Shown piece by piece: positions 1 to 64,000 of a stretch of 64,000 nt of DNA (its first letter is position 1; every line of letters begins with the position of its first letter). Position numbers and translations under genes: made by a program. The DNA lies in assembly GCF_016025255.1 (NCBI RefSeq), contig NZ_CP065592.1:1655122-1719121 (forward strand), given 5' to 3'. This DNA is from Sphingosinicella flava. Lineage in GTDB: Bacteria > Pseudomonadota > Alphaproteobacteria > Sphingomonadales > Sphingomonadaceae. The notes beneath the pieces are model-generated. The model was not told where the DNA came from. It saw only the letters and a list, made by a program, of their open reading frames with translations, and ran no database searches.

Positions 1-2327
1 CTCATAGTCCGCCTGAAGAGCGCTCCCGCACGATCGCAGCCAACAATATCGTGAACGCGGCAGTGACGGTCCTCATGGTCGCTATTCTGACGCTGCTGCT
101 GAGCAGGGGCGTTACCGTTCCCGCTGTCATTGGGACACTCGGCTTCGCTACCTTGGTCGTGGCGCTGATCTCATGCTGGCTCTTACCGGAGACCGTCATC
201 AAGTCCGTCACCAAGGGGCTTTTGAGGCTCTTCTACCGCGTCGAAGTCTCGGGCGCGGAAAATATGCCGAAGCCGGGCGAACGCGCCGTGGTGGTCGTGA
301 ACCACGTTTCCTTTCTCGATGGCTTGTTGCTTGCGGCATTCCTGCCGGGCAAGCCGACCTTCGCCGTGCATACCCGCATCGCCAAGGCTTGGTGGGTGAG
401 GCCGTTCCTCCAGCTGTTCGACGCCTTTCCGGTCGATCCCACCAACCCGCTGTCGGCTAAAGCGATGGTCCGCGCGGTCCGCGAAGGCCGCACGCTCGTG
501 ATCTTTCCGGAAGGGCGCATTACCGTCACCGGTGCACTGATGAAGGTGTTCGATGGTCCTGGGATGGTCGCCGATAAGGCTGATGCGCAGATCGTGCCCG
601 TGCGGATCGATGGTGCGCAATTCTCTCCTTTCTCGCGCCTGCGCGGCAAGGTACGGCTCAGGACCTTCCCGAAGATCCGGCTCACCGTCCTTCCGCCTCG
701 TCGCTTCGTGATTGAGGGCGAGATGAGCGCGCGCCAGCGCCGCGCCATAGCCGGCCGCCGCCTCTACGATGAAATGAGCGATATGATCTTCGCGACGTCG
801 GAGACGGATCGGACCTTGTTCGAGGCGCTGCTGGACGCACGGCACATTCATGGCGGCAAGGCGGTGGTCGTCGAGGACATCAAGCGCGAGCCAATGACCT
901 ATAGCCGCCTTGTTGTCGGCAGCCTTGCGCTAGGTCGTCCGCTCAGCCGCGACACAGGGAAGGGCGAAGCCGTTGGCGTGCTGCTCCCCAATGTGGCGGG
1001 CGTCGTGGTGACCTTCTTCGCGCTGCAACTGATCGGGCGCGTTCCGGCGATGCTGAACTACACAGCGGGCCTCACCAATCTCAAAGCGGCCTGCATGGCT
1101 GCGGAGATCAGGACCATCATCACAGCCCGCGCCTTTGTCGATCAGGCGAAGCTCCACGACGTCGTGACGACCCTGGAAGCAGCGGGGATCACCGTCCGCT
1201 ATCTTGAGGACATTGGCGCCGCCATCTCGCCCCTTGCAAAGCTCCGGGCGCTGATTGGCGCTCGATTTGCGCGGCGCATCCACGCATTTCACGGCATATC
1301 AGCCGAAGCCCCAGCCGTAATCCTGTTCACTAGCGGGTCGGAAGGCCTTCCTAAGGGAGTAGTGCTGACCCACCGCAACCTCCTCTCCAATTGCCAGCAA
1401 TTGGCTGCGCGGATCGACTTCAATGCGTCGGATGTGGTCCTTAACGCCTTGCCCGTCTTCCACAGCTTCGGACTTACGGGCGGCACCCTGCTGCCGCTGC
1501 TGAATGGGGTGAGAACCTTGCTCTACCCCAGCCCGCTCCATTACCGGATCGTCCCGGCGCTCGCCTATGACGCCAATGCCACTATCCTGTTTGGAACCGA
1601 TACCTTCCTGTCCGGCTATGCGCGCATGGCGCACGGGTACGACTTCTATTCGCTCCGCTATATTTTCGCCGGAGCCGAGCGGGTGCGGGACGAAACCCGG
1701 AAGATCTATGCCGATAAGTTCGGGCTCCGAATCCTCGAAGGATACGGAGCAACCGAGGCCGGGCCGGTTATCGCGGTGAACACCCCGATGCATTTCCGCG
1801 CCGGATCTGTGGGCCGACTGCTCCCCGGCATTGAGGCAAAGCTGGAGGAGGTACCCGGCATTCCTGAAGGGGGACGGATGTCGATCCGCGGACCCAATAT
1901 CATGGCGGGTTATCTGAAGGCCGATGCGCCGGGCCAGTTGCAGCCGCCCGCCCTTGGCTGGCACGATACCGGCGACATCGTCACCATTGATAACGAAGGC
2001 TTCGTCACGATACGAGGCCGGGCCAAGAGGTTCGCGAAGATCGGAGGCGAGATGGTCTCCCTCCCAGCGGTCGAAGGCTATGCCGCTGCCCTCTGGCCCG
2101 ATGCCGAGCATGCCGTGGTAACCCGACCCGATCTTCGTAAGGGAGAACAGCTGGTCCTGTTCACCACCCGCCAGGACGCCTTGGCACAGACCCTACAAGC
2201 ATGGGGCCGGGCGAACGGCGTCACCGAGCTGATGCTTCCGCGCGACATAAGGGTTCTGGAGAGCCTGCCTGTGTTGGGCACGGGAAAGTTGGATTACGTG
2301 AGCATGGGACGGTTAGCCTTGCTATAG
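1..2327 (+). CDS. aas: MFS-PlsC-AMP ligase fusion, phospholipid acyltransferase/acyl-ACP synthetase (5' truncated by window)
   Basis: The frame is open from the first codon of the window (position 3), and the residues before the internal GTG at 51 (PEERSRTIAANN) look like an MFS transporter loop, so the real start lies upstream. Counting from the codon at 51, about 55 residues of membrane helices are followed by a PlsC-type lysophospholipid acyltransferase domain (NHVSFLDG near 84, FPEGRIT near 150). An AMP-binding ligase domain follows, with the P-loop-like LFTSGSEGLPKG near 425 and a GYGATEAGP motif near 565. Family knowledge: such fusions import lysophospholipids and re-acylate them at the inner membrane (LplT-Aas function). 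It ends 68 bases before imuA and is probably a separate transcription unit. The domain assignment is firm; the exact substrate is inferred. Confidence 0.85.
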   Translation, partial: HSPPEERSRTIAANNIVNAAVTVLMVAILTLLLSRGVTVPAVIGTLGFATLVVALISCWLLPETVIKSVTKGLLRLFYRVEVSGAENMPKPGERAVVVVNHVSFLDGLLLAAFLPGKPTFAVHTRIAKAWWVRPFLQLFDAFPVDPTNPLSAKAMVRAVREGRTLVIFPEGRITVTGALMKVFDGPGMVADKADAQIVPVRIDGAQFSPFSRLRGKVRLRTFPKIRLTVLPPRRFVIEGEMSARQRRAIAGRRLYDEMSDMIFATSETDRTLFEALLDARHIHGGKAVVVEDIKREPMTYSRLVVGSLALGRPLSRDTGKGEAVGVLLPNVAGVVVTFFALQLIGRVPAMLNYTAGLTNLKAACMAAEIRTIITARAFVDQAKLHDVVTTLEAAGITVRYLEDIGAAISPLAKLRALIGARFARRIHAFHGISAEAPAVILFTSGSEGLPKGVVLTHRNLLSNCQQLAARIDFNASDVVLNALPVFHSFGLTGGTLLPLLNGVRTLLYPSPLHYRIVPALAYDANATILFGTDTFLSGYARMAHGYDFYSLRYIFAGAERVRDETRKIYADKFGLRILEGYGATEAGPVIAVNTPMHFRAGSVGRLLPGIEAKLEEVPGIPEGGRMSIRGPNIMAGYLKADAPGQLQPPALGWHDTGDIVTIDNEGFVTIRGRAKRFAKIGGEMVSLPAVEGYAAALWPDAEHAVVTRPDLRKGEQLVLFTTRQDALAQTLQAWGRANGVTELMLPRDIRVLESLPVLGTGKLDYVSMGRLALL

Positions 2328-2365
2328 GATACGGTGAGCTACTTGACTCTCACCTCCTTCACTGG

Positions 2366-2380
2366 GAACATATAGAGAAC
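2366..2380. promoter_or_regulatory. LexA box (GAAC-N7-GAAC) in front of imuA
   Basis: The sequence GAACATATAGAGAAC is the exact complement form of the alphaproteobacterial LexA operator GTTC-N7-GTTC. It ends 15 bases before the imuA ATG. A TTGACT hexamer at 2343-2348 could be the -35 element, which would put the operator over the -10 region. This predicts SOS repression of the imuA-imuB-dnaE2 operon by LexA. Confidence 0.85.
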
Positions 2381-2395
2381 ATTCGAGTCTCTATT

Positions 2396-3172
2396 ATGTC
2401 TCCAATTCCGTCAGAGCGCTTGGCTACGCTTCATTCTCTCCTAGAGGAAATTCGCGCAATTGAGGAGCAATCGCAAATCACGGGAAAGCTTGGCCTTCCA
2501 TTTGAAGTGGCCGCGATGGACAACCGCCTTGCAGTGGGAGGACTCTTGGATGGAGCGCTTCATGAAATCTCGGGAAGCGCTCCAAGATTGAGCGACGATG
2601 CCGCTGCTGTTTTGTTTGTGGCGGGCATTGCGGCTCGGATTACGCCTCTGGAGGGTCAAGTGCTTTGGGCAGTGCGTTGGCCCGATCTGTTCGCGCCTGG
2701 CCTCGCACAGGCTGGACTGCCCCCGCAGCGGCTCATCTATGCAGAATGCCGCCGGGACGAAGATGTGCTTGCCACCATGGAGGAAGGACTGCGGTATGGT
2801 GGGCTTGCAGCTGTGGTCGGGGAAGTCAGCGCAGTTTCCATGACGGCTACGCGGCGCCTGCAACTCGCGGCTGAGGAAAGCGGCACGATGGCCTTGCTGC
2901 TGCGAAAGTGGCGGAAGAGCGGCGTCGATCCGCTCGGGCAACCTTCAGCGGCAGTGACGCGCTGGAAGATTGGCTGCGTGCCGTCAGCGCCCTTGCCTGT
3001 GCAGGGCGTTGGCCGACCGCGCTGGAGCGTCGAGCTTGTCCGCCAGCGCGGCGGCGAGCCCCATCAATGGATCATGGAGGGATGTGATGCGCAGGGTCGC
3101 CTCGCTCTACCTGCCGAACCTTCCCACCGATCGGCTGCGGCGGATCGGGGCGCGGGTCGGCAGGCGGCATGA
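2396..3172 (+). CDS. imuA: ImuA, RecA-like accessory protein of the mutasome
   Basis: This 258-residue protein is a SulA/RecA-superfamily ImuA homologue. The segment GGLLDGALHEI followed by a hydrophobic stretch (AAAVLFVAGIAARI) resembles the degenerate ATPase core. ImuA works with ImuB and DnaE2 in damage-induced mutagenesis. The ATG at 2396 was chosen over an upstream in-frame start at 2201 because it lies just downstream of the LexA box and gives the family's usual length. Its 3' end overlaps imuB by 86 bases, so the two are translationally linked. Confidence 0.88.
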   Translation: MSPIPSERLATLHSLLEEIRAIEEQSQITGKLGLPFEVAAMDNRLAVGGLLDGALHEISGSAPRLSDDAAAVLFVAGIAARITPLEGQVLWAVRWPDLFAPGLAQAGLPPQRLIYAECRRDEDVLATMEEGLRYGGLAAVVGEVSAVSMTATRRLQLAAEESGTMALLLRKWRKSGVDPLGQPSAAVTRWKIGCVPSAPLPVQGVGRPRWSVELVRQRGGEPHQWIMEGCDAQGRLALPAEPSHRSAAADRGAGRQAA

Positions 3173-4901
3173 TGCCGTTCCTTCCGGCTTAGCCCCCCGG
3201 TTCGATCCGGCAGCTCCTCCGGAGATCGGCACGCGCATAGAAAATTGCTCCTGCCCGCGTGGTGGCGGCTGGCGCCCAGGCGCGCGTTGGGCACGGCGCG
3301 AAGAGGTGGCGGTGCAGATCGATGCCTTACCGACACATCAGCGTCCGCCGATCCGCGAGCTTGGACGTCGTAGCGAAGCTGCGGAAGTGCCGTTCCGCCG
3401 TGGACCTTCCGTCCAAAAGATAGAGCGATCCATAGCCGCTTCATTGCCGCCATCCGGTGGAGAGCTACCGCTCGTGACAATCGAGCGAAGCGGCCAACGG
3501 ATGGTTCTCACTGCCGTCTGCCCACAAGCTCGCGCCCTCGGCCTGCACGTCGGAATGGCGCTGACCCAGGCGCAGGCACTGGTCGCTGGGCTGCAAACCC
3601 AGCCAGCAGACCCTGAAGCCGATGCCGCCTTTCTCGCGCGGCTTGGCGTCTTCGCGGCACAACGTTGGACGCCGCGCGCGGCCATTTCCGATCCATCGGG
3701 GCTTTGGCTGGACCTTACCGGCGTTTCGCACCTTTTCGGCAGCGAGCTGCGGATGTGCGAGCGTATCCTCCGTTTCTGCAAGCGCCTCGGTTTTACCGCC
3801 CGCATTGCCGTAGCCGGGACCACTGGCGCCGCGCATGCGCTCGCCCGCTACAGCGGCAAGCCGATCGCGCTTTGCGCCTCAGGGCAGGAGGCGCAGGCGA
3901 TAGCCGCCTTGCCCATCGCGGCGCTGCGCATCGATGAACGAGCGCTCGCCACCGCACGGCGTATGGGGATCGAGACGATCGGCGAACTCGTCGCCATGCC
4001 GCGTGGGCCACTCGCCCGGCGTTTCGGCCAATCCCTGCTGACCCGGCTTGATCAGGCACTCGGGCGGGCGAGCGAGCCAATCGACCCGATCCTTCCTGAA
4101 GAGCCTCCGGAAGCCCTGCTCCGCCTGCTGGAGCCGATTTCCACGCCGGAAGTCATTGATCAGGTATTACGCGATCTCCTTGCCATGCTCGTGGCGAGCC
4201 TGGAGGAGAAAGGCCTCGCCGCCCGGACCTTGGCCCTCTTGTGCACCCGCGTCGATGGCGGGGAGCAAAGGATCGCCATCGGCACCGCACGGCCATCCCG
4301 CGACGCCGCTCATCTCCATCGCCTTCTCGCCATGAAGATCGAACAGATTGAGCCGGGCTTTGGCATCGAGGCGATGCGGCTTGTCGCCGAGCGTTGCGAG
4401 CAGCTGGAGCCGCAGCCGGTAGCGCATGACCTCAGTGGCGGCGAGGCTTCTCCCGATCTCAGCCATTTGATCGACCGTCTTACCACGCGGTTAGGTTCTC
4501 GGGCGCTGTTCCGGTCGAGCTTTGTCGAAAGCGACGTGCCGGAACGCAGCGTGCGGAGGATCGCCCCGCTGGAAGAAGGCCGGGATTGGCCGCGCAACTG
4601 GCCCCGCCCCGTGCGCCTGCTCTCGCCACCGGAGCGGATCGACAAGGTGTTGGCCGAGCTTCCCGACCAGCCGCCCGTCCGTTTCTCCTGGCGCGGCAGG
4701 ATGCACGTCGTGCGCAAGGCCGATGGTCCGGAGCGCATCCATGGCGAATGGTGGAAGCGCCGTGGCGAGGCCGAGGCCGTTCGGGATTATTTTCAGATCG
4801 AGGACGAAGACGGCGCACGCTTTTGGCTGTTCCGCCGGGGCGATGGTGTTGATCCGCGTACCGGCGACCATAGCTGGTGGCTACACGGGGCATTCGGATG
4901 A
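3087..4901 (+). CDS. imuB: ImuB, inactive Y-family polymerase-like mutasome hub
   Basis: The product is 604 residues. It begins [19 protein letters not shown], the typical ImuB opening, and has a Y-family-like core ([17 protein letters not shown]) and little-finger region. Family knowledge: ImuB lacks polymerase activity and links DnaE2 and ImuA to the beta clamp. The ATG at 3087 is preceded by GGAGGGATGTG, a good ribosome binding site. About 90 residues rich in Arg and Pro (roughly 25-130) separate the N-terminal strand from the core, making it longer than many ImuB proteins. The stop overlaps the dnaE2 start as ATGA. Confidence 0.88.
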
Positions 4902-7900
4902 CCTATGTCGAGCTTCAGGCGACCACGCATTTCAGCTTCCTGCGCGGCGTATCGAGCCCGGAGGAGCTGTTCTCGGCCGCCGCGCTTCTCGGCTATCGGG
5001 CATTGGGTGTCACCGATCGCAACAGCGTCGGCGGGCTGGTTCGCGCCCTTGTTGCGGCGGATAAGACCGTCGTTCGCCTCGTCGCTGGTTGCCGCCTCGA
5101 TCTGGTGGACGGCCCTTCGCTGCTGGTTTGGCCCGAAGACCGCGCCGCTTGGTCCAGGCTGACGCGCCTCCTGACGACGGGCAAAAAGCGCGCCGATCCG
5201 AAAGAGGGTGAGAAAGGACAATGCTTCCTCCATTGGGAGGATGTCGCCGCCTGGTCGGACGGCCTGATCGCCGCACTGCTGCCGGACGAGGCTGACGGTT
5301 CGACCGAAGCGGCCCTTGCCATCATGACCGATATCTTCGGCGACCGCGCCCATTGTGCCCTGACGTATCGTAGGCGACCAAAAGACAAGCTGCGGCTTCA
5401 CGAACTGCATGAGATGGCTCGCACCTTTGGCGTCCGTAGCCTCGCAACCGGCGACGTGCTCTATGACTCCCCCGACAAGCGCCTGCTCCAGGACGTGGTG
5501 ACGGCGATCCGCAACAAATGCACGACCGACGATCTCGGCTTCCGGCGTGAGCGCTTCGCGGACCGGCATTTGAAGAGCGTGGCGGAAATGGAGCGGCGCT
5601 TCGCCGACTATCCGGACGCTATCCAGGCCAGCGCCGATATTGCCGAACGCTGCACCTTCTCGCTGCGGGAACTGAGCTACCAATATCCCGACGAGATCGT
5701 CATGTCCGCCCGCACCCCGCAGGAGGCGCTGGAGCGGCTGACGTGGAAAGCCATGCACGCGAAGTTTCCGGACGGTGTTCCGGATGAATATGACAAGCTC
5801 CTGGCGCACGAACTGCGGCTCGTCGGCAAGATGGAATATGCCCCATACTTCCTTACTGTAAATTCCATTGTCGCCTATGCGCGGAGCCAGGGCATATTAT
5901 GCCAAGGACGCGGATCGGCGGCGAATTCGATGATCTGCTATATCCTTGGCATCACCTCGATCGATCCGGTGAAGCACCAATTGCTGTTTGAGCGCTTCAT
6001 CTCCGATGCCCGCAAGGAGCCGCCGGATATCGATGTCGATTTCGAGCATGACCGCCGCGAGCAGGTCATCCAGTGGATTTACGAAACCTATGGCCATGAG
6101 CATGCCGCGCTGACCGCAGTCGTCAGCCGCTACCGTGCGCGCGGCGCGGTGCGCGAGGTTGGCAAGGCGCTGGGCCTGCCGGAAGATATGACGGGCGCAC
6201 TTGCCGGACAGATTTGGGGCTGGTCGAATGAGGGCGTTGGTCAGACGCATGTGGAGCAGCTCAATCTCGATGCTTCCAATCCGCGTCTCGCCCTCACTCT
6301 TGAGCTCGCCCGCCAGCTGATTGGTACACCGCGGCATCTCAGCCAACATCCGGGCGGGTTCGTCCTGGTCCGCGACCGGCTTGACGATCTCGTCCCCATT
6401 GAACCGGCCGCCATGGCGGATCGCCGGGTCATCGAGTGGGAAAAGGAGGACATTGAGGAACTAGGCTTCATGAAGGTTGACGTGCTTGGGGTCGGCATGC
6501 TCGGCTGCATGCGCCGGTCCTTCGATCTTCTGGAAGAATATAAGGGTCTGAAGGTCGGCCTTCAGGACTTGCAGGATGATGATCCTAAGGTTTTCGAGAT
6601 GATCCAGCGCGCGGATACGCTGGGCGTATTCCAGATCGAGAGCCGCGCGCAGATGAGCATGCTTCCGCGCATGAAGCCCGAGAAATTTTATGATCTCGTC
6701 ATCGAGGTCGCGATCGTTCGGCCCGGACCGATTCAGGGCGACATGGTCCATCCTTACCTTCGTCGCCGTGAGGGCAAGGAGAAGCCGGAATATCCCAAGC
6801 CCGAGCTAGAGGCCGTGCTCAAGAAGACGCTGGGCGTGCCGCTGTTTCAGGAACAGGCGATGAAGGTGGCGATTGTCGGCGCGGGCTTCACCCCGGCTGA
6901 AGCCGACGGCCTGCGCCGCTCCATGGCAACCTTCAAGTTCACCGGCGGCGTTGGCGAGTATCGCGACAAATTGATCGGGGGCATGATCGCCAACGGCTAT
7001 ACGGAAGACTTCGCCACGCGCACCTTCAAGCAGATCGAGGGGTTTGGCAGCTACGGCTTCCCGGAAAGCCACGCCGCGAGCTTCGCCAAGGTCGCCTACG
7101 CTTCAAGCTGGATGAAGTGCCACCATCCGGACGTCTTCTGCGCCGCCTTGCTTAACTCCCAGCCTATGGGCTTCTACGCGCCAGCCCAGATTGTACGGGA
7201 TGCGCAGGAGCATGGTGTCGAGGTTCGCCCCGTCTGCGTCAACGCCAGTCGCTGGGACTGTACGTTGGAAGAACAGGCAGGTGAGTATCTGACCCTTCGC
7301 TTGGGACTGCGGATGGTGCGCGGTCTCGCCAACGATCATGCCGCCCGGATCATCGGCGCACGGGGAAACCTGCCCTTTGGCTCGATCGAGGACGTGTGGC
7401 GCCGCTCCGGCGTGCCCATCACGGCTTTGGAGCGCATTGCCGAAGCGGATGGCTTTGCATGCCTCGGCGTCGATCGGCGTCAGGCGCTGTGGCAGGTGAA
7501 GGGACTTGGCGAAGCTCCCCTGCCGCTGTTCGCAGCCGCAGATCAAAGGGAGGCGGAGATCATCGAGCCTGCCGTCAAGCTGACACCAATGACCGAAGGG
7601 CGGGAAGTGGTGGAGGACTATCGCGCCGTGCAGCTCTCGCTTCGGGCGCATCCGGTGCAGTTCCTGCGTCCGGAGCTAGACTGCCGGGGTCTCACGCCGT
7701 GTAGCGCTCTAGATCACGTGAAAGATGGGCGGAAGGTCACGATCTCTGGGATTATTCTCATCCGTCAGAAGCCGGGCAGCGCCAAGGGCGTGCTGTTCCT
7801 CACTATCGAGGATGAGACCGGCATCGCCAATATTATCATCTGGCCGCATAAGTTCGAAACACACCGCCGCATCGTCCTTTCTTCTTCGATGATCGCCATC

Positions 7901-8158
7901 AAGGGAACGGTGCAGCGCGAAGGGGGCGTTATCCACGTTATTGCGGACACGATCGAGGATTATACCCCGCTCCTCCGTTCAGTGGGGGAAATGCCGCTGG
8001 TCTATCGGCCCGGTCGAGGAGATGGCGCCACCCACCCCGGGTCTCCGGACAGGGGAGAGCGCGGTTGGCCAAAAGCGAATGATCAATTTCACAAGCCATT
8101 CCGCACTGGCGCTGACCCAGAAACTGTCCTCCGCCAGAGAACACGGGACTTCCATTGA
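4898..8158 (+). CDS. dnaE2: DnaE2, error-prone C-family DNA polymerase
   Basis: The product is 1086 residues. The start [17 protein letters not shown] is characteristic of DnaE2, with an N-terminal PHP domain. The polymerase core carries [10 protein letters not shown] and the catalytic PDIDVDF aspartates near residues 340-385, followed by helix-hairpin-helix and OB-fold regions ([18 protein letters not shown]) near the C-terminus. It carries out translesion synthesis within the ImuA-ImuB-DnaE2 mutasome. The ATG at 4898 overlaps the imuB stop by four bases; an upstream in-frame GTG at 4877 is less likely. Regulation should come from the LexA box in front of imuA. Confidence 0.92.
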
Positions 8159-8351
8159 GCGGACTGTGCCATGAATGTGAGACGATGATAGCTAGGAATG
8201 CCTAAAGGCACGCCTCCCCTCAGTTCTCTCCTCCCTCCACGCATAGAGCGGCGGCTCAATGAGCTACCCCCACGGAAGGAGATAGTTGGCATCATTCCAG
8301 GACGTGCTATGCGCTGTTTACCCCCCACATAACCCCCACGGATTCGGGTAT

Positions 8352-8858
8352 ATGGCGAAGCTAACAGACGCAGAAAAGCAAGAAATTGTAACGCTATTGG
8401 CGCAGTTTTGCTCGCCAGCTGATGTGGTGGTTCATATGCGCGCCAACTACGGCATCGAGATTGATCGCTTTCAGGTGCGCGCCTATGATCCGACGAACAG
8501 CCGCTATGAAGGTGGAGCTAAGTGGCGCCCTATCTTCGAACAGGCCCGCTCCGCCTATCTTAAAGCCATTGAGGATATCCCGATCGCTCAACCGGCATTT
8601 CGCCTGAACGAGCTTCAAAGGAATTACTTTCGGGCCAGAGATTCAGGTAACCTCGTGCTAGCCAACAAGATCCTTTGGCAGGCGGCAATGGAAACTAAGC
8701 GGATCCCGTCGAGCGACTCTCGGAAGGATACGCATGAGCTTTATTATCCGTACAATCTGACCCCGGAAGAACGCAGAGCAGAGTTGGTCAGGATTTTTGA
8801 GCGCGCTTTAGATCGGCGGGGCGTAGATCAGGCGGGGCATGAAGCTCATTCTCACTAA
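8352..8858 (+). CDS. DUF2280 phage-associated protein
   Basis: The 168-residue product starts MAKLTDAEKQEIVTLLAQF and contains EIDRFQVRAYDP and a C-terminal NELQRNYFRARD.GN..LANKIL helix region. This is the layout of DUF2280 proteins, which occur in prophages and integrated elements and resemble terminase small subunits in position and size. The ATG at 8352 matches the family start; the frame stays open upstream to 8286. No terminase large subunit is nearby, so it is probably a remnant. The function is unproven. Confidence 0.75.
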   Translation: MAKLTDAEKQEIVTLLAQFCSPADVVVHMRANYGIEIDRFQVRAYDPTNSRYEGGAKWRPIFEQARSAYLKAIEDIPIAQPAFRLNELQRNYFRARDSGNLVLANKILWQAAMETKRIPSSDSRKDTHELYYPYNLTPEERRAELVRIFERALDRRGVDQAGHEAHSH

Positions 8859-9104
8859 TTAGAGGTCAGCGGCAGCCAGGAGATGTGAAGCCCTACTTTG
8901 GAGGGCTTCAGCAATCCGGATTACATTAAGAAGGCTAACGTTGCGCTCGCCTCTCTCAATCTTCCCCATATGGGAACGATCGATACCAGCCTCATCGGCG
9001 AGAGCTTCTTGAGAGAGGCCTTGAGCCTTCCGCTCGGCACGAATGGCTTGGCCCAGCTTAAGTAGCTGCCGCTCGTAGTCAGCTTTTCCTGAAACCCGTG
9101 CCAC
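8859..9104 (-). CDS. XRE-family HTH transcriptional regulator
   Basis: The 81-residue protein is essentially one Cro/C1-type helix-turn-helix domain (LGQAIRAERKAQGLSQEALADEAGIDRS.MGKIERGERN). It starts at a GTG (9102-9104) and ends flush against the convergent DUF2280 gene. Such small single-domain repressors often control integrated elements or restriction loci. No operator could be assigned. The adjacent divergent gene is the lipoprotein at 9192. Confidence 0.85.
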   Translation of the reverse strand: MARVSGKADYERQLLKLGQAIRAERKAQGLSQEALADEAGIDRSHMGKIERGERNVSLLNVIRIAEALQSRASHLLAAADL

Positions 9105-9191
9105 GCCCTCTAAGTCAAGAATGGGCGTCTATTCGACCACGGTATTTACGACCCATTTCTTCTGAGCTATTCAGCTTGGGGGAGAGAGCCA

Positions 9192-9563
9192 ATGACAAGA
9201 ATTCTGACCGGGTTTCTGACCGTTGCTGGGATCAGCCTCAGCGGATGCGCCTCATGGAAACCAAGCAATATTTGCAGCCAAGCTGGCCATGCGGCTGGAA
9301 CCGAAGCTCACAGCGCTTGTATGCAAAGCGTCAAAGCAGCCCGGAGAGCCGGCGCATTGAATGACCTCACCGGCGCCGCAGCCGTCGGCGCTGTGATGGC
9401 GCAGGGTGTTCCACGCCCTGCGTCAGGGAGTCCTTTGTGGTCTACGCCTCAGCTGTTGCAATCGGAATGGTATGCGAACGGCAACAAGATGTGCCGCTAC
9501 GCCGATGGCACTGTCCTGAACGTGGGGTGGAAGTCCTGTCCCTCATCAGTAACCGGCCAATAA
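9192..9563 (+). CDS. small lipoprotein of unknown function
   Basis: The product is 123 residues. An N-terminal signal peptide ends in the lipobox LSGC (Cys about residue 19), which predicts a lipid-anchored periplasmic or outer-membrane protein. The mature part has four further Cys residues (ICSQ, ACMQ, MCRY, SCPS), possibly forming disulfides. It is preceded by GGGGGAGAGAGCC, a usable ribosome binding site. Its TAA stop overlaps the ATG of the next gene. I do not recognise the family. Confidence 0.7.
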   Translation: MTRILTGFLTVAGISLSGCASWKPSNICSQAGHAAGTEAHSACMQSVKAARRAGALNDLTGAAAVGAVMAQGVPRPASGSPLWSTPQLLQSEWYANGNKMCRYADGTVLNVGWKSCPSSVTGQ

Positions 9564-9778
9564 TGGGTGCAAAGCTCATCTCCGCGGGATTGTGGGTCAT
9601 CCTACTCAGCTTCACCGTTTACCTCGGCGCGGCTGCACATGGCGTATGGCAGGCCACGAGCGGAGAAGTTCGAGAGCCTTACCTGATGGCTGCTGCGCTG
9701 GTTTTCATGGGCTTTGGCGGCTTGATGATTACGGTTGGTTGGCTCTGGAAGTACCATCAGGAAAACCACCGCAAATGA
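9563..9778 (+). CDS. small two-helix membrane protein, unknown
   Basis: The 71-residue product has two hydrophobic segments (about 5-27 and 41-63) and a basic C-terminal tail (KYHQENHRK), so it should be an inner-membrane hairpin. The ATG overlaps the stop of the lipoprotein gene by one base and the stop overlaps the next ATG as ATGA. This coupling implies one operon. I recognise no family. Confidence 0.6.
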   Translation: MGAKLISAGLWVILLSFTVYLGAAAHGVWQATSGEVREPYLMAAALVFMGFGGLMITVGWLWKYHQENHRK

Positions 9779-9963
9779 GGTATCCCAGGCTTACCGCAGC
9801 TGGTGAGCAGAATGGCGAGATTTTGCCCAGGGTTGCTCGGGAGAGGTTGATCTACCCTCTTGAGGTCGCATCGAACGACCCGAGGCTCCCGGTGGAATTG
9901 CGGGGTCGCGCTGAAAGGATGCTGCGGAACCTCAAGATCATCCAAAAGGGGAAGCCCGATTAA
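9775..9963 (+). CDS. short protein of unknown function
   Basis: This 62-residue open frame starts MRYPRLTAAGEQNGEIL and ends in a basic helix (RGRAERMLRNLKIIQKGK). The ATGA overlap with the upstream membrane-protein gene is the main argument that it is translated. It has no signal peptide or membrane segment and no recognisable domain. Confidence 0.45.
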   Translation: MRYPRLTAAGEQNGEILPRVARERLIYPLEVASNDPRLPVELRGRAERMLRNLKIIQKGKPD

Positions 9964-10394
9964 CCCTAAATGGCCTACGCTGAAACGCTCGCGGAGTTGA
10001 GCCCCATATAGGAAAGAACCTTCTAACATTCTTTCCTATATCTAGAATCTTTCAGATATCTCACTGAACCAACATCATGATCTTGGTGGGTGGATGTGGT
10101 TGCAGGGCAAAGGACAACTACCCCTGGCTCTGAGCGAAATGCTCGATGCCAAGGGCAGTCCGGCCTTTTCCACCTCATCATGGCTCCGGAGCCGGGACGG
10201 GCAGTACGGGCGTGACTGGACGAGAGGTCTCCAGTCACAGGCATCTGATGCGAGGCTGTCCTCCGCCTCCCCGACTACCCCGCTATGCCTTCGGACTCAG
10301 GGTATGTGCTACGTCGTCGGGACCCCCCTGGCGTGCTCTCGGTATCCGCCGCCAGTGTTTTTAGCCGCCCGGTCGGAACCACTTGGGGTGGTAC
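9964..10394. other. 431-base stretch without a supported gene
   Basis: Short open frames exist on both strands but lack convincing starts, ribosome binding sites or family features. The stretch contains the perfect inverted repeat at 10006-10041 and little else that I can interpret. It is probably decayed sequence of the integrated element. Confidence 0.5.
10006..10041. repeat. perfect 13-bp inverted repeat
   Basis: Arms ATATAGGAAAGAA (10006-10018) and TTCTTTCCTATAT (10029-10041) are exact reverse complements around a 10-base loop. The stem is AT-rich and no T-tract follows, so it is not a typical intrinsic terminator. It may be a protein binding site of the element. Confidence 0.7.
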
Positions 10395-10571
10395 TTAGCT
10401 CGTGTCGGAGCAGCGCTCGCCGAGCGCGCGAATGCTCTCCACCCTGACCAAAGTCCTGCGCCCCACCTTGAACGTGGCAAGCCGCCCTTCATTGATCAGC
10501 TCGTAGATCTTGGTCCTGCCAAGGCTGAGGGCCTTGCCTGTCTCTTCGATAGAGACCGCGATCGGTTCCAT
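10395..10571 (-). CDS. AlpA/excisionase-type HTH protein
   Basis: The 58-residue product (MEPIAVSIEETGKALSLGRT..YELINEGRLATFKVGRRTLVR) is a MerR-like winged helix-turn-helix of the HTH_17/excisionase family. The ATG at 10571 is preceded by GGAGAACTGTA, a good Shine-Dalgarno, and is preferred to an upstream TTG at 10589. It lies upstream of and in the same orientation as the integrase, which fits a role in excision or in activating integrase expression. Confidence 0.8.
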   Translation of the reverse strand: MEPIAVSIEETGKALSLGRTKIYELINEGRLATFKVGRRTLVRVESIRALGERCSDTS

Positions 10572-10700
10572 TACAGTTCTCCGCGTCAAATCGATGACTG
10601 GAGCCTCAATTAAGAGGCAGGCGAATCACCGAATGCCGAAGCTATGCGAGAACATCCCCGGATAGCCAAGGACGAATTTCACGGATTCGTATTTAATATT

Positions 10701-10721
10701 AGAGACTTATATCAAGTCTCT
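10701..10721. repeat. 8-bp inverted repeat between integrase and excisionase-like gene
   Basis: AGAGACTT (10701-10708) and AAGTCTCT (10714-10721) are perfect reverse complements separated by five bases, within an AT-rich patch. Its place between the two recombination genes suggests an operator, an arm-type site or a weak hairpin. None of these is proven. Confidence 0.45.
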
Positions 10722-10816
10722 TGCTGCTATGTGCGATGATACTTGGAAGAGTCTTCAGTCACTCTTGGCCATCTTTCCTTCGTCACTCACACAGCAGTCC
10801 TGAAAGACTCTTGCAT

Positions 10817-11998
10817 CTATCCTACGAGCTTCAGAACGTTGGATGCGCCGTGAAGATAGTCCGCCCAAGCCGTCATCATCTGCCTGCGCTGGTCGAGGAA
10901 TTTGGTGCGTTTATAAGCAGCTTCCACCTTGTTCGGCAGCGTATGCGCAAGGGCTGCCTCGGCCCAATCGCCGGGAAAGGATGTCTGCTCGGCCACCCAA
11001 TCCCGAAAGGCCGACCGCATTCCGTGGACGGTATAATCTCCTCCACCGGCCACGCGCAGAACCTTCGCAAGCGTGGCATCGCTGAGCGGCTGCCCTTTTA
11101 GGCCCGGAAAGATCGGTTGATCCTTCTTAGCGCCAGTCAGCTCTTTCGTCCGGCGAAGGATCTCAACAGCCTTCTTCGGTAACGGCACGCTATGCGCCTC
11201 GCCGGCCTTCATCCGCTCGGCAGAGATATCCCACCGCTCCTTCTCGAAATCGATCTCCTCCCACTTAGCGCCCCGAACTTCGCCGGAGCGTCCTGCCGTG
11301 AGGATAAGGAACTGAAGCGCCAGCCTTCCGACACTCGCCTGTCCTTCATTCAATTTCTTCATCAGGCTCGGGAGGTCGGCATAAGGTATGGCTGCAAAGC
11401 CAGGCCCGCGCCGTGGCTGCTTGATCCGCTTCATCAGCGTGTTGATCGCATTGCGCGGCGTCTCAGTCTCACGCCAACCTTGGCCATGCGCATAGTCCAG
11501 AACCGAGCCGACCCGCTGCCGGACGCGCCGGGCGGTCTCCGGCAGGGTTAGCCAGATCGGCAACAGCACGGATTGGATGGTGGGCGCGTCGATATGATCG
11601 ACGCGAGTGTTGCCAATGATGGGGAAAGCATAAGTCTCCAACGTGGTCAGCCACTGATCGGCATGCTTCTCGTTGCGCCAGCTCCCCTTCACAGCTTCGT
11701 GATATTTGCCGGCAGCCTCCTCAAAGGTGGGAATGGAGCGTTGAGCCTTCTTCCGCTCAAGAGAGGGATCGAGCCCCGACTTCGCCTGCTTCCTCGTCTC
11801 AAGCGCTTTCTCTCGCGCTTCCTGCAGGCCGACGACATCTAAGGAGCCGAGGCCGAAATCCCGACGCCTCCCGCCGTGCTGGACTCGCAGTACCCACGAT
11901 TTAGCGCCGCTCGGCTTCACCAGAAGGTAAAGGCCCTTTCCATCGGCATGCCGGCCCGGCTTGGCGTTCTTGACCTGGAGCGCTGTAAGCTTGCCCAT
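10817..11998 (-). CDS. P4-type tyrosine recombinase (site-specific integrase)
   Basis: The product is 393 residues. An N-terminal DUF4102 arm-binding domain (KLTALQVKNAKPGRHADGKG) is followed by a core-binding SAM-like domain and the catalytic domain. The latter shows the Arg in TAGRSGEVRGA, the H-x-x-R of HGMRSAFRDW, a distal His in ALAHTLPNKVE and the nucleophile Tyr in AAYKRTKFLDQRR. The ATG at 11998 has GAGGGAACG upstream; a GTG at 12022 is an alternative. It sits 140 bases from the 3' end of tRNA-Ser, the usual target of this family, so it probably integrated the element on its left. Confidence 0.93.
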   Translation of the reverse strand: MGKLTALQVKNAKPGRHADGKGLYLLVKPSGAKSWVLRVQHGGRRRDFGLGSLDVVGLQEAREKALETRKQAKSGLDPSLERKKAQRSIPTFEEAAGKYHEAVKGSWRNEKHADQWLTTLETYAFPIIGNTRVDHIDAPTIQSVLLPIWLTLPETARRVRQRVGSVLDYAHGQGWRETETPRNAINTLMKRIKQPRRGPGFAAIPYADLPSLMKKLNEGQASVGRLALQFLILTAGRSGEVRGAKWEEIDFEKERWDISAERMKAGEAHSVPLPKKAVEILRRTKELTGAKKDQPIFPGLKGQPLSDATLAKVLRVAGGGDYTVHGMRSAFRDWVAEQTSFPGDWAEAALAHTLPNKVEAAYKRTKFLDQRRQMMTAWADYLHGASNVLKLVG

Positions 11999-12137
11999 AA
12001 TCGTTCCCTCATTCGTTCCCACAGCATGAAGCGAATTTGGGCGAACGTCAACGTAGGCCGGCGAGCGTGGAGCAGCCTCGTCTACGAGGGAAAGCCCGGA
12101 AAATCTGAATGTCGGCGGATTTCAGCGAATAGGAAAG

Positions 12138-12228
12138 TGGCGGAGCGGGAGGGATTCGAACCCTCGATACGGTTTTGCCGTATACTCACTTTCCAGGCGA
12201 GCGCCTTCGACCACTCGGCCACCGCTCC
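12138..12228 (-). tRNA. tRNA-Ser (GGA anticodon)
   Basis: On the minus strand the 5' acceptor arm GGAGCGG (12228-12222) pairs with CCGCTCC (12148-12142). The anticodon loop contains CTGGAAA, giving the anticodon GGA. A long variable arm and a TTCGAAT T-loop fit a class II serine tRNA. The CCA end is encoded at 12140-12138. Its 3' end faces the integrase, so it is the likely attachment site. Confidence 0.96.
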
Positions 12229-12327
12229 GCATGCTCTGGAAGTGAAGCCATCTAGAGGCGTGCGCGGCGAAGGGCAAGCCGTTGCGGGTGGCGCTTCATG
12301 CTTTGGGCGGGGCGGGCACCAGAAGGG

Positions 12328-12614
12328 TCAGCAGGCCAGAGCATCGATTGCCTTGGCGAGCGCCACGTCGCGGGCCGTCACCCCGCCGGCGACATGGGTG
12401 GTGAGAAGGATGTCGACGCGGTTCCAGCTTTGCGCCCAATCGGGATGGTGGTCGGCCTGTTCGGCATGCCGCGCGACCCGGCTCATGAAGGCAAAGGCGG
12501 CGGCGAAATCGCGGAAGCGGAAAGTGCGCGCGAGGCCGCGCCGTTCAGCGTCATAGGTCAGCCGGTCAGTCCCTCGAGCGCCGCTTCCCTTTCCGCGTCC
12601 GTCAGCACCGCCAT
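12328..12614 (-). pseudogene. phhB: 4a-hydroxytetrahydrobiopterin dehydratase, frameshifted
   Basis: The minus strand starts MAVLTDAEREAALEGLTG and then reaches TGA, but one base shifted the sequence continues TYDAERRGLARTFRFRDF and later ARHAEQADHHPDW and THVAGGVTARDVALAKAID. This is the pterin-4a-carbinolamine dehydratase family, including its HADHHP-type catalytic histidine region. A GGCTGACC near 12556-12563 stands where GGCTGGACC would restore Trp-Thr and the frame. The whole gene is one base short of 96 codons. It is either a one-base deletion or a sequencing error. The enzyme recycles the pterin cofactor of phenylalanine hydroxylase. Confidence 0.85.
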
Positions 12615-12638
12615 TGCGTCTCTCCTCCCTTCCCCTTT

Positions 12639-13052
12639 ATGTCGGGCGCGATGACCCGGCGTCAAACCCTTGCCCCCGACGCGGCGGCGATCGAGCGGCT
12701 GGCCGACGCGGCCATCGCACGCCTGCCCGAGAGGTTTCGCCTCCATTTGCGCGACGTGGTGCTGCGGATCGAGGAGTTTGCCGACGACGACGTGCTCGCC
12801 GAAATGGGCATCGAAGATCCGTTCGAGCTGTCCGGCCTCTACAGCGGCCGCCCGATCGGTCAGCAATCGGTCTTCGATTCCGGCACGCCGCCCGCGATGA
12901 TCCACCTGTATCGCCGCCCCCTGCTCGACGAATGGGTGGAAACCGGCGTCGGGCTCGAAGACCTCATCACCCATGTCATCGTCCATGAAGTCGGCCATCA
13001 TTTCGGCTTCAGCGACGCGGACATGCACGCCATCGAGCAGGCCGGAGAGTGA
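12639..13052 (+). CDS. zincin-like metallopeptidase domain protein (M-family, DUF1025-like)
   Basis: The 137-residue product has the zinc-binding motif HEVGHHFGFSDADMHAIE at its C-terminus, an HExxH variant followed by an Asp, as in the short MPN-like/zincin 'metallopeptidase family' proteins of alphaproteobacteria. It has no signal peptide, so it should be cytoplasmic. Two in-frame ATGs (12639, 12651) are possible and neither has a strong ribosome binding site. Its stop overlaps the ccmA GTG by four bases. The substrate is unknown. Confidence 0.75.
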   Translation: MSGAMTRRQTLAPDAAAIERLADAAIARLPERFRLHLRDVVLRIEEFADDDVLAEMGIEDPFELSGLYSGRPIGQQSVFDSGTPPAMIHLYRRPLLDEWVETGVGLEDLITHVIVHEVGHHFGFSDADMHAIEQAGE

Positions 13053-13624
13053 CCGTCCTGCCGCTCATCACCCTTTGGGACGTCGCCTGCCGGCGCGGCG
13101 GACGGCTGCTGTTCGAAGGGCTGAACCTGCGCCTTTACGAGGGCGCGGTGACCGAGTTGCGGGGGCCGAACGGCATCGGCAAATCGAGCCTGTTGCGGAT
13201 CGTCGCGGGCCTGCTTCCCGCTTATGCCGGCCTCGTCGAGCGGCGGGCCGCCGTCGCGCTCGCGGACGATGCCGTCGCGCTGGACATGCGCCAGCCGCTC
13301 GGCCGCGCGCTCGGTTTCTGGGCGGGGCTGGATGGCGGCGATGCCGACGCGGCGATGGCAGCGATGGGGATCGGCCATCTTGCCAGCGTGCCGGTGGCCT
13401 GGCTGTCGACCGGGCAGCGCAAGCGCGCAAGTGTGGCGCGGGTGATCGCCAGCGGCGCGCCGGTGTGGCTGCTCGACGAGCCGTTGAATGGCCTGGATCA
13501 GGACGGTGCCGCGCGGCTCGCTGCGGCGATCGTCGCGCATGCCGCGAACGGCGGGACGATTCTCGCCGCGTCCCACCAACCGCTGCCGCTCACCGGCGCG
13601 TCCCTTTTGGATTTGGGGGCATGA
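13049..13624 (+). CDS. ccmA: CcmA, heme exporter ATP-binding subunit
   Basis: The 191-residue ABC ATPase has Walker A GPNGIGKSS (about 34-42), signature LSTGQRKR and Walker B PVWLLDEP followed by the H-loop ASHQP. With CcmB and CcmC it drives release of holo-CcmE in cytochrome c maturation. It starts with GTG overlapping the previous stop and its own stop overlaps the ccmB ATG. Its short length is normal for CcmA. Confidence 0.93.
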   Translation: MTVLPLITLWDVACRRGGRLLFEGLNLRLYEGAVTELRGPNGIGKSSLLRIVAGLLPAYAGLVERRAAVALADDAVALDMRQPLGRALGFWAGLDGGDADAAMAAMGIGHLASVPVAWLSTGQRKRASVARVIASGAPVWLLDEPLNGLDQDGAARLAAAIVAHAANGGTILAASHQPLPLTGASLLDLGA

Positions 13625-14262
13625 TGACTGCGCTGGTCGTCCGTGAGCTGCGCCTTGCCTTTACCGGCGGGAGCGCCTGGCTGCCGCCGATTTTCTTCCT
13701 GCTGGTCGCGACGCTCTTTCCGTTCGCGGTCGGGCCCGACGGTCCGCTGCTCGCGCGGACGGGCGGCGGTGCCTTGTGGATGGCCGCCCTCCTTGCCGCG
13801 TTGCTGCCGGTCGAACGGCTGCTGGAACCCGACCGCGCGGCGGGCGTCCTCGACCAATTGGCGCTCCGCGGCATGAGCGAGGAACATGTCGCGCTTGCCA
13901 AGCTCGCCGGTCACTGGCTGAGCTTCGGCCCGCCGCTGATGATCGCCGCCCTGCCCGCCGCCGCGCTGATGAAATTGCCGGGCGCGGTGTTGTGGCGACT
14001 GGAGCTGGGCCTGCTGATCGGCACGCCCGCCCTCGCCGCGCTGACGCTTGCGGTCGGCGCCTTGACGCTCGGCCTGCGCGGGACGGGCGCGCTGGCGGGC
14101 CTGCTGCTGCTGCCGCTTGCCATCCCGTTGCTGATCTTCGGCGCGGGGCTGATTGCCGGCGAAACCGGCGGAGCGCTGAAATTGCTCGGCGCCGTCAGCC
14201 TGCTCTATGTCGCGGCGGCGCCGTTCGCCGCGGGCGCCGCGATCCGGGCGGCCCGGGATTAA
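13621..14262 (+). CDS. ccmB: CcmB, heme exporter membrane subunit
   Basis: The 213-residue product is almost entirely hydrophobic with about six membrane segments, begins MMTALVVRELRLAF and contains VLDQLALRGMSEEHVALAKLAGHW, all typical of CcmB. It is the membrane partner of CcmA. The stop overlaps the convergent methyltransferase gene by four bases. No ccmC, ccmD or ccmE follows, so the remaining system I genes must lie elsewhere. Confidence 0.92.
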   Translation: MMTALVVRELRLAFTGGSAWLPPIFFLLVATLFPFAVGPDGPLLARTGGGALWMAALLAALLPVERLLEPDRAAGVLDQLALRGMSEEHVALAKLAGHWLSFGPPLMIAALPAAALMKLPGAVLWRLELGLLIGTPALAALTLAVGALTLGLRGTGALAGLLLLPLAIPLLIFGAGLIAGETGGALKLLGAVSLLYVAAAPFAAGAAIRAARD

Positions 14263-15125
14263 TCCCGCGACCAGCGGGCGAAGATGGCGGTGGGGAGGAG
14301 GAGACCGCGCGCTTCTTCGCGCACGGCCATGTCGCCGCACTCGATCCGGCCGCCAAGGTCGCCCAGCGCCTGGTTCAGGAGCTCGCCGATCGCCAGGGCG
14401 GACATGCGGACGGCGTAGACGGTGAGGACGAGGAAGCGGCTTTTGTCGTCGAGCAGCTTGCGGCAATCGGCGATGAGGGCGGGGAGATTGTCTTCCAGCC
14501 GCCACACTTCGCCCTCGGGCCCTCGGCCATATTTGGGCGGATCGAGGATGATGCCGTCATAGCGGCGGCCGCGGCGGACTTCGCGGGCGGTGAATTTGAC
14601 GGCGTCGTCGACGAGCCAGCGGATCGGGCGGCCCTCCATTCCGGACAGGCGGGCATTGTCCTTCCCGGCCTCCACCGATTTCTTGGATGCGTCGACATGC
14701 GTCAGGCGCGCGCCCGCCGCCGACATGGCGAGCGTACCGACGCCGGTATAGCCGAATAGGTTGAGGGCTTCGCTCCCTTCCCCAAGCCGTTCCCGCATCC
14801 ACGCCCATTGCGGAGCCATGTCGGGGAAAAAGGCGAGGTGGCGGAAGGGGGTGCAGTGGCTTTTGAAGCGCACCTCTTCCCACCTCATGTCCCAGCCTTC
14901 GCGCGGGACGGGGCGGTTGAATTGCCAGCGGCCGCCGCCTTCCTCGTCGGAGCCGGGCACGAACTCGCCGTCCGCATCCCAAGCGTCGAGAGCGGGCGCC
15001 CACATGGCTTGCGGCTCGGGCCGAATGAAGCTGTAGGGACCGTAACGCTCGAGCTTCCGGCCACCGCCGGAGTCCATCAGGCCGTAATCGCCCCAGGGTT
15101 CGCCGATCAACGTGTCGAGCTTCAC
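14259..15125 (-). CDS. class I SAM-dependent methyltransferase, RlmI/RlmK-like
   Basis: The 288-residue product has the SAM-binding motif ALNLFGYTGVGTLAMSAAGA (about 120-140), an acidic loop VDASKKSVEAGKDNA and the catalytic-type motif ILDPPKYGRGP. This set is shared with 23S rRNA cytosine methyltransferases of the RlmI/RlmK class, but the N-terminal PUA domain is missing, so the exact substrate is open. It starts with GTG overlapping the stop of the upstream M16 gene (GTGA), which implies co-translation. Confidence 0.8.
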   Translation of the reverse strand: MKLDTLIGEPWGDYGLMDSGGGRKLERYGPYSFIRPEPQAMWAPALDAWDADGEFVPGSDEEGGGRWQFNRPVPREGWDMRWEEVRFKSHCTPFRHLAFFPDMAPQWAWMRERLGEGSEALNLFGYTGVGTLAMSAAGARLTHVDASKKSVEAGKDNARLSGMEGRPIRWLVDDAVKFTAREVRRGRRYDGIILDPPKYGRGPEGEVWRLEDNLPALIADCRKLLDDKSRFLVLTVYAVRMSALAIGELLNQALGDLGGRIECGDMAVREEARGLLLPTAIFARWSRD

Positions 15126-16348
15126 GCCGCCCTCAGCGACGGGAAGCCGATCGTGGCGCGGGCGCGGGGGCCGGCCAGCATCTTCGCGCCCGCCGCGCGG
15201 ACGTGATCGACGCTCACGGCTTCGAGGTCGGCCAGCACTTCGGACGGATCGACGAGGCGGCCGTGAAGGGCGAGCATGCGGGCGACATAGCTCGCCTGGC
15301 CCCAGCTCGATTCGAGCGACATGAGGAGACCGGCTCTGGCCTGGGTGCGGACGCGGTTCACCTCGCGCTCGGTGATCGTTCCCGCCGCTTGCGCCAGCAC
15401 ATCCTCGATCAATTGTGCCGACGCGGCGGACTGGGCGCGGGCGGTCGCGGCGTAGACGGAGAAGAGGCCCGTGTCGCGCCAGGATTGCAGCATCGTGTAG
15501 ACGCTGTAGGCAAGGCCCCTTTCCTCGCGCAGCTGCTGGAACAGGCGCGAGGACATGCCGCCGCCGACCACGTCGGAAAAGAAGCGGGCGGCGTAATAAT
15601 CATCCGCAAGCTGCGCCGGGCCGCCGAAGCCGAGCGCGAGGTGCGCCTGATCGGATGCGGTGCGGCCGACCCGGCTGCCGCCGGTGAAGCTGCCGCCCTG
15701 CGGCTGAAGGAGCGTTCCGGGCGGGAGGGCGCCGAAATAATGTTCGGCCAGGCTGACGAAGCGGTCGTGATCGACCTTGCCTGCCGCGACGAGCGAGAGG
15801 CTGCCCGCGCGATAATGTTCGCTGCGCCAATGGTGGAGATCGTCGACCGTGATGGCGGCGATGCTCTCCTCCTCGCCCAGCACGGAGCGGCCGAGCGGCT
15901 GATCGGCGAAGGCGGCGGACTGGAGGTCGTCGAAGATGATGTCGTTCGGCGTATCCCGCGCCTCGCCCAATTCCTGGAGGACGACATCCTTTTCGCGCGC
16001 CAGCTCCTCGGGCGTGAAGTGCGGGCGGAGGATCATGTCGGCGATCAGTTCGAGGCCGAGCGGGATATGTTCGGCCATCACCGTCGCGGTGAAGATGGTC
16101 GAATCGCGGTCGGTCATCGCGTTGAGATCGCCGCCGACATCCTCGATCGCCTCGCTGATCTCCCGTGCGGATCGGCCTCCCGCGCCCTTGAACACCATAT
16201 GTTCGAACAGGTGGGCGAGGCCGTTCACCCGCGATTCTTCATGCCGCGATCCGGTATCGGCATAGAGGCCGACCGCCGCCGTCTCGACGCCGGGCATGGA
16301 GCGGGTGGCAACGCGGAGGCCGTTGGGAAGGAGAGTGAGCTGCATCAT
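15122..16348 (-). CDS. M16-family zinc peptidase (pitrilysin-like)
   Basis: The 408-residue product carries the inverted zinc motif HLFEH in VNGLAHLFEHMVFKG (about residues 45-60), with the downstream Glu in an EIDE-like region, followed by two M16 domains. It resembles mitochondrial processing peptidase beta-like proteins. The ATG at 16348 matches the conserved MQLTLLPNGLRV opening; a long upstream in-frame extension has shadow composition and is rejected. No signal peptide is seen, so it is probably cytoplasmic. Its partner is the methyltransferase immediately downstream. Confidence 0.9.
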   Translation of the reverse strand: MMQLTLLPNGLRVATRSMPGVETAAVGLYADTGSRHEESRVNGLAHLFEHMVFKGAGGRSAREISEAIEDVGGDLNAMTDRDSTIFTATVMAEHIPLGLELIADMILRPHFTPEELAREKDVVLQELGEARDTPNDIIFDDLQSAAFADQPLGRSVLGEEESIAAITVDDLHHWRSEHYRAGSLSLVAAGKVDHDRFVSLAEHYFGALPPGTLLQPQGGSFTGGSRVGRTASDQAHLALGFGGPAQLADDYYAARFFSDVVGGGMSSRLFQQLREERGLAYSVYTMLQSWRDTGLFSVYAATARAQSAASAQLIEDVLAQAAGTITEREVNRVRTQARAGLLMSLESSWGQASYVARMLALHGRLVDPSEVLADLEAVSVDHVRAAGAKMLAGPRARATIGFPSLRAA

Positions 16349-16430
16349 GTGAGGCGCGGATTTAGGGGGAGCGGGCGAAAGGGGCAAGTTTGCACGACTC
16401 CCGGATAGGGGCGCGTTCATAGACTCCGGA

Positions 16431-17039
16431 TCAAATCCGGGGTGACGATTGCGAGGGTGGAGGGGGTGGCGTCTGCCGCCGCCGCAGTGCCAGCATGTAG
16501 ATGATCGCCGCAGCGGCGGCGAAGAAGAACCATTGGATCGCGTAGAAGAGGTGGTTGTTCGGAGTCGCGGACGGATCGGGCCGCGCGCTCGGCTGGAGGC
16601 CGGGTGCGGGCTGCGTCGCGACGAGGCGGATGCGGTGGCGGCTGTCGGGCGCGATGACGCCGGTGACGGTTCCGCCCGTCCAGGAAGGGGGATCGGCATC
16701 CTTCGACCAGCCCATGTCGGCCTGCATTCCCGGCCCTTCGGCGCCGGAGCCGCAGGCGGCAATGTGGCTCCAGCCGCTTTCGCCCCGCGCATTGCGGCCG
16801 GCGACCGCGCGCCAACCGGTCACCGCCGTGCAGAAACCCTGCGCCTGGCGATAGAGGAGGCTATCGTCGGCGGGCGGAAGGTTCGGCCAAGCGACGGGCG
16901 GCAGGACAGCAGCGGCCTGGTAGCGGGCAATCAGGTCTTCCTTCCATGCCCTGCGCTGAAGCTGCCAGACGCCAAGGCCGATCATCGTCGCCACGGCGGC
17001 GGCGACGAGGACCGTCGGAATGAGCGGCAGGCGCTTCAT
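16431..17039 (-). CDS. surf1: SURF1 family cytochrome oxidase assembly protein
   Basis: The 202-residue protein has an N-terminal membrane segment (LIPTVLVAAAVATMIGLGVW), the conserved GxWQLxRRxWK motif directly after it, and a C-terminal membrane segment near 170-190 (FYAIQWFFFAAAAAIIY). This is the SURF1 topology, with a periplasmic loop between two helices. SURF1 delivers heme a to subunit I. The ATG overlaps the stop of the DUF983 gene by four bases. Confidence 0.92.
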   Translation of the reverse strand: MKRLPLIPTVLVAAAVATMIGLGVWQLQRRAWKEDLIARYQAAAVLPPVAWPNLPPADDSLLYRQAQGFCTAVTGWRAVAGRNARGESGWSHIAACGSGAEGPGMQADMGWSKDADPPSWTGGTVTGVIAPDSRHRIRLVATQPAPGLQPSARPDPSATPNNHLFYAIQWFFFAAAAAIIYMLALRRRQTPPPPPSQSSPRI

Positions 17040-17404
17040 GCGTCGGAAATGCGCCCTTCCCGCGCCTGGTTCCGATATTCGAGCGCGAGGAGCAGGCCTT
17101 TGGCGAAGCGCAGGCAGAAGATGACCGCGACGATGGTGACCGGAAACCACAATATTGCGTGCAGCCAGAGCGGCAGGCCGACGGCGAGCTCCAGCCCGAG
17201 CGCGAGCGCGGTGATCAGCGCGCCGACGAGCAGGGTCAGGAAGGCGGCCGGGCCGTCGCCGACATTGAAGCCGGCAAAATCCAGCCCACAGGCGCGGCAA
17301 CGCGGCGCGAAGGCGGCGAGGCCCTGAAACAACGTTTTCGCGCCGCAACGTGGGCAGAGCCCCTTTGCCGCGGCGCTGGCGGGAGCGGCGGGAGCATCAG
17401 ACAT
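17036..17404 (-). CDS. DUF983 zinc-ribbon membrane protein
   Basis: The 122-residue product has a zinc ribbon (GLCPRCGAKTLF...PRCRACGLDF, four Cys) followed by two membrane helices. DUF983 proteins are nearly always found between ctaE and surf1 in alphaproteobacteria and are thought to help cytochrome oxidase assembly. The ATG at 17404 has GGAGCGAAGGG upstream; the longer frame to 17470 starts inside ctaE. Confidence 0.88.
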   Translation of the reverse strand: MSDAPAAPASAAAKGLCPRCGAKTLFQGLAAFAPRCRACGLDFAGFNVGDGPAAFLTLLVGALITALALGLELAVGLPLWLHAILWFPVTIVAVIFCLRFAKGLLLALEYRNQAREGRISDA

Positions 17405-17423
17405 CCCTTCGCTCCTTTTACCG

Positions 17424-18242
17424 TCAGCCGTGATATTCGGCGCCCCAGCCGCCCCAGACGTAGATGGCAATGAAGAGGAACAGCCAGACCACGTCGACGA
17501 AGTGCCAGTACCAGGCCGCCGCCTCGAAGCCGAAATGCTGCTTCGGCGTGAAGTCGCCCTTATAGGCGCGCAGCAGGCAGACGATCAGGAAGATCGTGCC
17601 GACCAGCACGTGGAAACCGTGGAAGCCGGTCGCCATGAAGAAGGCCGAGGTGTAGATATTGTCGGTGAAGCCGAACGGCGCATGGGCATATTCATAAGCC
17701 TGGATAGCGCTGAACACAGTGCCGAGGCCGATGGTCAGCCACAGGCCCTTCTTCAGGCCGTCGCGGTCGCCATGGATGAGCGCATGATGCGCCCAGGTGA
17801 CCGTGGTGCCCGAGCAGAGCAGGATAAGGGTATTGAGCAGCGGGAAGCCGAACGGATCGATCAGCTCCATGCCCTCGGGCGGCCAGACGCCGCCGATCGA
17901 TTCCGCCGCGGACGGGAAAAGCGCCGCGTTGAAATAGGCCCAGAACCAAGCGACGAAGAACATGACTTCCGACGCGATGAACAGGATCATGCCGTAGCGC
18001 AGGTGAAGCTGCACGACCGGCGTGTGGTGCCCTTCGTGCGATTCGCGGATCACATCGACCCACCAGCTCGCCATGCAGAAGAGGACGGCGATCAGGCCGG
18101 CGAAGAAAGTGTAGGAGCCATAGGGATGTTCATGCATCCACATCACCGCCCCTCCGAACAAAGCGAGCGACGAAAGCGAGCTCAGCAGCGGCCAGACGCT
18201 CGGCGGCAGGATGTGGAAATCGTGGTTCTTGGCTCCGGCCAT
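17424..18242 (-). CDS. ctaE: cytochrome c oxidase subunit III
   Basis: The 272-residue protein begins MAGAKNHDFHILPPSVWPLL and has seven predicted helices, with SEVMFFVAWFWAYF, PPEGMELIDPF and the C-terminal WYWHFVDVVWLFLF signatures of subunit III. It is part of the aa3-type terminal oxidase in the inner membrane. The upstream in-frame extension is not used, because the ATG at 18242 gives the conserved start. Confidence 0.96.
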   Translation of the reverse strand: MAGAKNHDFHILPPSVWPLLSSLSSLALFGGAVMWMHEHPYGSYTFFAGLIAVLFCMASWWVDVIRESHEGHHTPVVQLHLRYGMILFIASEVMFFVAWFWAYFNAALFPSAAESIGGVWPPEGMELIDPFGFPLLNTLILLCSGTTVTWAHHALIHGDRDGLKKGLWLTIGLGTVFSAIQAYEYAHAPFGFTDNIYTSAFFMATGFHGFHVLVGTIFLIVCLLRAYKGDFTPKQHFGFEAAAWYWHFVDVVWLFLFIAIYVWGGWGAEYHG

Positions 18243-18304
18243 GTGGCGTTCCTTCAAAAATCCCGTATCGCCCCGGTTGCTGACCGGGAAATTCGGCACC
18301 GTCT

Positions 18305-18859
18305 CTAGCTTTGCGTTTTGCCCTCGTCCACGGGGTAAAATGTGTAGCTCAAGGTGATCTCGCTGATTTTGGACGCATCGGCATCGTCCAATATCTTCGG
18401 ATCGACGAAATAGACGACCGGCATGCGGATTTCCTGGCCGGGCTGCAGCGTCTGTTCGGTGAAGCAGAAACACTGCACCTTGCTGAAATATTGCCCTGCC
18501 TGGGCGGGCGTGACGTTGAAGGTCGCGGTGCCGGTCACCGGCTTGTCCGAGAGATTCTTCGCGACGAAGAACGCCATCTTGCGCGCGCCGATCGCCGCCT
18601 TGTCCGTCGTCTTTTCCGGCTGGAAGGACCAGGGCAGAGCGGACGAGGTGTTGGTGTCGAACCGGATCGACAGAATCTTGCCGGTCGCCTGTTTCGGCAC
18701 GTCGCTTTCCGACACCTTCATCGTCGTACCGCCAAAGCCGGTCACCTGGCAGAACATGCGGTAAAGCGGGACGCTGGCGAAGGCGAGGCCGATCATCGCA
18801 AGGACGAGGAGGGCCGCCATCCCGGCCGTGCGGTTGTTCCTTTGCGCTAGGACGGTCAT
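18305..18859 (-). CDS. ctaG: cytochrome c oxidase assembly protein CtaG/Cox11
   Basis: The 184-residue product has one N-terminal membrane anchor and a periplasmic domain with the copper-binding CFCF motif (KVQCFCFTEQ) and the conserved VPLYRMFCQVTGFGG segment. Cox11 inserts copper into the CuB site of subunit I. Its ATG overlaps the stop of the upstream small gene by four bases. Confidence 0.95.
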   Translation of the reverse strand: MTVLAQRNNRTAGMAALLVLAMIGLAFASVPLYRMFCQVTGFGGTTMKVSESDVPKQATGKILSIRFDTNTSSALPWSFQPEKTTDKAAIGARKMAFFVAKNLSDKPVTGTATFNVTPAQAGQYFSKVQCFCFTEQTLQPGQEIRMPVVYFVDPKILDDADASKISEITLSYTFYPVDEGKTQS

Positions 18860-18987
18860 GGCGCCACCGCCATCTTCGCGATGCTGATCGCATAAAGGAG
18901 GATGACGAAGGCGCCCAGCGCGAGCGCCATCACAATGGCCCGGCCCTTCTGCCTTTTGCGGATTTCCTTGTCGTCTGGATTGGTCAT
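18856..18987 (-). CDS. small single-helix protein of the oxidase operon (CoxF-like)
   Basis: This 43-residue product ([18 protein letters not shown] then one membrane helix) lies between ctaB and ctaG with four-base overlaps on both sides. Proteins of this size, charge pattern and position recur in alphaproteobacterial oxidase operons and are often annotated as CoxF or hypothetical. The translational coupling argues strongly that it is expressed. Confidence 0.8.
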
Positions 18988-19895
18988 GCGATCCACCTGT
19001 CGAGAACGAGAACGCCGAAAATGGCGAAAAGGTAGAGGATGGAGAAACCGAACAGGGCCTTTTCGGGCGCCATGCCGGCCGCCTCCGTCGCCCGGTTGCG
19101 ATGGACGCGGAGCGCGAGGATCAGGAAGGCCAGGCTGAGCGCGGCGGCGGCGATGCCGTAAAGCGGCCCGGCAAGGCCGAGCGGCCAGGGCGCGACGGCG
19201 GCGATGCCCATCGGCAGGGTGTAAAGGAGGATCTGATCCCGCGTGGCCTTCGGTCCGGCGACGACGGGCAGCATCGGCACGCCCGCGGCGGCATAATCGG
19301 TACGGACGAAGAGGGACAGCGCCCAGAAATGCGGGGGCGTCCAAAGAAAGATGAGGAGGAAGAGGAGAGCGGGCAGCAGGCTGACGTCTCCCGTCGCCGC
19401 CGCCCATCCGATCAGGGGCGGGAAGGAGCCCGCGCCGCCGCCGATCACGATATTCTGGGGCGTGCGGCGCTTCAGCCAGACGGTGTAGATGATGACGTAA
19501 TAGAGGATCGAAACCGCGAGGATCGCGGCGGCCAGCCAGTTGACGGCCAGGCCCATCAGCAACACCGAAAAGGCGCCGAGGCCGACGCCGAAATGAAGCG
19601 CCGACTGCTTGTCCATCCGTCCGGCGGGAAGGGGCCGCGCCGCGGTGCGCTTCATCAAGGCGTCGAGATCGGCCTCATACCATTGATTGAGCGCCGCCGC
19701 CGCGCCCGCGCCCAATGCGATGCAGAGAATGGCGGTAAAGCCGAGCACCGGGTGGAGAGGCACGGGCGCCGCGAGCAGGCCGCAGAGCCCCGTGAACACC
19801 ACCAGCGTCATCACGCGCGGTTTGGTGAGCGCCACGAAGTCGCGCCAATCGGCGGGAAGGGTTGCCGGAGTCGTCAGTGCCATAGATGTCATCAT
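18984..19895 (-). CDS. ctaB: protoheme IX farnesyltransferase (heme O synthase)
   Basis: The 303-residue polytopic protein has the UbiA-family Asp-rich motif [21 protein letters not shown] and the second motif [10 protein letters not shown]. It converts heme b to heme o, the precursor of heme a for the oxidase. Several in-frame ATGs are close together (19895, 19892, 19883); the first is given. A repeat element separates it from ctaD. Confidence 0.95.
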
Positions 19896-19907
19896 CTAAC
19901 ACCATAG

Positions 19908-19986
19908 GTCACCCCCGCGAAGGCGGGGGTCCAGACGATCTTGGTGATACCAGCATCCTCTGGATTCCCGTCTTCGCGGGAATGAC
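19908..19986. repeat. REPIN-like pair of inverted 27-bp palindromic repeats
   Basis: Copy one (19908-19934) and the reverse complement of copy two (19960-19986) share the pattern GTCA-yy-CCCGCGAAG-r-CGGG-rr-TCCAG. Each copy has its own hairpin around GAAG or CTTC, and the pair can form a larger one. It lies between ctaD and ctaB. No open frame covers it on a credible gene. Confidence 0.85.
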
Positions 19987-20008
19987 GGCTGTTCAATTTC
20001 ACGCTGCC

Positions 20009-21691
<1,683 letters not shown>

Positions 21692-22837
21692 TTAGTTTCC
21701 GCGCTTGGATTCGGCTTCACCCTGCCGGGAAACCGGCGGGGTGGTGGTGGCTTCGACGACATTGGTCGGCGCCGGAGTCGTGGCATCGGCTTCACCCGCG
21801 CCGACGGTCGGCGCGGCCGGGGCCGGATTGGCGATCGGGCTGTTCGCGGTCGCATCGGGCGAAGCCGGCTTCGCGGCGCCCGGCATGGTGCCGCCCTTCG
21901 ACGCGACCCAGGCGGCGAATTGCGCCGGCGGGACGACCTCGACCACGATCGGCATATAAGCGTGACGCGCGCCGCACAGTTCGGAACATTGGCCGTAATA
22001 GACGCCGGGCTTGTCGACCTTGAACCAGGTTTCGTTGAGGCGGCCGGGGACGGCGTCCATCTTCGTCCAGAAGGCGGGCATCGCGAAGGCGTGGATGACG
22101 TCGGCGGAGGTGACGATCAGCTTCACCGTAGCGCCAGCGGGCACCACCATGCGCTCGTCGACCGCGAGCAGGCGCGGTTCGCCGCGTTTGGCGGCTTCTT
22201 CGTCGGGCAGCATGTTCGACACCAGCTCGAAATCGCCATTGTCGGGGTAGGAATAGGTCCAATACCATTGATTGCCGGTCACCTTGACGGTGAGGTCGGC
22301 GGCGGGCGGCGAATATTGGCGGGCCAGCAGCTTGATCGACGGCACGGCGAGGACGACGAGAATAAGGACCGGGACGAGCGTCCAGATCACTTCGATCGCC
22401 GTATTGTGCGTCGTGCGCGACGGCACCGGATTGGCGGTGCGGCGGAAGCGGACGATCACGTAAAGGAGCAGCGCCAGGACGAAGATCGAGATCGCGGTGA
22501 TGACGGGCAGCAGCAGCTGGTTGTGGAACCAGGCCGCTTCCTCGCCGATCGGCGTGAACTGATCCTGTAGGCCCATGCGGCCGTCCGGCTGGCCGACGCC
22601 CGGCGCCGGGGCGCCCGGCTTGTAGGCGCCGGCGGTCTTGGCGACCGTCGCATCCGACGGGGCCGCGCCGCCGCTGGCGAGCGGGGGCGTCGAAGCCTCC
22701 TGGGGCTGAGCCGGGAGCGCCGCATTGGCGTCGGGGGCCGTGGCGGCGGGTGCGGTCGCATTGTCCTGCGCCATGGCGGCCGTCGGCGCGAGTCCGAATG
22801 CGGCGGCAATGGCGACGATCTTGAAAAGAGCGTTCAT
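21692..22837 (-). CDS. ctaC: cytochrome c oxidase subunit II
   Basis: The 381-residue product has a signal peptide (ending AAMAQ), a long Ala/Pro-rich linker of about 80 residues, two membrane helices and a cupredoxin domain with the CuA ligands in [18 protein letters not shown] further Ala/Pro-rich tail follows the domain. It accepts electrons from cytochrome c. It is the first gene of the leftward oxidase operon; the 212-base gap to pyrE should hold divergent promoters. Confidence 0.96.
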
Positions 22838-23049
22838 CTGTTTCCCTTGGCAACCCCTCCCAGGCGGAGCGGGGGCGACTTCGGCCTTCTGGCGTTGCGG
22901 CGCCTTATAGCAGCGACCGCGCGCGTCTCAAGCGGCTTCGATCATATGCCGCGAAACGCCCGTTCCGGGGCCGCACCGGCTTGATGGCTTTCGTCCCACG
23001 GCCTATCTGCGAGCGAGCATCGAACCTTTCAAAAGGCCTGGCCGACCGC

Positions 23050-23631
23050 ATGACCGAAGACGACATATTGGCAGAATTCCGCGCCGCCGACGCTCTTCTC
23101 GAAGGCCATTTCATCCTGTCCTCCGGCCTCCACAGCCCGCGCTACCTGCAATGCGCGCGCGTGCTGATGGACCCCATGCGCGGCGCCCGCCTCGCCTCCG
23201 CCCTCGTCGCGACCATGCCGCGCGACCTGCGCAGCGCGATCGAAATCGTCGTGTCGCCGGCCATGGGCGGAATCATCGCGGGGCACGAAGTCGCGCGCGC
23301 GCTTGGGGTCGAGGCGCTGTTCGTCGAGCGCCCGGCCGGCACGTTCGAGCTGCGCCGCGGTTTCCGCCTGTCCCCGGGCCAAAAGGTGCTGATGGTCGAG
23401 GACGTGGTGACGACCGGCCTTTCCTCGCGCGAGGCGATCAAGGCGATCGAGGACGCGGGCGGCGACGTCATCGCGGCTGCCTCTCTCGTCGACAGGTCCA
23501 ACGGCACGGCGGACCTCGGCGTGCCCTTTTATCCGCTCATCCGTCTCACCGTCCCGACCTACGAGGCGGACGCGCTGCCGCCGGAACTGGCCGCGCTTCC
23601 CGCCGAAAAGCCGGGCAGCCGCAAGGCGTGA
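23050..23631 (+). CDS. pyrE: orotate phosphoribosyltransferase
   Basis: The 193-residue protein has the PRPP-binding signature [15 protein letters not shown] (about 118-132) and the typical N-terminal [20 protein letters not shown]. It makes OMP in pyrimidine synthesis. The ATG at 23050 ([10 protein letters not shown]) gives the family length; an in-frame frame upstream to 22981 is rejected. Its stop overlaps the pdxJ GTG by four bases, so they are co-translated. Confidence 0.95.
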
Positions 23632-24359
23632 CCGCTCCGCTCCGCCTCGGCGTCAACATCGATCATGTCGCGACGATTCGAAATGCGCGGGGCGGGCCGC
23701 ATCCCGATCCGGTGCGCGCCGCCTTCGCAGCGGCGGCGGCAGGAGCGGACGGCATCACCGCGCACCTGCGCGAGGATCGGCGGCATATCACCGACGAGGA
23801 TATCGCCCGGCTGAAGGACCGGCTTGAAATTCCGCTCAATCTGGAAATGGCGGCCACGGAGGAGATGCTGGGCATCGCGCTGCGCCATCGCCCGCACGCC
23901 GCCTGCATCGTGCCCGAGAAGCGCGAAGAGCGGACGACCGAGGGCGGCCTCGACGCCGCCGGACAGTTCGATCATCTGGCGCCCTTCGTCGCGAAACTCG
24001 CCGAAGCGGGCATCCGCGTCAGCCTGTTCATCGAGCCCGAGGCAAAGCAGATCGACGCCGCGATCCGCCTCAAGGCGCCTGTGATCGAATTCCATACCGG
24101 CCGCTACGCCCATCTTTCGGGCGAAGCGCGCGCCACGGAATTGCGCCGCCTCGCCGATGCCGCGGCACTCGCCTGGAAGAACGGCATCGAACCGCATGCC
24201 GGGCACGGCCTTACCTACGACAATGTCGTGCCGGTCGCCGCCATCCCGCAGGTTGCGGAACTCAATATCGGCCACTTCCTGATCGGCGAGGCGATCTTCA
24301 CGGGCATCGATCCCAGCATCCGCCGCATGCGCGCCTTGATGGACGAGGCGCGGGGTTGA
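23628..24359 (+). CDS. pdxJ: pyridoxine 5'-phosphate synthase
   Basis: The 243-residue TIM-barrel protein begins with GTG and shows [29 protein letters not shown] and [11 protein letters not shown], all PdxJ signatures. It condenses 1-deoxyxylulose 5-phosphate with aminoacetone phosphate to form pyridoxine 5'-phosphate. It lies in the common alphaproteobacterial order pyrE-pdxJ-acpS-lepB. Confidence 0.96.
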
Positions 24360-24372
24360 GCGGTCCTTCTAA

Positions 24373-24486
24373 ATCCTCCCCGGTACGGGGAGGGGGACCA
24401 GCCGCAGGCTGGTGGAGGGGTTGTTCAGACCTCGCCAACCCCTCCACCGCCGTTCCGGCGGTCCCCCTCCCCGTACCGGGGAGGAT
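24373..24486. repeat. long inverted repeat containing the acpS ribosome binding site
   Basis: Bases 24373-24399 are the exact reverse complement of 24460-24486, and the inner segments (GGTGGAGGGGTTG near 24411-24423 against CAACCCCTCCACC near 24436-24448) also pair. Each outer arm is itself a CCTCCCCGGTACGGGGAGG palindrome. The right arm contains the GGGGAGG at 24478-24484 that serves acpS. Confidence 0.9.
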
Positions 24487-24489
24487 CTT

Positions 24490-24906
24490 ATGATCATCGG
24501 CATCGGTTCGGACCTCTGCAATATCGAGCGGATCGAAAGGTCTCTCGAACGGTTCGGCGACAGGTTCGCCAATCGGGTCTTCACCGATGTCGAGCGGGCC
24601 AAGGCCGAAAGCCGGTCGTTCACGCGCGCCGGAACATATGCGAAGCGCTTCGCGGCCAAGGAGGCCTTTTCGAAGGCCGTCGGCACCGGCTTCAAGCGCG
24701 GCGTGTTCATGAAGGATATAGGCGTCGTCAATAAAGCCTCCGGCGCGCCGACGCTGGCGTTGACCGGGGGGGCGAAGGCAAGACTTGACGCCATGATCCC
24801 GGACGGCCACGCGGCGGAAGTGCATTTGACGATGACCGACGACCATCCGTTCGCCCAGGCGTTCGTGATCATCGAAGCGGTCCCATTAGCGAGGAGCGAA
24901 GGGTGA
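24490..24906 (+). CDS. acpS: holo-[acyl-carrier-protein] synthase
   Basis: The 138-residue product starts [20 protein letters not shown] and has the magnesium-binding and catalytic segment [18 protein letters not shown], as in AcpS. It transfers 4'-phosphopantetheine from CoA to apo-ACP. The ATG lies five bases after GGGGAGG, which belongs to the inverted repeat directly upstream. The stop overlaps the lepB GTG start. Confidence 0.95.
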
Positions 24907-25772
24907 GCGAAACGAGCCAGCCCGCCGAAACGACGGACGGCGAAACCGAAGCGAAGAAGAAGACCAATTGGCGTGACGAGGCGAAGGGCATCTTCTGGCT
25001 CGTCCTCGCCGTGCTCGGCTTCCACAGCTTCGTCGCCAAGCCTTTCTACATTCCGTCCGAATCGATGATGCCGGGGCTGCTGAAGGGCGACCGTCTGGTG
25101 GTCAGCAAATATCCTTACGGCTGGTCCTGGGTGTCGCCGTCCTTCCACGTTTTTCCGCCGACGCAGGGGCGCATCTTCGGGTCGCTGCCCCAGCGCGGCG
25201 ACGTGGTGATCGTGACTCCGCCCGGCGCCAAGGTGGATTATATCAAGCGCGTTATCGGTCTGCCCGGCGACACGCTGGAAATGATCCAGGGCCAGCTCTT
25301 CATCAACGGCGAGCCGGTGAAGCGGGAGCGGCGCCCCGACACGCTGATTCCGGTCGACGCCAATGTCCCCTGCCTCCCCGACCGCTTCGCCGACGCGCGC
25401 GCGCCGGGACCGGACGGGCAGCTTTACTGCCGCATGCCCGTGGTGCGCGAGACTTTGCCGGGCGGCGCGACCTACGACACGATCGACCGCGGCTATACCG
25501 AGGCCGACGATTTCGCGGCGCTGACCGTGCCGGCCAACCATCTGTTCCTGATGGGCGACAATCGCGACAACAGTTCCGACAGCCGCTTTCCAACCAGCAT
25601 GGGCGGGCTCGGCGGGCCGGTGCCGTGGGAAAATATCGGCGGGCGCGCCGAGTTCATCACTTTCTCGCTGGACGGCACGTCGCAGATCCTGAACCCGATC
25701 AGCTGGTTCACCGCCTTGCGGGGCGGCCGTGCCGGCGATAGCCTGCATCCGGAGCGGCCAGAAGGGAATTAA
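24903..25772 (+). CDS. lepB: signal peptidase I
   Basis: The 289-residue protein has an N-terminal membrane helix ([16 protein letters not shown]), the catalytic Ser region [13 protein letters not shown] (about 52-66) and Lys region [25 protein letters not shown], and the box [12 protein letters not shown]. It removes signal peptides at the inner membrane. It starts with GTG overlapping acpS. In many relatives rnc and era follow; here an AI-2E family gene follows instead. Confidence 0.95.
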
Positions 25773-25773
25773 G

Positions 25774-26847
25774 ATGAGCGAAGCGCAGGGCCTGCATGTC
25801 GAGAAGCCCGGCCCCGCCGAGCTGCGCGATCCCCTGATCCGCGACGAGCTCAAGAAAGCGGGCGTGTGGTTCACCCTCGCGCTCGCCATCGCGCTCGTCA
25901 TCTTCCTCGCCCAGCCTTTGCTGCTGATCGTCGCGGGCCTTGTCTTCGCATCGATGCTGGACGGCGGCGCCCGCCTGCTCGGCCGGGTGTTGCCGATCGG
26001 CCGCGGCTGGCGGCTCTTGATCGTCGTCGTCGCTTCATTGGCCTTCCTGTTCGGCACCTTCGCCATGGCGGGCATGCAGATTGCCGCACAGGCCGAAACC
26101 TTTCGCACCGTGGTCGAAGCCCAATTGCAGCGTGGGCTCGACTGGCTGAGCTCGTTCGGCCTGTTCGAAGGCGGCATCAAGGTCGCCGATTTCAGCCAGC
26201 AGATCATGGGGTCGCTCGGGCGCCTCACCACGGCCGTGTCGAGCGCGCTGGGGGCGATCACCAGCCTGTTCATGATCTTCATCATCGGCATCTTCGTCGC
26301 GGTCGAACCGCGCATCTACGAACGCGGCGTCGGCTGGATGCTGCCGATGCGCCGCCGCGATCAATTCTACCGCACGACCGGCCACATGGCCCATACGCTC
26401 CGCCGCCTGATGGCGGGACGCCTGCTCGGCATGGCGGTGGAGGGCGTCGGCACCTGGCTCCTGCTGATGGCGGGCGGCGTGCCGATGGCGGCGATCCTCG
26501 GCATCATCACCGGCATCCTCGCCTTCCTGCCCAATATCGGCGCCATCATTTCGGGCGTCCTGATCGTGCTGGTCGGCTTTTCGGTGAGCTTCGAGGCGGG
26601 CCTCTGGGCGATCGGCGTCTACCTGGTCGTGCAGATCGTCGACGGCTATCTGATCGTGCCTTACGTCGCGCGCAAGACCGTGGACCTTGCCCCCGCCCTC
26701 GTCCTTGGCGCGCAATTGCTGTTCGGCGCCCTGCTCGGGATCATGGGGCTGGCGCTCGCCGATCCGATCGTCGCGATGATCAAGGCGGCGCTGGAACAGA
26801 AATCGAAGGAGGATAATGGGCTGGCGGCGGGAACGGCCGAACCCTGA
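25774..26847 (+). CDS. AI-2E family transporter (PerM/TqsA-like)
   Basis: The 357-residue polytopic protein has about eight membrane helices and the family signatures LMAGRLLGMAVEGVGTW, ILAFLPNIGAIISGVL and VQIVDGYLIVPYVARKTVDLAPALV. Family members export or antiport small solutes; the substrate cannot be told from the sequence. It starts one base after the lepB stop, so it is in the same transcription unit. Confidence 0.9.
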   Translation: MSEAQGLHVEKPGPAELRDPLIRDELKKAGVWFTLALAIALVIFLAQPLLLIVAGLVFASMLDGGARLLGRVLPIGRGWRLLIVVVASLAFLFGTFAMAGMQIAAQAETFRTVVEAQLQRGLDWLSSFGLFEGGIKVADFSQQIMGSLGRLTTAVSSALGAITSLFMIFIIGIFVAVEPRIYERGVGWMLPMRRRDQFYRTTGHMAHTLRRLMAGRLLGMAVEGVGTWLLLMAGGVPMAAILGIITGILAFLPNIGAIISGVLIVLVGFSVSFEAGLWAIGVYLVVQIVDGYLIVPYVARKTVDLAPALVLGAQLLFGALLGIMGLALADPIVAMIKAALEQKSKEDNGLAAGTAEP

Positions 26848-26861
26848 CCGTCTAAGGCGCT

Positions 26862-26879
26862 CCCCGGCGAAGGCCGGGG
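26862..26879. repeat. short GC-rich palindrome between convergent genes
   Basis: CCCCGGC and GCCGGGG flank a GAAG loop, the same hairpin style as the repeats near ctaB. It lies between two convergent genes and could end transcription or be a degenerate single copy of that repeat. No T-tract follows. Confidence 0.5.
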
Positions 26880-26890
26880 GCACAATGAAG

Positions 26891-27502
26891 CTATTCGGCC
26901 TTCGCCCCGCCCTGCTGCGCTTCCATCTGCTGCTGCATCTGGCGCATCGCCTGAAGCTGCTGGAGCTGTTCGGGGGGAATGGGCTGGAAGTCGCGAAGCG
27001 TCAGGTCGAATTCCAGGACCGCATTGGCCGGAATGACGACCTCGCCGGTCTGGGGATCGCGCTGCTCCTCGGCGCCGTAGCCGAGCTCGGGCGACAGCCA
27101 GATGCGATAGGTGGCGCCGCGCTGCATGAGCTGAAGCGCTTCGCTGAAGCCCGGCACCACGCCGACGACCGGGAAGGTCGCCGGACCGCGGCCCGCGCTC
27201 GTGTCGAACACCTTGCCGCCGGGAATGCGGCCTTCATAGTCGACCGCGACCATGTCGGTTTCGCCCGGACGCGGCCCCGCACCCTGCTGCAGCACCTTAT
27301 ATTGCAAGCCCGAAGCGGTGGTGACGACACCGTCTTCTTCGGCATTATCGGCCAGGAAGGAAGCAGGGTCGGCCGCGCGCTGCCCTTCGGTTCCCACATA
27401 AGCGAGACCGGCGCCGGCGGCGCAGAGAATCGCAATGCCCGCCCAAAGCCTGACGACGGAACCCTTCTTCAAGGGGCGAATCGGAACGGCTGTGACGGAC
27501 AT
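26891..27502 (-). CDS. FKBP-type peptidyl-prolyl isomerase, membrane-anchored
   Basis: The 203-residue product has an N-terminal signal anchor (LWAGIAILCAAGAGLAYV), then an FKBP domain (VAVDYEGRIPGGKVFDTS, ATYRIWLSPELGYGAEEQ) and a Gln-rich coiled tail. It should catalyse proline isomerisation in the periplasm. It is convergent with the AI-2E gene and upstream of nothing on its strand; rpsU lies behind it in the same orientation. Confidence 0.9.
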   Translation of the reverse strand: MSVTAVPIRPLKKGSVVRLWAGIAILCAAGAGLAYVGTEGQRAADPASFLADNAEEDGVVTTASGLQYKVLQQGAGPRPGETDMVAVDYEGRIPGGKVFDTSAGRGPATFPVVGVVPGFSEALQLMQRGATYRIWLSPELGYGAEEQRDPQTGEVVIPANAVLEFDLTLRDFQPIPPEQLQQLQAMRQMQQQMEAQQGGAKAE

Positions 27503-27574
27503 CGCGTCTATCCTGCGAGAGTGTGAAAGGCGGCGGGCGCGACCCGCCGATTCGCAAAGGTGCGTCAGCGCCGC

Positions 27575-27781
27575 TTAGCGGGCGCCGTCGCGCTCCATCC
27601 GCTTGCGCTCGAGCTTGCGGGCGCGGCGCACGGCGGCGGCACGCTCGCGGGCGCGCTTTTCCGACGGCTTTTCATAGTGACGGCGCAGCTTCATCTCGCG
27701 ATACACGCCCTCGCGCTGGAGCTTCTTCTTCAGCGCGCGGAGCGCCTGGTCGACATTGTTGTCGCGAACGATGATTTGCAT
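27575..27781 (-). CDS. rpsU: 30S ribosomal protein S21
   Basis: The 68-residue basic protein starts [20 protein letters not shown], the S21 signature, and ends in a long Arg/Lys-rich helix. It is a late-binding small-subunit protein involved in initiation. The ATG at 27781 matches the conserved start; an upstream GTG-type extension adds only four residues. Confidence 0.96.
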
Positions 27782-27995
27782 GCTTCTCGTCACTCTCCGA
27801 TCAAAAGCCCTTGGCGAACCGAATGGCCCGCCCCAAGCCAGAACAACTTCAATGAAAAAGGGTCGCCGCCGTCCAAAAGGGCAGCGTCGTCGCGGGGCCG
27901 ATACCAGCGAAGGCCCATGCTTTCAAGCCGAAAGGGCAGGAATGCGGTCCGGGCGCCCTCTTCCAGCGCGCAACGGCCGCGCCTAAAAGAGCGGC

Positions 27996-28544
27996 ATGAC
28001 CCGCTTCACCGTCAACGGCCAGCCTGTCCATTACCGGATGGATCCCGAAACGCCGCTTCTCTTCGCCCTGCGCGATGCGTCCAACCTGACCGGCACCAAA
28101 TATGGCTGCGGCATGGGGCAGTGCGGCGCCTGCACGGTCATCATCGACGGCCAGGCGGTCAGGAGCTGCCAGGTCACCATTGCCCAGGTCGAGGGGGGCT
28201 TCGTCACCACCATCGAAGGGCTATCGCGCGATCGTTCGCACCCGGTGCAGCAGGCCTTTGCCGCCGAGTGGGCCGTCCAATGCGGTCATTGCACGCCAGG
28301 CTTCGTGATGGCGGCGGCGGCCTTGATCGTGGGCAACGCCAATCCCAGCGACCTGGAGATCGACCGGGCGCTCACCAATCTTTGCCCCTGCGGCACCTAT
28401 CCCCGCGTCCGGCGGGCGGTGCGGCGGGCGGCGTCCATCCAGGCGGGGCGGGAACGCGCCGACGGGGCCCCCGCGCCCGGCATCGACCCCGCGGAGGCCG
28501 CGCGTATCGTGCCCGCCTTGCGCCGTCCGCCGCGCGGCGAATGA
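27996..28544 (+). CDS. orphan 2Fe-2S subunit of a molybdenum hydroxylase (IorA/CoxS-like)
   Basis: The 182-residue protein has the plant-type [2Fe-2S] motif CGMGQCGACTV followed by RSC, and the second cluster motif CGHCTPGF with CPCGTYPRV, as in the small subunit of isoquinoline 1-oxidoreductase and CO dehydrogenase-type enzymes. A molybdopterin large subunit and FAD subunit would be expected next door but are absent here. It is divergent from rpsU with a 214-base gap. The family is certain and the partner unknown. Confidence 0.9.
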   Translation: MTRFTVNGQPVHYRMDPETPLLFALRDASNLTGTKYGCGMGQCGACTVIIDGQAVRSCQVTIAQVEGGFVTTIEGLSRDRSHPVQQAFAAEWAVQCGHCTPGFVMAAAALIVGNANPSDLEIDRALTNLCPCGTYPRVRRAVRRAASIQAGRERADGAPAPGIDPAEAARIVPALRRPPRGE

Positions 28545-28660
28545 GGCGCTTTCCTTACAAAAGGCTGCCGCCCCGGTTCAGCAACGGCTCATCCGGACGG
28601 GCGCACAACCCGTCTTGTGCCGGCGACGCATGTGGAGCCGGTTTGTAATGGAGTAATGCA

Positions 28661-29431
28661 ATGCGAAAGGCATTCATGGTTTTGATGATGGCCGCGACGG
28701 CGGTGTCCGCGGTCGCCCCCGCAGCGGCGCAGGATGCCGGCGGCGACGCCCGCGCCCGGTTCCAGGCCCGCCTCGGCGGCGGCCAGGGCGCCCGTGGCGA
28801 GCAGGGCACGGAGCGCCGCGAAAATCGTGCGGAACGCCGGGACGATCGCCGCGACGCGCGAAACGAACGCCGCGACGACCAGCGTGATGCCCGGATCGAA
28901 CGCAACGACGATCGCCGCGATGCCCGCATCGAGCGGAACGACGATCGCCGGGACGCCCGCATCGAACGGCGCGACGATCAGCGCGATGCGCGCAACGAGA
29001 GGCGTGGCGATTGGCGGGACGGACGCAGCGAGCGTCGTGACGACCGCCGTGACAATAATAACGATTGGCGGAACGACCGCCGCGACACCCGTTGGGACCG
29101 CCGCGACGACCGCCGGCAGGCACAGCGCTGGAATCGCGGCTGGCGCAGCGACAATCGCTACGACTGGCAGCGCTACCGCTACCAGAATCGCAACGCCTTC
29201 CGCGTCGGCCGCTATTATGCGCCCCACCGGCACAGCTATAGCCGCCTGTCGATCGGCCTGTTCCTCGGTTCGTCTTTCTACGGCAACCGCTATTGGATCA
29301 ACGATCCGTGGCAATATCGCCTGCCGCCGGCCTATCCGGGCACGCGCTGGGTCCGCTATTATGACGACGTGCTGCTCGTCGACACCTATAATGGCGAAGT
29401 CATCGACGTGATCTACGATTTCTTCTGGTAA
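28661..29431 (+). CDS. RcnB-family periplasmic protein with 11-residue charged repeats
   Basis: The 256-residue product has a signal peptide (ending AAAQ at about 24) and a C-terminal RcnB-like domain (YYAPHRHSYSRLSIG, YGNRYWINDPWQYRLPPAYPGTRWVRYYDDVLLVDTYNGEVIDV). Between them residues 58-152 are about nine copies of an 11-residue unit of the type ERRDDRRDARN. RcnB in E. coli influences nickel/cobalt homeostasis; sphingomonads carry many paralogues of unknown role. A terminator follows at 29484-29520. Confidence 0.88.
   Translation: MRKAFMVLMMAATAVSAVAPAAAQDAGGDARARFQARLGGGQGARGEQGTERRENRAERRDDRRDARNERRDDQRDARIERNDDRRDARIERNDDRRDARIERRDDQRDARNERRGDWRDGRSERRDDRRDNNNDWRNDRRDTRWDRRDDRRQAQRWNRGWRSDNRYDWQRYRYQNRNAFRVGRYYAPHRHSYSRLSIGLFLGSSFYGNRYWINDPWQYRLPPAYPGTRWVRYYDDVLLVDTYNGEVIDVIYDFFW
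28832..29117 (+). repeat. 33-bp tandem repeats inside the RcnB-like gene
   Basis: The DNA repeats a roughly 33-base unit built on CGCGACGATCGCCG blocks about nine times, encoding the 11-residue Arg/Asp repeat. Units differ at several positions, so the array is old enough to have diverged but could still vary in copy number. Confidence 0.8.
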
Positions 29432-29483
29432 TCGCTTCGGACGGAGCCTTAGGCTCCGTCCGGAAAAGCGAGAGCGGGAAAAG

Positions 29484-29520
29484 AAGCCCGGGGCGTTTCA
29501 CGAGCACGCTCCGGGCTTTT
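29484..29520 (+). terminator. intrinsic terminator after the RcnB-like gene
   Basis: AAGCCCGG (29484-29491) pairs with CCGGGCTT (29511-29518), the stem is extended by a G-T wobble and GCG/CGC, and a T-run follows (CTTTTCGCTT). A second perfect palindrome of 11-bp arms lies just before it at 29438-29462. Confidence 0.8.
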
Positions 29521-29583
29521 CGCTTGAAAACAGCCCCTTCTCTGCCGCAGGAACGGCGCACGTCCAACCAGCGGAAGATATCA

Positions 29584-30243
29584 ATGTACAAGGCGGAAAT
29601 CGGCAGGATCGTCAGCGACAGGCTGTCGCATACGGCGAATGTTGTGAAAGTCCCCTCGCCCCAGCTCGACCTGTTCGTCGCCCGCAATTTCCTGGACGAG
29701 AGCGAATGCGCGATGCTGATCAAGATGATCGACGCGGTGCGCCAGCCCTCGGGCGTGCTCGGCCCCAATGTCGATCCCGATTACCGCACCAGCGAAAGCG
29801 GCAACCTCAACCCCTGGGATCCGTTCGTCCAGAAGATCGAGCGGAAGATCGCCGATCTCATGCCGATCCATCCGAGCCATGGCGAGACGATCCAGGGGCA
29901 GCGTTATGCGGTAGGCCAGCAGTTCAAGCCGCATCACGATTTCTTCTATACCGACCAGCCTTATTGGCCGGACCAGGAAAAAAGCGGCGGCCAGCGCACC
30001 TGGACGGTGATGATGTTTTTGAACGAGCCCGAAGCGGGCGGCCAGACCGCCTTTCCCGAAGCGGGCGTCAAGATCACGCCGAAGACCGGCAATCTGCTTG
30101 CCTGGAACAATCTGACGGCGCAGGGCTATCCCAACAGCTATTCCCTCCACACCGGCATGCCGGTGGAAAAAGGCGTCAAATATGTCATCACCAAATGGTT
30201 TCGCGAACGCCCCTGGGGCGGCGGCGCCACGGGGATGATGTGA
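29584..30243 (+). CDS. 2OG-Fe(II) oxygenase, prolyl 4-hydroxylase-like
   Basis: The 219-residue protein has the double-stranded beta-helix iron site HHDFF (His and Asp, about 119-122), the distal His in YSLHTGMPVEKGVKYVITKWFRE and the Lys/Arg that binds 2-oxoglutarate. This is the P4Hc family. There is no signal peptide, so it acts in the cytoplasm; the substrate is unknown. The ATG at 29584 is chosen because it starts the conserved part; the frame stays open to 29524. Confidence 0.88.
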   Translation: MYKAEIGRIVSDRLSHTANVVKVPSPQLDLFVARNFLDESECAMLIKMIDAVRQPSGVLGPNVDPDYRTSESGNLNPWDPFVQKIERKIADLMPIHPSHGETIQGQRYAVGQQFKPHHDFFYTDQPYWPDQEKSGGQRTWTVMMFLNEPEAGGQTAFPEAGVKITPKTGNLLAWNNLTAQGYPNSYSLHTGMPVEKGVKYVITKWFRERPWGGGATGMM

Positions 30244-30311
30244 TCGGCGCGCCGCCGCAAAAGCCGGAATTGGTCCGCAACCGGGCCCTCCCCGCCCGTC
30301 AGGAGAATCGA

Positions 30312-32147
30312 ATGAACCGCTTCGCCGTCCTTGCCGCCAGCCTGTCCCTCACCGCACTCGCGGCCTGCACCACGGCGGGCACGCAGCAGTCCGTGGCGCC
30401 CGCCGCACCTGCCGCCACCGCGAAACCGGCCGCAGATGCGCATGCCGCGCTCCACGCTTTGTTTCGCGACAGCGACGAAGACAGCCTGAAGCGCGGCCCG
30501 CTCAACGCCCTGTTCCGGGGCGACATGCGCTATGCCGATCGCCTCGGCGATTATATCACCGACGCTTATTTCGATGCGGAACGGGCGGCGGCGGAAAGGG
30601 AGCTGAGGCGGCTCAGGGCGATCGATCGCAACGCCTTGTCCGAAACCGACCGGCTCGCCTACGACACCTTTCGCTGGCAGACGGAATCGACGCTGAAGAA
30701 CCTGTCCCCCGAACTGCTACCGCTGACGGCGGTGCGGCCCATCGACCATTTCAACGGCTTCCAGACCTTCTACCCCGATCTCGCATCGGGCCAGAGCGCG
30801 GCACCGTTCAAGACGGTCGCGGATTATGAAAACAACATCAGGCGCCACCGCGAATTCGCGACCTATATCGACCGCGCGGTCGGCCGTTTCCGCGAGGGCA
30901 TGAAGAGCGGCGTCACCCAGCCCAAATTGGTGGTGCGCAACATCATCGACCAGCTCGATTTTCAGCTGAAGCAGCCATTGGCGGATTCCCCCTTCACCGC
31001 GCCGCTCAAGACTTTCCCCGAAGGCATATCGGCGGCCGATCGGGCGCGGCTCAAGACCGAAACGGAAAAGGTCGTGCGGGACGAGATTTTCCCCGCTTAT
31101 GCACGTCTGCGCGATTTCCTGCGCGACGATTATCTGCCCGTCGCGCGCGAGGGCGTCGGCCTCGTCCACATGAAGGGCGGCGACCGGCTCTATGCCGCGC
31201 TCATCGAACAGAATACGACCCTGCCGCTCGGGGCTGATGACGTCCACGCGCTCGGCCTGCGCGAAGTCGCGCGCATCCGGAGCGAGATGGAGGGGATCAA
31301 GGACAAGGTCGGCTTCAAGGGCACGCTGGCGCAATTCTTCGAACATCTGCGCACGGACCCGCAATTCCGGCCGCAATCCGCCGAATGGCTGCGCGACCGT
31401 TATTACGAAATCGGCCGGACGGTCGACGCGCGCGTGCCCGCGATCTTCGCGGCCTTGCCCAAGACGCCGCTGGAAATCCGCCCGGTGCCGCCGCACCGCG
31501 AGCAGACCGACGCCGCCGGCTCCTACAATCAGGGCACGCCTGACGGGTCGCGGCCCGGCATCTTCTATTACAATGCCTATGACCTCCCCTCGCGCTCGGT
31601 CTGGGGCATGGAGACGCTCTACCTCCACGAAGCGGCGCCGGGGCATCATTTCCAGATCAGCCTGGCGCAGGAGAATGAGGCGCTGCCCAATTTCATGCGC
31701 TTCGGCGGCAACACCGCTTATGTCGAGGGCTGGGCGCTTTATGCCGAGACGTTGTGGGACGAACTCGGCCTCGAAACCGATCCCTATCAGCGCTTCGGCG
31801 GCCTCAACGATGAAATGCTGCGCGCGATGCGGCTCGTCGTCGACAGCGGCATCCATGCCAAGGGCTGGACCCGCGATCAGGCGATCCAGTACATGCTCGA
31901 CAACAGCTCGATGGGCCGCACCGACGCGACCATCGAGGTCGAACGCTATATCGCCATCCCTGGCCAGGCGCTCGCCTACAAGATCGGCCAGCTGAAAATC
32001 CTGGAATTGCGCGCGAAGGCCGAAAAGGCGCTGGGCAGCCGCTTCGACCTCAAGGCTTTCCATGCCGAAGTGCTGGACAGCGGCGCCTTGCCCCTCTCCG
32101 TGCTGGAGGCGAAGATCGACCGCTGGATCGCGGCGCGGAAGGGCTAA
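30312..32147 (+). CDS. DUF885 lipoprotein, putative zinc peptidase
   Basis: The 611-residue protein has a lipoprotein signal (LTALAACTT, Cys at about 19) and the DUF885 core with the zinc motif LHEAAPGHHFQ near residue 435, then YVEGWALYAE, a gluzincin-type Glu site. It is predicted to be a periplasmic membrane-anchored metallopeptidase. CAGGAGAATCGA provides a good ribosome binding site before ATG 30312. Confidence 0.9.
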   Translation: MNRFAVLAASLSLTALAACTTAGTQQSVAPAAPAATAKPAADAHAALHALFRDSDEDSLKRGPLNALFRGDMRYADRLGDYITDAYFDAERAAAERELRRLRAIDRNALSETDRLAYDTFRWQTESTLKNLSPELLPLTAVRPIDHFNGFQTFYPDLASGQSAAPFKTVADYENNIRRHREFATYIDRAVGRFREGMKSGVTQPKLVVRNIIDQLDFQLKQPLADSPFTAPLKTFPEGISAADRARLKTETEKVVRDEIFPAYARLRDFLRDDYLPVAREGVGLVHMKGGDRLYAALIEQNTTLPLGADDVHALGLREVARIRSEMEGIKDKVGFKGTLAQFFEHLRTDPQFRPQSAEWLRDRYYEIGRTVDARVPAIFAALPKTPLEIRPVPPHREQTDAAGSYNQGTPDGSRPGIFYYNAYDLPSRSVWGMETLYLHEAAPGHHFQISLAQENEALPNFMRFGGNTAYVEGWALYAETLWDELGLETDPYQRFGGLNDEMLRAMRLVVDSGIHAKGWTRDQAIQYMLDNSSMGRTDATIEVERYIAIPGQALAYKIGQLKILELRAKAEKALGSRFDLKAFHAEVLDSGALPLSVLEAKIDRWIAARKG

Positions 32148-32151
32148 GGCA

Positions 32152-33144
32152 GTGTCCGCGATCCTCGTCACCGGCGTCGCGGGCTTCATCGGCTATCATG
32201 TCGCCCGCCGCCTGCTGGAGCGCGGCGAGAGCGTGGTCGGCATCGACAATTTCACGCCTTATTACGCGCTCGACCTGAAACGGGCGCGGATCGCTGCCCT
32301 GCCACAGGATCGCTTCCGCCTCATCGAAACGGATTTCGCCGATGCGGAAGGGCTGGGACGCGCGCTGAGCGGCGTCGATTTCGACCGCATCGTCCATCTC
32401 GGCGCGCAGCCGGGCGTGCGCTATTCGATCGATCATCCGCTGGCTTATGCCCATTCCAACCTGACCGGGCATCTCGTCATGCTGGAAACCGCGCGGCATC
32501 GGGCCGTCGCGCACCTCGTCTACGCTTCCTCCTCCTCCGTCTATGGCGGCAATGCCAGCCTGCCCTTCCGGGTCGAGGATCGCGCCGACCAGCCCATCTC
32601 TCTCTATGCCGCCACGAAAAAGGCGGACGAGCTGATCAGCGAGACCTACAGCCATCTCTACCGTCTGCCGCAAACCGGACTGCGCTTCTTCACCGTCTAC
32701 GGCCCCTGGGGCCGGCCGGACATGGCGGTCTGGACCTTCACCCGCAAAATCCTGCGCGGCGAGCCGATCGACGTGTTCGGCCATGGCGACATGCGGCGCG
32801 ACTTCACCTTCATCGACGACATCGTTGCGGGGGTGATCGCAGCGCTCGACAATCCGCCGCCCGACGATGGACGGCCCAAGGCGGGCGGCAGCGTCGGTCC
32901 GCACCGCCTTTACAACATCGGCAACAACAAGAGCGAAGAGCTCGGCCGCCTGATCGACGTGATCGAGGCCGCGTGCGGGCGAAAGGCGGAGCGGGTGCTG
33001 AAGCCCATGCAGCCGGGCGACGTGCGCGACACCTATGCCGACATCAGCGCGATCGAGGCCGATCTCGGTTACCGGCCGGTGACATCGATCGAAGCGGGCG
33101 TGCCGCGCTTCGTCGACTGGTACCGCCAGCACGATTTTCTCTGA
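32152..33144 (+). CDS. NAD-dependent epimerase, UDP-glucuronate 4-epimerase-like
   Basis: The 330-residue SDR protein starts at GTG with the Rossmann motif TGVAGFIGYHVA and has the catalytic YAATKK (Tyr-x3-Lys) with SSSSVYGG, GPWGRPDMA and RRDFTFIDD, the pattern of GAE-type UDP-glucuronate 4-epimerases. It would supply UDP-galacturonate for envelope glycans. It starts four bases after the DUF885 stop, away from the exopolysaccharide locus. Confidence 0.88.
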   Translation: MSAILVTGVAGFIGYHVARRLLERGESVVGIDNFTPYYALDLKRARIAALPQDRFRLIETDFADAEGLGRALSGVDFDRIVHLGAQPGVRYSIDHPLAYAHSNLTGHLVMLETARHRAVAHLVYASSSSVYGGNASLPFRVEDRADQPISLYAATKKADELISETYSHLYRLPQTGLRFFTVYGPWGRPDMAVWTFTRKILRGEPIDVFGHGDMRRDFTFIDDIVAGVIAALDNPPPDDGRPKAGGSVGPHRLYNIGNNKSEELGRLIDVIEAACGRKAERVLKPMQPGDVRDTYADISAIEADLGYRPVTSIEAGVPRFVDWYRQHDFL

Positions 33145-33292
33145 TCGGTCCCGTGGCCGCGCCGTGCCCGGAGCACGTCGCGGCCGATGCGGCGCCAGCA
33201 GCGGCACCGGGCACCAGTCCGAAAGGGGACGGACCGCCGCGAAAACGCGCGATCCCGGCACCGGTTTCTTGGCGAAAGCGGAAGTTTTTCCC

Positions 33293-33574
33293 TCAGCGCG
33301 GCGGGCCGGCCGCCCGCACCCTCCCCAGCCGGCTTTCGACCTCGTCACGCCCGGCCCCCTCGTTCAGCGCGGCTTCCAGCGCGGATGCCGCTTCGCCAAG
33401 CGCGCCAAAGCCGTAAAGGCCGGCGGCCCCCGCGAATCGGTGCGCGATCCGTGCGGCTTCGGCGCGGTCCATCGGCTCGGCCGCGACGGCGGCGTCGAGC
33501 ATGGCAAGATCGGCGGCGCTGCGGTCGATGAAGGCGGCGCGGAGGGCGGCAAGGCGGTCTTCGAGCATTGTCAT
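33293..33574 (-). CDS. orphan histidine phosphotransfer (HPt) domain protein
   Basis: The 93-residue product is one four-helix HPt domain with the phosphorylatable His in IAHRFAGAAGLYGFGALGEAA (about residue 45), the classic H-x-x-x-G pattern. It has no kinase or receiver domain and no two-component gene nearby, so it should act as a phosphorelay intermediate for distant partners. Confidence 0.75.
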   Translation of the reverse strand: MTMLEDRLAALRAAFIDRSAADLAMLDAAVAAEPMDRAEAARIAHRFAGAAGLYGFGALGEAASALEAALNEGAGRDEVESRLGRVRAAGPPR

Positions 33575-33643
33575 GCGCCCATCCTATCAGGCTTCGCGCC
33601 GCTTCGCATTGCCTTCCGGGACCGGGGCGTTCATGGGGACGCC

Positions 33644-34078
33644 ATGCTTTCTCAACGGACGCGGTACACAATCCGGGCCTTGCTCCATCTGGCCGACCGC
33701 CACGGCGCCGGGCCCGTCCGCTTGAGCGAGATCGCCGCGGCGCAGAACATTCCGCCCAAATTCCTGACCGTGATGATGTCGCAAATGACCCGCGCCGGGC
33801 TCATCTCCAGCCGCCGGGGGCGCGAGGGAGGCTATTGGCTCGCCCGCCCGCCGTCGGAGATCAGCTATGGCGAAATCGTGCGCCTGACGCGCGGGTCGCT
33901 CGGGCTGCTCCCCTGCGCCAGCCGCCTTGCCTATGAGAGATGCGAGAATTGCATTTCCGAAGAGCAATGCCGCCTGCACCGCGTGATGCTGATGGTGCGC
34001 GACGAAACCGCGCGCATCCTCGATGGCCTCAGCCTCGCCGACGAAGTGCCGCACGACATGGACATAGCAGGGGAATGA
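33644..34078 (+). CDS. Rrf2-family transcriptional regulator with Cys cluster
   Basis: The 144-residue protein has an N-terminal winged helix (RTRYTIRALLHLADRHG, SEIAAAQNIPPKFLTVMMSQM, SSRRGREGGYWLARPP) and a C-terminal Cys-rich segment (PCASRLAYERCENCISEEQCRLHR) that could hold an Fe-S cluster as in IscR, NsrR or RirA. The ATG at 33644 gives the usual length. Its stop overlaps the ATG of the next gene, an FAD/NAD(P)-binding protein, so it probably regulates or senses for it. Confidence 0.9.
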   Translation: MLSQRTRYTIRALLHLADRHGAGPVRLSEIAAAQNIPPKFLTVMMSQMTRAGLISSRRGREGGYWLARPPSEISYGEIVRLTRGSLGLLPCASRLAYERCENCISEEQCRLHRVMLMVRDETARILDGLSLADEVPHDMDIAGE

Positions 34079-35421
34079 CGCCACACATCGCGATCATCGG
34101 CGGCGGCTATTCGGGGACGCTTCAGGCCATCAACCTCCTTGCCCTCACCGATGCGCGGGTGACGTTGATCGAGCGCGACAGGCTTGCACGCGGCGTCGCT
34201 TATTCGACGCCGAGCGCGGAACACCTGCTCAACGTCCGCGCAGCGGGCATGAGCGCCTATCCCGACCGTCCCTCCCATTTCGCCGAATGGCTGGAGGCGA
34301 AAGGCCTTGGCGGGCCGGACAGCTTCGCGCAGCGGCGCGTCTATGGCACCTATCTTGCGGAGCAGCTGGATGCCGCGCGACGCGAACAGGGCACACGCCT
34401 TTCCCTCGTGACCGGCGAAGCGGTAGACGTCGCACAAGAGGGCACCCAGGAAGTCGTTATCCTCACGGATGGCAGCCGGATTCCGGCCGATATCGCGATC
34501 CTCTCCATCGGCAACCTCGCGCCGGACGTGCCGGGCTTCATCGCCCGCGCGCACCTTCCCGAAGGCGTCTATGTCGCCGACCCCTGGGCCGGGCCGATCC
34601 TCGACGGCCTGACCGATAAGGATATGGTGCTGTTGATCGGCACCGGGCTTACCGCCATCGACGCCGCGCTGATGCTCGATACGGGCGGCTTCCGGGGCCA
34701 CATCCTAGCGCTCTCCCGGCGCGGCCTGCTTCCCCGCGCCCATGTTGCTCCGGCGAGCGGCGTCCCGGCTCCCGACGGCCTCGTGCCCGCTTGCCTGCCC
34801 CTGCTGAAGGCGGTGCGGGGGAGTGCGGGCACGCATGGCTGGCGCGCCGCGGTGGACTCGCTCCGCCCCCACACCCAGCGCCTGTGGTCGGAGGCGACGA
34901 TAGGCGAACGACGCCGCTTCCTCCGCCATCTCCGCCCCTGGTGGGACGTCCACCGCCACCGCATCGCGCCCGAGATCGCCGCCCGGATCGACGGCATGAT
35001 CGCGGAGGATCGGCTGCGCGTGGCCGCCGGCAAAATAGTGTCTCTGGCTGGAGCCGAGGAAGGCGCCGACATTTCCTGGCGCCCTCGACATTCTGCAGAA
35101 CCGGAAACGCTACGCGTCCGCCGCATCGTCAACTGCACCGGCCCGCAAAGCGATATCACCCACGCACCGGACCTTCTCATCCGCAACCTCATCGCGTCGG
35201 GACGCATTCGCCCCGACGCGTGCCGGATCGGGATAGATGTCGACGCCGGATGCCGTGCGTTTGATGCTCAAGGGGACGCGAATGCTACCCTCTATGCGAT
35301 CGGTCCTATGACGAAGAGCGCATGGTGGGAAATCGTCGCCGTGCCGGACCTTCGGGTGCAGACCCGCGCCTTGGCGGAAAGAATGGAGGCGGCCGGACCG
35401 TTTCCCCCCGCCGCCCCCTAG
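34075..35421 (+). CDS. FAD/NAD(P)-binding protein (HI0933/PF13454-type)
   Basis: The 448-residue protein has an N-terminal dinucleotide fold (IAIIGGGYSGTLQAINLL), GVAYSTPSAEHLLNVRA and a second GTGLTAIDAALML nucleotide site. This is the FAD-NAD(P)-binding family often seen beside Rrf2 regulators. The reaction is unknown. It is coupled by an ATGA overlap to the Rrf2 gene. Confidence 0.85.
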   Translation: MTPHIAIIGGGYSGTLQAINLLALTDARVTLIERDRLARGVAYSTPSAEHLLNVRAAGMSAYPDRPSHFAEWLEAKGLGGPDSFAQRRVYGTYLAEQLDAARREQGTRLSLVTGEAVDVAQEGTQEVVILTDGSRIPADIAILSIGNLAPDVPGFIARAHLPEGVYVADPWAGPILDGLTDKDMVLLIGTGLTAIDAALMLDTGGFRGHILALSRRGLLPRAHVAPASGVPAPDGLVPACLPLLKAVRGSAGTHGWRAAVDSLRPHTQRLWSEATIGERRRFLRHLRPWWDVHRHRIAPEIAARIDGMIAEDRLRVAAGKIVSLAGAEEGADISWRPRHSAEPETLRVRRIVNCTGPQSDITHAPDLLIRNLIASGRIRPDACRIGIDVDAGCRAFDAQGDANATLYAIGPMTKSAWWEIVAVPDLRVQTRALAERMEAAGPFPPAAP

Positions 35422-35426
35422 CCCAA

Positions 35427-35765
<339 letters not shown>

Positions 35766-35883
35766 TCACTGATTATGGGGGTGGAACATTCGGGCCGGGG
35801 CGCCGGTTCCCGCTCCACGAGACGTGACGCCGCCCGCTGCCACCGGTCCGGCGCACAATGACTGTAGACTTGCCGGAGACATC

Positions 35884-36384
35884 GTGTCGGACGCTGAAAC
35901 CCTATCCCCCGCCCTTCCTACGGAACTTGAGAAACAGACCTGCCTTCTCCTCGAACGCGCATGCGAAGCCGGCGTCACGCTCGCGACGGCGGAGAGCTGC
36001 ACCGGCGGGCTCCTTGCCTCATTGCTGACCGACGTGCCGGGCGTCGCCCACGCCTTCGAACGCGGCTTCGTCACCTATACGGACGAGGCGAAGGCCGACA
36101 TGCTGGGCGTGCCGAAGGAAATGCTGGAAAGCGAAGGCGCCGTATCGAAACCCGTGGCGATAGCCATGGCGGAAGGCGCGCTGCGCAATTCCAACGCGGA
36201 CATTGCTGTCTCCATCACCGGCTTCGCCGATTCAGGAGACGAGCCGGGCCTTGTGCATTTCGCCAGCGCCCGTACCAGCCAACCCACAATCCACCGCGAG
36301 GCGCATTTTGGTCCGCGCGGAAGAGGTGCTACCCGCGTCGAATCGCTGCGCGTGGCAGTGGAGATGATGCTGGAGAGGCTCTGA
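35884..36384 (+). CDS. CinA C-terminal domain protein (nicotinamide-nucleotide amidase type)
   Basis: The 166-residue protein has the CinA-C signatures LATAESCTGGLLASLLTDVPG and SITGFADS. Such domains deamidate NMN to NaMN in pyridine-nucleotide recycling. The catalytic Ser-type TAESCTGG motif is intact, though the usual GPGG after ITG reads GFADSGDEPG, an odd variation. The GTG at 35884 is chosen for length; a GTG at 35824 is an alternative. Its stop touches the nadE ATG, which supports a joint NAD role. Confidence 0.85.
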   Translation: MSDAETLSPALPTELEKQTCLLLERACEAGVTLATAESCTGGLLASLLTDVPGVAHAFERGFVTYTDEAKADMLGVPKEMLESEGAVSKPVAIAMAEGALRNSNADIAVSITGFADSGDEPGLVHFASARTSQPTIHREAHFGPRGRGATRVESLRVAVEMMLERL

Positions 36385-38441
36385 TGGGGCGGGAAAAGGC
36401 GCCGTTCGCGGCAATTCATCGGCACGGCTTCGTGCGCGTCGCGGCGGCGACGCCGATCGCCTCGGTGGGGGACGTCGCCTTCAATGTCGAGCAGACCATC
36501 GCGCTGGCGCGGCAGGGGCATGAGCGCGGCTGCGACCTGCTCGTCTTTCCGGAACTCAATATCTCTTCTTATGCGGTCGACGATCTTCACCTGCAGGAAG
36601 CGTTCCTGGACCGGGTGGAGCAAGGCATCGCCGAAGTCGCGGCGGCAAGCGAAGGCCTCTCGCCCGTCCTGCTCGTCGGCGCGCCGGTGCGGCGGAACGG
36701 GCGGCTCTACAATTGCGCGTTGGCCATCGCGCGCGGCCGCATTCTCGGCGTGGTGCCGAAGAGCTTCCTTCCCAATTACCGCGAATATTATGAGAAACGC
36801 TGGTTCGCGCCCGGCGTCGGCCTCACCGGGCTCGAGATGGGGGTGGCCGGCCAGACCGTGCCGTTCGGCACCGACCTGCTCTTCGAGGCGTCCGACCTTC
36901 CCGACTTCATCTTCCATGCCGAGATTTGCGAGGATTATTGGGCGCCGCAGCCGCCATCGACTTTGGGCGCCCTCGCCGGGGCGCTGATTCTCTGCAACCT
37001 GTCCGCCTCGAACATCACCATCGGCAAGGCGGCCGAACGGGCGCTTCTCTGCGCCTCGCAATCCTCCCGCTGCTGCGCCGCTTATGTCTATTCCGCCACC
37101 GGCCCCGGCGAGAGCACGACCGACCTCGCGTGGGACGGACAGGGCGGCATTTACGAAACCGGCGAACTCCTCGCCGAATCGAGCCGCTTCGAGCTGGAGC
37201 CGGAACTCGCCATTGCCGATGTCGACGTCCAGCGCCTGCGGCTCGAGCGGATGCGGATGCCGACCTTCAACGACAATGCGATCGCGGCGGGGCATCCCGA
37301 ATTCCGCTTCCGCCGCATCCTGTTCGAACACAAGCCCAGCTTCGCCGACATCGGGTTCGCGCGAAACCTGCGCCGCTTCCCTTACGTGCCGAATCGCCCG
37401 GAACAGCTCGACCAGGATTGCTACGAAGCCTTCAACATCCAGGTTCAAGGCCTCGCCAAGCGCTTTCAGGCGACCCGGGGCAAGCATCTCGTCATCGGCG
37501 TGTCGGGCGGCCTCGATTCGACCCATGCGCTGATCGTCGCGGCCAAGACCTGCGACTATCTCGGCCTGCCGCGCTCGACCATCCTCGGCTTCACCATGCC
37601 GGGCTTCGCGACGGGCGAAGCGACCAAGGGCAATGCCTGGGCGCTGATGAAGGCGCTCGGCATCGCCGGCGAGGAAATCGATATCCGCCCGGCCGCGACC
37701 CAGATGCTGAAAGACATGGGCCACCCCTTCGCGTCCGGCGCGCCGGCCTATGACGTCACCTTCGAAAACGTGCAGGCGGGCCTGCGCACCGACTATCTCT
37801 TCCGCCTCGCCAATCAGCGCGGGGGCTTCGTGATCGGCACCGGCGACATGTCGGAACTGGCGCTCGGCTGGTGCACCTATGGCGTCGGCGACCATATGAG
37901 TCACTACGGGGTCAACGCCGGCGTACCGAAGACGCTGATCCAATATCTCATCCGCTGGTGCGTGAAGAGCGGCCAGTTCGACGCCGATACGAACCGGGTG
38001 CTGGAGGCCATTCTCGCCACCAAGATTTCGCCGGAGCTGGTGCCGGCGGATGAGCAGGGCGAAATGCAGAGCACGGAAGACCGCATCGGTCCCTACGAAC
38101 TCCACGATTTCTTCCTGTTCCACATCCTGCGCAGCGGCCAGCCGCCAAGCAAGGTGGCGTTCCTCGCCTGGCAGGCCTGGAAGGATACAGGCCAAGGCCT
38201 GTGGCCGGCAGGGTTCCCGGAGACGCTGAAACGCGGCTACGATCTCGAAACGATCCGCCAATGGCTGGAAGAATTCCTGACCCGTTTCTTCCAAACGAGC
38301 CAATTCAAGCGTTCCGCCTTGCCAAATTCCCCCAAGGTGTCGGCCGGTGGCAGCCTCAGCCCCCGGGGCGATTGGCGCGCGCCGTCCGATGGCGTGGCGG
38401 CAGTCTGGCTGGATGAAATCGCCACAGGATTCGACACATGA
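36384..38441 (+). CDS. nadE: glutamine-dependent NAD+ synthetase
   Basis: The 685-residue protein has an N-terminal nitrilase-type glutaminase domain (FPELNISSY with Glu, KSFLPNYREYYEKRWFAPG with Lys, FHAEICEDYW with Cys) and a C-terminal synthetase domain with the P-loop IGVSGGLDSTHALI near residue 372. It makes NAD from NaAD, ATP and glutamine. It begins on the last base of the CinA stop. Length is normal for the two-domain form. Confidence 0.95.
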   Translation: MGREKAPFAAIHRHGFVRVAAATPIASVGDVAFNVEQTIALARQGHERGCDLLVFPELNISSYAVDDLHLQEAFLDRVEQGIAEVAAASEGLSPVLLVGAPVRRNGRLYNCALAIARGRILGVVPKSFLPNYREYYEKRWFAPGVGLTGLEMGVAGQTVPFGTDLLFEASDLPDFIFHAEICEDYWAPQPPSTLGALAGALILCNLSASNITIGKAAERALLCASQSSRCCAAYVYSATGPGESTTDLAWDGQGGIYETGELLAESSRFELEPELAIADVDVQRLRLERMRMPTFNDNAIAAGHPEFRFRRILFEHKPSFADIGFARNLRRFPYVPNRPEQLDQDCYEAFNIQVQGLAKRFQATRGKHLVIGVSGGLDSTHALIVAAKTCDYLGLPRSTILGFTMPGFATGEATKGNAWALMKALGIAGEEIDIRPAATQMLKDMGHPFASGAPAYDVTFENVQAGLRTDYLFRLANQRGGFVIGTGDMSELALGWCTYGVGDHMSHYGVNAGVPKTLIQYLIRWCVKSGQFDADTNRVLEAILATKISPELVPADEQGEMQSTEDRIGPYELHDFFLFHILRSGQPPSKVAFLAWQAWKDTGQGLWPAGFPETLKRGYDLETIRQWLEEFLTRFFQTSQFKRSALPNSPKVSAGGSLSPRGDWRAPSDGVAAVWLDEIATGFDT

Positions 38442-38613
38442 ACGGGTTTGCTTTCGACGCCATTCAGTGAGGCTTTTGGCCCACAGTTAAGGGCAGAAGC
38501 GCCGAAAACGGCTAAATTCTGCGACAGAATGCACGTTTTATCCGTTGCGAAAATGACATTCCTCACGTAGGCATGTCGACGGAATCGCATGAATTTGTAA
38601 GTGGGAGCATATT

Positions 38614-38850
38614 ATGAGCTTTGCTAAGACTGCCCTGAAGGCCGCCGTTGCGGCCTCGATGATCGTCGTTCCGGCGGTCGCCAATGCCAGCACGGCCGCC
38701 AGCGCTTTGTCGCTGTCTAACGCCCGCGTCGGCGCCGAAGTCGAAGGCGAGAACCTTGCCGGCGGCTTCATCATCCCGCTGCTGGCTGTCGTCGCCCTCG
38801 GCCTCGGCATCTGGGCCGCTGTTGATGATGAAGAGCCCGAGAGCGCGTAA
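38614..38850 (+). CDS. small exported single-helix protein, unknown
   Basis: The 78-residue product has a signal peptide (MSFAKTALKAAVAASMIVVPAVANA), a short linker, one membrane helix (GGFIIPLLAVVALGLGIWAAV) and an acidic tail (DDEEPESA). AAGTGGGAGC precedes the ATG. It stands alone, followed by a strong terminator, so it is likely a well-expressed single gene. Function unknown. Confidence 0.7.
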   Translation: MSFAKTALKAAVAASMIVVPAVANASTAASALSLSNARVGAEVEGENLAGGFIIPLLAVVALGLGIWAAVDDEEPESA

Positions 38851-38875
38851 CGCTTTCAAATGACTGTAAAGAGAA

Positions 38876-38898
38876 GGGCGGCTTTTGCCGCCCTTTTT
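38876..38898 (+). terminator. intrinsic terminator after the small exported protein
   Basis: GGGCGGC (38876-38882) and GCCGCCC (38887-38893) flank a TTTT loop and are followed by TTTTT (38894-38898). This is a textbook rho-independent terminator and marks the end of the core region before the polysaccharide locus. Confidence 0.92.
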
Positions 38899-38930
38899 AT
38901 TGCGAAGGGAACTCTGAGGATTAGTCACCA

Positions 38931-39689
38931 TTAGGTGCTGAGATACCATCGCTTTGTGCCCTCTAGTCCCATCGCAGTAAGCTTTCCGCTGGCGTAGGCT
39001 CCGGTATCGATTCCAATCCGGTTAGGCTGTTCGTCGACATTATGTGAGATACTGTGGCCATGAACGATCATGTAGCCATGACGGAGTTTAGATTCTAGAA
39101 ACTCCGTTCTAATCCACCTGAAATCGCTCTCCTTCTGTAGCTCAATCGGTATTCCGGGACGAATTCCAGCATGAACGAAGAGATAGTCGCCACTAGCATA
39201 CCAATTTCTAAAGCTGTCGAGAAAGCGAACGTGTTCTTCCGGAACATACTCGATCATCAAACGAATCAAATCGTCCAGTCCGCATTGATCATATTCATCC
39301 GGAGAAACTCCATAGCTAATCAGAGTTTCTCTCCCGCCAATACGGTGAAACAGACGAGCCGATTGTCGGTCACCATGATATGCGCTGACCAGAACTTCTT
39401 CATGATTACCCTTGAGGAATATGGTATTTTCGTGACGCTCCCCAACTTCGATCAGCCTATTCACCACTTCCCTTGTACTTGAACCACGGTTGACCAAATC
39501 TCCCAAGAAAATCAGTCGAGTCTCTTTTGAGCCACGCGCACGACCATCTTCCTCGACCAGACAAAGAAGGTGAACGAGGAGGTCAGATCGACCGTGAATA
39601 TCGCCGATGGCATAAATCCTGCTGCCATCTGCAACAGCGTACTCGCCGTTGCGGCGATTCCGGCCGTTTAGAATACGCTTAAGGATCAT
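38931..39689 (-). CDS. PP2A-type serine/threonine metallophosphatase
   Basis: The 252-residue protein has the phosphoesterase motifs GDIHG, GDLVNRG and GNHE in order and a distal HGHS, the PPP-family active site with two metals. The ATG at 39689 (MILKRILNGRNRRNG) is preferred over a TTG at 39740. It marks the left edge of the AT-richer polysaccharide locus and lies in the orientation of the wza-wzc arm, though 450 bases away. A role in polysaccharide regulation is only inference. Confidence 0.85.
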   Translation of the reverse strand: MILKRILNGRNRRNGEYAVADGSRIYAIGDIHGRSDLLVHLLCLVEEDGRARGSKETRLIFLGDLVNRGSSTREVVNRLIEVGERHENTIFLKGNHEEVLVSAYHGDRQSARLFHRIGGRETLISYGVSPDEYDQCGLDDLIRLMIEYVPEEHVRFLDSFRNWYASGDYLFVHAGIRPGIPIELQKESDFRWIRTEFLESKLRHGYMIVHGHSISHNVDEQPNRIGIDTGAYASGKLTAMGLEGTKRWYLST

Positions 39690-40140
39690 AAGGACGCGGA
39701 CTCTCTCAAGGCATTTCAAGGCATCGCGTGAGGTTTTCAAGTGCTAACAACGCACGAGTAGGCGAGAGCATGGTGACTGACATGCCGCCGAGGCTTTTCG
39801 CCAAGCGGCTTAGTGCCGGTCCCGAAGTATTCTCACGAGGCGCTTGAATCGACAGGCTTCATAGCGGGGTCCCTGCGGCCTGTCGAGAAAGCCCTCGCTT
39901 ACGGCACACTAGCGCAGTTACCTGTCCGCGAGAATGGTCTCTCTCTTTCGCTCTCTTGATTGCTGCCTCCCGTTCACCAGCGATCACGATGCGCGCATGC
40001 GGGAGCCAAGGGATAGCGAAGGTTAAGAAACCAGCGCCAGACGGCCGTTAGAATTCTCTCGTGAAATAGCCGCACTACATCGCACTCGGAATGACGAATG
40101 CCACCGCTCCGGCCTGTCTGCCTCATGCGAGCACTTGAGT
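39690..40140. other. about 450 bases without a supported gene
   Basis: No open frame with a credible start or family lies here on either strand. It may carry the promoter of the phosphatase gene and the 3' untranslated end of the wza-wzc arm. I see no clear terminator. Confidence 0.5.
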
Positions 40141-40542
40141 TCAGTCATCTCCGCTGGTCCGGACGCGGGTTAATCTTGCCTCTGATGCCGCTTCCAAAGA
40201 ACCCGTGAATGTCATCGCAGGGCTATAGTTGCGATCGATTCGATTGCGAAGTCGCGTTTCAACTCGGTTTGCTATTCGATTGTTGACGCGCCCCATAGGA
40301 TCCATCGCATAAGCCTGATCTCGCCCTTTACGCTTGCCTATCGGCCCCGACAGCGATTCTGCAGTTTGCCCTTGACGGGGCACAGATGCCTTGACCTCGG
40401 AGGAAACCTCATCAGCAGATTCGATATCGCCCACGAATACGTTCTGAGCTTGAACTGGAGACGCTAGCCAAATAGTTGCTGCGCACGCGAGAGCGAGGCG
40501 GCCCATTGGCGTAGCCGCATTAGAAGCCCCTGACATTCGCAT
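40141..40542 (-). CDS. small exported protein of the polysaccharide locus, unknown
   Basis: The 133-residue product starts MRMSGASNAATPMGRLALACAATIW and has a signal peptide ending in SPVQAQ. The mature part is polar and basic with an asparagine/arginine-rich segment (RVNNRIANRVETRLRNRIDRNY). The frame is open to 40611, overlapping the upstream gene; 40542 is chosen because it puts the signal peptide at the N-terminus. I recognise no family. It is the last gene of the leftward arm. Confidence 0.6.
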   Translation of the reverse strand: MRMSGASNAATPMGRLALACAATIWLASPVQAQNVFVGDIESADEVSSEVKASVPRQGQTAESLSGPIGKRKGRDQAYAMDPMGRVNNRIANRVETRLRNRIDRNYSPAMTFTGSLEAASEARLTRVRTSGDD

Positions 40543-40583
40543 CGGCGATTCACCCGGTTCAAGGAGGACAGATCCTCCGCACT

Positions 40584-41810
40584 CTATAATGCAGAACGAA
40601 GAACCACCCAATCAATTTCCCCCACCACCCCAGTGATCGACGTCGACGGCCGCGCGAGCAGGCTCAGGAATTGAACATCGCAACCCGGGGGCACGATGAA
40701 TCGACCCGTAAAGCTACCATCATTGTGCGAGGAGGGCGGCAACGTTACGCGACCCAATTCCTGCCCGTTCAAGCAACTCAGCGCCCAATAAGGCCGCGAC
40801 TGTGGCGGTTGGTCGATGCCGACGCTCCTACCTTCGATTACGTAGGGTCCTGGCGTCAACAGCTGAAGCTGCCGCAGCAACAGACCTCCAACACTCGGCG
40901 GGGCAAAAAAGTCGAATATTCCCTGTTTCCCCTTCCGTTGTATCGACGCCGAAATCCCAGAAGCCCCATCGGCCACCTCCCAATCGAAAGGGACAAATTG
41001 AACCTCAGTGGCAAAATTTCGGTCACGAGACCGAGTCCGATCAACCCCTTTGCGAAGAGATGCATAGAAGCTCCAAGCCTCTTCAAAAAGGGAAGCCTTG
41101 ACTAAAGAACTAAGCAAGTTTTGACTGGCTGTGGACGGCACAGCAACTCCCGCCGACGTCAAGCGCCTGAAAAGCTGCAGGCAGGCATTCGGGGGTGCGT
41201 TCACAGCTGCGTATTCAACGAAGTCGAGACGCCAAGGCGGATTTTTGGCTAACGTATTTGCGAGTTGAACGTTGACATCCGGCACATCAATCGCACTCGC
41301 AAGAATTGGAAAAAGCAAAGCGCGTGCTGAGCGCGACGTGCGAAGGGCGACGTCGTAGTGCTCCAGCGCAGCAGGAATATTTTCTTGAGCAACAGCATCT
41401 TCGATGAGCCACAGCCGAGTGCGGAGATCTCGTCGAGATAATGTGTTGGAATAAGTAAACAGCCGTCTCGCGAGCTCCTTGTTTCCTTGTATCTCGGCAC
41501 TGAATGCCAACGCGACAATGGCGGGTACCGACGTCGGATCTCTGCGAAGAGCTTGCGATGCCAACCTGTCGGCATCGCGGCGGTGGCGAACGTTTGCATT
41601 CAAGCCAGATCTCTTGATTGCGAGTTGGCCAGCGACGCGAGCATCATAGGGAGATAGACGATACGCCAATTCTGGCGCCTTTGCCCGGAACACATACCCG
41701 AGGGTATGGGTAATAGCATAATAGCCAATTACGGCAGCGCCTAGAGCAATTACGATCCTAATAGCCCGTCCAGCTGAGGGGCGGCGCCTCAATGCCGTCC
41801 GGCGCTGCAT
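40584..41810 (-). CDS. membrane-anchored TPR-like protein of the polysaccharide locus
   Basis: The 408-residue protein has an N-terminal membrane helix (AIRIVIALGAAVIGYYAI), then helical repeats resembling TPRs (residues about 55-260; ALRRDPTSVPAIVALAFSAEIQGN, AAVAQENIPAALEHYDVAL-type units) and a C-terminal beta-rich domain of about 140 residues. Its ATG overlaps the wzc stop by four bases. It may scaffold or regulate the export complex. No named family was recognised. Confidence 0.7.
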   Translation of the reverse strand: MQRRTALRRRPSAGRAIRIVIALGAAVIGYYAITHTLGYVFRAKAPELAYRLSPYDARVAGQLAIKRSGLNANVRHRRDADRLASQALRRDPTSVPAIVALAFSAEIQGNKELARRLFTYSNTLSRRDLRTRLWLIEDAVAQENIPAALEHYDVALRTSRSARALLFPILASAIDVPDVNVQLANTLAKNPPWRLDFVEYAAVNAPPNACLQLFRRLTSAGVAVPSTASQNLLSSLVKASLFEEAWSFYASLRKGVDRTRSRDRNFATEVQFVPFDWEVADGASGISASIQRKGKQGIFDFFAPPSVGGLLLRQLQLLTPGPYVIEGRSVGIDQPPQSRPYWALSCLNGQELGRVTLPPSSHNDGSFTGRFIVPPGCDVQFLSLLARPSTSITGVVGEIDWVVLRSAL

Positions 41811-44014
41811 CAGCCTTGCTCAGCGACTTGACGACCGTAGCCATAGCCATATTCGTAGCCGTATCCATAGCTGGCCTTTCCGGCGTCGAACTTCGTCAGA
41901 ACCGCGCCAAAAATCCGTGCATTAGCGGCGGCGAGACGGCCAACAGCTGTCTTAACCTGACTGGACCGGATACCGTGAGATTCGACAGCATAGATTACGC
42001 CTTCCACGCGGCTCGCGATCAGAGGGGCGTCTGCTAGACCCATCACCGGCGGCGAGTCGATGACTACATGGTCATATTGCTCAAGCAAGCGAGTTAGGAG
42101 GAGATTCAAACGGTTACCGGTAAGTAATTCTGCGGCGTTAGGTGGGATTGGTCCAGCCGACATCGCCACAAGTCCGAATTCTTTCATTTGAAAGAGGAGA
42201 GGTTCCAGATCGTCCTGGCCGGCCAGAAAATTGCTCAGCCCCACCTCGTGCCCAACCCCCGCCAGATAATGGACGGACGGCGAGCGCATATCTCCGTCCA
42301 CAAGCACAACTCTCTTTTTGGCACGAGCGAGGGTCGTAGCCAGCGCAAGCGCCGTGGTGGACTTCCCTTCGGCAGGCCTTGTTGATGTGACCGAAAGCGA
42401 ACGAGGTACGCCATGTTCAGTCGTAAAGGCGAGGTTTGTCTGTATTGCGATGTAGGCATCAACAAGATCTGACTTACGGTCCAGCAACGCGTCTTTGGGT
42501 GTCACATCTTCGATCTTGGGTATGGAGCCCAGAAGTGGCAGTCCCAGAAGGCGTTCAACTTCGCGCGGATCAGCGATCGCTTCATCCAGTTGCTCAAGTG
42601 CGAGCGCGATACCCGCGCCGACGGCTAGCCCCACCAACAAAGAGAGGAGTACATTGACCAGAAGGCGGGGGCTTGAGGGCTTCTCAGGCACATCTGCAGC
42701 GTCAACAACAGATACGTTGTTAATTCCAACACCTCCCGCGACCCCAATCTCCTTATACCGCTGAAGCAGGCCGTCATACAGAGTGCGGTTCGTATCAACC
42801 TCCTGCTGGTAGATATTGTATTGAATGCTACGCCGCCTTAAATCAAGATAGTTCGATTTGAGCTGTTCAACACGAGCCTTCAGTGAGTTCTCTCTGGCTT
42901 GTGCCTGGCGATAATCCGCCAAGAGCGACTGCGACACTCGGCCCTCTTCGCGCGCTATACTATTGTCCACCTCCCTGATCTGAGATTGCAGGGCGCGCGC
43001 TGCAGGATATTCTGGCTCGAACTGCATGAGAAGGCGCTCATATTCGGCACCTAGTTCGGCGCGATTCTGACGAAGGCTATTGATGGCCAGATTCCTTAGA
43101 GCTTCAGGGGATGCCCCATTCCGCCCCAACTGAACGTATCGTGCCTCAGCTTGGATGCGCTCGGCTGTAGCCTTCGATAGCTCGCCACTGAGCGTCGCCA
43201 GCTCGTCAGCGACTATCGAGCGCTCCGGGGCTGAACGGTCGCCGGATTCTGCGGGAAGATTTATGATTCTCTGCTGCGACGCGTAGGCGACCAGCTGCCG
43301 CTGCGATTCGTCCAGCCGGTCCTTTGCTTGCGCAAGTTCCTTTTGGAGAGCATTTCGGCCGTAAGACGTCGCCTGAACCTTTCGTTCGAGATTCGTTTGA
43401 ATGAAATTCTCCGCCCATGAGTTCGCAACACGCGCAGAGAAGCTCGGATCAGAGCTGGTAAAGCCGATGTCGACAAGACGGGACAAGCGAGTGGGGGAGA
43501 CCGAAAGGTTGCTTCGCAAGATTTCGCCCGCAACTCTCTGACGCGTTTCACGGCCCGCTGCCGTGTATCGGCCATTGACCTGCTCGAATGCGGGATCCTC
43601 CGAGGACACACCGAAGCGCTCGAAAAACAAAGGATCGTCGACAAGCCGGAGCTGTGTCGCAACCCGCTCTGAAAGAGTGCGCGACTTCAGCAGACCGTAC
43701 TGAGTCTGATAGAATTCCTGGTCGGCCGCGCCAGTTTCGCGCTCGACACCTTCAAAATTCGTTAGCCTGTTCGACTCTCGCGAGATTTCAATTGTGGAGA
43801 CGGCCGTGTACTTCGGGGTCATCAGCAGAGTTATGACGAGACCGAGCAGCAAGAACAGCGCTGTCGCACCCAATATCACGTAGCGGCGCCGCATAATGAT
43901 GCGCAGGTATCGGCGGATCAAAGGCTCCGCTTCTGGTTCAAATCCAGCACGATTAATTGGGATCCCGCCGGTGATCATCTCATCGCCAAGGAAGCTCGAA
44001 CTCGCCAAATTCAT
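41810..44014 (-). CDS. wzc: polysaccharide co-polymerase / tyrosine autokinase (Wzc-like)
   Basis: The 734-residue protein has a Wzz domain between two membrane helices (about 48-68 and 455-475), long coiled coils in between, and a cytoplasmic BY-kinase domain with Walker A STRPAEGKSTTALAL, Walker A' VVLVDGDMRSPS and Walker B HVVIDSPP. The C-terminus is a Tyr cluster (KASYGYGYEYGYGYGR), the autophosphorylation tail. It controls chain length and export of the polymer in the inner membrane. It is eleven bases downstream of wza. Confidence 0.94.
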   Translation of the reverse strand: MNLASSSFLGDEMITGGIPINRAGFEPEAEPLIRRYLRIIMRRRYVILGATALFLLLGLVITLLMTPKYTAVSTIEISRESNRLTNFEGVERETGAADQEFYQTQYGLLKSRTLSERVATQLRLVDDPLFFERFGVSSEDPAFEQVNGRYTAAGRETRQRVAGEILRSNLSVSPTRLSRLVDIGFTSSDPSFSARVANSWAENFIQTNLERKVQATSYGRNALQKELAQAKDRLDESQRQLVAYASQQRIINLPAESGDRSAPERSIVADELATLSGELSKATAERIQAEARYVQLGRNGASPEALRNLAINSLRQNRAELGAEYERLLMQFEPEYPAARALQSQIREVDNSIAREEGRVSQSLLADYRQAQARENSLKARVEQLKSNYLDLRRRSIQYNIYQQEVDTNRTLYDGLLQRYKEIGVAGGVGINNVSVVDAADVPEKPSSPRLLVNVLLSLLVGLAVGAGIALALEQLDEAIADPREVERLLGLPLLGSIPKIEDVTPKDALLDRKSDLVDAYIAIQTNLAFTTEHGVPRSLSVTSTRPAEGKSTTALALATTLARAKKRVVLVDGDMRSPSVHYLAGVGHEVGLSNFLAGQDDLEPLLFQMKEFGLVAMSAGPIPPNAAELLTGNRLNLLLTRLLEQYDHVVIDSPPVMGLADAPLIASRVEGVIYAVESHGIRSSQVKTAVGRLAAANARIFGAVLTKFDAGKASYGYGYEYGYGYGRQVAEQG

Positions 44015-44024
44015 TTAAGAGACC

Positions 44025-44735
44025 CTATTGAAGAATTGCAATCAGCGGCGATGCAATAAGAGGCGAAACCGCAACAAGATCGCGGAACAGCCGGCGCTGC
44101 GGAGAATCACCCACGACGATAACATCATTCGCGTACACTAACGGATCCTCATATACACCGCGACGGATAGCCGCCACGTTATACAAGCCGGCCATCCTCT
44201 GGTTGCCGACCGTCCTCAGAATAACAACGTCGTCTTGCCGGGCGAACTCAGATAGACCCTTGGCTGACGCGATGACTCGCATCAGCGTCATCTGGTTAGT
44301 AACAGGGTAGAGACCCGGCTCTACAACTTGGCCATCAATGGTCACCACTTGACTCACCGAGTTCTTGATATTGACCGTCACCTGCGGGTTACGGACGTAG
44401 TTCGCTCGCAACGCTGCTTCTATCGCCTCCGCGAGCTCGCCAGCGCTCTTGCCTCGCGCGTCAATTGTGCCCACCAGTGGCATCGCAATGCGGCCGCTCG
44501 CGTCCACCTGCATTTCACGCTTTAGGTCTGGAATATTAAAGACATCAACCTCAATCGTGTCTAGCGGACCAATGAGCGCCGGTCTGTCAGCCGCCGTAAG
44601 GTCGCCCCGACCAGGTGCAGGAAGCACCGTACTATCCTCGACAACAACAAGCCCACCACTTGCAACAAGTGGCTCCCTACGGCCACAGCCCGCAGCGGCG
44701 AGGGCAATACAAAAAACAACAGAAATCTGGCGCAT
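44025..44735 (-). CDS. wza: polysaccharide export outer-membrane lipoprotein (Wza-like)
   Basis: The 236-residue lipoprotein has a lipobox (CIALAAAGCG) and the Poly_export domain (PLDTIEVDVFNIPDLKREMQVDASGRIAMPLVGTI), followed by two SLBB-type segments (VTIDGQVVEPGLYPV). It forms the outer-membrane channel with Wzc. ATG 44735 is chosen because it puts the lipobox correctly; upstream in-frame starts are rejected. Confidence 0.92.
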   Translation of the reverse strand: MRQISVVFCIALAAAGCGRREPLVASGGLVVVEDSTVLPAPGRGDLTAADRPALIGPLDTIEVDVFNIPDLKREMQVDASGRIAMPLVGTIDARGKSAGELAEAIEAALRANYVRNPQVTVNIKNSVSQVVTIDGQVVEPGLYPVTNQMTLMRVIASAKGLSEFARQDDVVILRTVGNQRMAGLYNVAAIRRGVYEDPLVYANDVIVVGDSPQRRLFRDLVAVSPLIASPLIAILQ

Positions 44736-44773
44736 ATTTGTGGCTAGTCCACCAATAAGAGGTATTCGGGGGT

Positions 44774-46156
44774 CTATAGATGCTGGGATGGCGCGGGTAA
44801 AGGCGAACGCGCAGCATTCACGCCCCAGTTGAGACATAAGGCACCGAGAACAGCCACCGCCATTATCAGAGGTGTTCGCGCCGGATAATCAATCGCACTC
44901 GCGATAAGGATTAGCAGCAGCAAAGCCGCCCCAAACCTGCCGAGCCGGATCTCGGAGCTGGAAGGAGCGCGCCATACGCGAATGCTTGCGAGCCCCCACC
45001 ATGCAAGAGCCCCCGTAAGCACAAGGAGGCCACCCACCCCACCCTCGAGAACAACCTCAAGGAAATCATTGTGCGCATGGTTAAGGTAAGTGCTCTTCAA
45101 ATAGGTGTAAGGCTCGTGCAATCGATAAATCGAATCGAACGAGCCGTGGCCGGCTCCAGCCGGGAAGTAATGAAGGGCGACATCCCAGATCACTGGCAGC
45201 ACGTTAAAACGCACCTCCTCTTCTGCCGAAAGCGCAACTACGCGGTCAACAGACGCCGCGCGATCAGCAGCGATACTGACGAGCACGAAAGTTGCAACCA
45301 AAGCCAGAATACCTGCCATAAGGGCAGGAATAACCCATCGCGGAGCAGGCTTAAGTATCCGTCGCACGCTGCTCCGAATAATAATAAAACCAAGCATGGC
45401 ACCTACCAGTCCCAACATCAGTCCAGATCGAGATCCGCTTCCCAATATGATAAGGATGCACAATAGAATTAATGCTACTGCTATTGGGCTGCGGAACCCG
45501 ATTTTAGCGCTGTCTTGAAAAGCCCAGACGGGTGCCACGAGACAACCGATCGACATGAGCAAGGCGAAATGATTCCGATTAGCGAAAAGTCCACTTACGC
45601 CGCCAACATCGTTAATCAACCTAAACTTAAAGTCAATTCCAGAGAACTGTAGAAATCCGACAAACGCGTGACCGAATACTAGAAACAATATAATTGCGGG
45701 CATTAAGCGCCTCTCTGCCCTGGTCACGTTAGCAGCAAAAAGGAGAACTGCGATAGGAACTACTAGAGAAGATGCTGAATTGATCGTGGCATCGGGAACT
45801 ATCGACAAGGGTCTCCAAGGCTGACCTTGACGACTGAATTCCGCTGCGTCGGCGAAAACCGTGCGCCCAGGAAGGGCTAACCACACTTCGGGCGGCAGAG
45901 GCACCAGTTGCAGGAGAATCATCGCCAACGCAGCCGCTAAGATTATTATCACGGGCATAGCTTCGGCCGGAAACGAACGCCTCACGAAAATGATAGCAAC
46001 TAAAAGTAAAAACCACGCGATGCCCCGCACCACGACTTGCGCGAACACGTCTGGCCGAGAAGCGCCGCCAGCTATCCACAGCCCAGCCAGCAAAGCGATC
46101 AGGAGGGTCAACGACAGGCTAAACTTGGCCCACGGATAGATGGCGCGGATAGACAT
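44774..46156 (-). CDS. O-antigen ligase/polymerase-like membrane protein
   Basis: The 460-residue polytopic protein has about eleven helices and the Wzy_C/O-antigen ligase domain with the motif GVSGLFANRNHFALLMS and a large periplasmic loop ending NHAHNDFLEVVLEGG. Such proteins ligate or polymerise exported glycan repeats. The ATG at 46156 is preferred to an in-frame upstream GTG-type extension at 46297. It is the first gene of the leftward arm, divergent from the sugar transferase. Confidence 0.88.
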   Translation of the reverse strand: MSIRAIYPWAKFSLSLTLLIALLAGLWIAGGASRPDVFAQVVVRGIAWFLLLVAIIFVRRSFPAEAMPVIIILAAALAMILLQLVPLPPEVWLALPGRTVFADAAEFSRQGQPWRPLSIVPDATINSASSLVVPIAVLLFAANVTRAERRLMPAIILFLVFGHAFVGFLQFSGIDFKFRLINDVGGVSGLFANRNHFALLMSIGCLVAPVWAFQDSAKIGFRSPIAVALILLCILIILGSGSRSGLMLGLVGAMLGFIIIRSSVRRILKPAPRWVIPALMAGILALVATFVLVSIAADRAASVDRVVALSAEEEVRFNVLPVIWDVALHYFPAGAGHGSFDSIYRLHEPYTYLKSTYLNHAHNDFLEVVLEGGVGGLLVLTGALAWWGLASIRVWRAPSSSEIRLGRFGAALLLLILIASAIDYPARTPLIMAVAVLGALCLNWGVNAARSPLPAPSQHL

Positions 46157-46463
46157 AGAGAATCTCTTAGACGATCTTTCTCCGGGGGCAACCACAACGG
46201 CGAGCAAGAAGGAATCGAAGACGCAGAAGCTCCACCGTGACAGCGGCTGAACAGCTTGGGCGAACCCCCTCACGAGCCTACTTGCCCACAGCCACACTCC
46301 CTGCTAGTCGCACCAACTTCGCTCGGCGCACCTTCTTGGATCGCCGTACGCTCCGATCTGGCGAGCTCAAAGAACGTACCCAGTTGCACCACCTGACAGC
46401 GAGTCCGGAGAGCAGATTACTCTGAGAGTGGAGCTTCGAAGGAACGCCGGCCACTCAATTCGT
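46157..46463. other. divergent intergenic region of the polysaccharide locus
   Basis: The 307 bases separate the two divergent arms and must hold both promoters. Small open frames occur but none looks like a gene. I could not assign promoter elements or operators with confidence. Confidence 0.55.
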
Positions 46464-47747
46464 ATGATGAATCACAGCATCCTCCCACACAGCAGTCATT
46501 GGCATCGATTAAGATGGCAGATATTTTGGGGCTTGGTAGCGGCATCATTGCCGCCCTTTGCGCGTCTGATAATTTTTGGGGCCTCTGAGTCCGTCCAAGG
46601 AATCACTGCACTGATGAACACGTTCTGGGGCGGAGCAATTGCAATTGCCGCAGGTATTTTCCTAATTCGTAATGTTGGAAGGTATCCCGGAGTAGAAAAA
46701 GCCGCTGCAATCATTCCAGGCTTCTCTGTTACATTCGGCCTATTGATCACCGCCTTCCTTGTATTGCGATTGGATTATAGTCGATGGGTTCTTGGAGGGG
46801 CCTACCTGTCTGCTGTCGTGATCTTTTATCTCGGATACTCTCATGTATCGGGTCGAAAAGATCTGACCATCGGAGTATTGCCTTCCGGCACCAATACCCA
46901 AGAGTTGATGTCGTTGGCCGGGGTGCGTTGGGTAAGGATCGACCCCAAAAATAGTTATACACCCAACGTGGAGGCAGTAACTGCCGACTTGAAAGGCGAT
47001 CTTCCTCAGACTTGGGAACGTTGGATAGCTGACGTCGCGCTGGCCGGCATCCCGGTGTATCATACCAAACACTTGATTGAGTCACTGACGGGGCGGGTGG
47101 AGCTCGAGCATCTATCTGAGACGAGTTTTGGAACCCTCTCGCCGCCAAGCGCCTACATGGTGCCGAAACATGCGCTCGATAGAGTTACAGCCGCCGTCGC
47201 GTTGGCAATACTCGCTCCGCTTTTCCTGCTAATTTCGGCTCTAATTCGCATTGATTCCGGAGGCCCCGCTATATTCCGGCAGCAACGGATTGGCTTCCGG
47301 GGCAAGCCCTTTATCGTCTATAAATTTCGGACGATGCGCAACAACGGTGGGAATGAACCGCTGAATTATGAAGATGCGATTACAGTAGACAATGATCATC
47401 GCATCACGCGCCTTGGTAAGTTTTTAAGAAGAACGCGTATTGATGAGCTGCCGCAAATTCTCAATGTTCTTAAGGGCGAAATGAGTTGGATCGGACCGCG
47501 ACCTGAGGCGGCCATCCTGTCGGGGTGGTATGAAGAGGGAATTCCATTTTACCGGTATCGACATATCGTGCGCCCAGGAATCACGGGCTGGGCGCAAGTA
47601 TTCTTGGGCCACGTTGCAGATATCGATCAGGTAAAGAGCAAATTGTTCTACGACTTTTATTACATCAAGAATTTTTCGCTTTGGATAGACATCCTTATTG
47701 CCGTTAAGACAATTAGAATTATGATTTCGGGCTATGGCTCAAAATAA
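46464..47747 (+). CDS. priming sugar transferase (polyprenyl-phosphate glycosyl-1-phosphate transferase)
   Basis: The 427-residue protein has an N-terminal multi-helix region (about 20-135) and a C-terminal bacterial sugar transferase domain with [49 protein letters not shown] and [16 protein letters not shown], the PNPT/WcaJ-WbaP signature. It loads the first sugar onto undecaprenyl phosphate. ATG 46464 (MMNHSIL) is chosen; a GTG at 46428 is an alternative. It starts the rightward arm. Confidence 0.92.
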
Positions 47748-47770
47748 GCGCTCCTGCTTCGGAGGTATCT

Positions 47771-49075
47771 GTGATTCATGATAATTTGATTGCTAGATTG
47801 CGAGAACGATCGGCCAAGATCGGAATCGTGGGGTTGGGCTATGTTGGATTGCCGTTAGCCCTCAGATTTTCCGAAGTGGGGTTCCCAGTTGTAGGATTTG
47901 ATATTCACGCAGGCAAGGTCGCGCGCCTTAACTCGAGACAATCTCTCATCGAGCACATCTCGTCGACCCAGGTCGCGGCCGCACGTGACCGCGGGTTTGT
48001 CGCAACTACAGACTTTTCATGCGCCAACGAAGTTGACGCTCTTATTCTTTGCGTGCCGACGCCCTTGACCAAGCACCGGGAGCCCGATCTGTCGTTTGTC
48101 CTCAACACGTTGAACTCACTGCTTCCTTATCTGCGCCCAGGCCAAATCATCTCTCTGGAAAGCACAACCTATCCTGGCACCACTGAAGAAGAACTTAAAC
48201 CGCGCATCGGTGACGCAGGACTGTCAGTTGGCAAAGAGATTTTTTTGACCTATTCTCCGGAGCGGGAGGATCCAGGCAATCCTAATTTCACAACCAGTTC
48301 TATTCCAAAGATAATTGGCGGCAGCACTCCCGAGTGCCTGAACGTTGGCCTGGCGCTCTATGCCAATGTTATTGATCGCTTAGTTCCGGTAAGTTCCACT
48401 CGCGCCGCTGAATTGACCAAGCTGCTGGAGAACATTCACCGCGCTGTGAATATCGGACTTGTCAACGAGATGAAAATTGTTGCGGACAAACTGGATATCG
48501 ACATCCACGAAGTTATCGCAGCTGCGGCCACGAAGCCATTTGGGTTCACGCCTTATCAGCCAGGCCCAGGCTTGGGTGGGCACTGCATACCCATTGACCC
48601 GTTTTACTTGACGTGGAAGGCTCGGGAATTTGGCGTTCACACTCGCTTTATTGAGCTGGCGGGTGAAGTGAATTCTGCCATGCCTGACTATGTAATGGCA
48701 AAGGTTGCCGCAGCATTGAACGAGCGGTGTAAGCCGGTTAAAGGAAGTAGAATACTTGTGCTCGGCATAGCATATAAGAAAAATGTGGACGACATGAGGG
48801 AATCTCCCTCCGTCATTCTTATGGAGAAATTGCGAGAAGCGGGCGCTGTAGTCGAATACTCCGATCCTCATGTTCCGGTGTTTCCAGAGACGCGAGAGCA
48901 TCATTTTGATTTGAGCAGTGTTGAACTAACGGAACAAAATATTGATGATTTCGATTGTATTTTGCTCGCTACCGACCACGATAAATTTGACTACAACTTC
49001 CTGGCTGCACGTTCGCCCCTGATCGTTGACACACGAGGGCGCTTGGCCGCGTCGTCCAACGTGGTAAAGGCCTGA
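47771..49075 (+). CDS. wbpA: UDP-N-acetylglucosamine 6-dehydrogenase (WbpA-like)
   Basis: The 434-residue nucleotide-sugar dehydrogenase has the NAD fold [24 protein letters not shown], the active-site [15 protein letters not shown] (Cys) and the C-terminal [15 protein letters not shown]. Position before a Gfo/Idh dehydrogenase, an acetyltransferase and a PLP aminotransferase fits WbpA, which oxidises UDP-GlcNAc to UDP-GlcNAcA. A UDP-ManNAc dehydrogenase activity cannot be excluded from sequence alone. Start is GTG 47771. Confidence 0.85.
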
Positions 49076-49079
49076 GGCC

Positions 49080-50144
49080 ATGAACTTTCCCTACATACCT
49101 ATAAGAGATCGTAAGATTCGTTTCGCGCTTGTTGGTTGCGGACGAATTGCCAAAAATCACTTCGAGGCGATTGCCGCGCATGCCGACGACGCCGAACTGA
49201 TAGATGTGTGCGATACCGACGAAGAAGCTCTTGCAGCTGCAGTGAGAGCGACGGGGGCCAAGGGGCATGGCTCAATAGAGACATTACTGGCTTCCACGTC
49301 GGCCGACGTGGTGATCCTGACCACGCCCAGCGGACTGCATCCAGCTCATACGATTGCCGCCGCGCGCAGCGGGCGCCACGTGATTTCGGAAAAACCCATG
49401 GCTACCCGCTGGCCCGATGGTTTGCGAATGGTTCGTGAATGCGATGAAGCTGGGGTCCGCTTGTTCGTCGTCAAACAAAACCGCCGAAATGCGACGTTGC
49501 AAATGCTGAAACGCGCGGTGGATGCCGGGCGCTTCGGGCGGATTTACCTTGTTGCTCTCAACGTATTCTGGACTCGCCCTCAAGAGTATTATGACGCGGC
49601 AAAATGGCGCGGCACCTGGGAATTCGATGGCGGAGCAATGATGAACCAAGCGAGCCATTACATTGACCTTTTGAATTGGCTCGTTGGGCCGGTTGAAAGC
49701 GTTCAGGCTTATTCTGCGGCCCTAGGGCGTAAGATCGAAGCTGAAGATACTGCAGTGGCGAGCCTTCGCTGGCGCTCGGGAACTTTGGGTAGCCTCAGTG
49801 TAACGATGCTAACCTATCCGCAAAACTTGGAAGGGAGCATTACGGTTTTGGGTGAAAAAGGATCCGTGCGCATTGGCGGCGTGGCGGTGAACGAGGTTCA
49901 GCATTGGAACTTCGCGGAACCCGACCCCCAAGATGAAATGATCCATGAGGCTAGCTATCATACAACTTCGGTGTATGGTTTTGGTCATCCACTTTATTAC
50001 CGTAACGTCATTGATGTGCTGCAAGGGCGGGATGAACCAGAAACAGACGGGCGTTCCGGTCTCCAATCCCTTGAATTGCTGACCGCACTTTACCGATCCG
50101 CACGCGATGGTGTTCGCATAGCCCTTCCGTTGGATCGCGGTTGA
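49080..50144 (+). CDS. wbpB: UDP-GlcNAcA 3-dehydrogenase, Gfo/Idh/MocA family (WbpB-like)
   Basis: The 354-residue protein has the NAD-binding start [17 protein letters not shown], the EKP motif of this family in [10 protein letters not shown] and a C-terminal domain with [18 protein letters not shown]. WbpB oxidises the C3 hydroxyl so that WbpE can aminate it. It sits five bases after wbpA and overlaps wbpD at the stop. Confidence 0.86.
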
Positions 50145-50701
50145 TGATCGTTCACGAAACCGCAATTGTCGATCTTGGGGCCACAATCGGAATTGGCACC
50201 CGAATTTGGCACTGGACACATGTTTGCGCGGGCGCGCGGATCGGGGCAGACTGTTCTCTTGGTCAAAACGTCTTTGTAGCGAACGATGTCGTGATCGGCG
50301 ACAATGTCAAAATTCAGAATAATGTCTCGGTTTACGATGCAGTGCGACTTGAGGATGGCGTATTCTGCGGACCGAGCATGGTCTTTACCAATGTATACAA
50401 TCCTCGGTCCACTGTTTCGCGGAAAGACGAGTATCGCCCAACCCTCGTGAAGCGAGGCGCCACGCTTGGCGCAAATTGTACGATCGTGTGTGGTGTTACG
50501 ATCGGAGAGTATGCTTTTGTTGGTGCGGGGAGTGTCGTAAATCGCGACGTCAAGGCTCACGCACTAATGGTTGGCGTGCCCGCACGACGGATCGGATGGA
50601 TGTGCGCCTGCGGATTACGTCTGGCAGGTCACGGCGATGTCCAATGCGCCTGCAACCAAAGTTACATCATTGATACGGAAAGATGCAAACAGCATGGCTA
50701 A
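50144..50701 (+). CDS. wbpD: UDP-GlcNAc3NA N-acetyltransferase (WbpD-like, hexapeptide repeat)
   Basis: The 185-residue left-handed beta-helix protein has hexapeptide repeats throughout ([34 protein letters not shown]) and the conserved [10 protein letters not shown] loop and C-terminal [14 protein letters not shown] of the WbpD/WlbB family. It acetylates the 3-amino group. Its ATG overlaps the wbpB stop and its end overlaps wbpE by eight bases. The Cys-rich tail ([18 protein letters not shown]) is typical of this subgroup. Confidence 0.9.
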
Positions 50702-51806
50702 GGATATCGAGTTCATCGATCTGAAGACGCAGTATCGTATGTTGAAGCCTGCTGTCGATAAACGGATAGCGACAGTACTCGATCACGGCAGATTCATCTT
50801 GGGCCCAGAAATCCTGGAACTTGAAGAAGAGCTTGCCGCTTATGTTTCAGTCGACCATTGCATAAGCGTCGCGTCAGGCACTGAAGCATTGCTCATCGCG
50901 CTGATGGCGTTGGGCATAGGTCCCGGCGACGAGGTCATAACTACCCCGTTCACGTTCGCGGCCACTGCAGAGGTAATCGCTCTGGTGGGGGCTACGCCGG
51001 TATTTGTCGATATCAATCTGACCGACTGCAATATCGATGCCGCACTGATCGAGGCGGCGATAAGTTCTGCTACTAAAGCGATCATGCCCGTATCTCTTTA
51101 CGGCCAATGCGCAGACATGGACGCCATCAATGCGATCGCCGAACGACGAGGCGTCACCGTGATAGAGGATGCCGCCCAAAGCTTTGGTGCGCTTTATAAA
51201 GGAAGACGCAGCTGTGGGGTATCGACAATTGGCTGCACCAGCTTTTTCCCGAGCAAACCATTGGGCTGTTATGGCGACGGAGGTGCGATCTTCACATCGG
51301 ATGCCGGTCTTGCACAGGCAATGCGGGAAATCCGAATTCACGGACAGAGCAAGCGTTATCAGCATGACCGGGTGGGGGTTGGGGGTCGATTAGACACGAT
51401 TCAGGCTGCGATCCTCTTAGCGAAACTAGGCAACTTTGGGGAAGAAGTCGCCGCCCGCATAAGAATCGGTAATCGTTACTGCGAGCTTTTAGAGAATATC
51501 CCGGGTGTACGGCTAATCCAAGTGCCCGCGGACCGGACGTCGGTCTGGGGTCAGTTCACAATTTTGGTCGATAATCGCGATGAGATGATCGATGCACTGA
51601 ATGCTGCGGCCGTTCCTACAGCGGTGCATTATCCGATTCCACTACACCGGCAACCTGCCTATGCGGATAGATCCCGGGTGGTCGGGTCACTTGAGCTAAG
51701 TGAAATTGCGGCGAGGCAGGTCATTAGCCTACCCATGCATCCATTCTTAGATACCGCAGTACAGGATCACATAGTAGAGGCCATTGCCAAGAACGCCCGC
51801 AACTAA
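50694..51806 (+). CDS. wbpE: DegT/DnrJ/EryC1 PLP aminotransferase (WbpE-like)
   Basis: The 370-residue protein has the PLP features [21 protein letters not shown] (Asp) and the Schiff-base Lys in [15 protein letters not shown]. It starts [15 protein letters not shown], as in WbpE. It aminates the 3-keto sugar produced by WbpB. The ATG at 50694 lies inside the end of wbpD, so the genes are co-translated. Confidence 0.9.
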
Positions 51807-51828
51807 TGCGGGAGCCAACGCATCCTTT

Positions 51829-53139
51829 ATGATAAGCAGTAACACTATTCTGCGCTCGCCCTTTACCCGGCGCGTCGGGGGGATGATGGCGTATACGGCT
51901 TTGGGTCAGAGCATCTATCTGCTCGCAGGCCCCTTGATAGGCAGACTCTATAGCCCGGCCGAGTTTGGACTTTATGGGCTCTTCTACGCCTTTTCCGTCG
52001 CAGCGATCGGTTTAGTTTTCCTTAACTACGATTTTGCCATTCCTGCCGCTTTGTCTGAACGAGACGCCCGGCGGCTAACCCGAGGAGCTCTCCTGATCTC
52101 TTTGGTGCTTTCGCCTGTCGCAGCACTCATAATGACCGGACTGATCCTCTGCGACTTAATGGGGTTCGGCAACTTACCATTTAGCGCCCCATTGCTCCTC
52201 CTTGCTCTACTGCTCACGCAGGCTGTGGTTCAAATACTTCAGAGTTGGGAAATACGGCGCCGACAGACTCTTGTGATCGGAAAAGCGAGCGTAACACTGA
52301 ATTCCATACGGGGAGCAGTGCAAGTTGGGCTGGGCGTCGTATTACCTAGCTGGGTAGCACTAGCAGCTGGAGAAGTCCTTGGCCGCGTCGGCAACGCGGC
52401 GCATCTAGCCAAGCGCTCGGATCTGCTCTCGGGCTACCGCGCAATTCGTTTGTCTTGGAAAGAGCAGCGTCTCACGCTCTATCGCTATCGCGAATTCCCA
52501 CTTGTTCTTCTTCCGTCCCAAACAATCGACGGTGCTGTGGCCTTCGTTCAGTCAGCGGGAGTCACTTATCTATTCGGCCCTGCTGGGTTAGGCATGTTCT
52601 TTCTGATGCGTCGGACGCTGGATATGCCGGTGGCATTTGTCTTTCGCAGTCTCAGTGATCTGTTTTACGAACGCCTTGCTCAAGATGCCCGGGAACAGCC
52701 CTCTCTGGTACGGCCATTTTTCATTCGTAGCGTAGGACTTATAGCCGGAGTAGGTTTTACCGTTGGTGTCCCAGCGATGTTAGTGAGTCCAGAAATTTTC
52801 GCGTTCATTTTTGGGCCAGAATGGCGGGAGGCCGGCATTTTGGCGGCCATAATGGCACCCGCGGCAATTCTCAATCTAGCGGTGGCGCCAGTGGCCAGGA
52901 TTTTTGCGCTCACCACACGTCCTTACTTGCGATACTGGTTCAGCGCTGTTAACCTTACTGGGAATATATTGGCACTGTCGGTGTCTTATTGGAGTGCTTT
53001 CAATCTAACCCAAGCAACTGCGTGCTTGTCGATCGCGACTTCCCTAGCATATATGGTTTACTTCGCTGCGGGCTACGTTGCTAGCGGTAATCTCCGCACG
53101 CGCACGATGTCCAGCGCAAAGGATGCATCTGATCGATGA
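51829..53139 (+). CDS. wzx: oligosaccharide flippase (Wzx-like)
   Basis: The 436-residue polytopic protein has about twelve helices and the MATE/Wzx-type opening RRVGGMMAYTALGQSIYLLAGPLIGRLYSPAEFGLYGLF. It would flip the lipid-linked repeat unit across the inner membrane. ATG 51829 is used; the open frame begins at 51784. Its stop overlaps the next ATG by four bases. Confidence 0.88.
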   Translation: MISSNTILRSPFTRRVGGMMAYTALGQSIYLLAGPLIGRLYSPAEFGLYGLFYAFSVAAIGLVFLNYDFAIPAALSERDARRLTRGALLISLVLSPVAALIMTGLILCDLMGFGNLPFSAPLLLLALLLTQAVVQILQSWEIRRRQTLVIGKASVTLNSIRGAVQVGLGVVLPSWVALAAGEVLGRVGNAAHLAKRSDLLSGYRAIRLSWKEQRLTLYRYREFPLVLLPSQTIDGAVAFVQSAGVTYLFGPAGLGMFFLMRRTLDMPVAFVFRSLSDLFYERLAQDAREQPSLVRPFFIRSVGLIAGVGFTVGVPAMLVSPEIFAFIFGPEWREAGILAAIMAPAAILNLAVAPVARIFALTTRPYLRYWFSAVNLTGNILALSVSYWSAFNLTQATACLSIATSLAYMVYFAAGYVASGNLRTRTMSSAKDASDR

Positions 53140-54983
53140 TTGGTATCTCGCGGCGAACGTCGATGATGACTGTACTAGCTGCCGCGTCATCCAGTTCGGT
53201 CGCCTCCACGCCATCCTTTGCAATGGACGAGGAAAATCCAAGTCGATCCGTCCTTGCTTTCGGAGCCAAGGGGGATGGGCGCACAGACGATACTGACGCC
53301 TTTTTACGTGCCATCGAAGCGGAACAGTGCGTTTTCGTACCGCCTGCGCCGAACGGGTATCGCATCACCCGTACATTAGCGCTCAACAGACCTGGACAGC
53401 GGATCGTCGGATGCGGCGCACGCTCGCAGCTACTATTCGACGGAAAATCTGGATTGGGCGCCAATCTACTGGTTACGCAGCATGAAGATTGTGCTTTCGT
53501 CGGCCTTCATCTCGTGCCGGCAAAGGTGGCGCCAAATCTGTTTGAGGGCTGGGCGATCGCGGTCGCGGAAACCCAGCGTGCAGTGGTGCGCGACTGCTTG
53601 TTCAGCCAGCTTGGTCGGGGCGGAGTCTTGCTTCTCGACAGTGACGACTGCCGTATTCAGGATAACCTCTTTAAAGATAGCCTCATTTCAGGAGACGGCA
53701 GTGAGCGCCAATCAGAAACTGGTTATGACATTTTCATAGCCGGCGGCTCATCCCGCAATATCGTTTCACATAACCAATGTCTAAGCGGCGTGGGGACGGC
53801 AATCGGCTGCCAAACAGTATCCCGCGGAAAGGTACAGCGCGCTAATTTAATCAGAGGGAATGTTATCCGTGGATACCCCGCATATGGGATAATGGTCTAT
53901 CTTAGCGATACGCATGATCGAGTCGATCCCGATGGTCAGATCGACGCCATGACGATCGAGGGTAACGACATAGCGGACATAAGCGGCGCCGTCCTCACCG
54001 ATGGCAGAACACGCTTCTACGGGTGCGGCATCTATCTACAGACAACGAATGATATAATCGTCACGGGCAATCGAGTCGTAAATACCAATAGTGACAGAAA
54101 GTTTCCTTTTTCTGGCAGCGCTGTACCGGCCGCAATCGGAATCAGCGGCTACGGCAATGCCGTGGTTTCCGGGAACCTGATTGATGGTTGCTATTATGGT
54201 ATCGCGAGCATTCAGACTACCGCTCGCCCGAGACGAGGCGACGCGACATTGATCGCCGATAATTTAATTCGCAACTGCGACGCAGCTGCGCTCTGGCTAG
54301 CGGATTGCGTCGCTGCCACAGTCCATGACAATCGCCTGACCGCTTCGCCTGCGAAGGGTACGCACGGTATTCTGGTACGGCGCTTCCAATCGCAGTGGAT
54401 GAATAGCTTTGCGATCCGCGGTAATATTATAACCGATTTTGCGGTTGGGATCGAAGTAGCCGGCGAGAATATCCCGCGTGCTGAAATCGCTTCAAACGAA
54501 ATCATCGGCAACGAAGGCAATGGTATCTACTCGGCGGCAATCGTTACCCTCATTCACCACAACATTGTCGAAGGCCGCTTTGGAATCAGCCTAAACCCTC
54601 AAGCTCGGACCGGCATCTGTCGTGACAACGTATTGAGAACGGACGATCTTTCGATCATTGATGATGGGGGTAGCGGCGTCAGAGTAGAAGACAATGTTGT
54701 TCCAGTCGGCTCCACTTTTGCTACAGCGACGGCCCAGGCGCTGTCACCGGGACCAGCCCCCATTGTTTCGCCAAAGCGCTTGTTCCGCAAGGTTGAGACC
54801 AGCCCTATTGAGCGCCTTGAGAACGGCTATGAGGGTCAGAGCATTGTGTTAATTGCTGAAGTTGCTTTCTCTATATCGCATGGAGAGTCTATAGCGCTCC
54901 GCGAAGACCGTAACCTGCGAGTCGAGCCGGGGAGCGCAATCGCGCTACTGCGCGTGGGGAATCGCTGGCGGCAGGTTGAATAG
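53136..54983 (+). CDS. exported right-handed beta-helix protein (pectate lyase superfamily)
   Basis: The 615-residue protein has an N-terminal signal with twin arginines (ISRRTSMMTVLAAASSSS) ending near SFA, then FGAKGDGRTDDTDAF, the mark of the pectate lyase 3 superfamily, and more than ten beta-helix coils (GNVIRG, GNDIAD, GNRVVN, DNLIRN, GNIITD). It is coupled to wzx by ATGA. It could cleave, epimerise or bind the exported polymer. The substrate is unknown. Confidence 0.82.
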   Translation: MIGISRRTSMMTVLAAASSSSVASTPSFAMDEENPSRSVLAFGAKGDGRTDDTDAFLRAIEAEQCVFVPPAPNGYRITRTLALNRPGQRIVGCGARSQLLFDGKSGLGANLLVTQHEDCAFVGLHLVPAKVAPNLFEGWAIAVAETQRAVVRDCLFSQLGRGGVLLLDSDDCRIQDNLFKDSLISGDGSERQSETGYDIFIAGGSSRNIVSHNQCLSGVGTAIGCQTVSRGKVQRANLIRGNVIRGYPAYGIMVYLSDTHDRVDPDGQIDAMTIEGNDIADISGAVLTDGRTRFYGCGIYLQTTNDIIVTGNRVVNTNSDRKFPFSGSAVPAAIGISGYGNAVVSGNLIDGCYYGIASIQTTARPRRGDATLIADNLIRNCDAAALWLADCVAATVHDNRLTASPAKGTHGILVRRFQSQWMNSFAIRGNIITDFAVGIEVAGENIPRAEIASNEIIGNEGNGIYSAAIVTLIHHNIVEGRFGISLNPQARTGICRDNVLRTDDLSIIDDGGSGVRVEDNVVPVGSTFATATAQALSPGPAPIVSPKRLFRKVETSPIERLENGYEGQSIVLIAEVAFSISHGESIALREDRNLRVEPGSAIALLRVGNRWRQVE

Positions 54984-55093
54984 CAGTCTTCTTAGCTGCC
55001 CTGCCACTTAGCAACGGGACGGAGGCACGGTGGCACCCAGCCCCGGCAAAACTGATACGGATCGACTGCCACATACGCCGCTTGGAGCTAAAG

Positions 55094-56305
55094 TTGAAAA
55101 TACTCATCATGTGCGACATCTTCGATGAGAATATTGCGTCCCAGGAGAATATTCTTGCGAAGTATTTTTTGAAGCACGGGCACGAGGTTTCTATCCTTAC
55201 CTCGACCTTTGAAAGTGTATTTGATTTTATAGCTAACAAATATGACTCCAAGCGAGAGGGGAAGATCCAAAAGCTTGGCAGTCTAAAGGTAATACGGCGG
55301 CCATACCGGCTAAATCTTCTGCATAAACTGCGATCCTTCAGAGGTGCAAGGAACATTATCTACGACGAGAGCCCAGACATGGTGTTTATGTTGGACATCA
55401 TGCCCGATATGATTGAGGTTGTTCGGTACAAGAAAGATAATCCAAATTGCCGTTTCGTGATGGACTACCATGCGGATTATAGCAATTCTGGGAGAAATCT
55501 TCTTTCTATTAAGGTTCTGCACGGCATTATTCGCAAGAGTATTCTTGGCATTGGGATGCCTTCTCTCGACGCCATTTATCCGGTCACGCCAGCATCGGCG
55601 GATTTTCTTCATGAGGTTTATTCAGTGCCACGCGACCGGATGGAGCTTCTGCCGCTTGGGGCAGACATGGACCTTGGATTGGCGATCGCATCGCGAAATG
55701 AGGGGCGCGATTTGCGTCGACAGTTGGGGATAAGCGAGGACACCGTCGTCATATTCTCGGGTGGCAAATTTGCCAGGTTGAAGCGCACCGAAATCCTCAT
55801 TGAGGCGGTGCGCAGGCTGAAGCACCTACCCATAGAATTGATCATAGTGGGGGCAGCCAACATCGGCGAGGAGGCTTATGCGGGGGAACTCAAGCAGGCG
55901 GCCAGCGGGGATCCGCATATCCACTTTGTCGGCTGGTTGAATAATTCAGATCTTTTCAGGTACATGGACATGGCCGACTTAGCGGTATTTCCGGCCAGTC
56001 AGTCGATCCTGTGGGTGCAGGCGGTCTCGATGGGCCTCCCCTTGATCGTCGGCAATATGGGCGCGCAGGATACTTATTATATGAATCCCTATGGCAACAT
56101 TATCGAACTGCCAGCCGAGGACATCCACGTAGATAAGATCACTGCCACCCTCGAAAGCGTGCTCCGCGATCCCGCTCGTCTTGGCCGGATGCAAGAAGGA
56201 GCACGCCGCACCTTCACGGAGGTGCTTGACTGGGACATGCTGGCCCGTCGAGCCACCGGGGAACTCGAACCGGCGTTCGCGCCAACAAAGCTGGCCGCAG
56301 GATAG
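55094..56305 (+). CDS. glycosyltransferase family 4-like
   Basis: The 403-residue GT-B protein has an N-terminal acceptor domain (DIFDENIASQENILAKYF, HEVSILTSTF) and a C-terminal donor domain with FSGGKFARLKRTEILIEA, HFVGWLNNSDLFRYMDMADLAVFPASQS. It adds a sugar to the lipid-linked repeat in the cytoplasm. No ATG fits the conserved start; a TTG at 55094 with GGAG six bases upstream is proposed, and a TTG at 55082 is the alternative. Confidence 0.85.
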   Translation: MKILIMCDIFDENIASQENILAKYFLKHGHEVSILTSTFESVFDFIANKYDSKREGKIQKLGSLKVIRRPYRLNLLHKLRSFRGARNIIYDESPDMVFMLDIMPDMIEVVRYKKDNPNCRFVMDYHADYSNSGRNLLSIKVLHGIIRKSILGIGMPSLDAIYPVTPASADFLHEVYSVPRDRMELLPLGADMDLGLAIASRNEGRDLRRQLGISEDTVVIFSGGKFARLKRTEILIEAVRRLKHLPIELIIVGAANIGEEAYAGELKQAASGDPHIHFVGWLNNSDLFRYMDMADLAVFPASQSILWVQAVSMGLPLIVGNMGAQDTYYMNPYGNIIELPAEDIHVDKITATLESVLRDPARLGRMQEGARRTFTEVLDWDMLARRATGELEPAFAPTKLAAG

Positions 56306-56308
56306 GCC

Positions 56309-57469
56309 ATGGCCAACATTTTAATCAACGGCCTGAAATCGAAGGTGGGGGGGGGGAAGGTGATCTTCGACACCTACCTTCGCTTGCTCGCGGATAGCGG
56401 TCCAGAAGACCATTATTTCATTCTCACGCCTGATCGTGACGCCTACTCTCATTATGAGAGCAAGAAGCTGACGGTTATCGATGTCCCCTCCTGGGCACAT
56501 AGCAATCTCGCAACTGTCCTGCTCTATCGCGTGATTTTTCCCCGGTTGCTGTCGCGGCATCGTATCGACGCGATTCTGAACTTTGGTGACGTCGTTATCC
56601 CGTCTAACGTCCCTCAGATATACAATTTCGATTGGCCTTATGCGGTATATCCTGACTCGGAGGTTTGGGACCGACTGCGCTGGCAAGAACGCCTGCTCTT
56701 TAGTGTGAAGCAATATTTCTTCGAAAAATACCTGTCACATGCCACCGTGGTTATGGCTCAGACGGATGCCATGAAGGCCCGACTAGAAGGCCAGTATGGA
56801 CTCTCGAATGTTGTCGTGGTGCCCCCAGCCGTGGACATCCCCGTCTCAGATAATCTCAATTGGAGATTTGAGGCTCCAGACGACGCATTCAAGTTAATCT
56901 ATCCGGCCAATTACTACCCTCATAAAAATATCGAGATTTTGGAGGAGGTAGCGGAACTCCTGCAAGCCTCCGGAATGCGCACCGTGATCATGACGACGTT
57001 AAACGAAGATGAACACCCAGCTGCCAAAGTTTTCCTAGGCCGGTGTACGGCAAAAGAGCTAGACTCCGCCATCCTTAACGTCGGCCGTATACCGGAAGCT
57101 GCCGTTGCGGCGTTTTTTAGATCCGCCGATGCCCTGCTAATGCCAACCTTGCTTGAGACGTTTGGTCTGCCCTATGCGGAGGCCATGTTTCATGGCAAAC
57201 CAATCTTGACCTCAGATCGTGATTTTTCCCGCGCAGTTTGCGGGGATGCGGCGATATACTTTGATCCCCTTAACGCCAAGTCGATTGCTGATGCTGTGAT
57301 TGATTTGATAGGAAATAAGGATCTTTATCGCGTGCTGGTGAAGCAAGGTCGTGAGAGGCTCTCAACCATGTGGTCGTGGCGAGACGTGTTTAATGAGTAC
57401 CAGAGAACTATCAGTATGATCGCCACGACTACGTGGACGACCTCTCCAGTTATTCGTAATGCGGGTTGA
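56309..57469 (+). CDS. glycosyltransferase family 4, with a poly-G tract at the 5' end
   Basis: The 386-residue GT-B protein starts MANILINGLKSKVGGGKVIF and has a donor site with YPANYYPHKNIEILEEV and LLMPTLLETFGLPYAEAMFHGKPILTSD (the E-x7-E motif). Codons 13-16 (GTG GGG GGG GGG) give a run of ten G at 56347-56356, within the acceptor-domain glycine loop. A change in run length would shift the frame and inactivate the protein. It is three bases downstream of the previous glycosyltransferase. Confidence 0.9.
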   Translation: MANILINGLKSKVGGGKVIFDTYLRLLADSGPEDHYFILTPDRDAYSHYESKKLTVIDVPSWAHSNLATVLLYRVIFPRLLSRHRIDAILNFGDVVIPSNVPQIYNFDWPYAVYPDSEVWDRLRWQERLLFSVKQYFFEKYLSHATVVMAQTDAMKARLEGQYGLSNVVVVPPAVDIPVSDNLNWRFEAPDDAFKLIYPANYYPHKNIEILEEVAELLQASGMRTVIMTTLNEDEHPAAKVFLGRCTAKELDSAILNVGRIPEAAVAAFFRSADALLMPTLLETFGLPYAEAMFHGKPILTSDRDFSRAVCGDAAIYFDPLNAKSIADAVIDLIGNKDLYRVLVKQGRERLSTMWSWRDVFNEYQRTISMIATTTWTTSPVIRNAG

Positions 57470-58901
57470 AATGCCTCCCCAGCCGAGCGCGCTCTCTTCG
57501 AGTAGGGCATTGCTCCCTGTTCAACGCGTACTCAATGTAGGCGTAGGGGTTCTCTATCTGTACGTATTTAGATGGGTATATTACACCTACATTAGCGTTG
57601 AATGGGGCTATACTGGTTTAATTTACAAAGATCTAAGCTTCTTTGAATTAGCCGCCATTTACAGCTTGACGGCATTAGCTTCGTGGTTCTTGCCGTACAA
57701 ACCTGACCGGCCCTCTGCAATTATCATATGGTTTCTATATACGATAGCCTTTGTTCCATCTCTCGCGATAACGTTCATGATTGGGGCCCTTCCATACTAC
57801 ACCTATCTACCAGCCCTTTTGGCATTCTCATTGGGACTCATCTATATCAGCAGCGTCAGTAATTTGACGTTACCCCGCGAGCGATCACGACATTTTCGCG
57901 CCGACGGAAACCTCGCGACTATTGTTCTTTTCTCGTTCGGTCTGTTATCTGCGGGCATTTACTACGCGTACAGTGAAATTCTACAATTCTCCAGCGTAGA
58001 CGACGTTTACACCCAACGCTTTGCCGCGGCCGACGCCACCAGCGGTGTTATGGGTTACGTAAGGGCTTATCACAGCTACTTCTTTTGCCCTCTGATGGTC
58101 GCGATTGGCCTTTGTGATCGGTCAAAGATACTATTCGTGCCCATTGGGGTGGCCGGCTTCATTCTCTCATACATGGTCGACGCCTCCAAGATATCTCTAG
58201 TCATCCCCTTGATCATGATTGGAGCCGGAATAATATTTCGTTTCAAGGGAATTAGAACCTATCACCTGACTGCCGGCCTATCTTTGCTATGCGTAGTCGC
58301 GACCTTTTTCACACAATCTGTGAGCTTTGTTAGGTTTGTCGCCGATCTTGTTCTTCTTCGAACGATTGCTATTCCTGCCCAGACATTCGCCCAATATTTC
58401 GACACGTTCCACTTCAAGGGATATACCTGGTGGAGCAATATCACTGGAATAAATGCGATAGTCCCTCCCCCGGCTGCTTTCCAACAAGATCGTTTTTGGC
58501 CGGTTTTGGGGCAGATTGTGGGAGCCGACTATTATGGCTCGGACAGCCGTGTGAACTTGAACGCCAATCCTTTCGTCGGCGAAGGGATTGCTGCAGGAGG
58601 ACCGATCGGTGTTATCGTGGTTTCTGTGGCAATCGCCATTTTCCTGCGGGCGATTGATCGCACGTCCTCGACATGGAATTTACGGGTTTTGCTCGTTTTG
58701 ATGGTGCCGATTGGCCTCATGCTTACGAACGTCCATTTATCAACTTACATGATATCTTTTGGCGGCGCCGCATGGCTGGTGCTTTTCCGTCTCGCGAGAC
58801 CCAAATGGAACCTACTCGGGAATGTCTATCGAGATGGTCGATCCAATATTGGAAACGAGCGCCCATTAGCTGTCAACTTCCAGCAAGATACGGCTCTCTA
58901 G
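57459..58901 (+). CDS. wzy: O-antigen polymerase-like membrane protein (Wzy)
   Basis: The 480-residue protein is polytopic with about eleven helices, a long periplasmic loop near 290-375 and the repeat-unit polymerase-like segment SYMVDASKISLVIPLIM. Wzy proteins are too diverse for motif proof, so the call rests on topology and position between glycosyltransferases and Wzx. ATG 57459 overlaps the previous gene; ATG 57471 is an alternative. Confidence 0.72.
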   Translation: MRVEMPPQPSALSSSRALLPVQRVLNVGVGVLYLYVFRWVYYTYISVEWGYTGLIYKDLSFFELAAIYSLTALASWFLPYKPDRPSAIIIWFLYTIAFVPSLAITFMIGALPYYTYLPALLAFSLGLIYISSVSNLTLPRERSRHFRADGNLATIVLFSFGLLSAGIYYAYSEILQFSSVDDVYTQRFAAADATSGVMGYVRAYHSYFFCPLMVAIGLCDRSKILFVPIGVAGFILSYMVDASKISLVIPLIMIGAGIIFRFKGIRTYHLTAGLSLLCVVATFFTQSVSFVRFVADLVLLRTIAIPAQTFAQYFDTFHFKGYTWWSNITGINAIVPPPAAFQQDRFWPVLGQIVGADYYGSDSRVNLNANPFVGEGIAAGGPIGVIVVSVAIAIFLRAIDRTSSTWNLRVLLVLMVPIGLMLTNVHLSTYMISFGGAAWLVLFRLARPKWNLLGNVYRDGRSNIGNERPLAVNFQQDTAL

Positions 58902-58985
58902 CCAATTCAAACCCACGCTATCTACGAGCCGGGGTACGGTAGAGCTCGCATCGACGCTACAGAGTCTAAAAGAGGAAATCGATCA

Positions 58986-59957
58986 ATGGCCCCAGAAGGC
59001 GCTCCGACAGCCTTGGATATACGAGATGCCACTACAACAGATGGCGCTATCAGAGGCGACAGTTTGCGGCGCAGCTTCGAGGTTGCGCCCCTTCACTCCT
59101 TAAGAGAGGGCCAGCTTGGCTTTCTTTCCCGCCTTCCCGCGGACGACGCCTTAGCCGACCTTGTGACCCGCACTTCCGCGGCAACGATAATCTGCAACGA
59201 AAAGATTGCTTCCTCATGGCCCGAGGCCAGCGAAACCACACTAATCGTGGCGCAAAATCCCCGATTGTCCTTCATGCGGGCAGTCGGGAGATTTTTCTCA
59301 CAAAAAGATTGGGAGAGAGGCATTCATCCTACAGCCACTGTGGACGGCTCCGCCAAGATTGATCCGAGCGCTGCGATCGGCGCTCACTGCGTAATCGGAC
59401 CTGGCTGCGTCGTCGGGGCAGACACAAGAGTTCATCCGCACGTGGTCTTGGTAGCCGACGTTAAAGTAGGGCGGAGGGTCACCATTGCCGGTGGAACCGT
59501 GATCGGCGCCGATGGCTTCGGCTATGAACGCAATGAGCATGGCGAGCTGGAAAAGTTTCCACACATCGGGGGGGTCGTAATTGATGATGACGTGGAAATT
59601 GGATCGAACACTAGCATCGATCGGGGCACGTTGGAAGCGACATGGATCAAAGCACGTGCAAGGATCGATAATCAAGTCCACATCGCTCACAACGTGGTCG
59701 TAGGCATGGACGTGGCTATTATTGCGCAATCCATGATTGGCGGAGGTGTTCGGATCGGTGATCGGGCATGGATTGCCCCTTCGGCCACGATAATCAATCA
59801 AGTGGCAATTGGGAAAGATGCGGTAGTGGGATTAGGGGCTGTCGTTGTGAAATCGGTGGAAGACGGCGCAACCGTCATGGGATCTCCTGCACAGCCTGAT
59901 GCGGAATTTCGACAAGTTCGCGCCGCGCTTAAGAAACTGGTCAGTCATGCTGACTAG
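58986..59957 (+). CDS. LpxD-like N-acyltransferase (hexapeptide repeat), polysaccharide-locus paralogue
   Basis: The 323-residue protein has an N-terminal uridine-binding-like domain (LHSLREGQLGFLSRL) and a left-handed beta-helix with GTVIGADGFGYERNEHGELEKFPHIGGVVIDDDVEIGSN.SIDRG and IDNQVHIAHNVVVG, including the LpxD catalytic His (QVHIAHN). A housekeeping lpxD normally lies beside bamA and lpxA, so this is probably a dedicated paralogue modifying a sugar of the repeat. GAGGAA lies before the ATG. Confidence 0.85.
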   Translation: MAPEGAPTALDIRDATTTDGAIRGDSLRRSFEVAPLHSLREGQLGFLSRLPADDALADLVTRTSAATIICNEKIASSWPEASETTLIVAQNPRLSFMRAVGRFFSQKDWERGIHPTATVDGSAKIDPSAAIGAHCVIGPGCVVGADTRVHPHVVLVADVKVGRRVTIAGGTVIGADGFGYERNEHGELEKFPHIGGVVIDDDVEIGSNTSIDRGTLEATWIKARARIDNQVHIAHNVVVGMDVAIIAQSMIGGGVRIGDRAWIAPSATIINQVAIGKDAVVGLGAVVVKSVEDGATVMGSPAQPDAEFRQVRAALKKLVSHAD

Positions 59958-60708
59958 AAAGTTGAGCGGCTTCAGTAGTGCGGACTATCGTGCGCTCCTA
60001 AGGCAGCTACTCTCGCATGGCTTTCGTGATGTGAGGCTGAGTGAGCTGGAGTCAGACAAGCCTCACCTGTACCTCCGTCATGATATTGATCTCTGCCTTG
60101 AAAAAGCGGCAGCCATGGCTGAGCTAGAAGCCGAAATAGGTGTGTCCAGCAGTTATTTCGTTCTGATATCGACCGGACTCTACAACCCTGCGTCCCTAGC
60201 CAGCCGACGATTGTTGCGGAGAATTATTGAGCACGGTCATGAAATCGGTCTTCATTTTGATGCAACGCAGACTCTGCATGATGAGGATTTACAAAGTGCC
60301 GCTGCGGCCGAATGCGATATTCTCGCCGACATATGCGGAAGATCGATTCATACTATTTCGTTTCACCGTCCAGCGCCAAGTCTACTCAATTTAACCGGGA
60401 ACTTCGCCGGTCGGCGGCACACGTATGAGCCTGCATTCTTCTCTGAAATCGCCTACATTTCAGATAGCAACGGCGGCTGGCATCATGGGCACCCGTTGGA
60501 CCATCCTGCTATCGCTGAAGGCAGAGCAGTTCAGCTTCTAACTCACCCAATTTGGTGGATAGGCAGCGGTGCCCGGGAAGCTGTACCCCTCATCCGAGAT
60601 TTCGCCGATCGTCGTGCCGCAGAGTTGCATGATGACATTGCTGGGACGGTGACAGCTTATGCTAAGTGGCGCGACGACAAGGGCCTGCCGTGTGGTCGGC
60701 ACTCATAA
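59947..60708 (+). CDS. NodB-like polysaccharide deacetylase-type protein (WbmS-like)
   Basis: The 253-residue protein has the deacetylase-type YLRHDIDLCLEKAAAMAELE (metal Asp/His), EHGHEIGLHFDATQTL and ISFHRPAPS, the layout of the NodB fold seen in WbmS-like proteins of polysaccharide loci. ATG 59947 overlaps the upstream gene by eleven bases. It may remove an acyl group from the glycan or from its UDP precursor. Confidence 0.78.
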   Translation: MLTRKLSGFSSADYRALLRQLLSHGFRDVRLSELESDKPHLYLRHDIDLCLEKAAAMAELEAEIGVSSSYFVLISTGLYNPASLASRRLLRRIIEHGHEIGLHFDATQTLHDEDLQSAAAAECDILADICGRSIHTISFHRPAPSLLNLTGNFAGRRHTYEPAFFSEIAYISDSNGGWHHGHPLDHPAIAEGRAVQLLTHPIWWIGSGAREAVPLIRDFADRRAAELHDDIAGTVTAYAKWRDDKGLPCGRHS

Positions 60709-60868
60709 CAGACTCGCCATAACGGCTCGGATGTCATCCATGCTCCGCGGCGGCGGGGGATGCACCACACCGAGAAGGGCGTGACGCCTCGGCCGCGCGA
60801 GGACCCTTCAACTTTACAACATGCCGTACCGCCCGTAGGGAAAAGTCCCTGAGGAGCAGAGAGATTCA

Positions 60869-61606
60869 ATGGAAGCGATCGCGCAGCGCAAACTGTCGTC
60901 CGAGCAGATCGAAGCGTTTTACCACACCGAATTCGTTGATGATCAAGTTCGTGATTATGCCCGGTTGATGCAGGACACCAATGGCTGTGGTGTCGTTGTC
61001 GACATAGGTGGTGGCTGCGGGTACTTCGCGCGCGCGCTTGCTGATTCTATTGGTCAACCCGTACGCGTGATTGACCAGGATCCGCAGTCGATCCAAGCGT
61101 GTCGGGATATGGCTGTTGAGGGGCGATTAGGTGATGCCTTGCTGCCTGAGGTCGAAGGGGACGAAGGTGTCGTTTGCTTCAATCTCATCTTGCACCATCT
61201 AGTAGGACGTAATGAACTCGAGACACGTATGCTGCAAAGTCAGGCCGTGCGCACATGGCATGGCAGGTCAAAAGCAATATTTGTAAACGAATATATATAC
61301 GAATCCTTTGTGCCGAATGCGAGTGGCCGTTTCATATATGCGATTACTGGCAGCCGTATTCTCTCGTTTATTGGTCGCCAAGTTGCAAGATTCATCCCTG
61401 CTTTTCGAGCTAACACCTTTGGTGTTGGAGTGCGCTTTCGTTCACATGACGAATGGAAAAAGCTTTTCGAATACGCAGGCTTCACAGTGGCGAGCGCCAC
61501 AAAAGGCCGTCCAGAGACAATATCCCTGCCTTTGCGACTCTTGTTGATTAAGACCATTCGGCGAGACAGTTTTCGACTTGAACCGGCATTCACCTCATTA
61601 CGATGA
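60869..61606 (+). CDS. SAM-dependent methyltransferase
   Basis: The 245-residue protein has the class I SAM motif VVDIGGGCGYFARALADS and acidic loop RVIDQDPQS, then NLILHHL. The rest is not diagnostic of a substrate; position suggests methylation of a sugar in the repeat unit. GAGGAGCAGAGA precedes ATG 60869. A 160-base gap separates it from the deacetylase-like gene. Confidence 0.8.
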   Translation: MEAIAQRKLSSEQIEAFYHTEFVDDQVRDYARLMQDTNGCGVVVDIGGGCGYFARALADSIGQPVRVIDQDPQSIQACRDMAVEGRLGDALLPEVEGDEGVVCFNLILHHLVGRNELETRMLQSQAVRTWHGRSKAIFVNEYIYESFVPNASGRFIYAITGSRILSFIGRQVARFIPAFRANTFGVGVRFRSHDEWKKLFEYAGFTVASATKGRPETISLPLRLLLIKTIRRDSFRLEPAFTSLR

Positions 61607-61677
61607 CACCTTGGCAACACGGATGTTGACAGGCCTAGTCCACACGAATCTAAGCGTCGTTTTCTTTGGATATATTC

Positions 61678-62838
61678 ATGAATATTGCTACCCCTGCCTC
61701 GAGTGCCCGATCCTACCAGATCTGCACAAATTGCATTATGGACACCTCGGACTCTCTCATTGTGTTTGATGGCGATGGACGCTGCGACTATTGCAATAAT
61801 TATTATACCAACATCTTGCCGAACTGGCATCCTGACGAGCGGGGTGAATGCGAGATCATGTCGCAAGTCGAGCAGATCAAACGTGAAGGCAAAGGGCGCG
61901 ATCACGACTGCCTTATCGGCCTGAGCGGTGGTGTTGACAGCAGTTACGTCACCTATATCGCTAAGGAAAAATTCGGCCTGCGGCCCTTGTTGTATCATGT
62001 CGACGCTGGGTGGAACTCCCAGCAGGCTGTGAACAATATCGAGAAGCTTGTTGACGGTTTAGATCTGGATCTCTTCACTGAGGTCGTTGACTGGCCGGAG
62101 ATGAGAGATCTTCAACTTGCGTTCTTTAAAGCCAATGTGCCCCATCTTGACACCCCCCAAGACCACGCTTTTTTCGCTGGGCTTTATAACTTCGCTGCGA
62201 AGAACAAGGTAAAGTATATCCTGACTGGCGCGAATTACTCGACCGAGTGCGTGCGCGAGCCGTTGGAGTGGCATTACCATGCTTCCGACCTGCGCCAGCT
62301 TAAGGACATTCATCGTCAATTCGGCACCCGCCCGCTCAAGAAATTCCCCCTCGCGGGGATTTTACGCTTCAAGGTGTGGTACCGGTTTGCGAAGGGGGTG
62401 CGGGTCGTGAAGCCGCTAAATTACGTTCCTTACCGCAAAGAGGATGCGATGCAGGAACTGGTGGACCGCTTCGGCTGGCAGCGTTACGCGCACAAACACT
62501 ATGAATCCCGCTTTACTCGCTTTTACGAAAGCTACTGGTTACCGACGAAATTCGGGTATGACAAACGACGAGCGCATTTTTCTAGCCTGGTCCTGACGGG
62601 GCAAATGACCCGGGAAGAGGCACTGCAGAAGGTTGCCGTTCCCGCATATGATCCTGAAACGATCATCCAGGACTTCGAGTACATTGCGACAAAGCTTGGG
62701 ATCACCACATCTGAACTTCGTGCCTTACATGACGCACCCAAGAAAACGTTCCGTGATTACAAGAATGACATGGCTATTATGGATTTAGGAGCCAAGGTTC
62801 TTCGCCTCGCCGGCGTCCAGCGGGCGATCGTCCGTTGA
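61678..62838 (+). CDS. wbpG: N-acetyl sugar amidotransferase (WbpG-like)
   Basis: The 386-residue protein has a Cys-rich N-terminus (QICTNCIMDTSD, RCDYCNNYY), the PP-loop ATP-pyrophosphatase motif LIGLSGGVDSSYV and GANYSTECVREP, all typical of WbpG/PseA-type amidotransferases. With ammonia delivered by HisH/HisF it turns a 3-acetamido sugar into the acetamidino form. ATG 61678 is used; a TTG at 61666 is in frame. The stop overlaps the next TTG start. Confidence 0.9.
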   Translation: MNIATPASSARSYQICTNCIMDTSDSLIVFDGDGRCDYCNNYYTNILPNWHPDERGECEIMSQVEQIKREGKGRDHDCLIGLSGGVDSSYVTYIAKEKFGLRPLLYHVDAGWNSQQAVNNIEKLVDGLDLDLFTEVVDWPEMRDLQLAFFKANVPHLDTPQDHAFFAGLYNFAAKNKVKYILTGANYSTECVREPLEWHYHASDLRQLKDIHRQFGTRPLKKFPLAGILRFKVWYRFAKGVRVVKPLNYVPYRKEDAMQELVDRFGWQRYAHKHYESRFTRFYESYWLPTKFGYDKRRAHFSSLVLTGQMTREEALQKVAVPAYDPETIIQDFEYIATKLGITTSELRALHDAPKKTFRDYKNDMAIMDLGAKVLRLAGVQRAIVR

Positions 62839-63449
62839 CCACGATTGTTGACTACGGTCTGGGGAACATCGGCGCGTTCCTCAACATGTACAAGAGAATG
62901 AATCTGCCCGCCAAGGCGGCGCGTACAGCTGAGGAATTGCGCGATGCTGAGCGGATCATCCTGCCAGGCGTCGGCGCATTCGATCACGCGATCGAGTTAC
63001 TCGATGCGTCCGGGATGCGGCCGCTGCTTGAGGAAAAGGTCATTCACGAGAAGGTCCCCGTTATTGGCGTCTGCGTTGGCATGCAGATCTTAGCTGACAC
63101 AAGCGAGGAAGGCGAGGGACCAGGCTTGGGTTGGATCCCTGGGATTGTTCGCCATTTTCGTTCCATGCCGGCCCCGAACGACCTACCGCTTCCGCATATG
63201 GGCTGGAACGATGTGGAACCGCGTGGTGAAGAAAAGCTCTTCCGCGGCCTAGAGCGCGATGCACGTTTCTACTTCCTACATTCCTTCTATTACGAATGCG
63301 CCAACCTGTCCGATAGGGTTGCCACCGCGACTTACGGGTCGCCGTTCGCCTGCGCAGTTCGGCGCGATAATGTGTGGGGGGTCCAGTTTCACCCGGAAAA
63401 GAGCCATCACTTCGGTGCGATGCTGCTTAAGAATTTTGCGGAGATTTAG
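62835..63449 (+). CDS. hisH2: HisH paralogue, glutamine amidotransferase subunit for sugar amidation
   Basis: The 204-residue class I amidotransferase has the nucleophile Cys in GVCVGMQIL, His/Glu in VQFHPEKS and the N-terminal IVDYGLGNIGAF of HisH. It starts at TTG overlapping the wbpG stop. In this context it supplies ammonia to WbpG, not to histidine synthesis, since no other his gene is near. Confidence 0.92.
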   Translation: MTTIVDYGLGNIGAFLNMYKRMNLPAKAARTAEELRDAERIILPGVGAFDHAIELLDASGMRPLLEEKVIHEKVPVIGVCVGMQILADTSEEGEGPGLGWIPGIVRHFRSMPAPNDLPLPHMGWNDVEPRGEEKLFRGLERDARFYFLHSFYYECANLSDRVATATYGSPFACAVRRDNVWGVQFHPEKSHHFGAMLLKNFAEI

Positions 63450-63452
63450 GAC

Positions 63453-64000
63453 GTGCTACGGCCTCGCGTTACTCCTTGCCTGCTGATCCATGAAGGCGGC
63501 CTTGTGAAAACGGTGGGTTTTAAGGATCCAAAATACGTCGGCGACCCGATTAACGCGGTGAAAATATTTAACGAGAAAGAGAGTGACGAACTTATCGTTC
63601 TCGACATTGATGCAACTGTGCAGGGGGTGGAGCCAGACTACAAAGTAATCGCACATCTGGCGGCCGAATGCAGAATGCCACTCTGTTACGGCGGCGGTGT
63701 ACGCACCGCCGAGCAGGCGAAGCACATCATTGGTCTTGGAGTCGAGAAGGTGGCTCTCAGCGCTGCAGCCGTGGAGCGGCCGGAGCTGATCAATGAGATC
63801 GCCGTCGAGATTGGACGCCAGAGCGTCGTCGTTGTGCTCGATCTGAGGAAGAAGAGGCTCAGCGGATATGAACTGCGAACACACAACGGGAGCCGTGCCC
63901 ACAGGCTTGATCCCGTGACCTTCGCGCAAGATGCGGTTCAACTGGGCGCTGGCGAGATTGTCGTTAATTCTATCGACCTTGATGGAACGATGCGCGGCTA
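63453..64000 (+). CDS. hisF2: HisF paralogue (3' truncated by the window end)
   Basis: The frame from GTG 63453 is open to the last base and shows VLRPRVTPCLLIHEGGLVKTVGFKDP, then LIVLDIDAT, CYGGGVRTAEQA and VVNSIDLDGTM, which are HisF TIM-barrel signatures. It pairs with the hisH paralogue three bases upstream to channel ammonia to WbpG. About 182 of the expected 250 residues are inside the window. Confidence 0.93.
   Translation, partial: MLRPRVTPCLLIHEGGLVKTVGFKDPKYVGDPINAVKIFNEKESDELIVLDIDATVQGVEPDYKVIAHLAAECRMPLCYGGGVRTAEQAKHIIGLGVEKVALSAAAVERPELINEIAVEIGRQSVVVVLDLRKKRLSGYELRTHNGSRAHRLDPVTFAQDAVQLGAGEIVVNSIDLDGTMRG

What the first reader, a model, noticed from the sequence alone, without database searches (positions are those of the whole stretch)
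38931..64000. Polysaccharide locus predicted to build an acetamidino 2,3-diamino uronic acid
WbpA-WbpB-WbpD-WbpE homologues in order (47771-51806) should make UDP-2,3-diacetamido-glucuronic acid. WbpG with its own HisH/HisF (61678-64000) should convert the 3-acetamido group to acetamidino. In Pseudomonas aeruginosa O5 this chemistry builds B-band O-antigen. Here it sits in a sphingomonad-type Wza/Wzc exopolysaccharide locus with an LpxD paralogue, a deacetylase-like protein, a methyltransferase and a beta-helix enzyme. This combination may specify an undescribed glycan.
Basis: partly seen in the sequence, partly recalled or inferred. Interest (0 to 1): 0.72.

Follow-up and report, generated by a model that had tools for sequence, protein, structure and literature searches.

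The report
L-FucNAm and diamino-uronate exopolysaccharide island
A sphingomonad carries an island of genes for a surface polysaccharide that most likely contains two separate rare sugars, an acidic 2,3-diamino uronic acid and a basic amidino-fucosamine, rather than one sugar carrying both modifications.

Summary
The genes are real: a low-GC (50-57%) island in a sphingomonad genome of about 65% GC, from about 38.4 kb to about 71 kb (7 kb past the window). WbpA, WbpB, WbpD and WbpE are confirmed and should make UDP-GlcNAc3NAcA. Directly beyond 64000, WbuX-HisH-HisF continue into FnlA-FnlB-FnlC and a WbuB-like GT, the UDP-L-FucNAc pathway, in the gene order of E. coli O145, whose WbuX is reported to make L-FucNAm. 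The island 2-epimerase scores twice as high against CapG as against the UDP-GlcNAc3NAcA 2-epimerase, and no WbpI-like enzyme was found in the genome. Of 73 named relatives with enough downstream sequence, 61 have FnlA or FnlC within 9 kb of WbuX. One sphingomonad plasmid has the module without WbpABDE; another has both, plus LpxD-like and deacetylase-like genes. Predicted polymer: zwitterionic, D-GlcNAc3NAcA plus L-FucNAm. The "LpxD paralogue" is the genome's only strong LpxD match, in an order where LpxC was found in 0 of 296 genomes; a sugar N-acyltransferase is likelier. Most novel: a methyltransferase beside WbuX in four other genomes (a fifth has it in the same operon) that may N-methylate the amidine.

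The parts
40141..40611 (-). small protein of unknown function at the end of the wza-wzc operon; weak homologue (42%, 64 bits) in the same place in S. hankookensis L004
40584..41810 (-). accessory protein next to Wzc, function unknown (only sub-threshold TPR-type Pfam matches)
   Evidence: 50% identical homologue beside Wzc in L004
41810..44014 (-). Wzc: Wzz/GNVR chain-length domain plus kinase-type P-loop domain
   Evidence: Pfam; 76% identical in L004
44025..44837 (-). Wza: outer-membrane polysaccharide export (Poly_export, SLBB)
   Evidence: Pfam
44774..46297 (-). Wzy_C family O-antigen ligase/polymerase-like protein
   Evidence: Pfam PF04932
46428..47747 (+). initiating polyisoprenyl-phosphate sugar-phosphate transferase (PHPT)
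   Evidence: PF02397; TIGR03025 286 bits, just under its 296 cut-off
47771..49075 (+). WbpA-like nucleotide-sugar 6-dehydrogenase
   Evidence: TIGR03026 416 bits; 80% identical in L158
49080..50144 (+). WbpB/WlbA-like 3-dehydrogenase, of the type of PDB 3q2k/3q2i
50141..50701 (+). WbpD/WlbB-like 3-N-acetyltransferase (hexapeptide)
   Evidence: PDB 3mqg, 257 bits
50571..51806 (+). WbpE-like 3-aminotransferase (true start probably near 50694, by eye)
   Evidence: PDB WbpE 3nyu, 440 bits
51784..53139 (+). presumed Wzx flippase
   Evidence: inferred from sequence and position; no Pfam match; 67% identical fragment in L074
53136..54983 (+). right-handed beta-helix protein, probably secreted (signal-like N-terminus, by eye); possible lyase or hydrolase of the polymer
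   Evidence: Pfam Beta_helix; 44% identical homologue in L074
55082..56305 (+). GT4 glycosyltransferase
   Evidence: Pfam
56309..57469 (+). GT4 glycosyltransferase
   Evidence: Pfam
57459..58901 (+). presumed Wzy polymerase
   Evidence: inferred; no Pfam match; homologues in other WbuX loci
58986..59957 (+). LpxD-like N-acyltransferase; proposed sugar N-acyltransferase, not lipid A synthesis
59944..60708 (+). putative NodB-like deacetylase, paired with the LpxD-like gene
   Evidence: motifs RHD[IV]D and GHEI..H in 4 of 4 aligned rows; same pair in L004
60869..61606 (+). class I SAM methyltransferase tied to WbuX; proposed N-methylation of the amidine, or O-methylation
61678..62838 (+). WbuX-type N-acetyl sugar amidotransferase (CxxC, CxxC and SGGVDS motifs)
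   Evidence: TIGR03573; motifs; tree
62835..63449 (+). HisH-like glutaminase (WbuY), one of two HisH in the genome
63453..64000 (+). HisF2/WbuZ; the gene ends at window-coordinate 64229. Beyond it: FnlA 64243-65283, FnlB 65280-66380, FnlC about 66386-67519, WbuB-like GT4 67523-68761
   Evidence: L002; NCBIfam; PDB

Best explanation
The island directs a Wzx/Wzy-type surface or exo-polysaccharide with two independent rare-sugar modules. (a) WbpA-B-E-D convert UDP-GlcNAc to UDP-2,3-diacetamido-2,3-dideoxy-D-glucuronic acid, used in the gluco form because no WbpI was found. (b) FnlA-B-C make UDP-L-FucNAc; HisH releases ammonia from glutamine, HisF2 channels it, and WbuX, using ATP, turns the 2-acetamido group into acetamidino, giving L-FucNAm, which the neighbouring WbuB-like GT4 adds to the repeat unit. 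An initiating transferase and three GT4 enzymes fit a repeat of about four sugars; Wza and Wzc export it. Acid (uronate) plus base (amidine) makes the polymer zwitterionic. The LpxD-like, deacetylase-like and methyltransferase genes tailor an amino sugar further, most likely the FucNAm. Shown here: gene content, families, gene order and recurrence. Inferred: every reaction, the stage of amidination, the repeat size and the tailoring roles.
For: HisF2, FnlA (607 bits; under its 730 cut-off), FnlB (539; above its 500 cut-off), a WecB-family FnlC and a WcaI-like GT4 follow HisH. PDB: FnlB matches Cap5F at 337 bits; FnlC matches CapG at 418 against 210 for the UDP-GlcNAc3NAcA 2-epimerase. E. coli O145 has the same gene order, 54-73% identical from WbuX to FnlC, and its WbuX is cited as acting on L-FucNAc (PMC10607449 passage); [quoted passage not shown] Of 79 named WbuX loci, 73 have at least 6 kb downstream; 61 of 73 have FnlA or FnlC within 9 kb and 57 of 73 have both. 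At least two of WbpB/D/E lie within 10.5 kb in 12 of 79; FnlA is beside WbuX in all 12 (11; L077, cut by the contig end). In the tree, window WbuX sits in a 100/99 clade with three Sphingomonas rows, inside a 100/99 group of 90 rows that holds the E. coli O145 row and none of the six rows with HisH-HisF-WbuX order. A plasmid read in full has module (b) with legionaminate-type genes; its best matches to WbpE and WbpD are 27% and 26% and WbpA and WbpB give none.
Against: No biochemistry or polymer structure exists for this organism. 12 of 73 relatives have no FnlA or FnlC within 9 kb of WbuX, some with WbuX up to 79% identical (L085, L093), so WbuX of this group may sometimes act on another sugar; the 90-row group holds 20 rows labelled with neither pathway. 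Four loci with WbuX-HisH order (L064-L067) fall outside that group, so order alone does not define it. FnlA scores below its NCBIfam equivalog cut-off, and the GT of E. coli O145 is only 22% identical to the window's WbuB-like GT. The recurrent company of WbpBDE would also fit an enzyme acting on both sugars. The tree tool warns of long branches, and no named P. aeruginosa WbpG row was in it.
Confidence: 0.8

Rival explanations
1. One reading: the amidotransferase converts the 3-acetamido group of the 2,3-diacetamido uronic acid, as WbpG does in P. aeruginosa O5.
For: WbpA/B/D/E are present; WbpG and WbuX are one family (PMC10607449 passage); 12 of 79 named WbuX loci also hold at least two of WbpB/D/E.
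Against: FnlABC adjoin the trio; in all 12 of those loci FnlA is there too; the trio occurs with FnlABC and without WbpABDE on a plasmid read in full; no WbpI-like epimerase was found; gene order is WbuX-HisH-HisF, not the recalled hisH2-hisF2-wbpG of PAO1.
Confidence: 0.08
2. The trio is promiscuous and amidinates both L-FucNAc and the 3-acetamido group of the uronic acid.
For: Co-occurrence of the two modules in 12 of 79 named loci and in S. hankookensis.
Against: One WbuX match only in the genome; I know of no precedent for one enzyme on both sugars (recall, not searched).
Confidence: 0.06
3. The FucNAm is further altered: the deacetylase-like and LpxD-like pair exchange the N-acyl group of an amino sugar, and the WbuX-linked methyltransferase N-methylates the amidine, as orf8 does on legionaminic acid in Legionella.
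For: LpxD-like and deacetylase-like genes sit together between HisH and HisF in L004 and together before the methyltransferase and WbuX here; methyltransferase next to WbuX in L096, L100, L107, L111 and between FnlC and the GT in L081; no methyltransferase match at E 1e-10 other than its own in 296 order and 385 class genomes; orf8 precedent (PMC13306086 passages).
Against: Only two loci seen carry the full acyltransferase-deacetylase pair, and one of them (S. hankookensis, plasmid read in full) has no methyltransferase match; the fold search returns O-, N- and C-methyltransferases; an LpxD-like relative also lies near WbpB (L134), so the uronic acid could be the target; the Legionella enzyme was not compared.
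Confidence: 0.2

Closest known systems
E. coli O145 O-antigen wbuX-wbuY-wbuZ-fnlA-fnlB-fnlC-wbuB (L-FucNAm)
   Same: Same gene order; 54-73% protein identity from WbuX to FnlC.
   Different: There it belongs to an LPS O-antigen with neuB/neuC genes; here to a Wza/Wzc polymer of a bacterium without LpxC, beside WbpABDE and three tailoring genes that gave no match in the O145 stretch read; GT only 22% identical.
P. aeruginosa O5 wbpABDEI with hisH2-hisF2-wbpG (ManNAc3NAmA)
   Same: WbpA/B/D/E chemistry to UDP-GlcNAc3NAcA.
   Different: No WbpI-like epimerase found; amidotransferase trio attached to FnlABC and in another order (PAO1 order recalled); WbpB is of the 3q2k/3q2i type.
Sphingomonas hankookensis plasmid pSZ.B2R2_2 polysaccharide genes (NZ_CP117027.1)
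   Same: WbpA-B-D-E, WbuX-HisH-HisF, FnlABC, WbuB-like GT, LpxD-like, deacetylase-like, Wza and Wzc all present, 42-88% identical over the genes matched in these blocks.
   Different: Plasmid-borne and in two blocks; no methyltransferase or beta-helix match in the whole plasmid; LpxD-like and deacetylase-like genes lie between HisH and HisF.
Sphingomonas sp. LM7 Cluster B (PMC11340318)
   Different: WbuX-HisF2-HisH in that order; no FnlABC named in the passages seen, though these list only genes that were hit, and an SDR oxidoreductase and an epimerase are among them; polymer structure not given in the passages seen.

Membership tests
L-FucNAm module (WbuXYZ with FnlABC, E. coli O145 type) | WbuX amidotransferase with CxxC/CxxC and SGGxDS motifs | tested here: met
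   Motifs at residues 16, 36 and 83; TIGR03573 above cut-off
L-FucNAm module (WbuXYZ with FnlABC, E. coli O145 type) | Dedicated HisH and HisF2 subunits beside WbuX | tested here: met
   two HisH in the genome
L-FucNAm module (WbuXYZ with FnlABC, E. coli O145 type) | FnlA, FnlB and FnlC for UDP-L-FucNAc in the same operon | tested here: met
   FnlB above cut-off, FnlA strong though under its equivalog cut-off; FnlB's best solved match is Cap5F; FnlC's are 4hwg, named only UDP-GlcNAc 2-epimerase, and CapG
L-FucNAm module (WbuXYZ with FnlABC, E. coli O145 type) | L-FucNAm in the polymer | not testable with these tools
   Needs NMR or mass spectrometry
P. aeruginosa O5 ManNAc3NAmA pathway | WbpA, WbpB, WbpE and WbpD homologues | tested here: met
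P. aeruginosa O5 ManNAc3NAmA pathway | WbpI-type UDP-GlcNAc3NAcA 2-epimerase | tested here: not met
   Island epimerase is CapG-like; the other WecB-family match is closest to WecB 1f6d (268 bits; 8sxy 152)
P. aeruginosa O5 ManNAc3NAmA pathway | Amidotransferase genes in hisH2-hisF2-wbpG order with the wbp genes (order recalled) | tested here: not met
   Order is WbuX-HisH-HisF-FnlABC
Lipid A LpxD | Works in a genome with LpxC | tested here: not met
   LpxC found neither here nor in any of 296 order genomes; the same search finds it in 4 of 14 control genomes, E. coli and Caulobacter among them
Lipid A LpxD | Family score and catalytic residues | tested here: inconclusive
   Above the cut-off of the subfamily model NF002060 (251, cut-off 207) but under that of the equivalog TIGR01853 (226, cut-off 242.5); HxAH motif kept, but the position of the second His (recalled as E. 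coli H276) reads Q or K in the window, L004, L134 and L088 rows
CE4/NodB polysaccharide deacetylase | Recognised NodB domain or fold | tested here: inconclusive
   No significant Pfam or PDB sequence match; single-sequence model too poor, pLDDT 43; motifs only
Sphingan (gellan-type) cluster | Rhamnose genes and sphingan glycosyltransferases | not tested
   No rml or sphingan GT search was run

The most novel reading that the evidence does not exclude
The island makes a zwitterionic polysaccharide carrying a modified amidino-L-fucosamine not yet described: the WbuX-linked methyltransferase N-methylates the acetamidino group, and the deacetylase-like/LpxD-like pair, a lipid A-type acyltransferase recruited in a lineage where no LpxC is found, replaces the N-acyl group before amidination.
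Probability: 0.15. Interest if true: 0.55.

Novelty: new variant of a known kind. Interest (0 to 1): 0.35.

Why it matters
It corrects the assignment of an amidotransferase: gene neighbours, here just outside the window, decide whether the amidine goes on a uronic acid or on fucosamine. The pairing of a diamino uronic acid module with an L-FucNAm module recurs in named Sphingomonas, Pelomonas, Devosia, Nitrobacter and Janthinobacterium loci, among others (12 of 79), so a zwitterionic polymer of this kind may be widespread in environmental bacteria. It also points to two testable tailoring steps: a WbuX-linked methyltransferase, and an LpxD-family enzyme in an order where no LpxC was found.

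Tried and rejected
Rejected: the acetamidino 2,3-diamino uronic acid as one sugar; LpxD as a lipid A paralogue; a WbpI elsewhere in the genome.

Led nowhere: single-sequence fold of the deacetylase-like protein (pLDDT 43); no relatives of it in viral contigs and no PDB sequence match. The methyltransferase model (pLDDT 80) matched O-, N- and C-methyltransferases alike. No repeat of 12 bases or more was found between the tRNA-Phe stretch and the left boundary. Scans for the methyltransferase in 296 order and 385 class genomes found only the own copy at E 1e-10, so how it behaves away from WbuX could not be measured. One search covered the wrong strand of the second WecB and is void; one search is the right one. 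One search was a script failure (file not found).

Rows left out: of 106 WbuX hits, 5 below 300 bits (two L072 pieces, L046, L047, L070) were dropped, leaving 101 rows: 79 named, 18 from 17 of the 32 order regions fetched, and L002, L004, L005 and L152 (recounted). The other order regions hold more distant family members or the dropped hits.
Full report
Observation. ORF calling, translation and family scans confirm the gene list. WbpA, WbpB, WbpD and WbpE lie in order; WbpE's best solved match is WbpE 3nyu (440 bits), WbpD's is 3mqg (257 bits), and WbpB's are 3q2k and 3q2i (590 and 577 bits), with WbpB 3oa2 at 34 bits. I recall 3q2k/3q2i as Bordetella and Chromobacterium WlbA; the PDB names shown are only 'oxidoreductase' and 'dehydrogenase'. 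Passages of PMC10622841 state the pathway through WbpE, WbpD and WbpI and that the Bordetella and Chromobacterium 3-dehydrogenases work by sequential mechanisms.

The island. GC falls from about 65% to 51-56% (2-kb steps) at 38 kb and stays at 50-57% (1-kb steps) until L002 position 10 kb, window-coordinate about 71 kb, where a tRNA-Phe and a resolvase-like ORF lie. The left-flank gene looks like NAD synthase (by eye); 12 congeners have it. The roughly 19 kb downstream of it in 10 of these 12 show GC of 0.61-0.72 and no island genes apart from one weak FnlA-type hit at 26%. The island's right-hand flank genes were seen there in only one (L176, one gene at 61%), so an empty site is not shown; gain in this lineage is the simplest reading. 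The genome is one contig of 2.42 Mb at 99.94% completeness.

Past the window. The trio WbuX-HisH-HisF2 runs on into FnlA, FnlB, FnlC and a GT4. FnlB is above the curated cut-off for UDP-2-acetamido-2,6-beta-L-arabino-hexul-4-ose reductase and matches Cap5F. FnlC scores 418 bits against CapG and 210 against the UDP-GlcNAc3NAcA 2-epimerase; the top hit, 4hwg (427 bits), is named only UDP-GlcNAc 2-epimerase. The only other WecB-family match in the genome is closest to WecB 1f6d (268 bits; 152 for the UDP-GlcNAc3NAcA 2-epimerase). So no WbpI was found, and the WbuX neighbours form the UDP-L-FucNAc pathway.

Comparison. E. coli O145 strain RM9872 has amidotransferase-hisH-hisF2-fnlA-wbjC-wecB-GT4 in the same order, 54-73% identical from WbuX to FnlC, with the GT at 22%. 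PMC10607449 (passages) says WbpG of P. aeruginosa O5 forms ManNAc3NAmA and WbuX of E. coli O145 forms L-FucNAm; [quoted passage not shown] The original O145 paper was not held.

Recurrence. A genome scan gave 79 named loci. Of the 73 with at least 6 kb downstream, 61 have FnlA or FnlC within 9 kb and 57 have both. By identity to window WbuX: 37 of 44 at 70% or more, 4 of 6 at 60-70%, 20 of 23 at 45-60% (FnlA or FnlC). The bit-score limits make these lower bounds. Twelve of 79 also have at least two of WbpB, WbpD and WbpE, and FnlA lies by WbuX in all 12 (11; L077, where the contig ends inside the operon). The scan was seeded with this WbuX, so it samples its own group; other members of the family in the order have different neighbours, and 34 of 296 order genomes have some family member.

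Tree. Among 101 WbuX rows the window's row sits in a 100/99 clade with L073, L004 and L074, all Sphingomonas with FnlABC. The E. coli O145 row lies in the same larger group of 90 rows (100/99 branch). All six rows with HisH-HisF-WbuX order fall outside it; so do four loci with the window's order (L064-L067), and 20 rows inside it carry neither label. The tool warns that long branches meet, and no named WbpG row was available.

Independence of the modules. Sphingomonadaceae bacterium OTU29THOMA1 carries the WbuX-HisH-HisF-FnlABC-WbuB block on a 65 kb plasmid with legionaminate-type genes; over the whole plasmid the best matches to WbpE and WbpD are 27% (118 bits) and 26% (42 bits), and WbpA and WbpB give none. 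Its chromosome was not searched. S. hankookensis plasmid pSZ.B2R2_2 carries both modules in two blocks. This fits two sugars rather than one.

Tailoring genes. LpxC is found neither in this genome nor in any of 296 order genomes, while E. coli and Caulobacter controls score. The LpxD-like protein is the only strong LpxD match in the genome; one other of 296 genomes has a match at E 1e-25, 33% identical. It passes the LpxD subfamily cut-off (NF002060) but not the equivalog's (TIGR01853). It keeps the HxAH motif; the position of the second catalytic His (recalled from E. coli LpxD) is Q or K in the window, L004, L134 and L088 rows. It is paired with the deacetylase-like gene here and in L004, where the pair stands between HisH and HisF. 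The methyltransferase lies directly before WbuX in L096, L100, L107 and L111 and after FnlC in L081, 57-60% identical, and no other match at E 1e-10 was found in 296 (order) or 385 (class) genomes. It gives no match in the S. hankookensis plasmid. PMC13306086 (abstract and passages) reports that orf8 of L. [quoted passage not shown] this is the precedent for the proposed role, and no sequence comparison was made.

Prior art. PMC11340318 (passages) describes Cluster B of Sphingomonas sp. LM7, in which transposon hits in genes for nucleotide-sugar dehydrogenase, aminotransferase, WxcM acetyltransferase, MviM dehydrogenase, WbuX, HisF2 and HisH affected colony morphology, and concludes that it makes a cell-surface-associated polysaccharide. 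So WbuX with Wbp-type genes in a sphingomonad is in print; FnlABC was not named in the passages I saw. The searches listed no paper whose title or shown abstract describes GlcNAc3NAcA with FucNAm in one polymer; most hits were seen as listings with the start of the abstract only, and most subscription journals are not held.

Verdict. A real polysaccharide island, partly misread: two rare sugars, D-GlcNAc3NAcA and most likely L-FucNAm. It is a new combination of known modules; the methyltransferase and the acyltransferase-deacetylase pair are its least known parts.

Noticed in passing
window 8000-12228: GC dips to 56-58% beside tRNA-Ser 12138-12228, with a phage-type integrase at 10817-12022 and a DUF2280 protein at 8286-8858: probably a second, small integrated element.
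   Followed up: partly
L002:9578-10375 (window-coordinate 70456-71253): 265-aa ORF with a DUF2924 stretch followed by a resolvase domain matched only from profile position 13 on, next to tRNA-Phe at the right end of the island; may be a remnant of the element that brought it in.
   Followed up: partly
window 38931-39740: Calcineurin-like phosphoesterase at the left edge of the island; a 48% identical gene lies on the other strand near the FucNAm operon of Sphingomonas sp. R-74633 (L084).
   Followed up: no
   Followed up: no
L046, L049, L051, L053, L055, L057 (order genomes): Distant amidotransferase-family genes (22-27% identical to window WbuX; no match listed in L057) beside HisH and WbpE-like aminotransferases; in G114, G148, G237, G271 and G287 two family members lie within about 5 kb. 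Substrate unclear.
   Followed up: no
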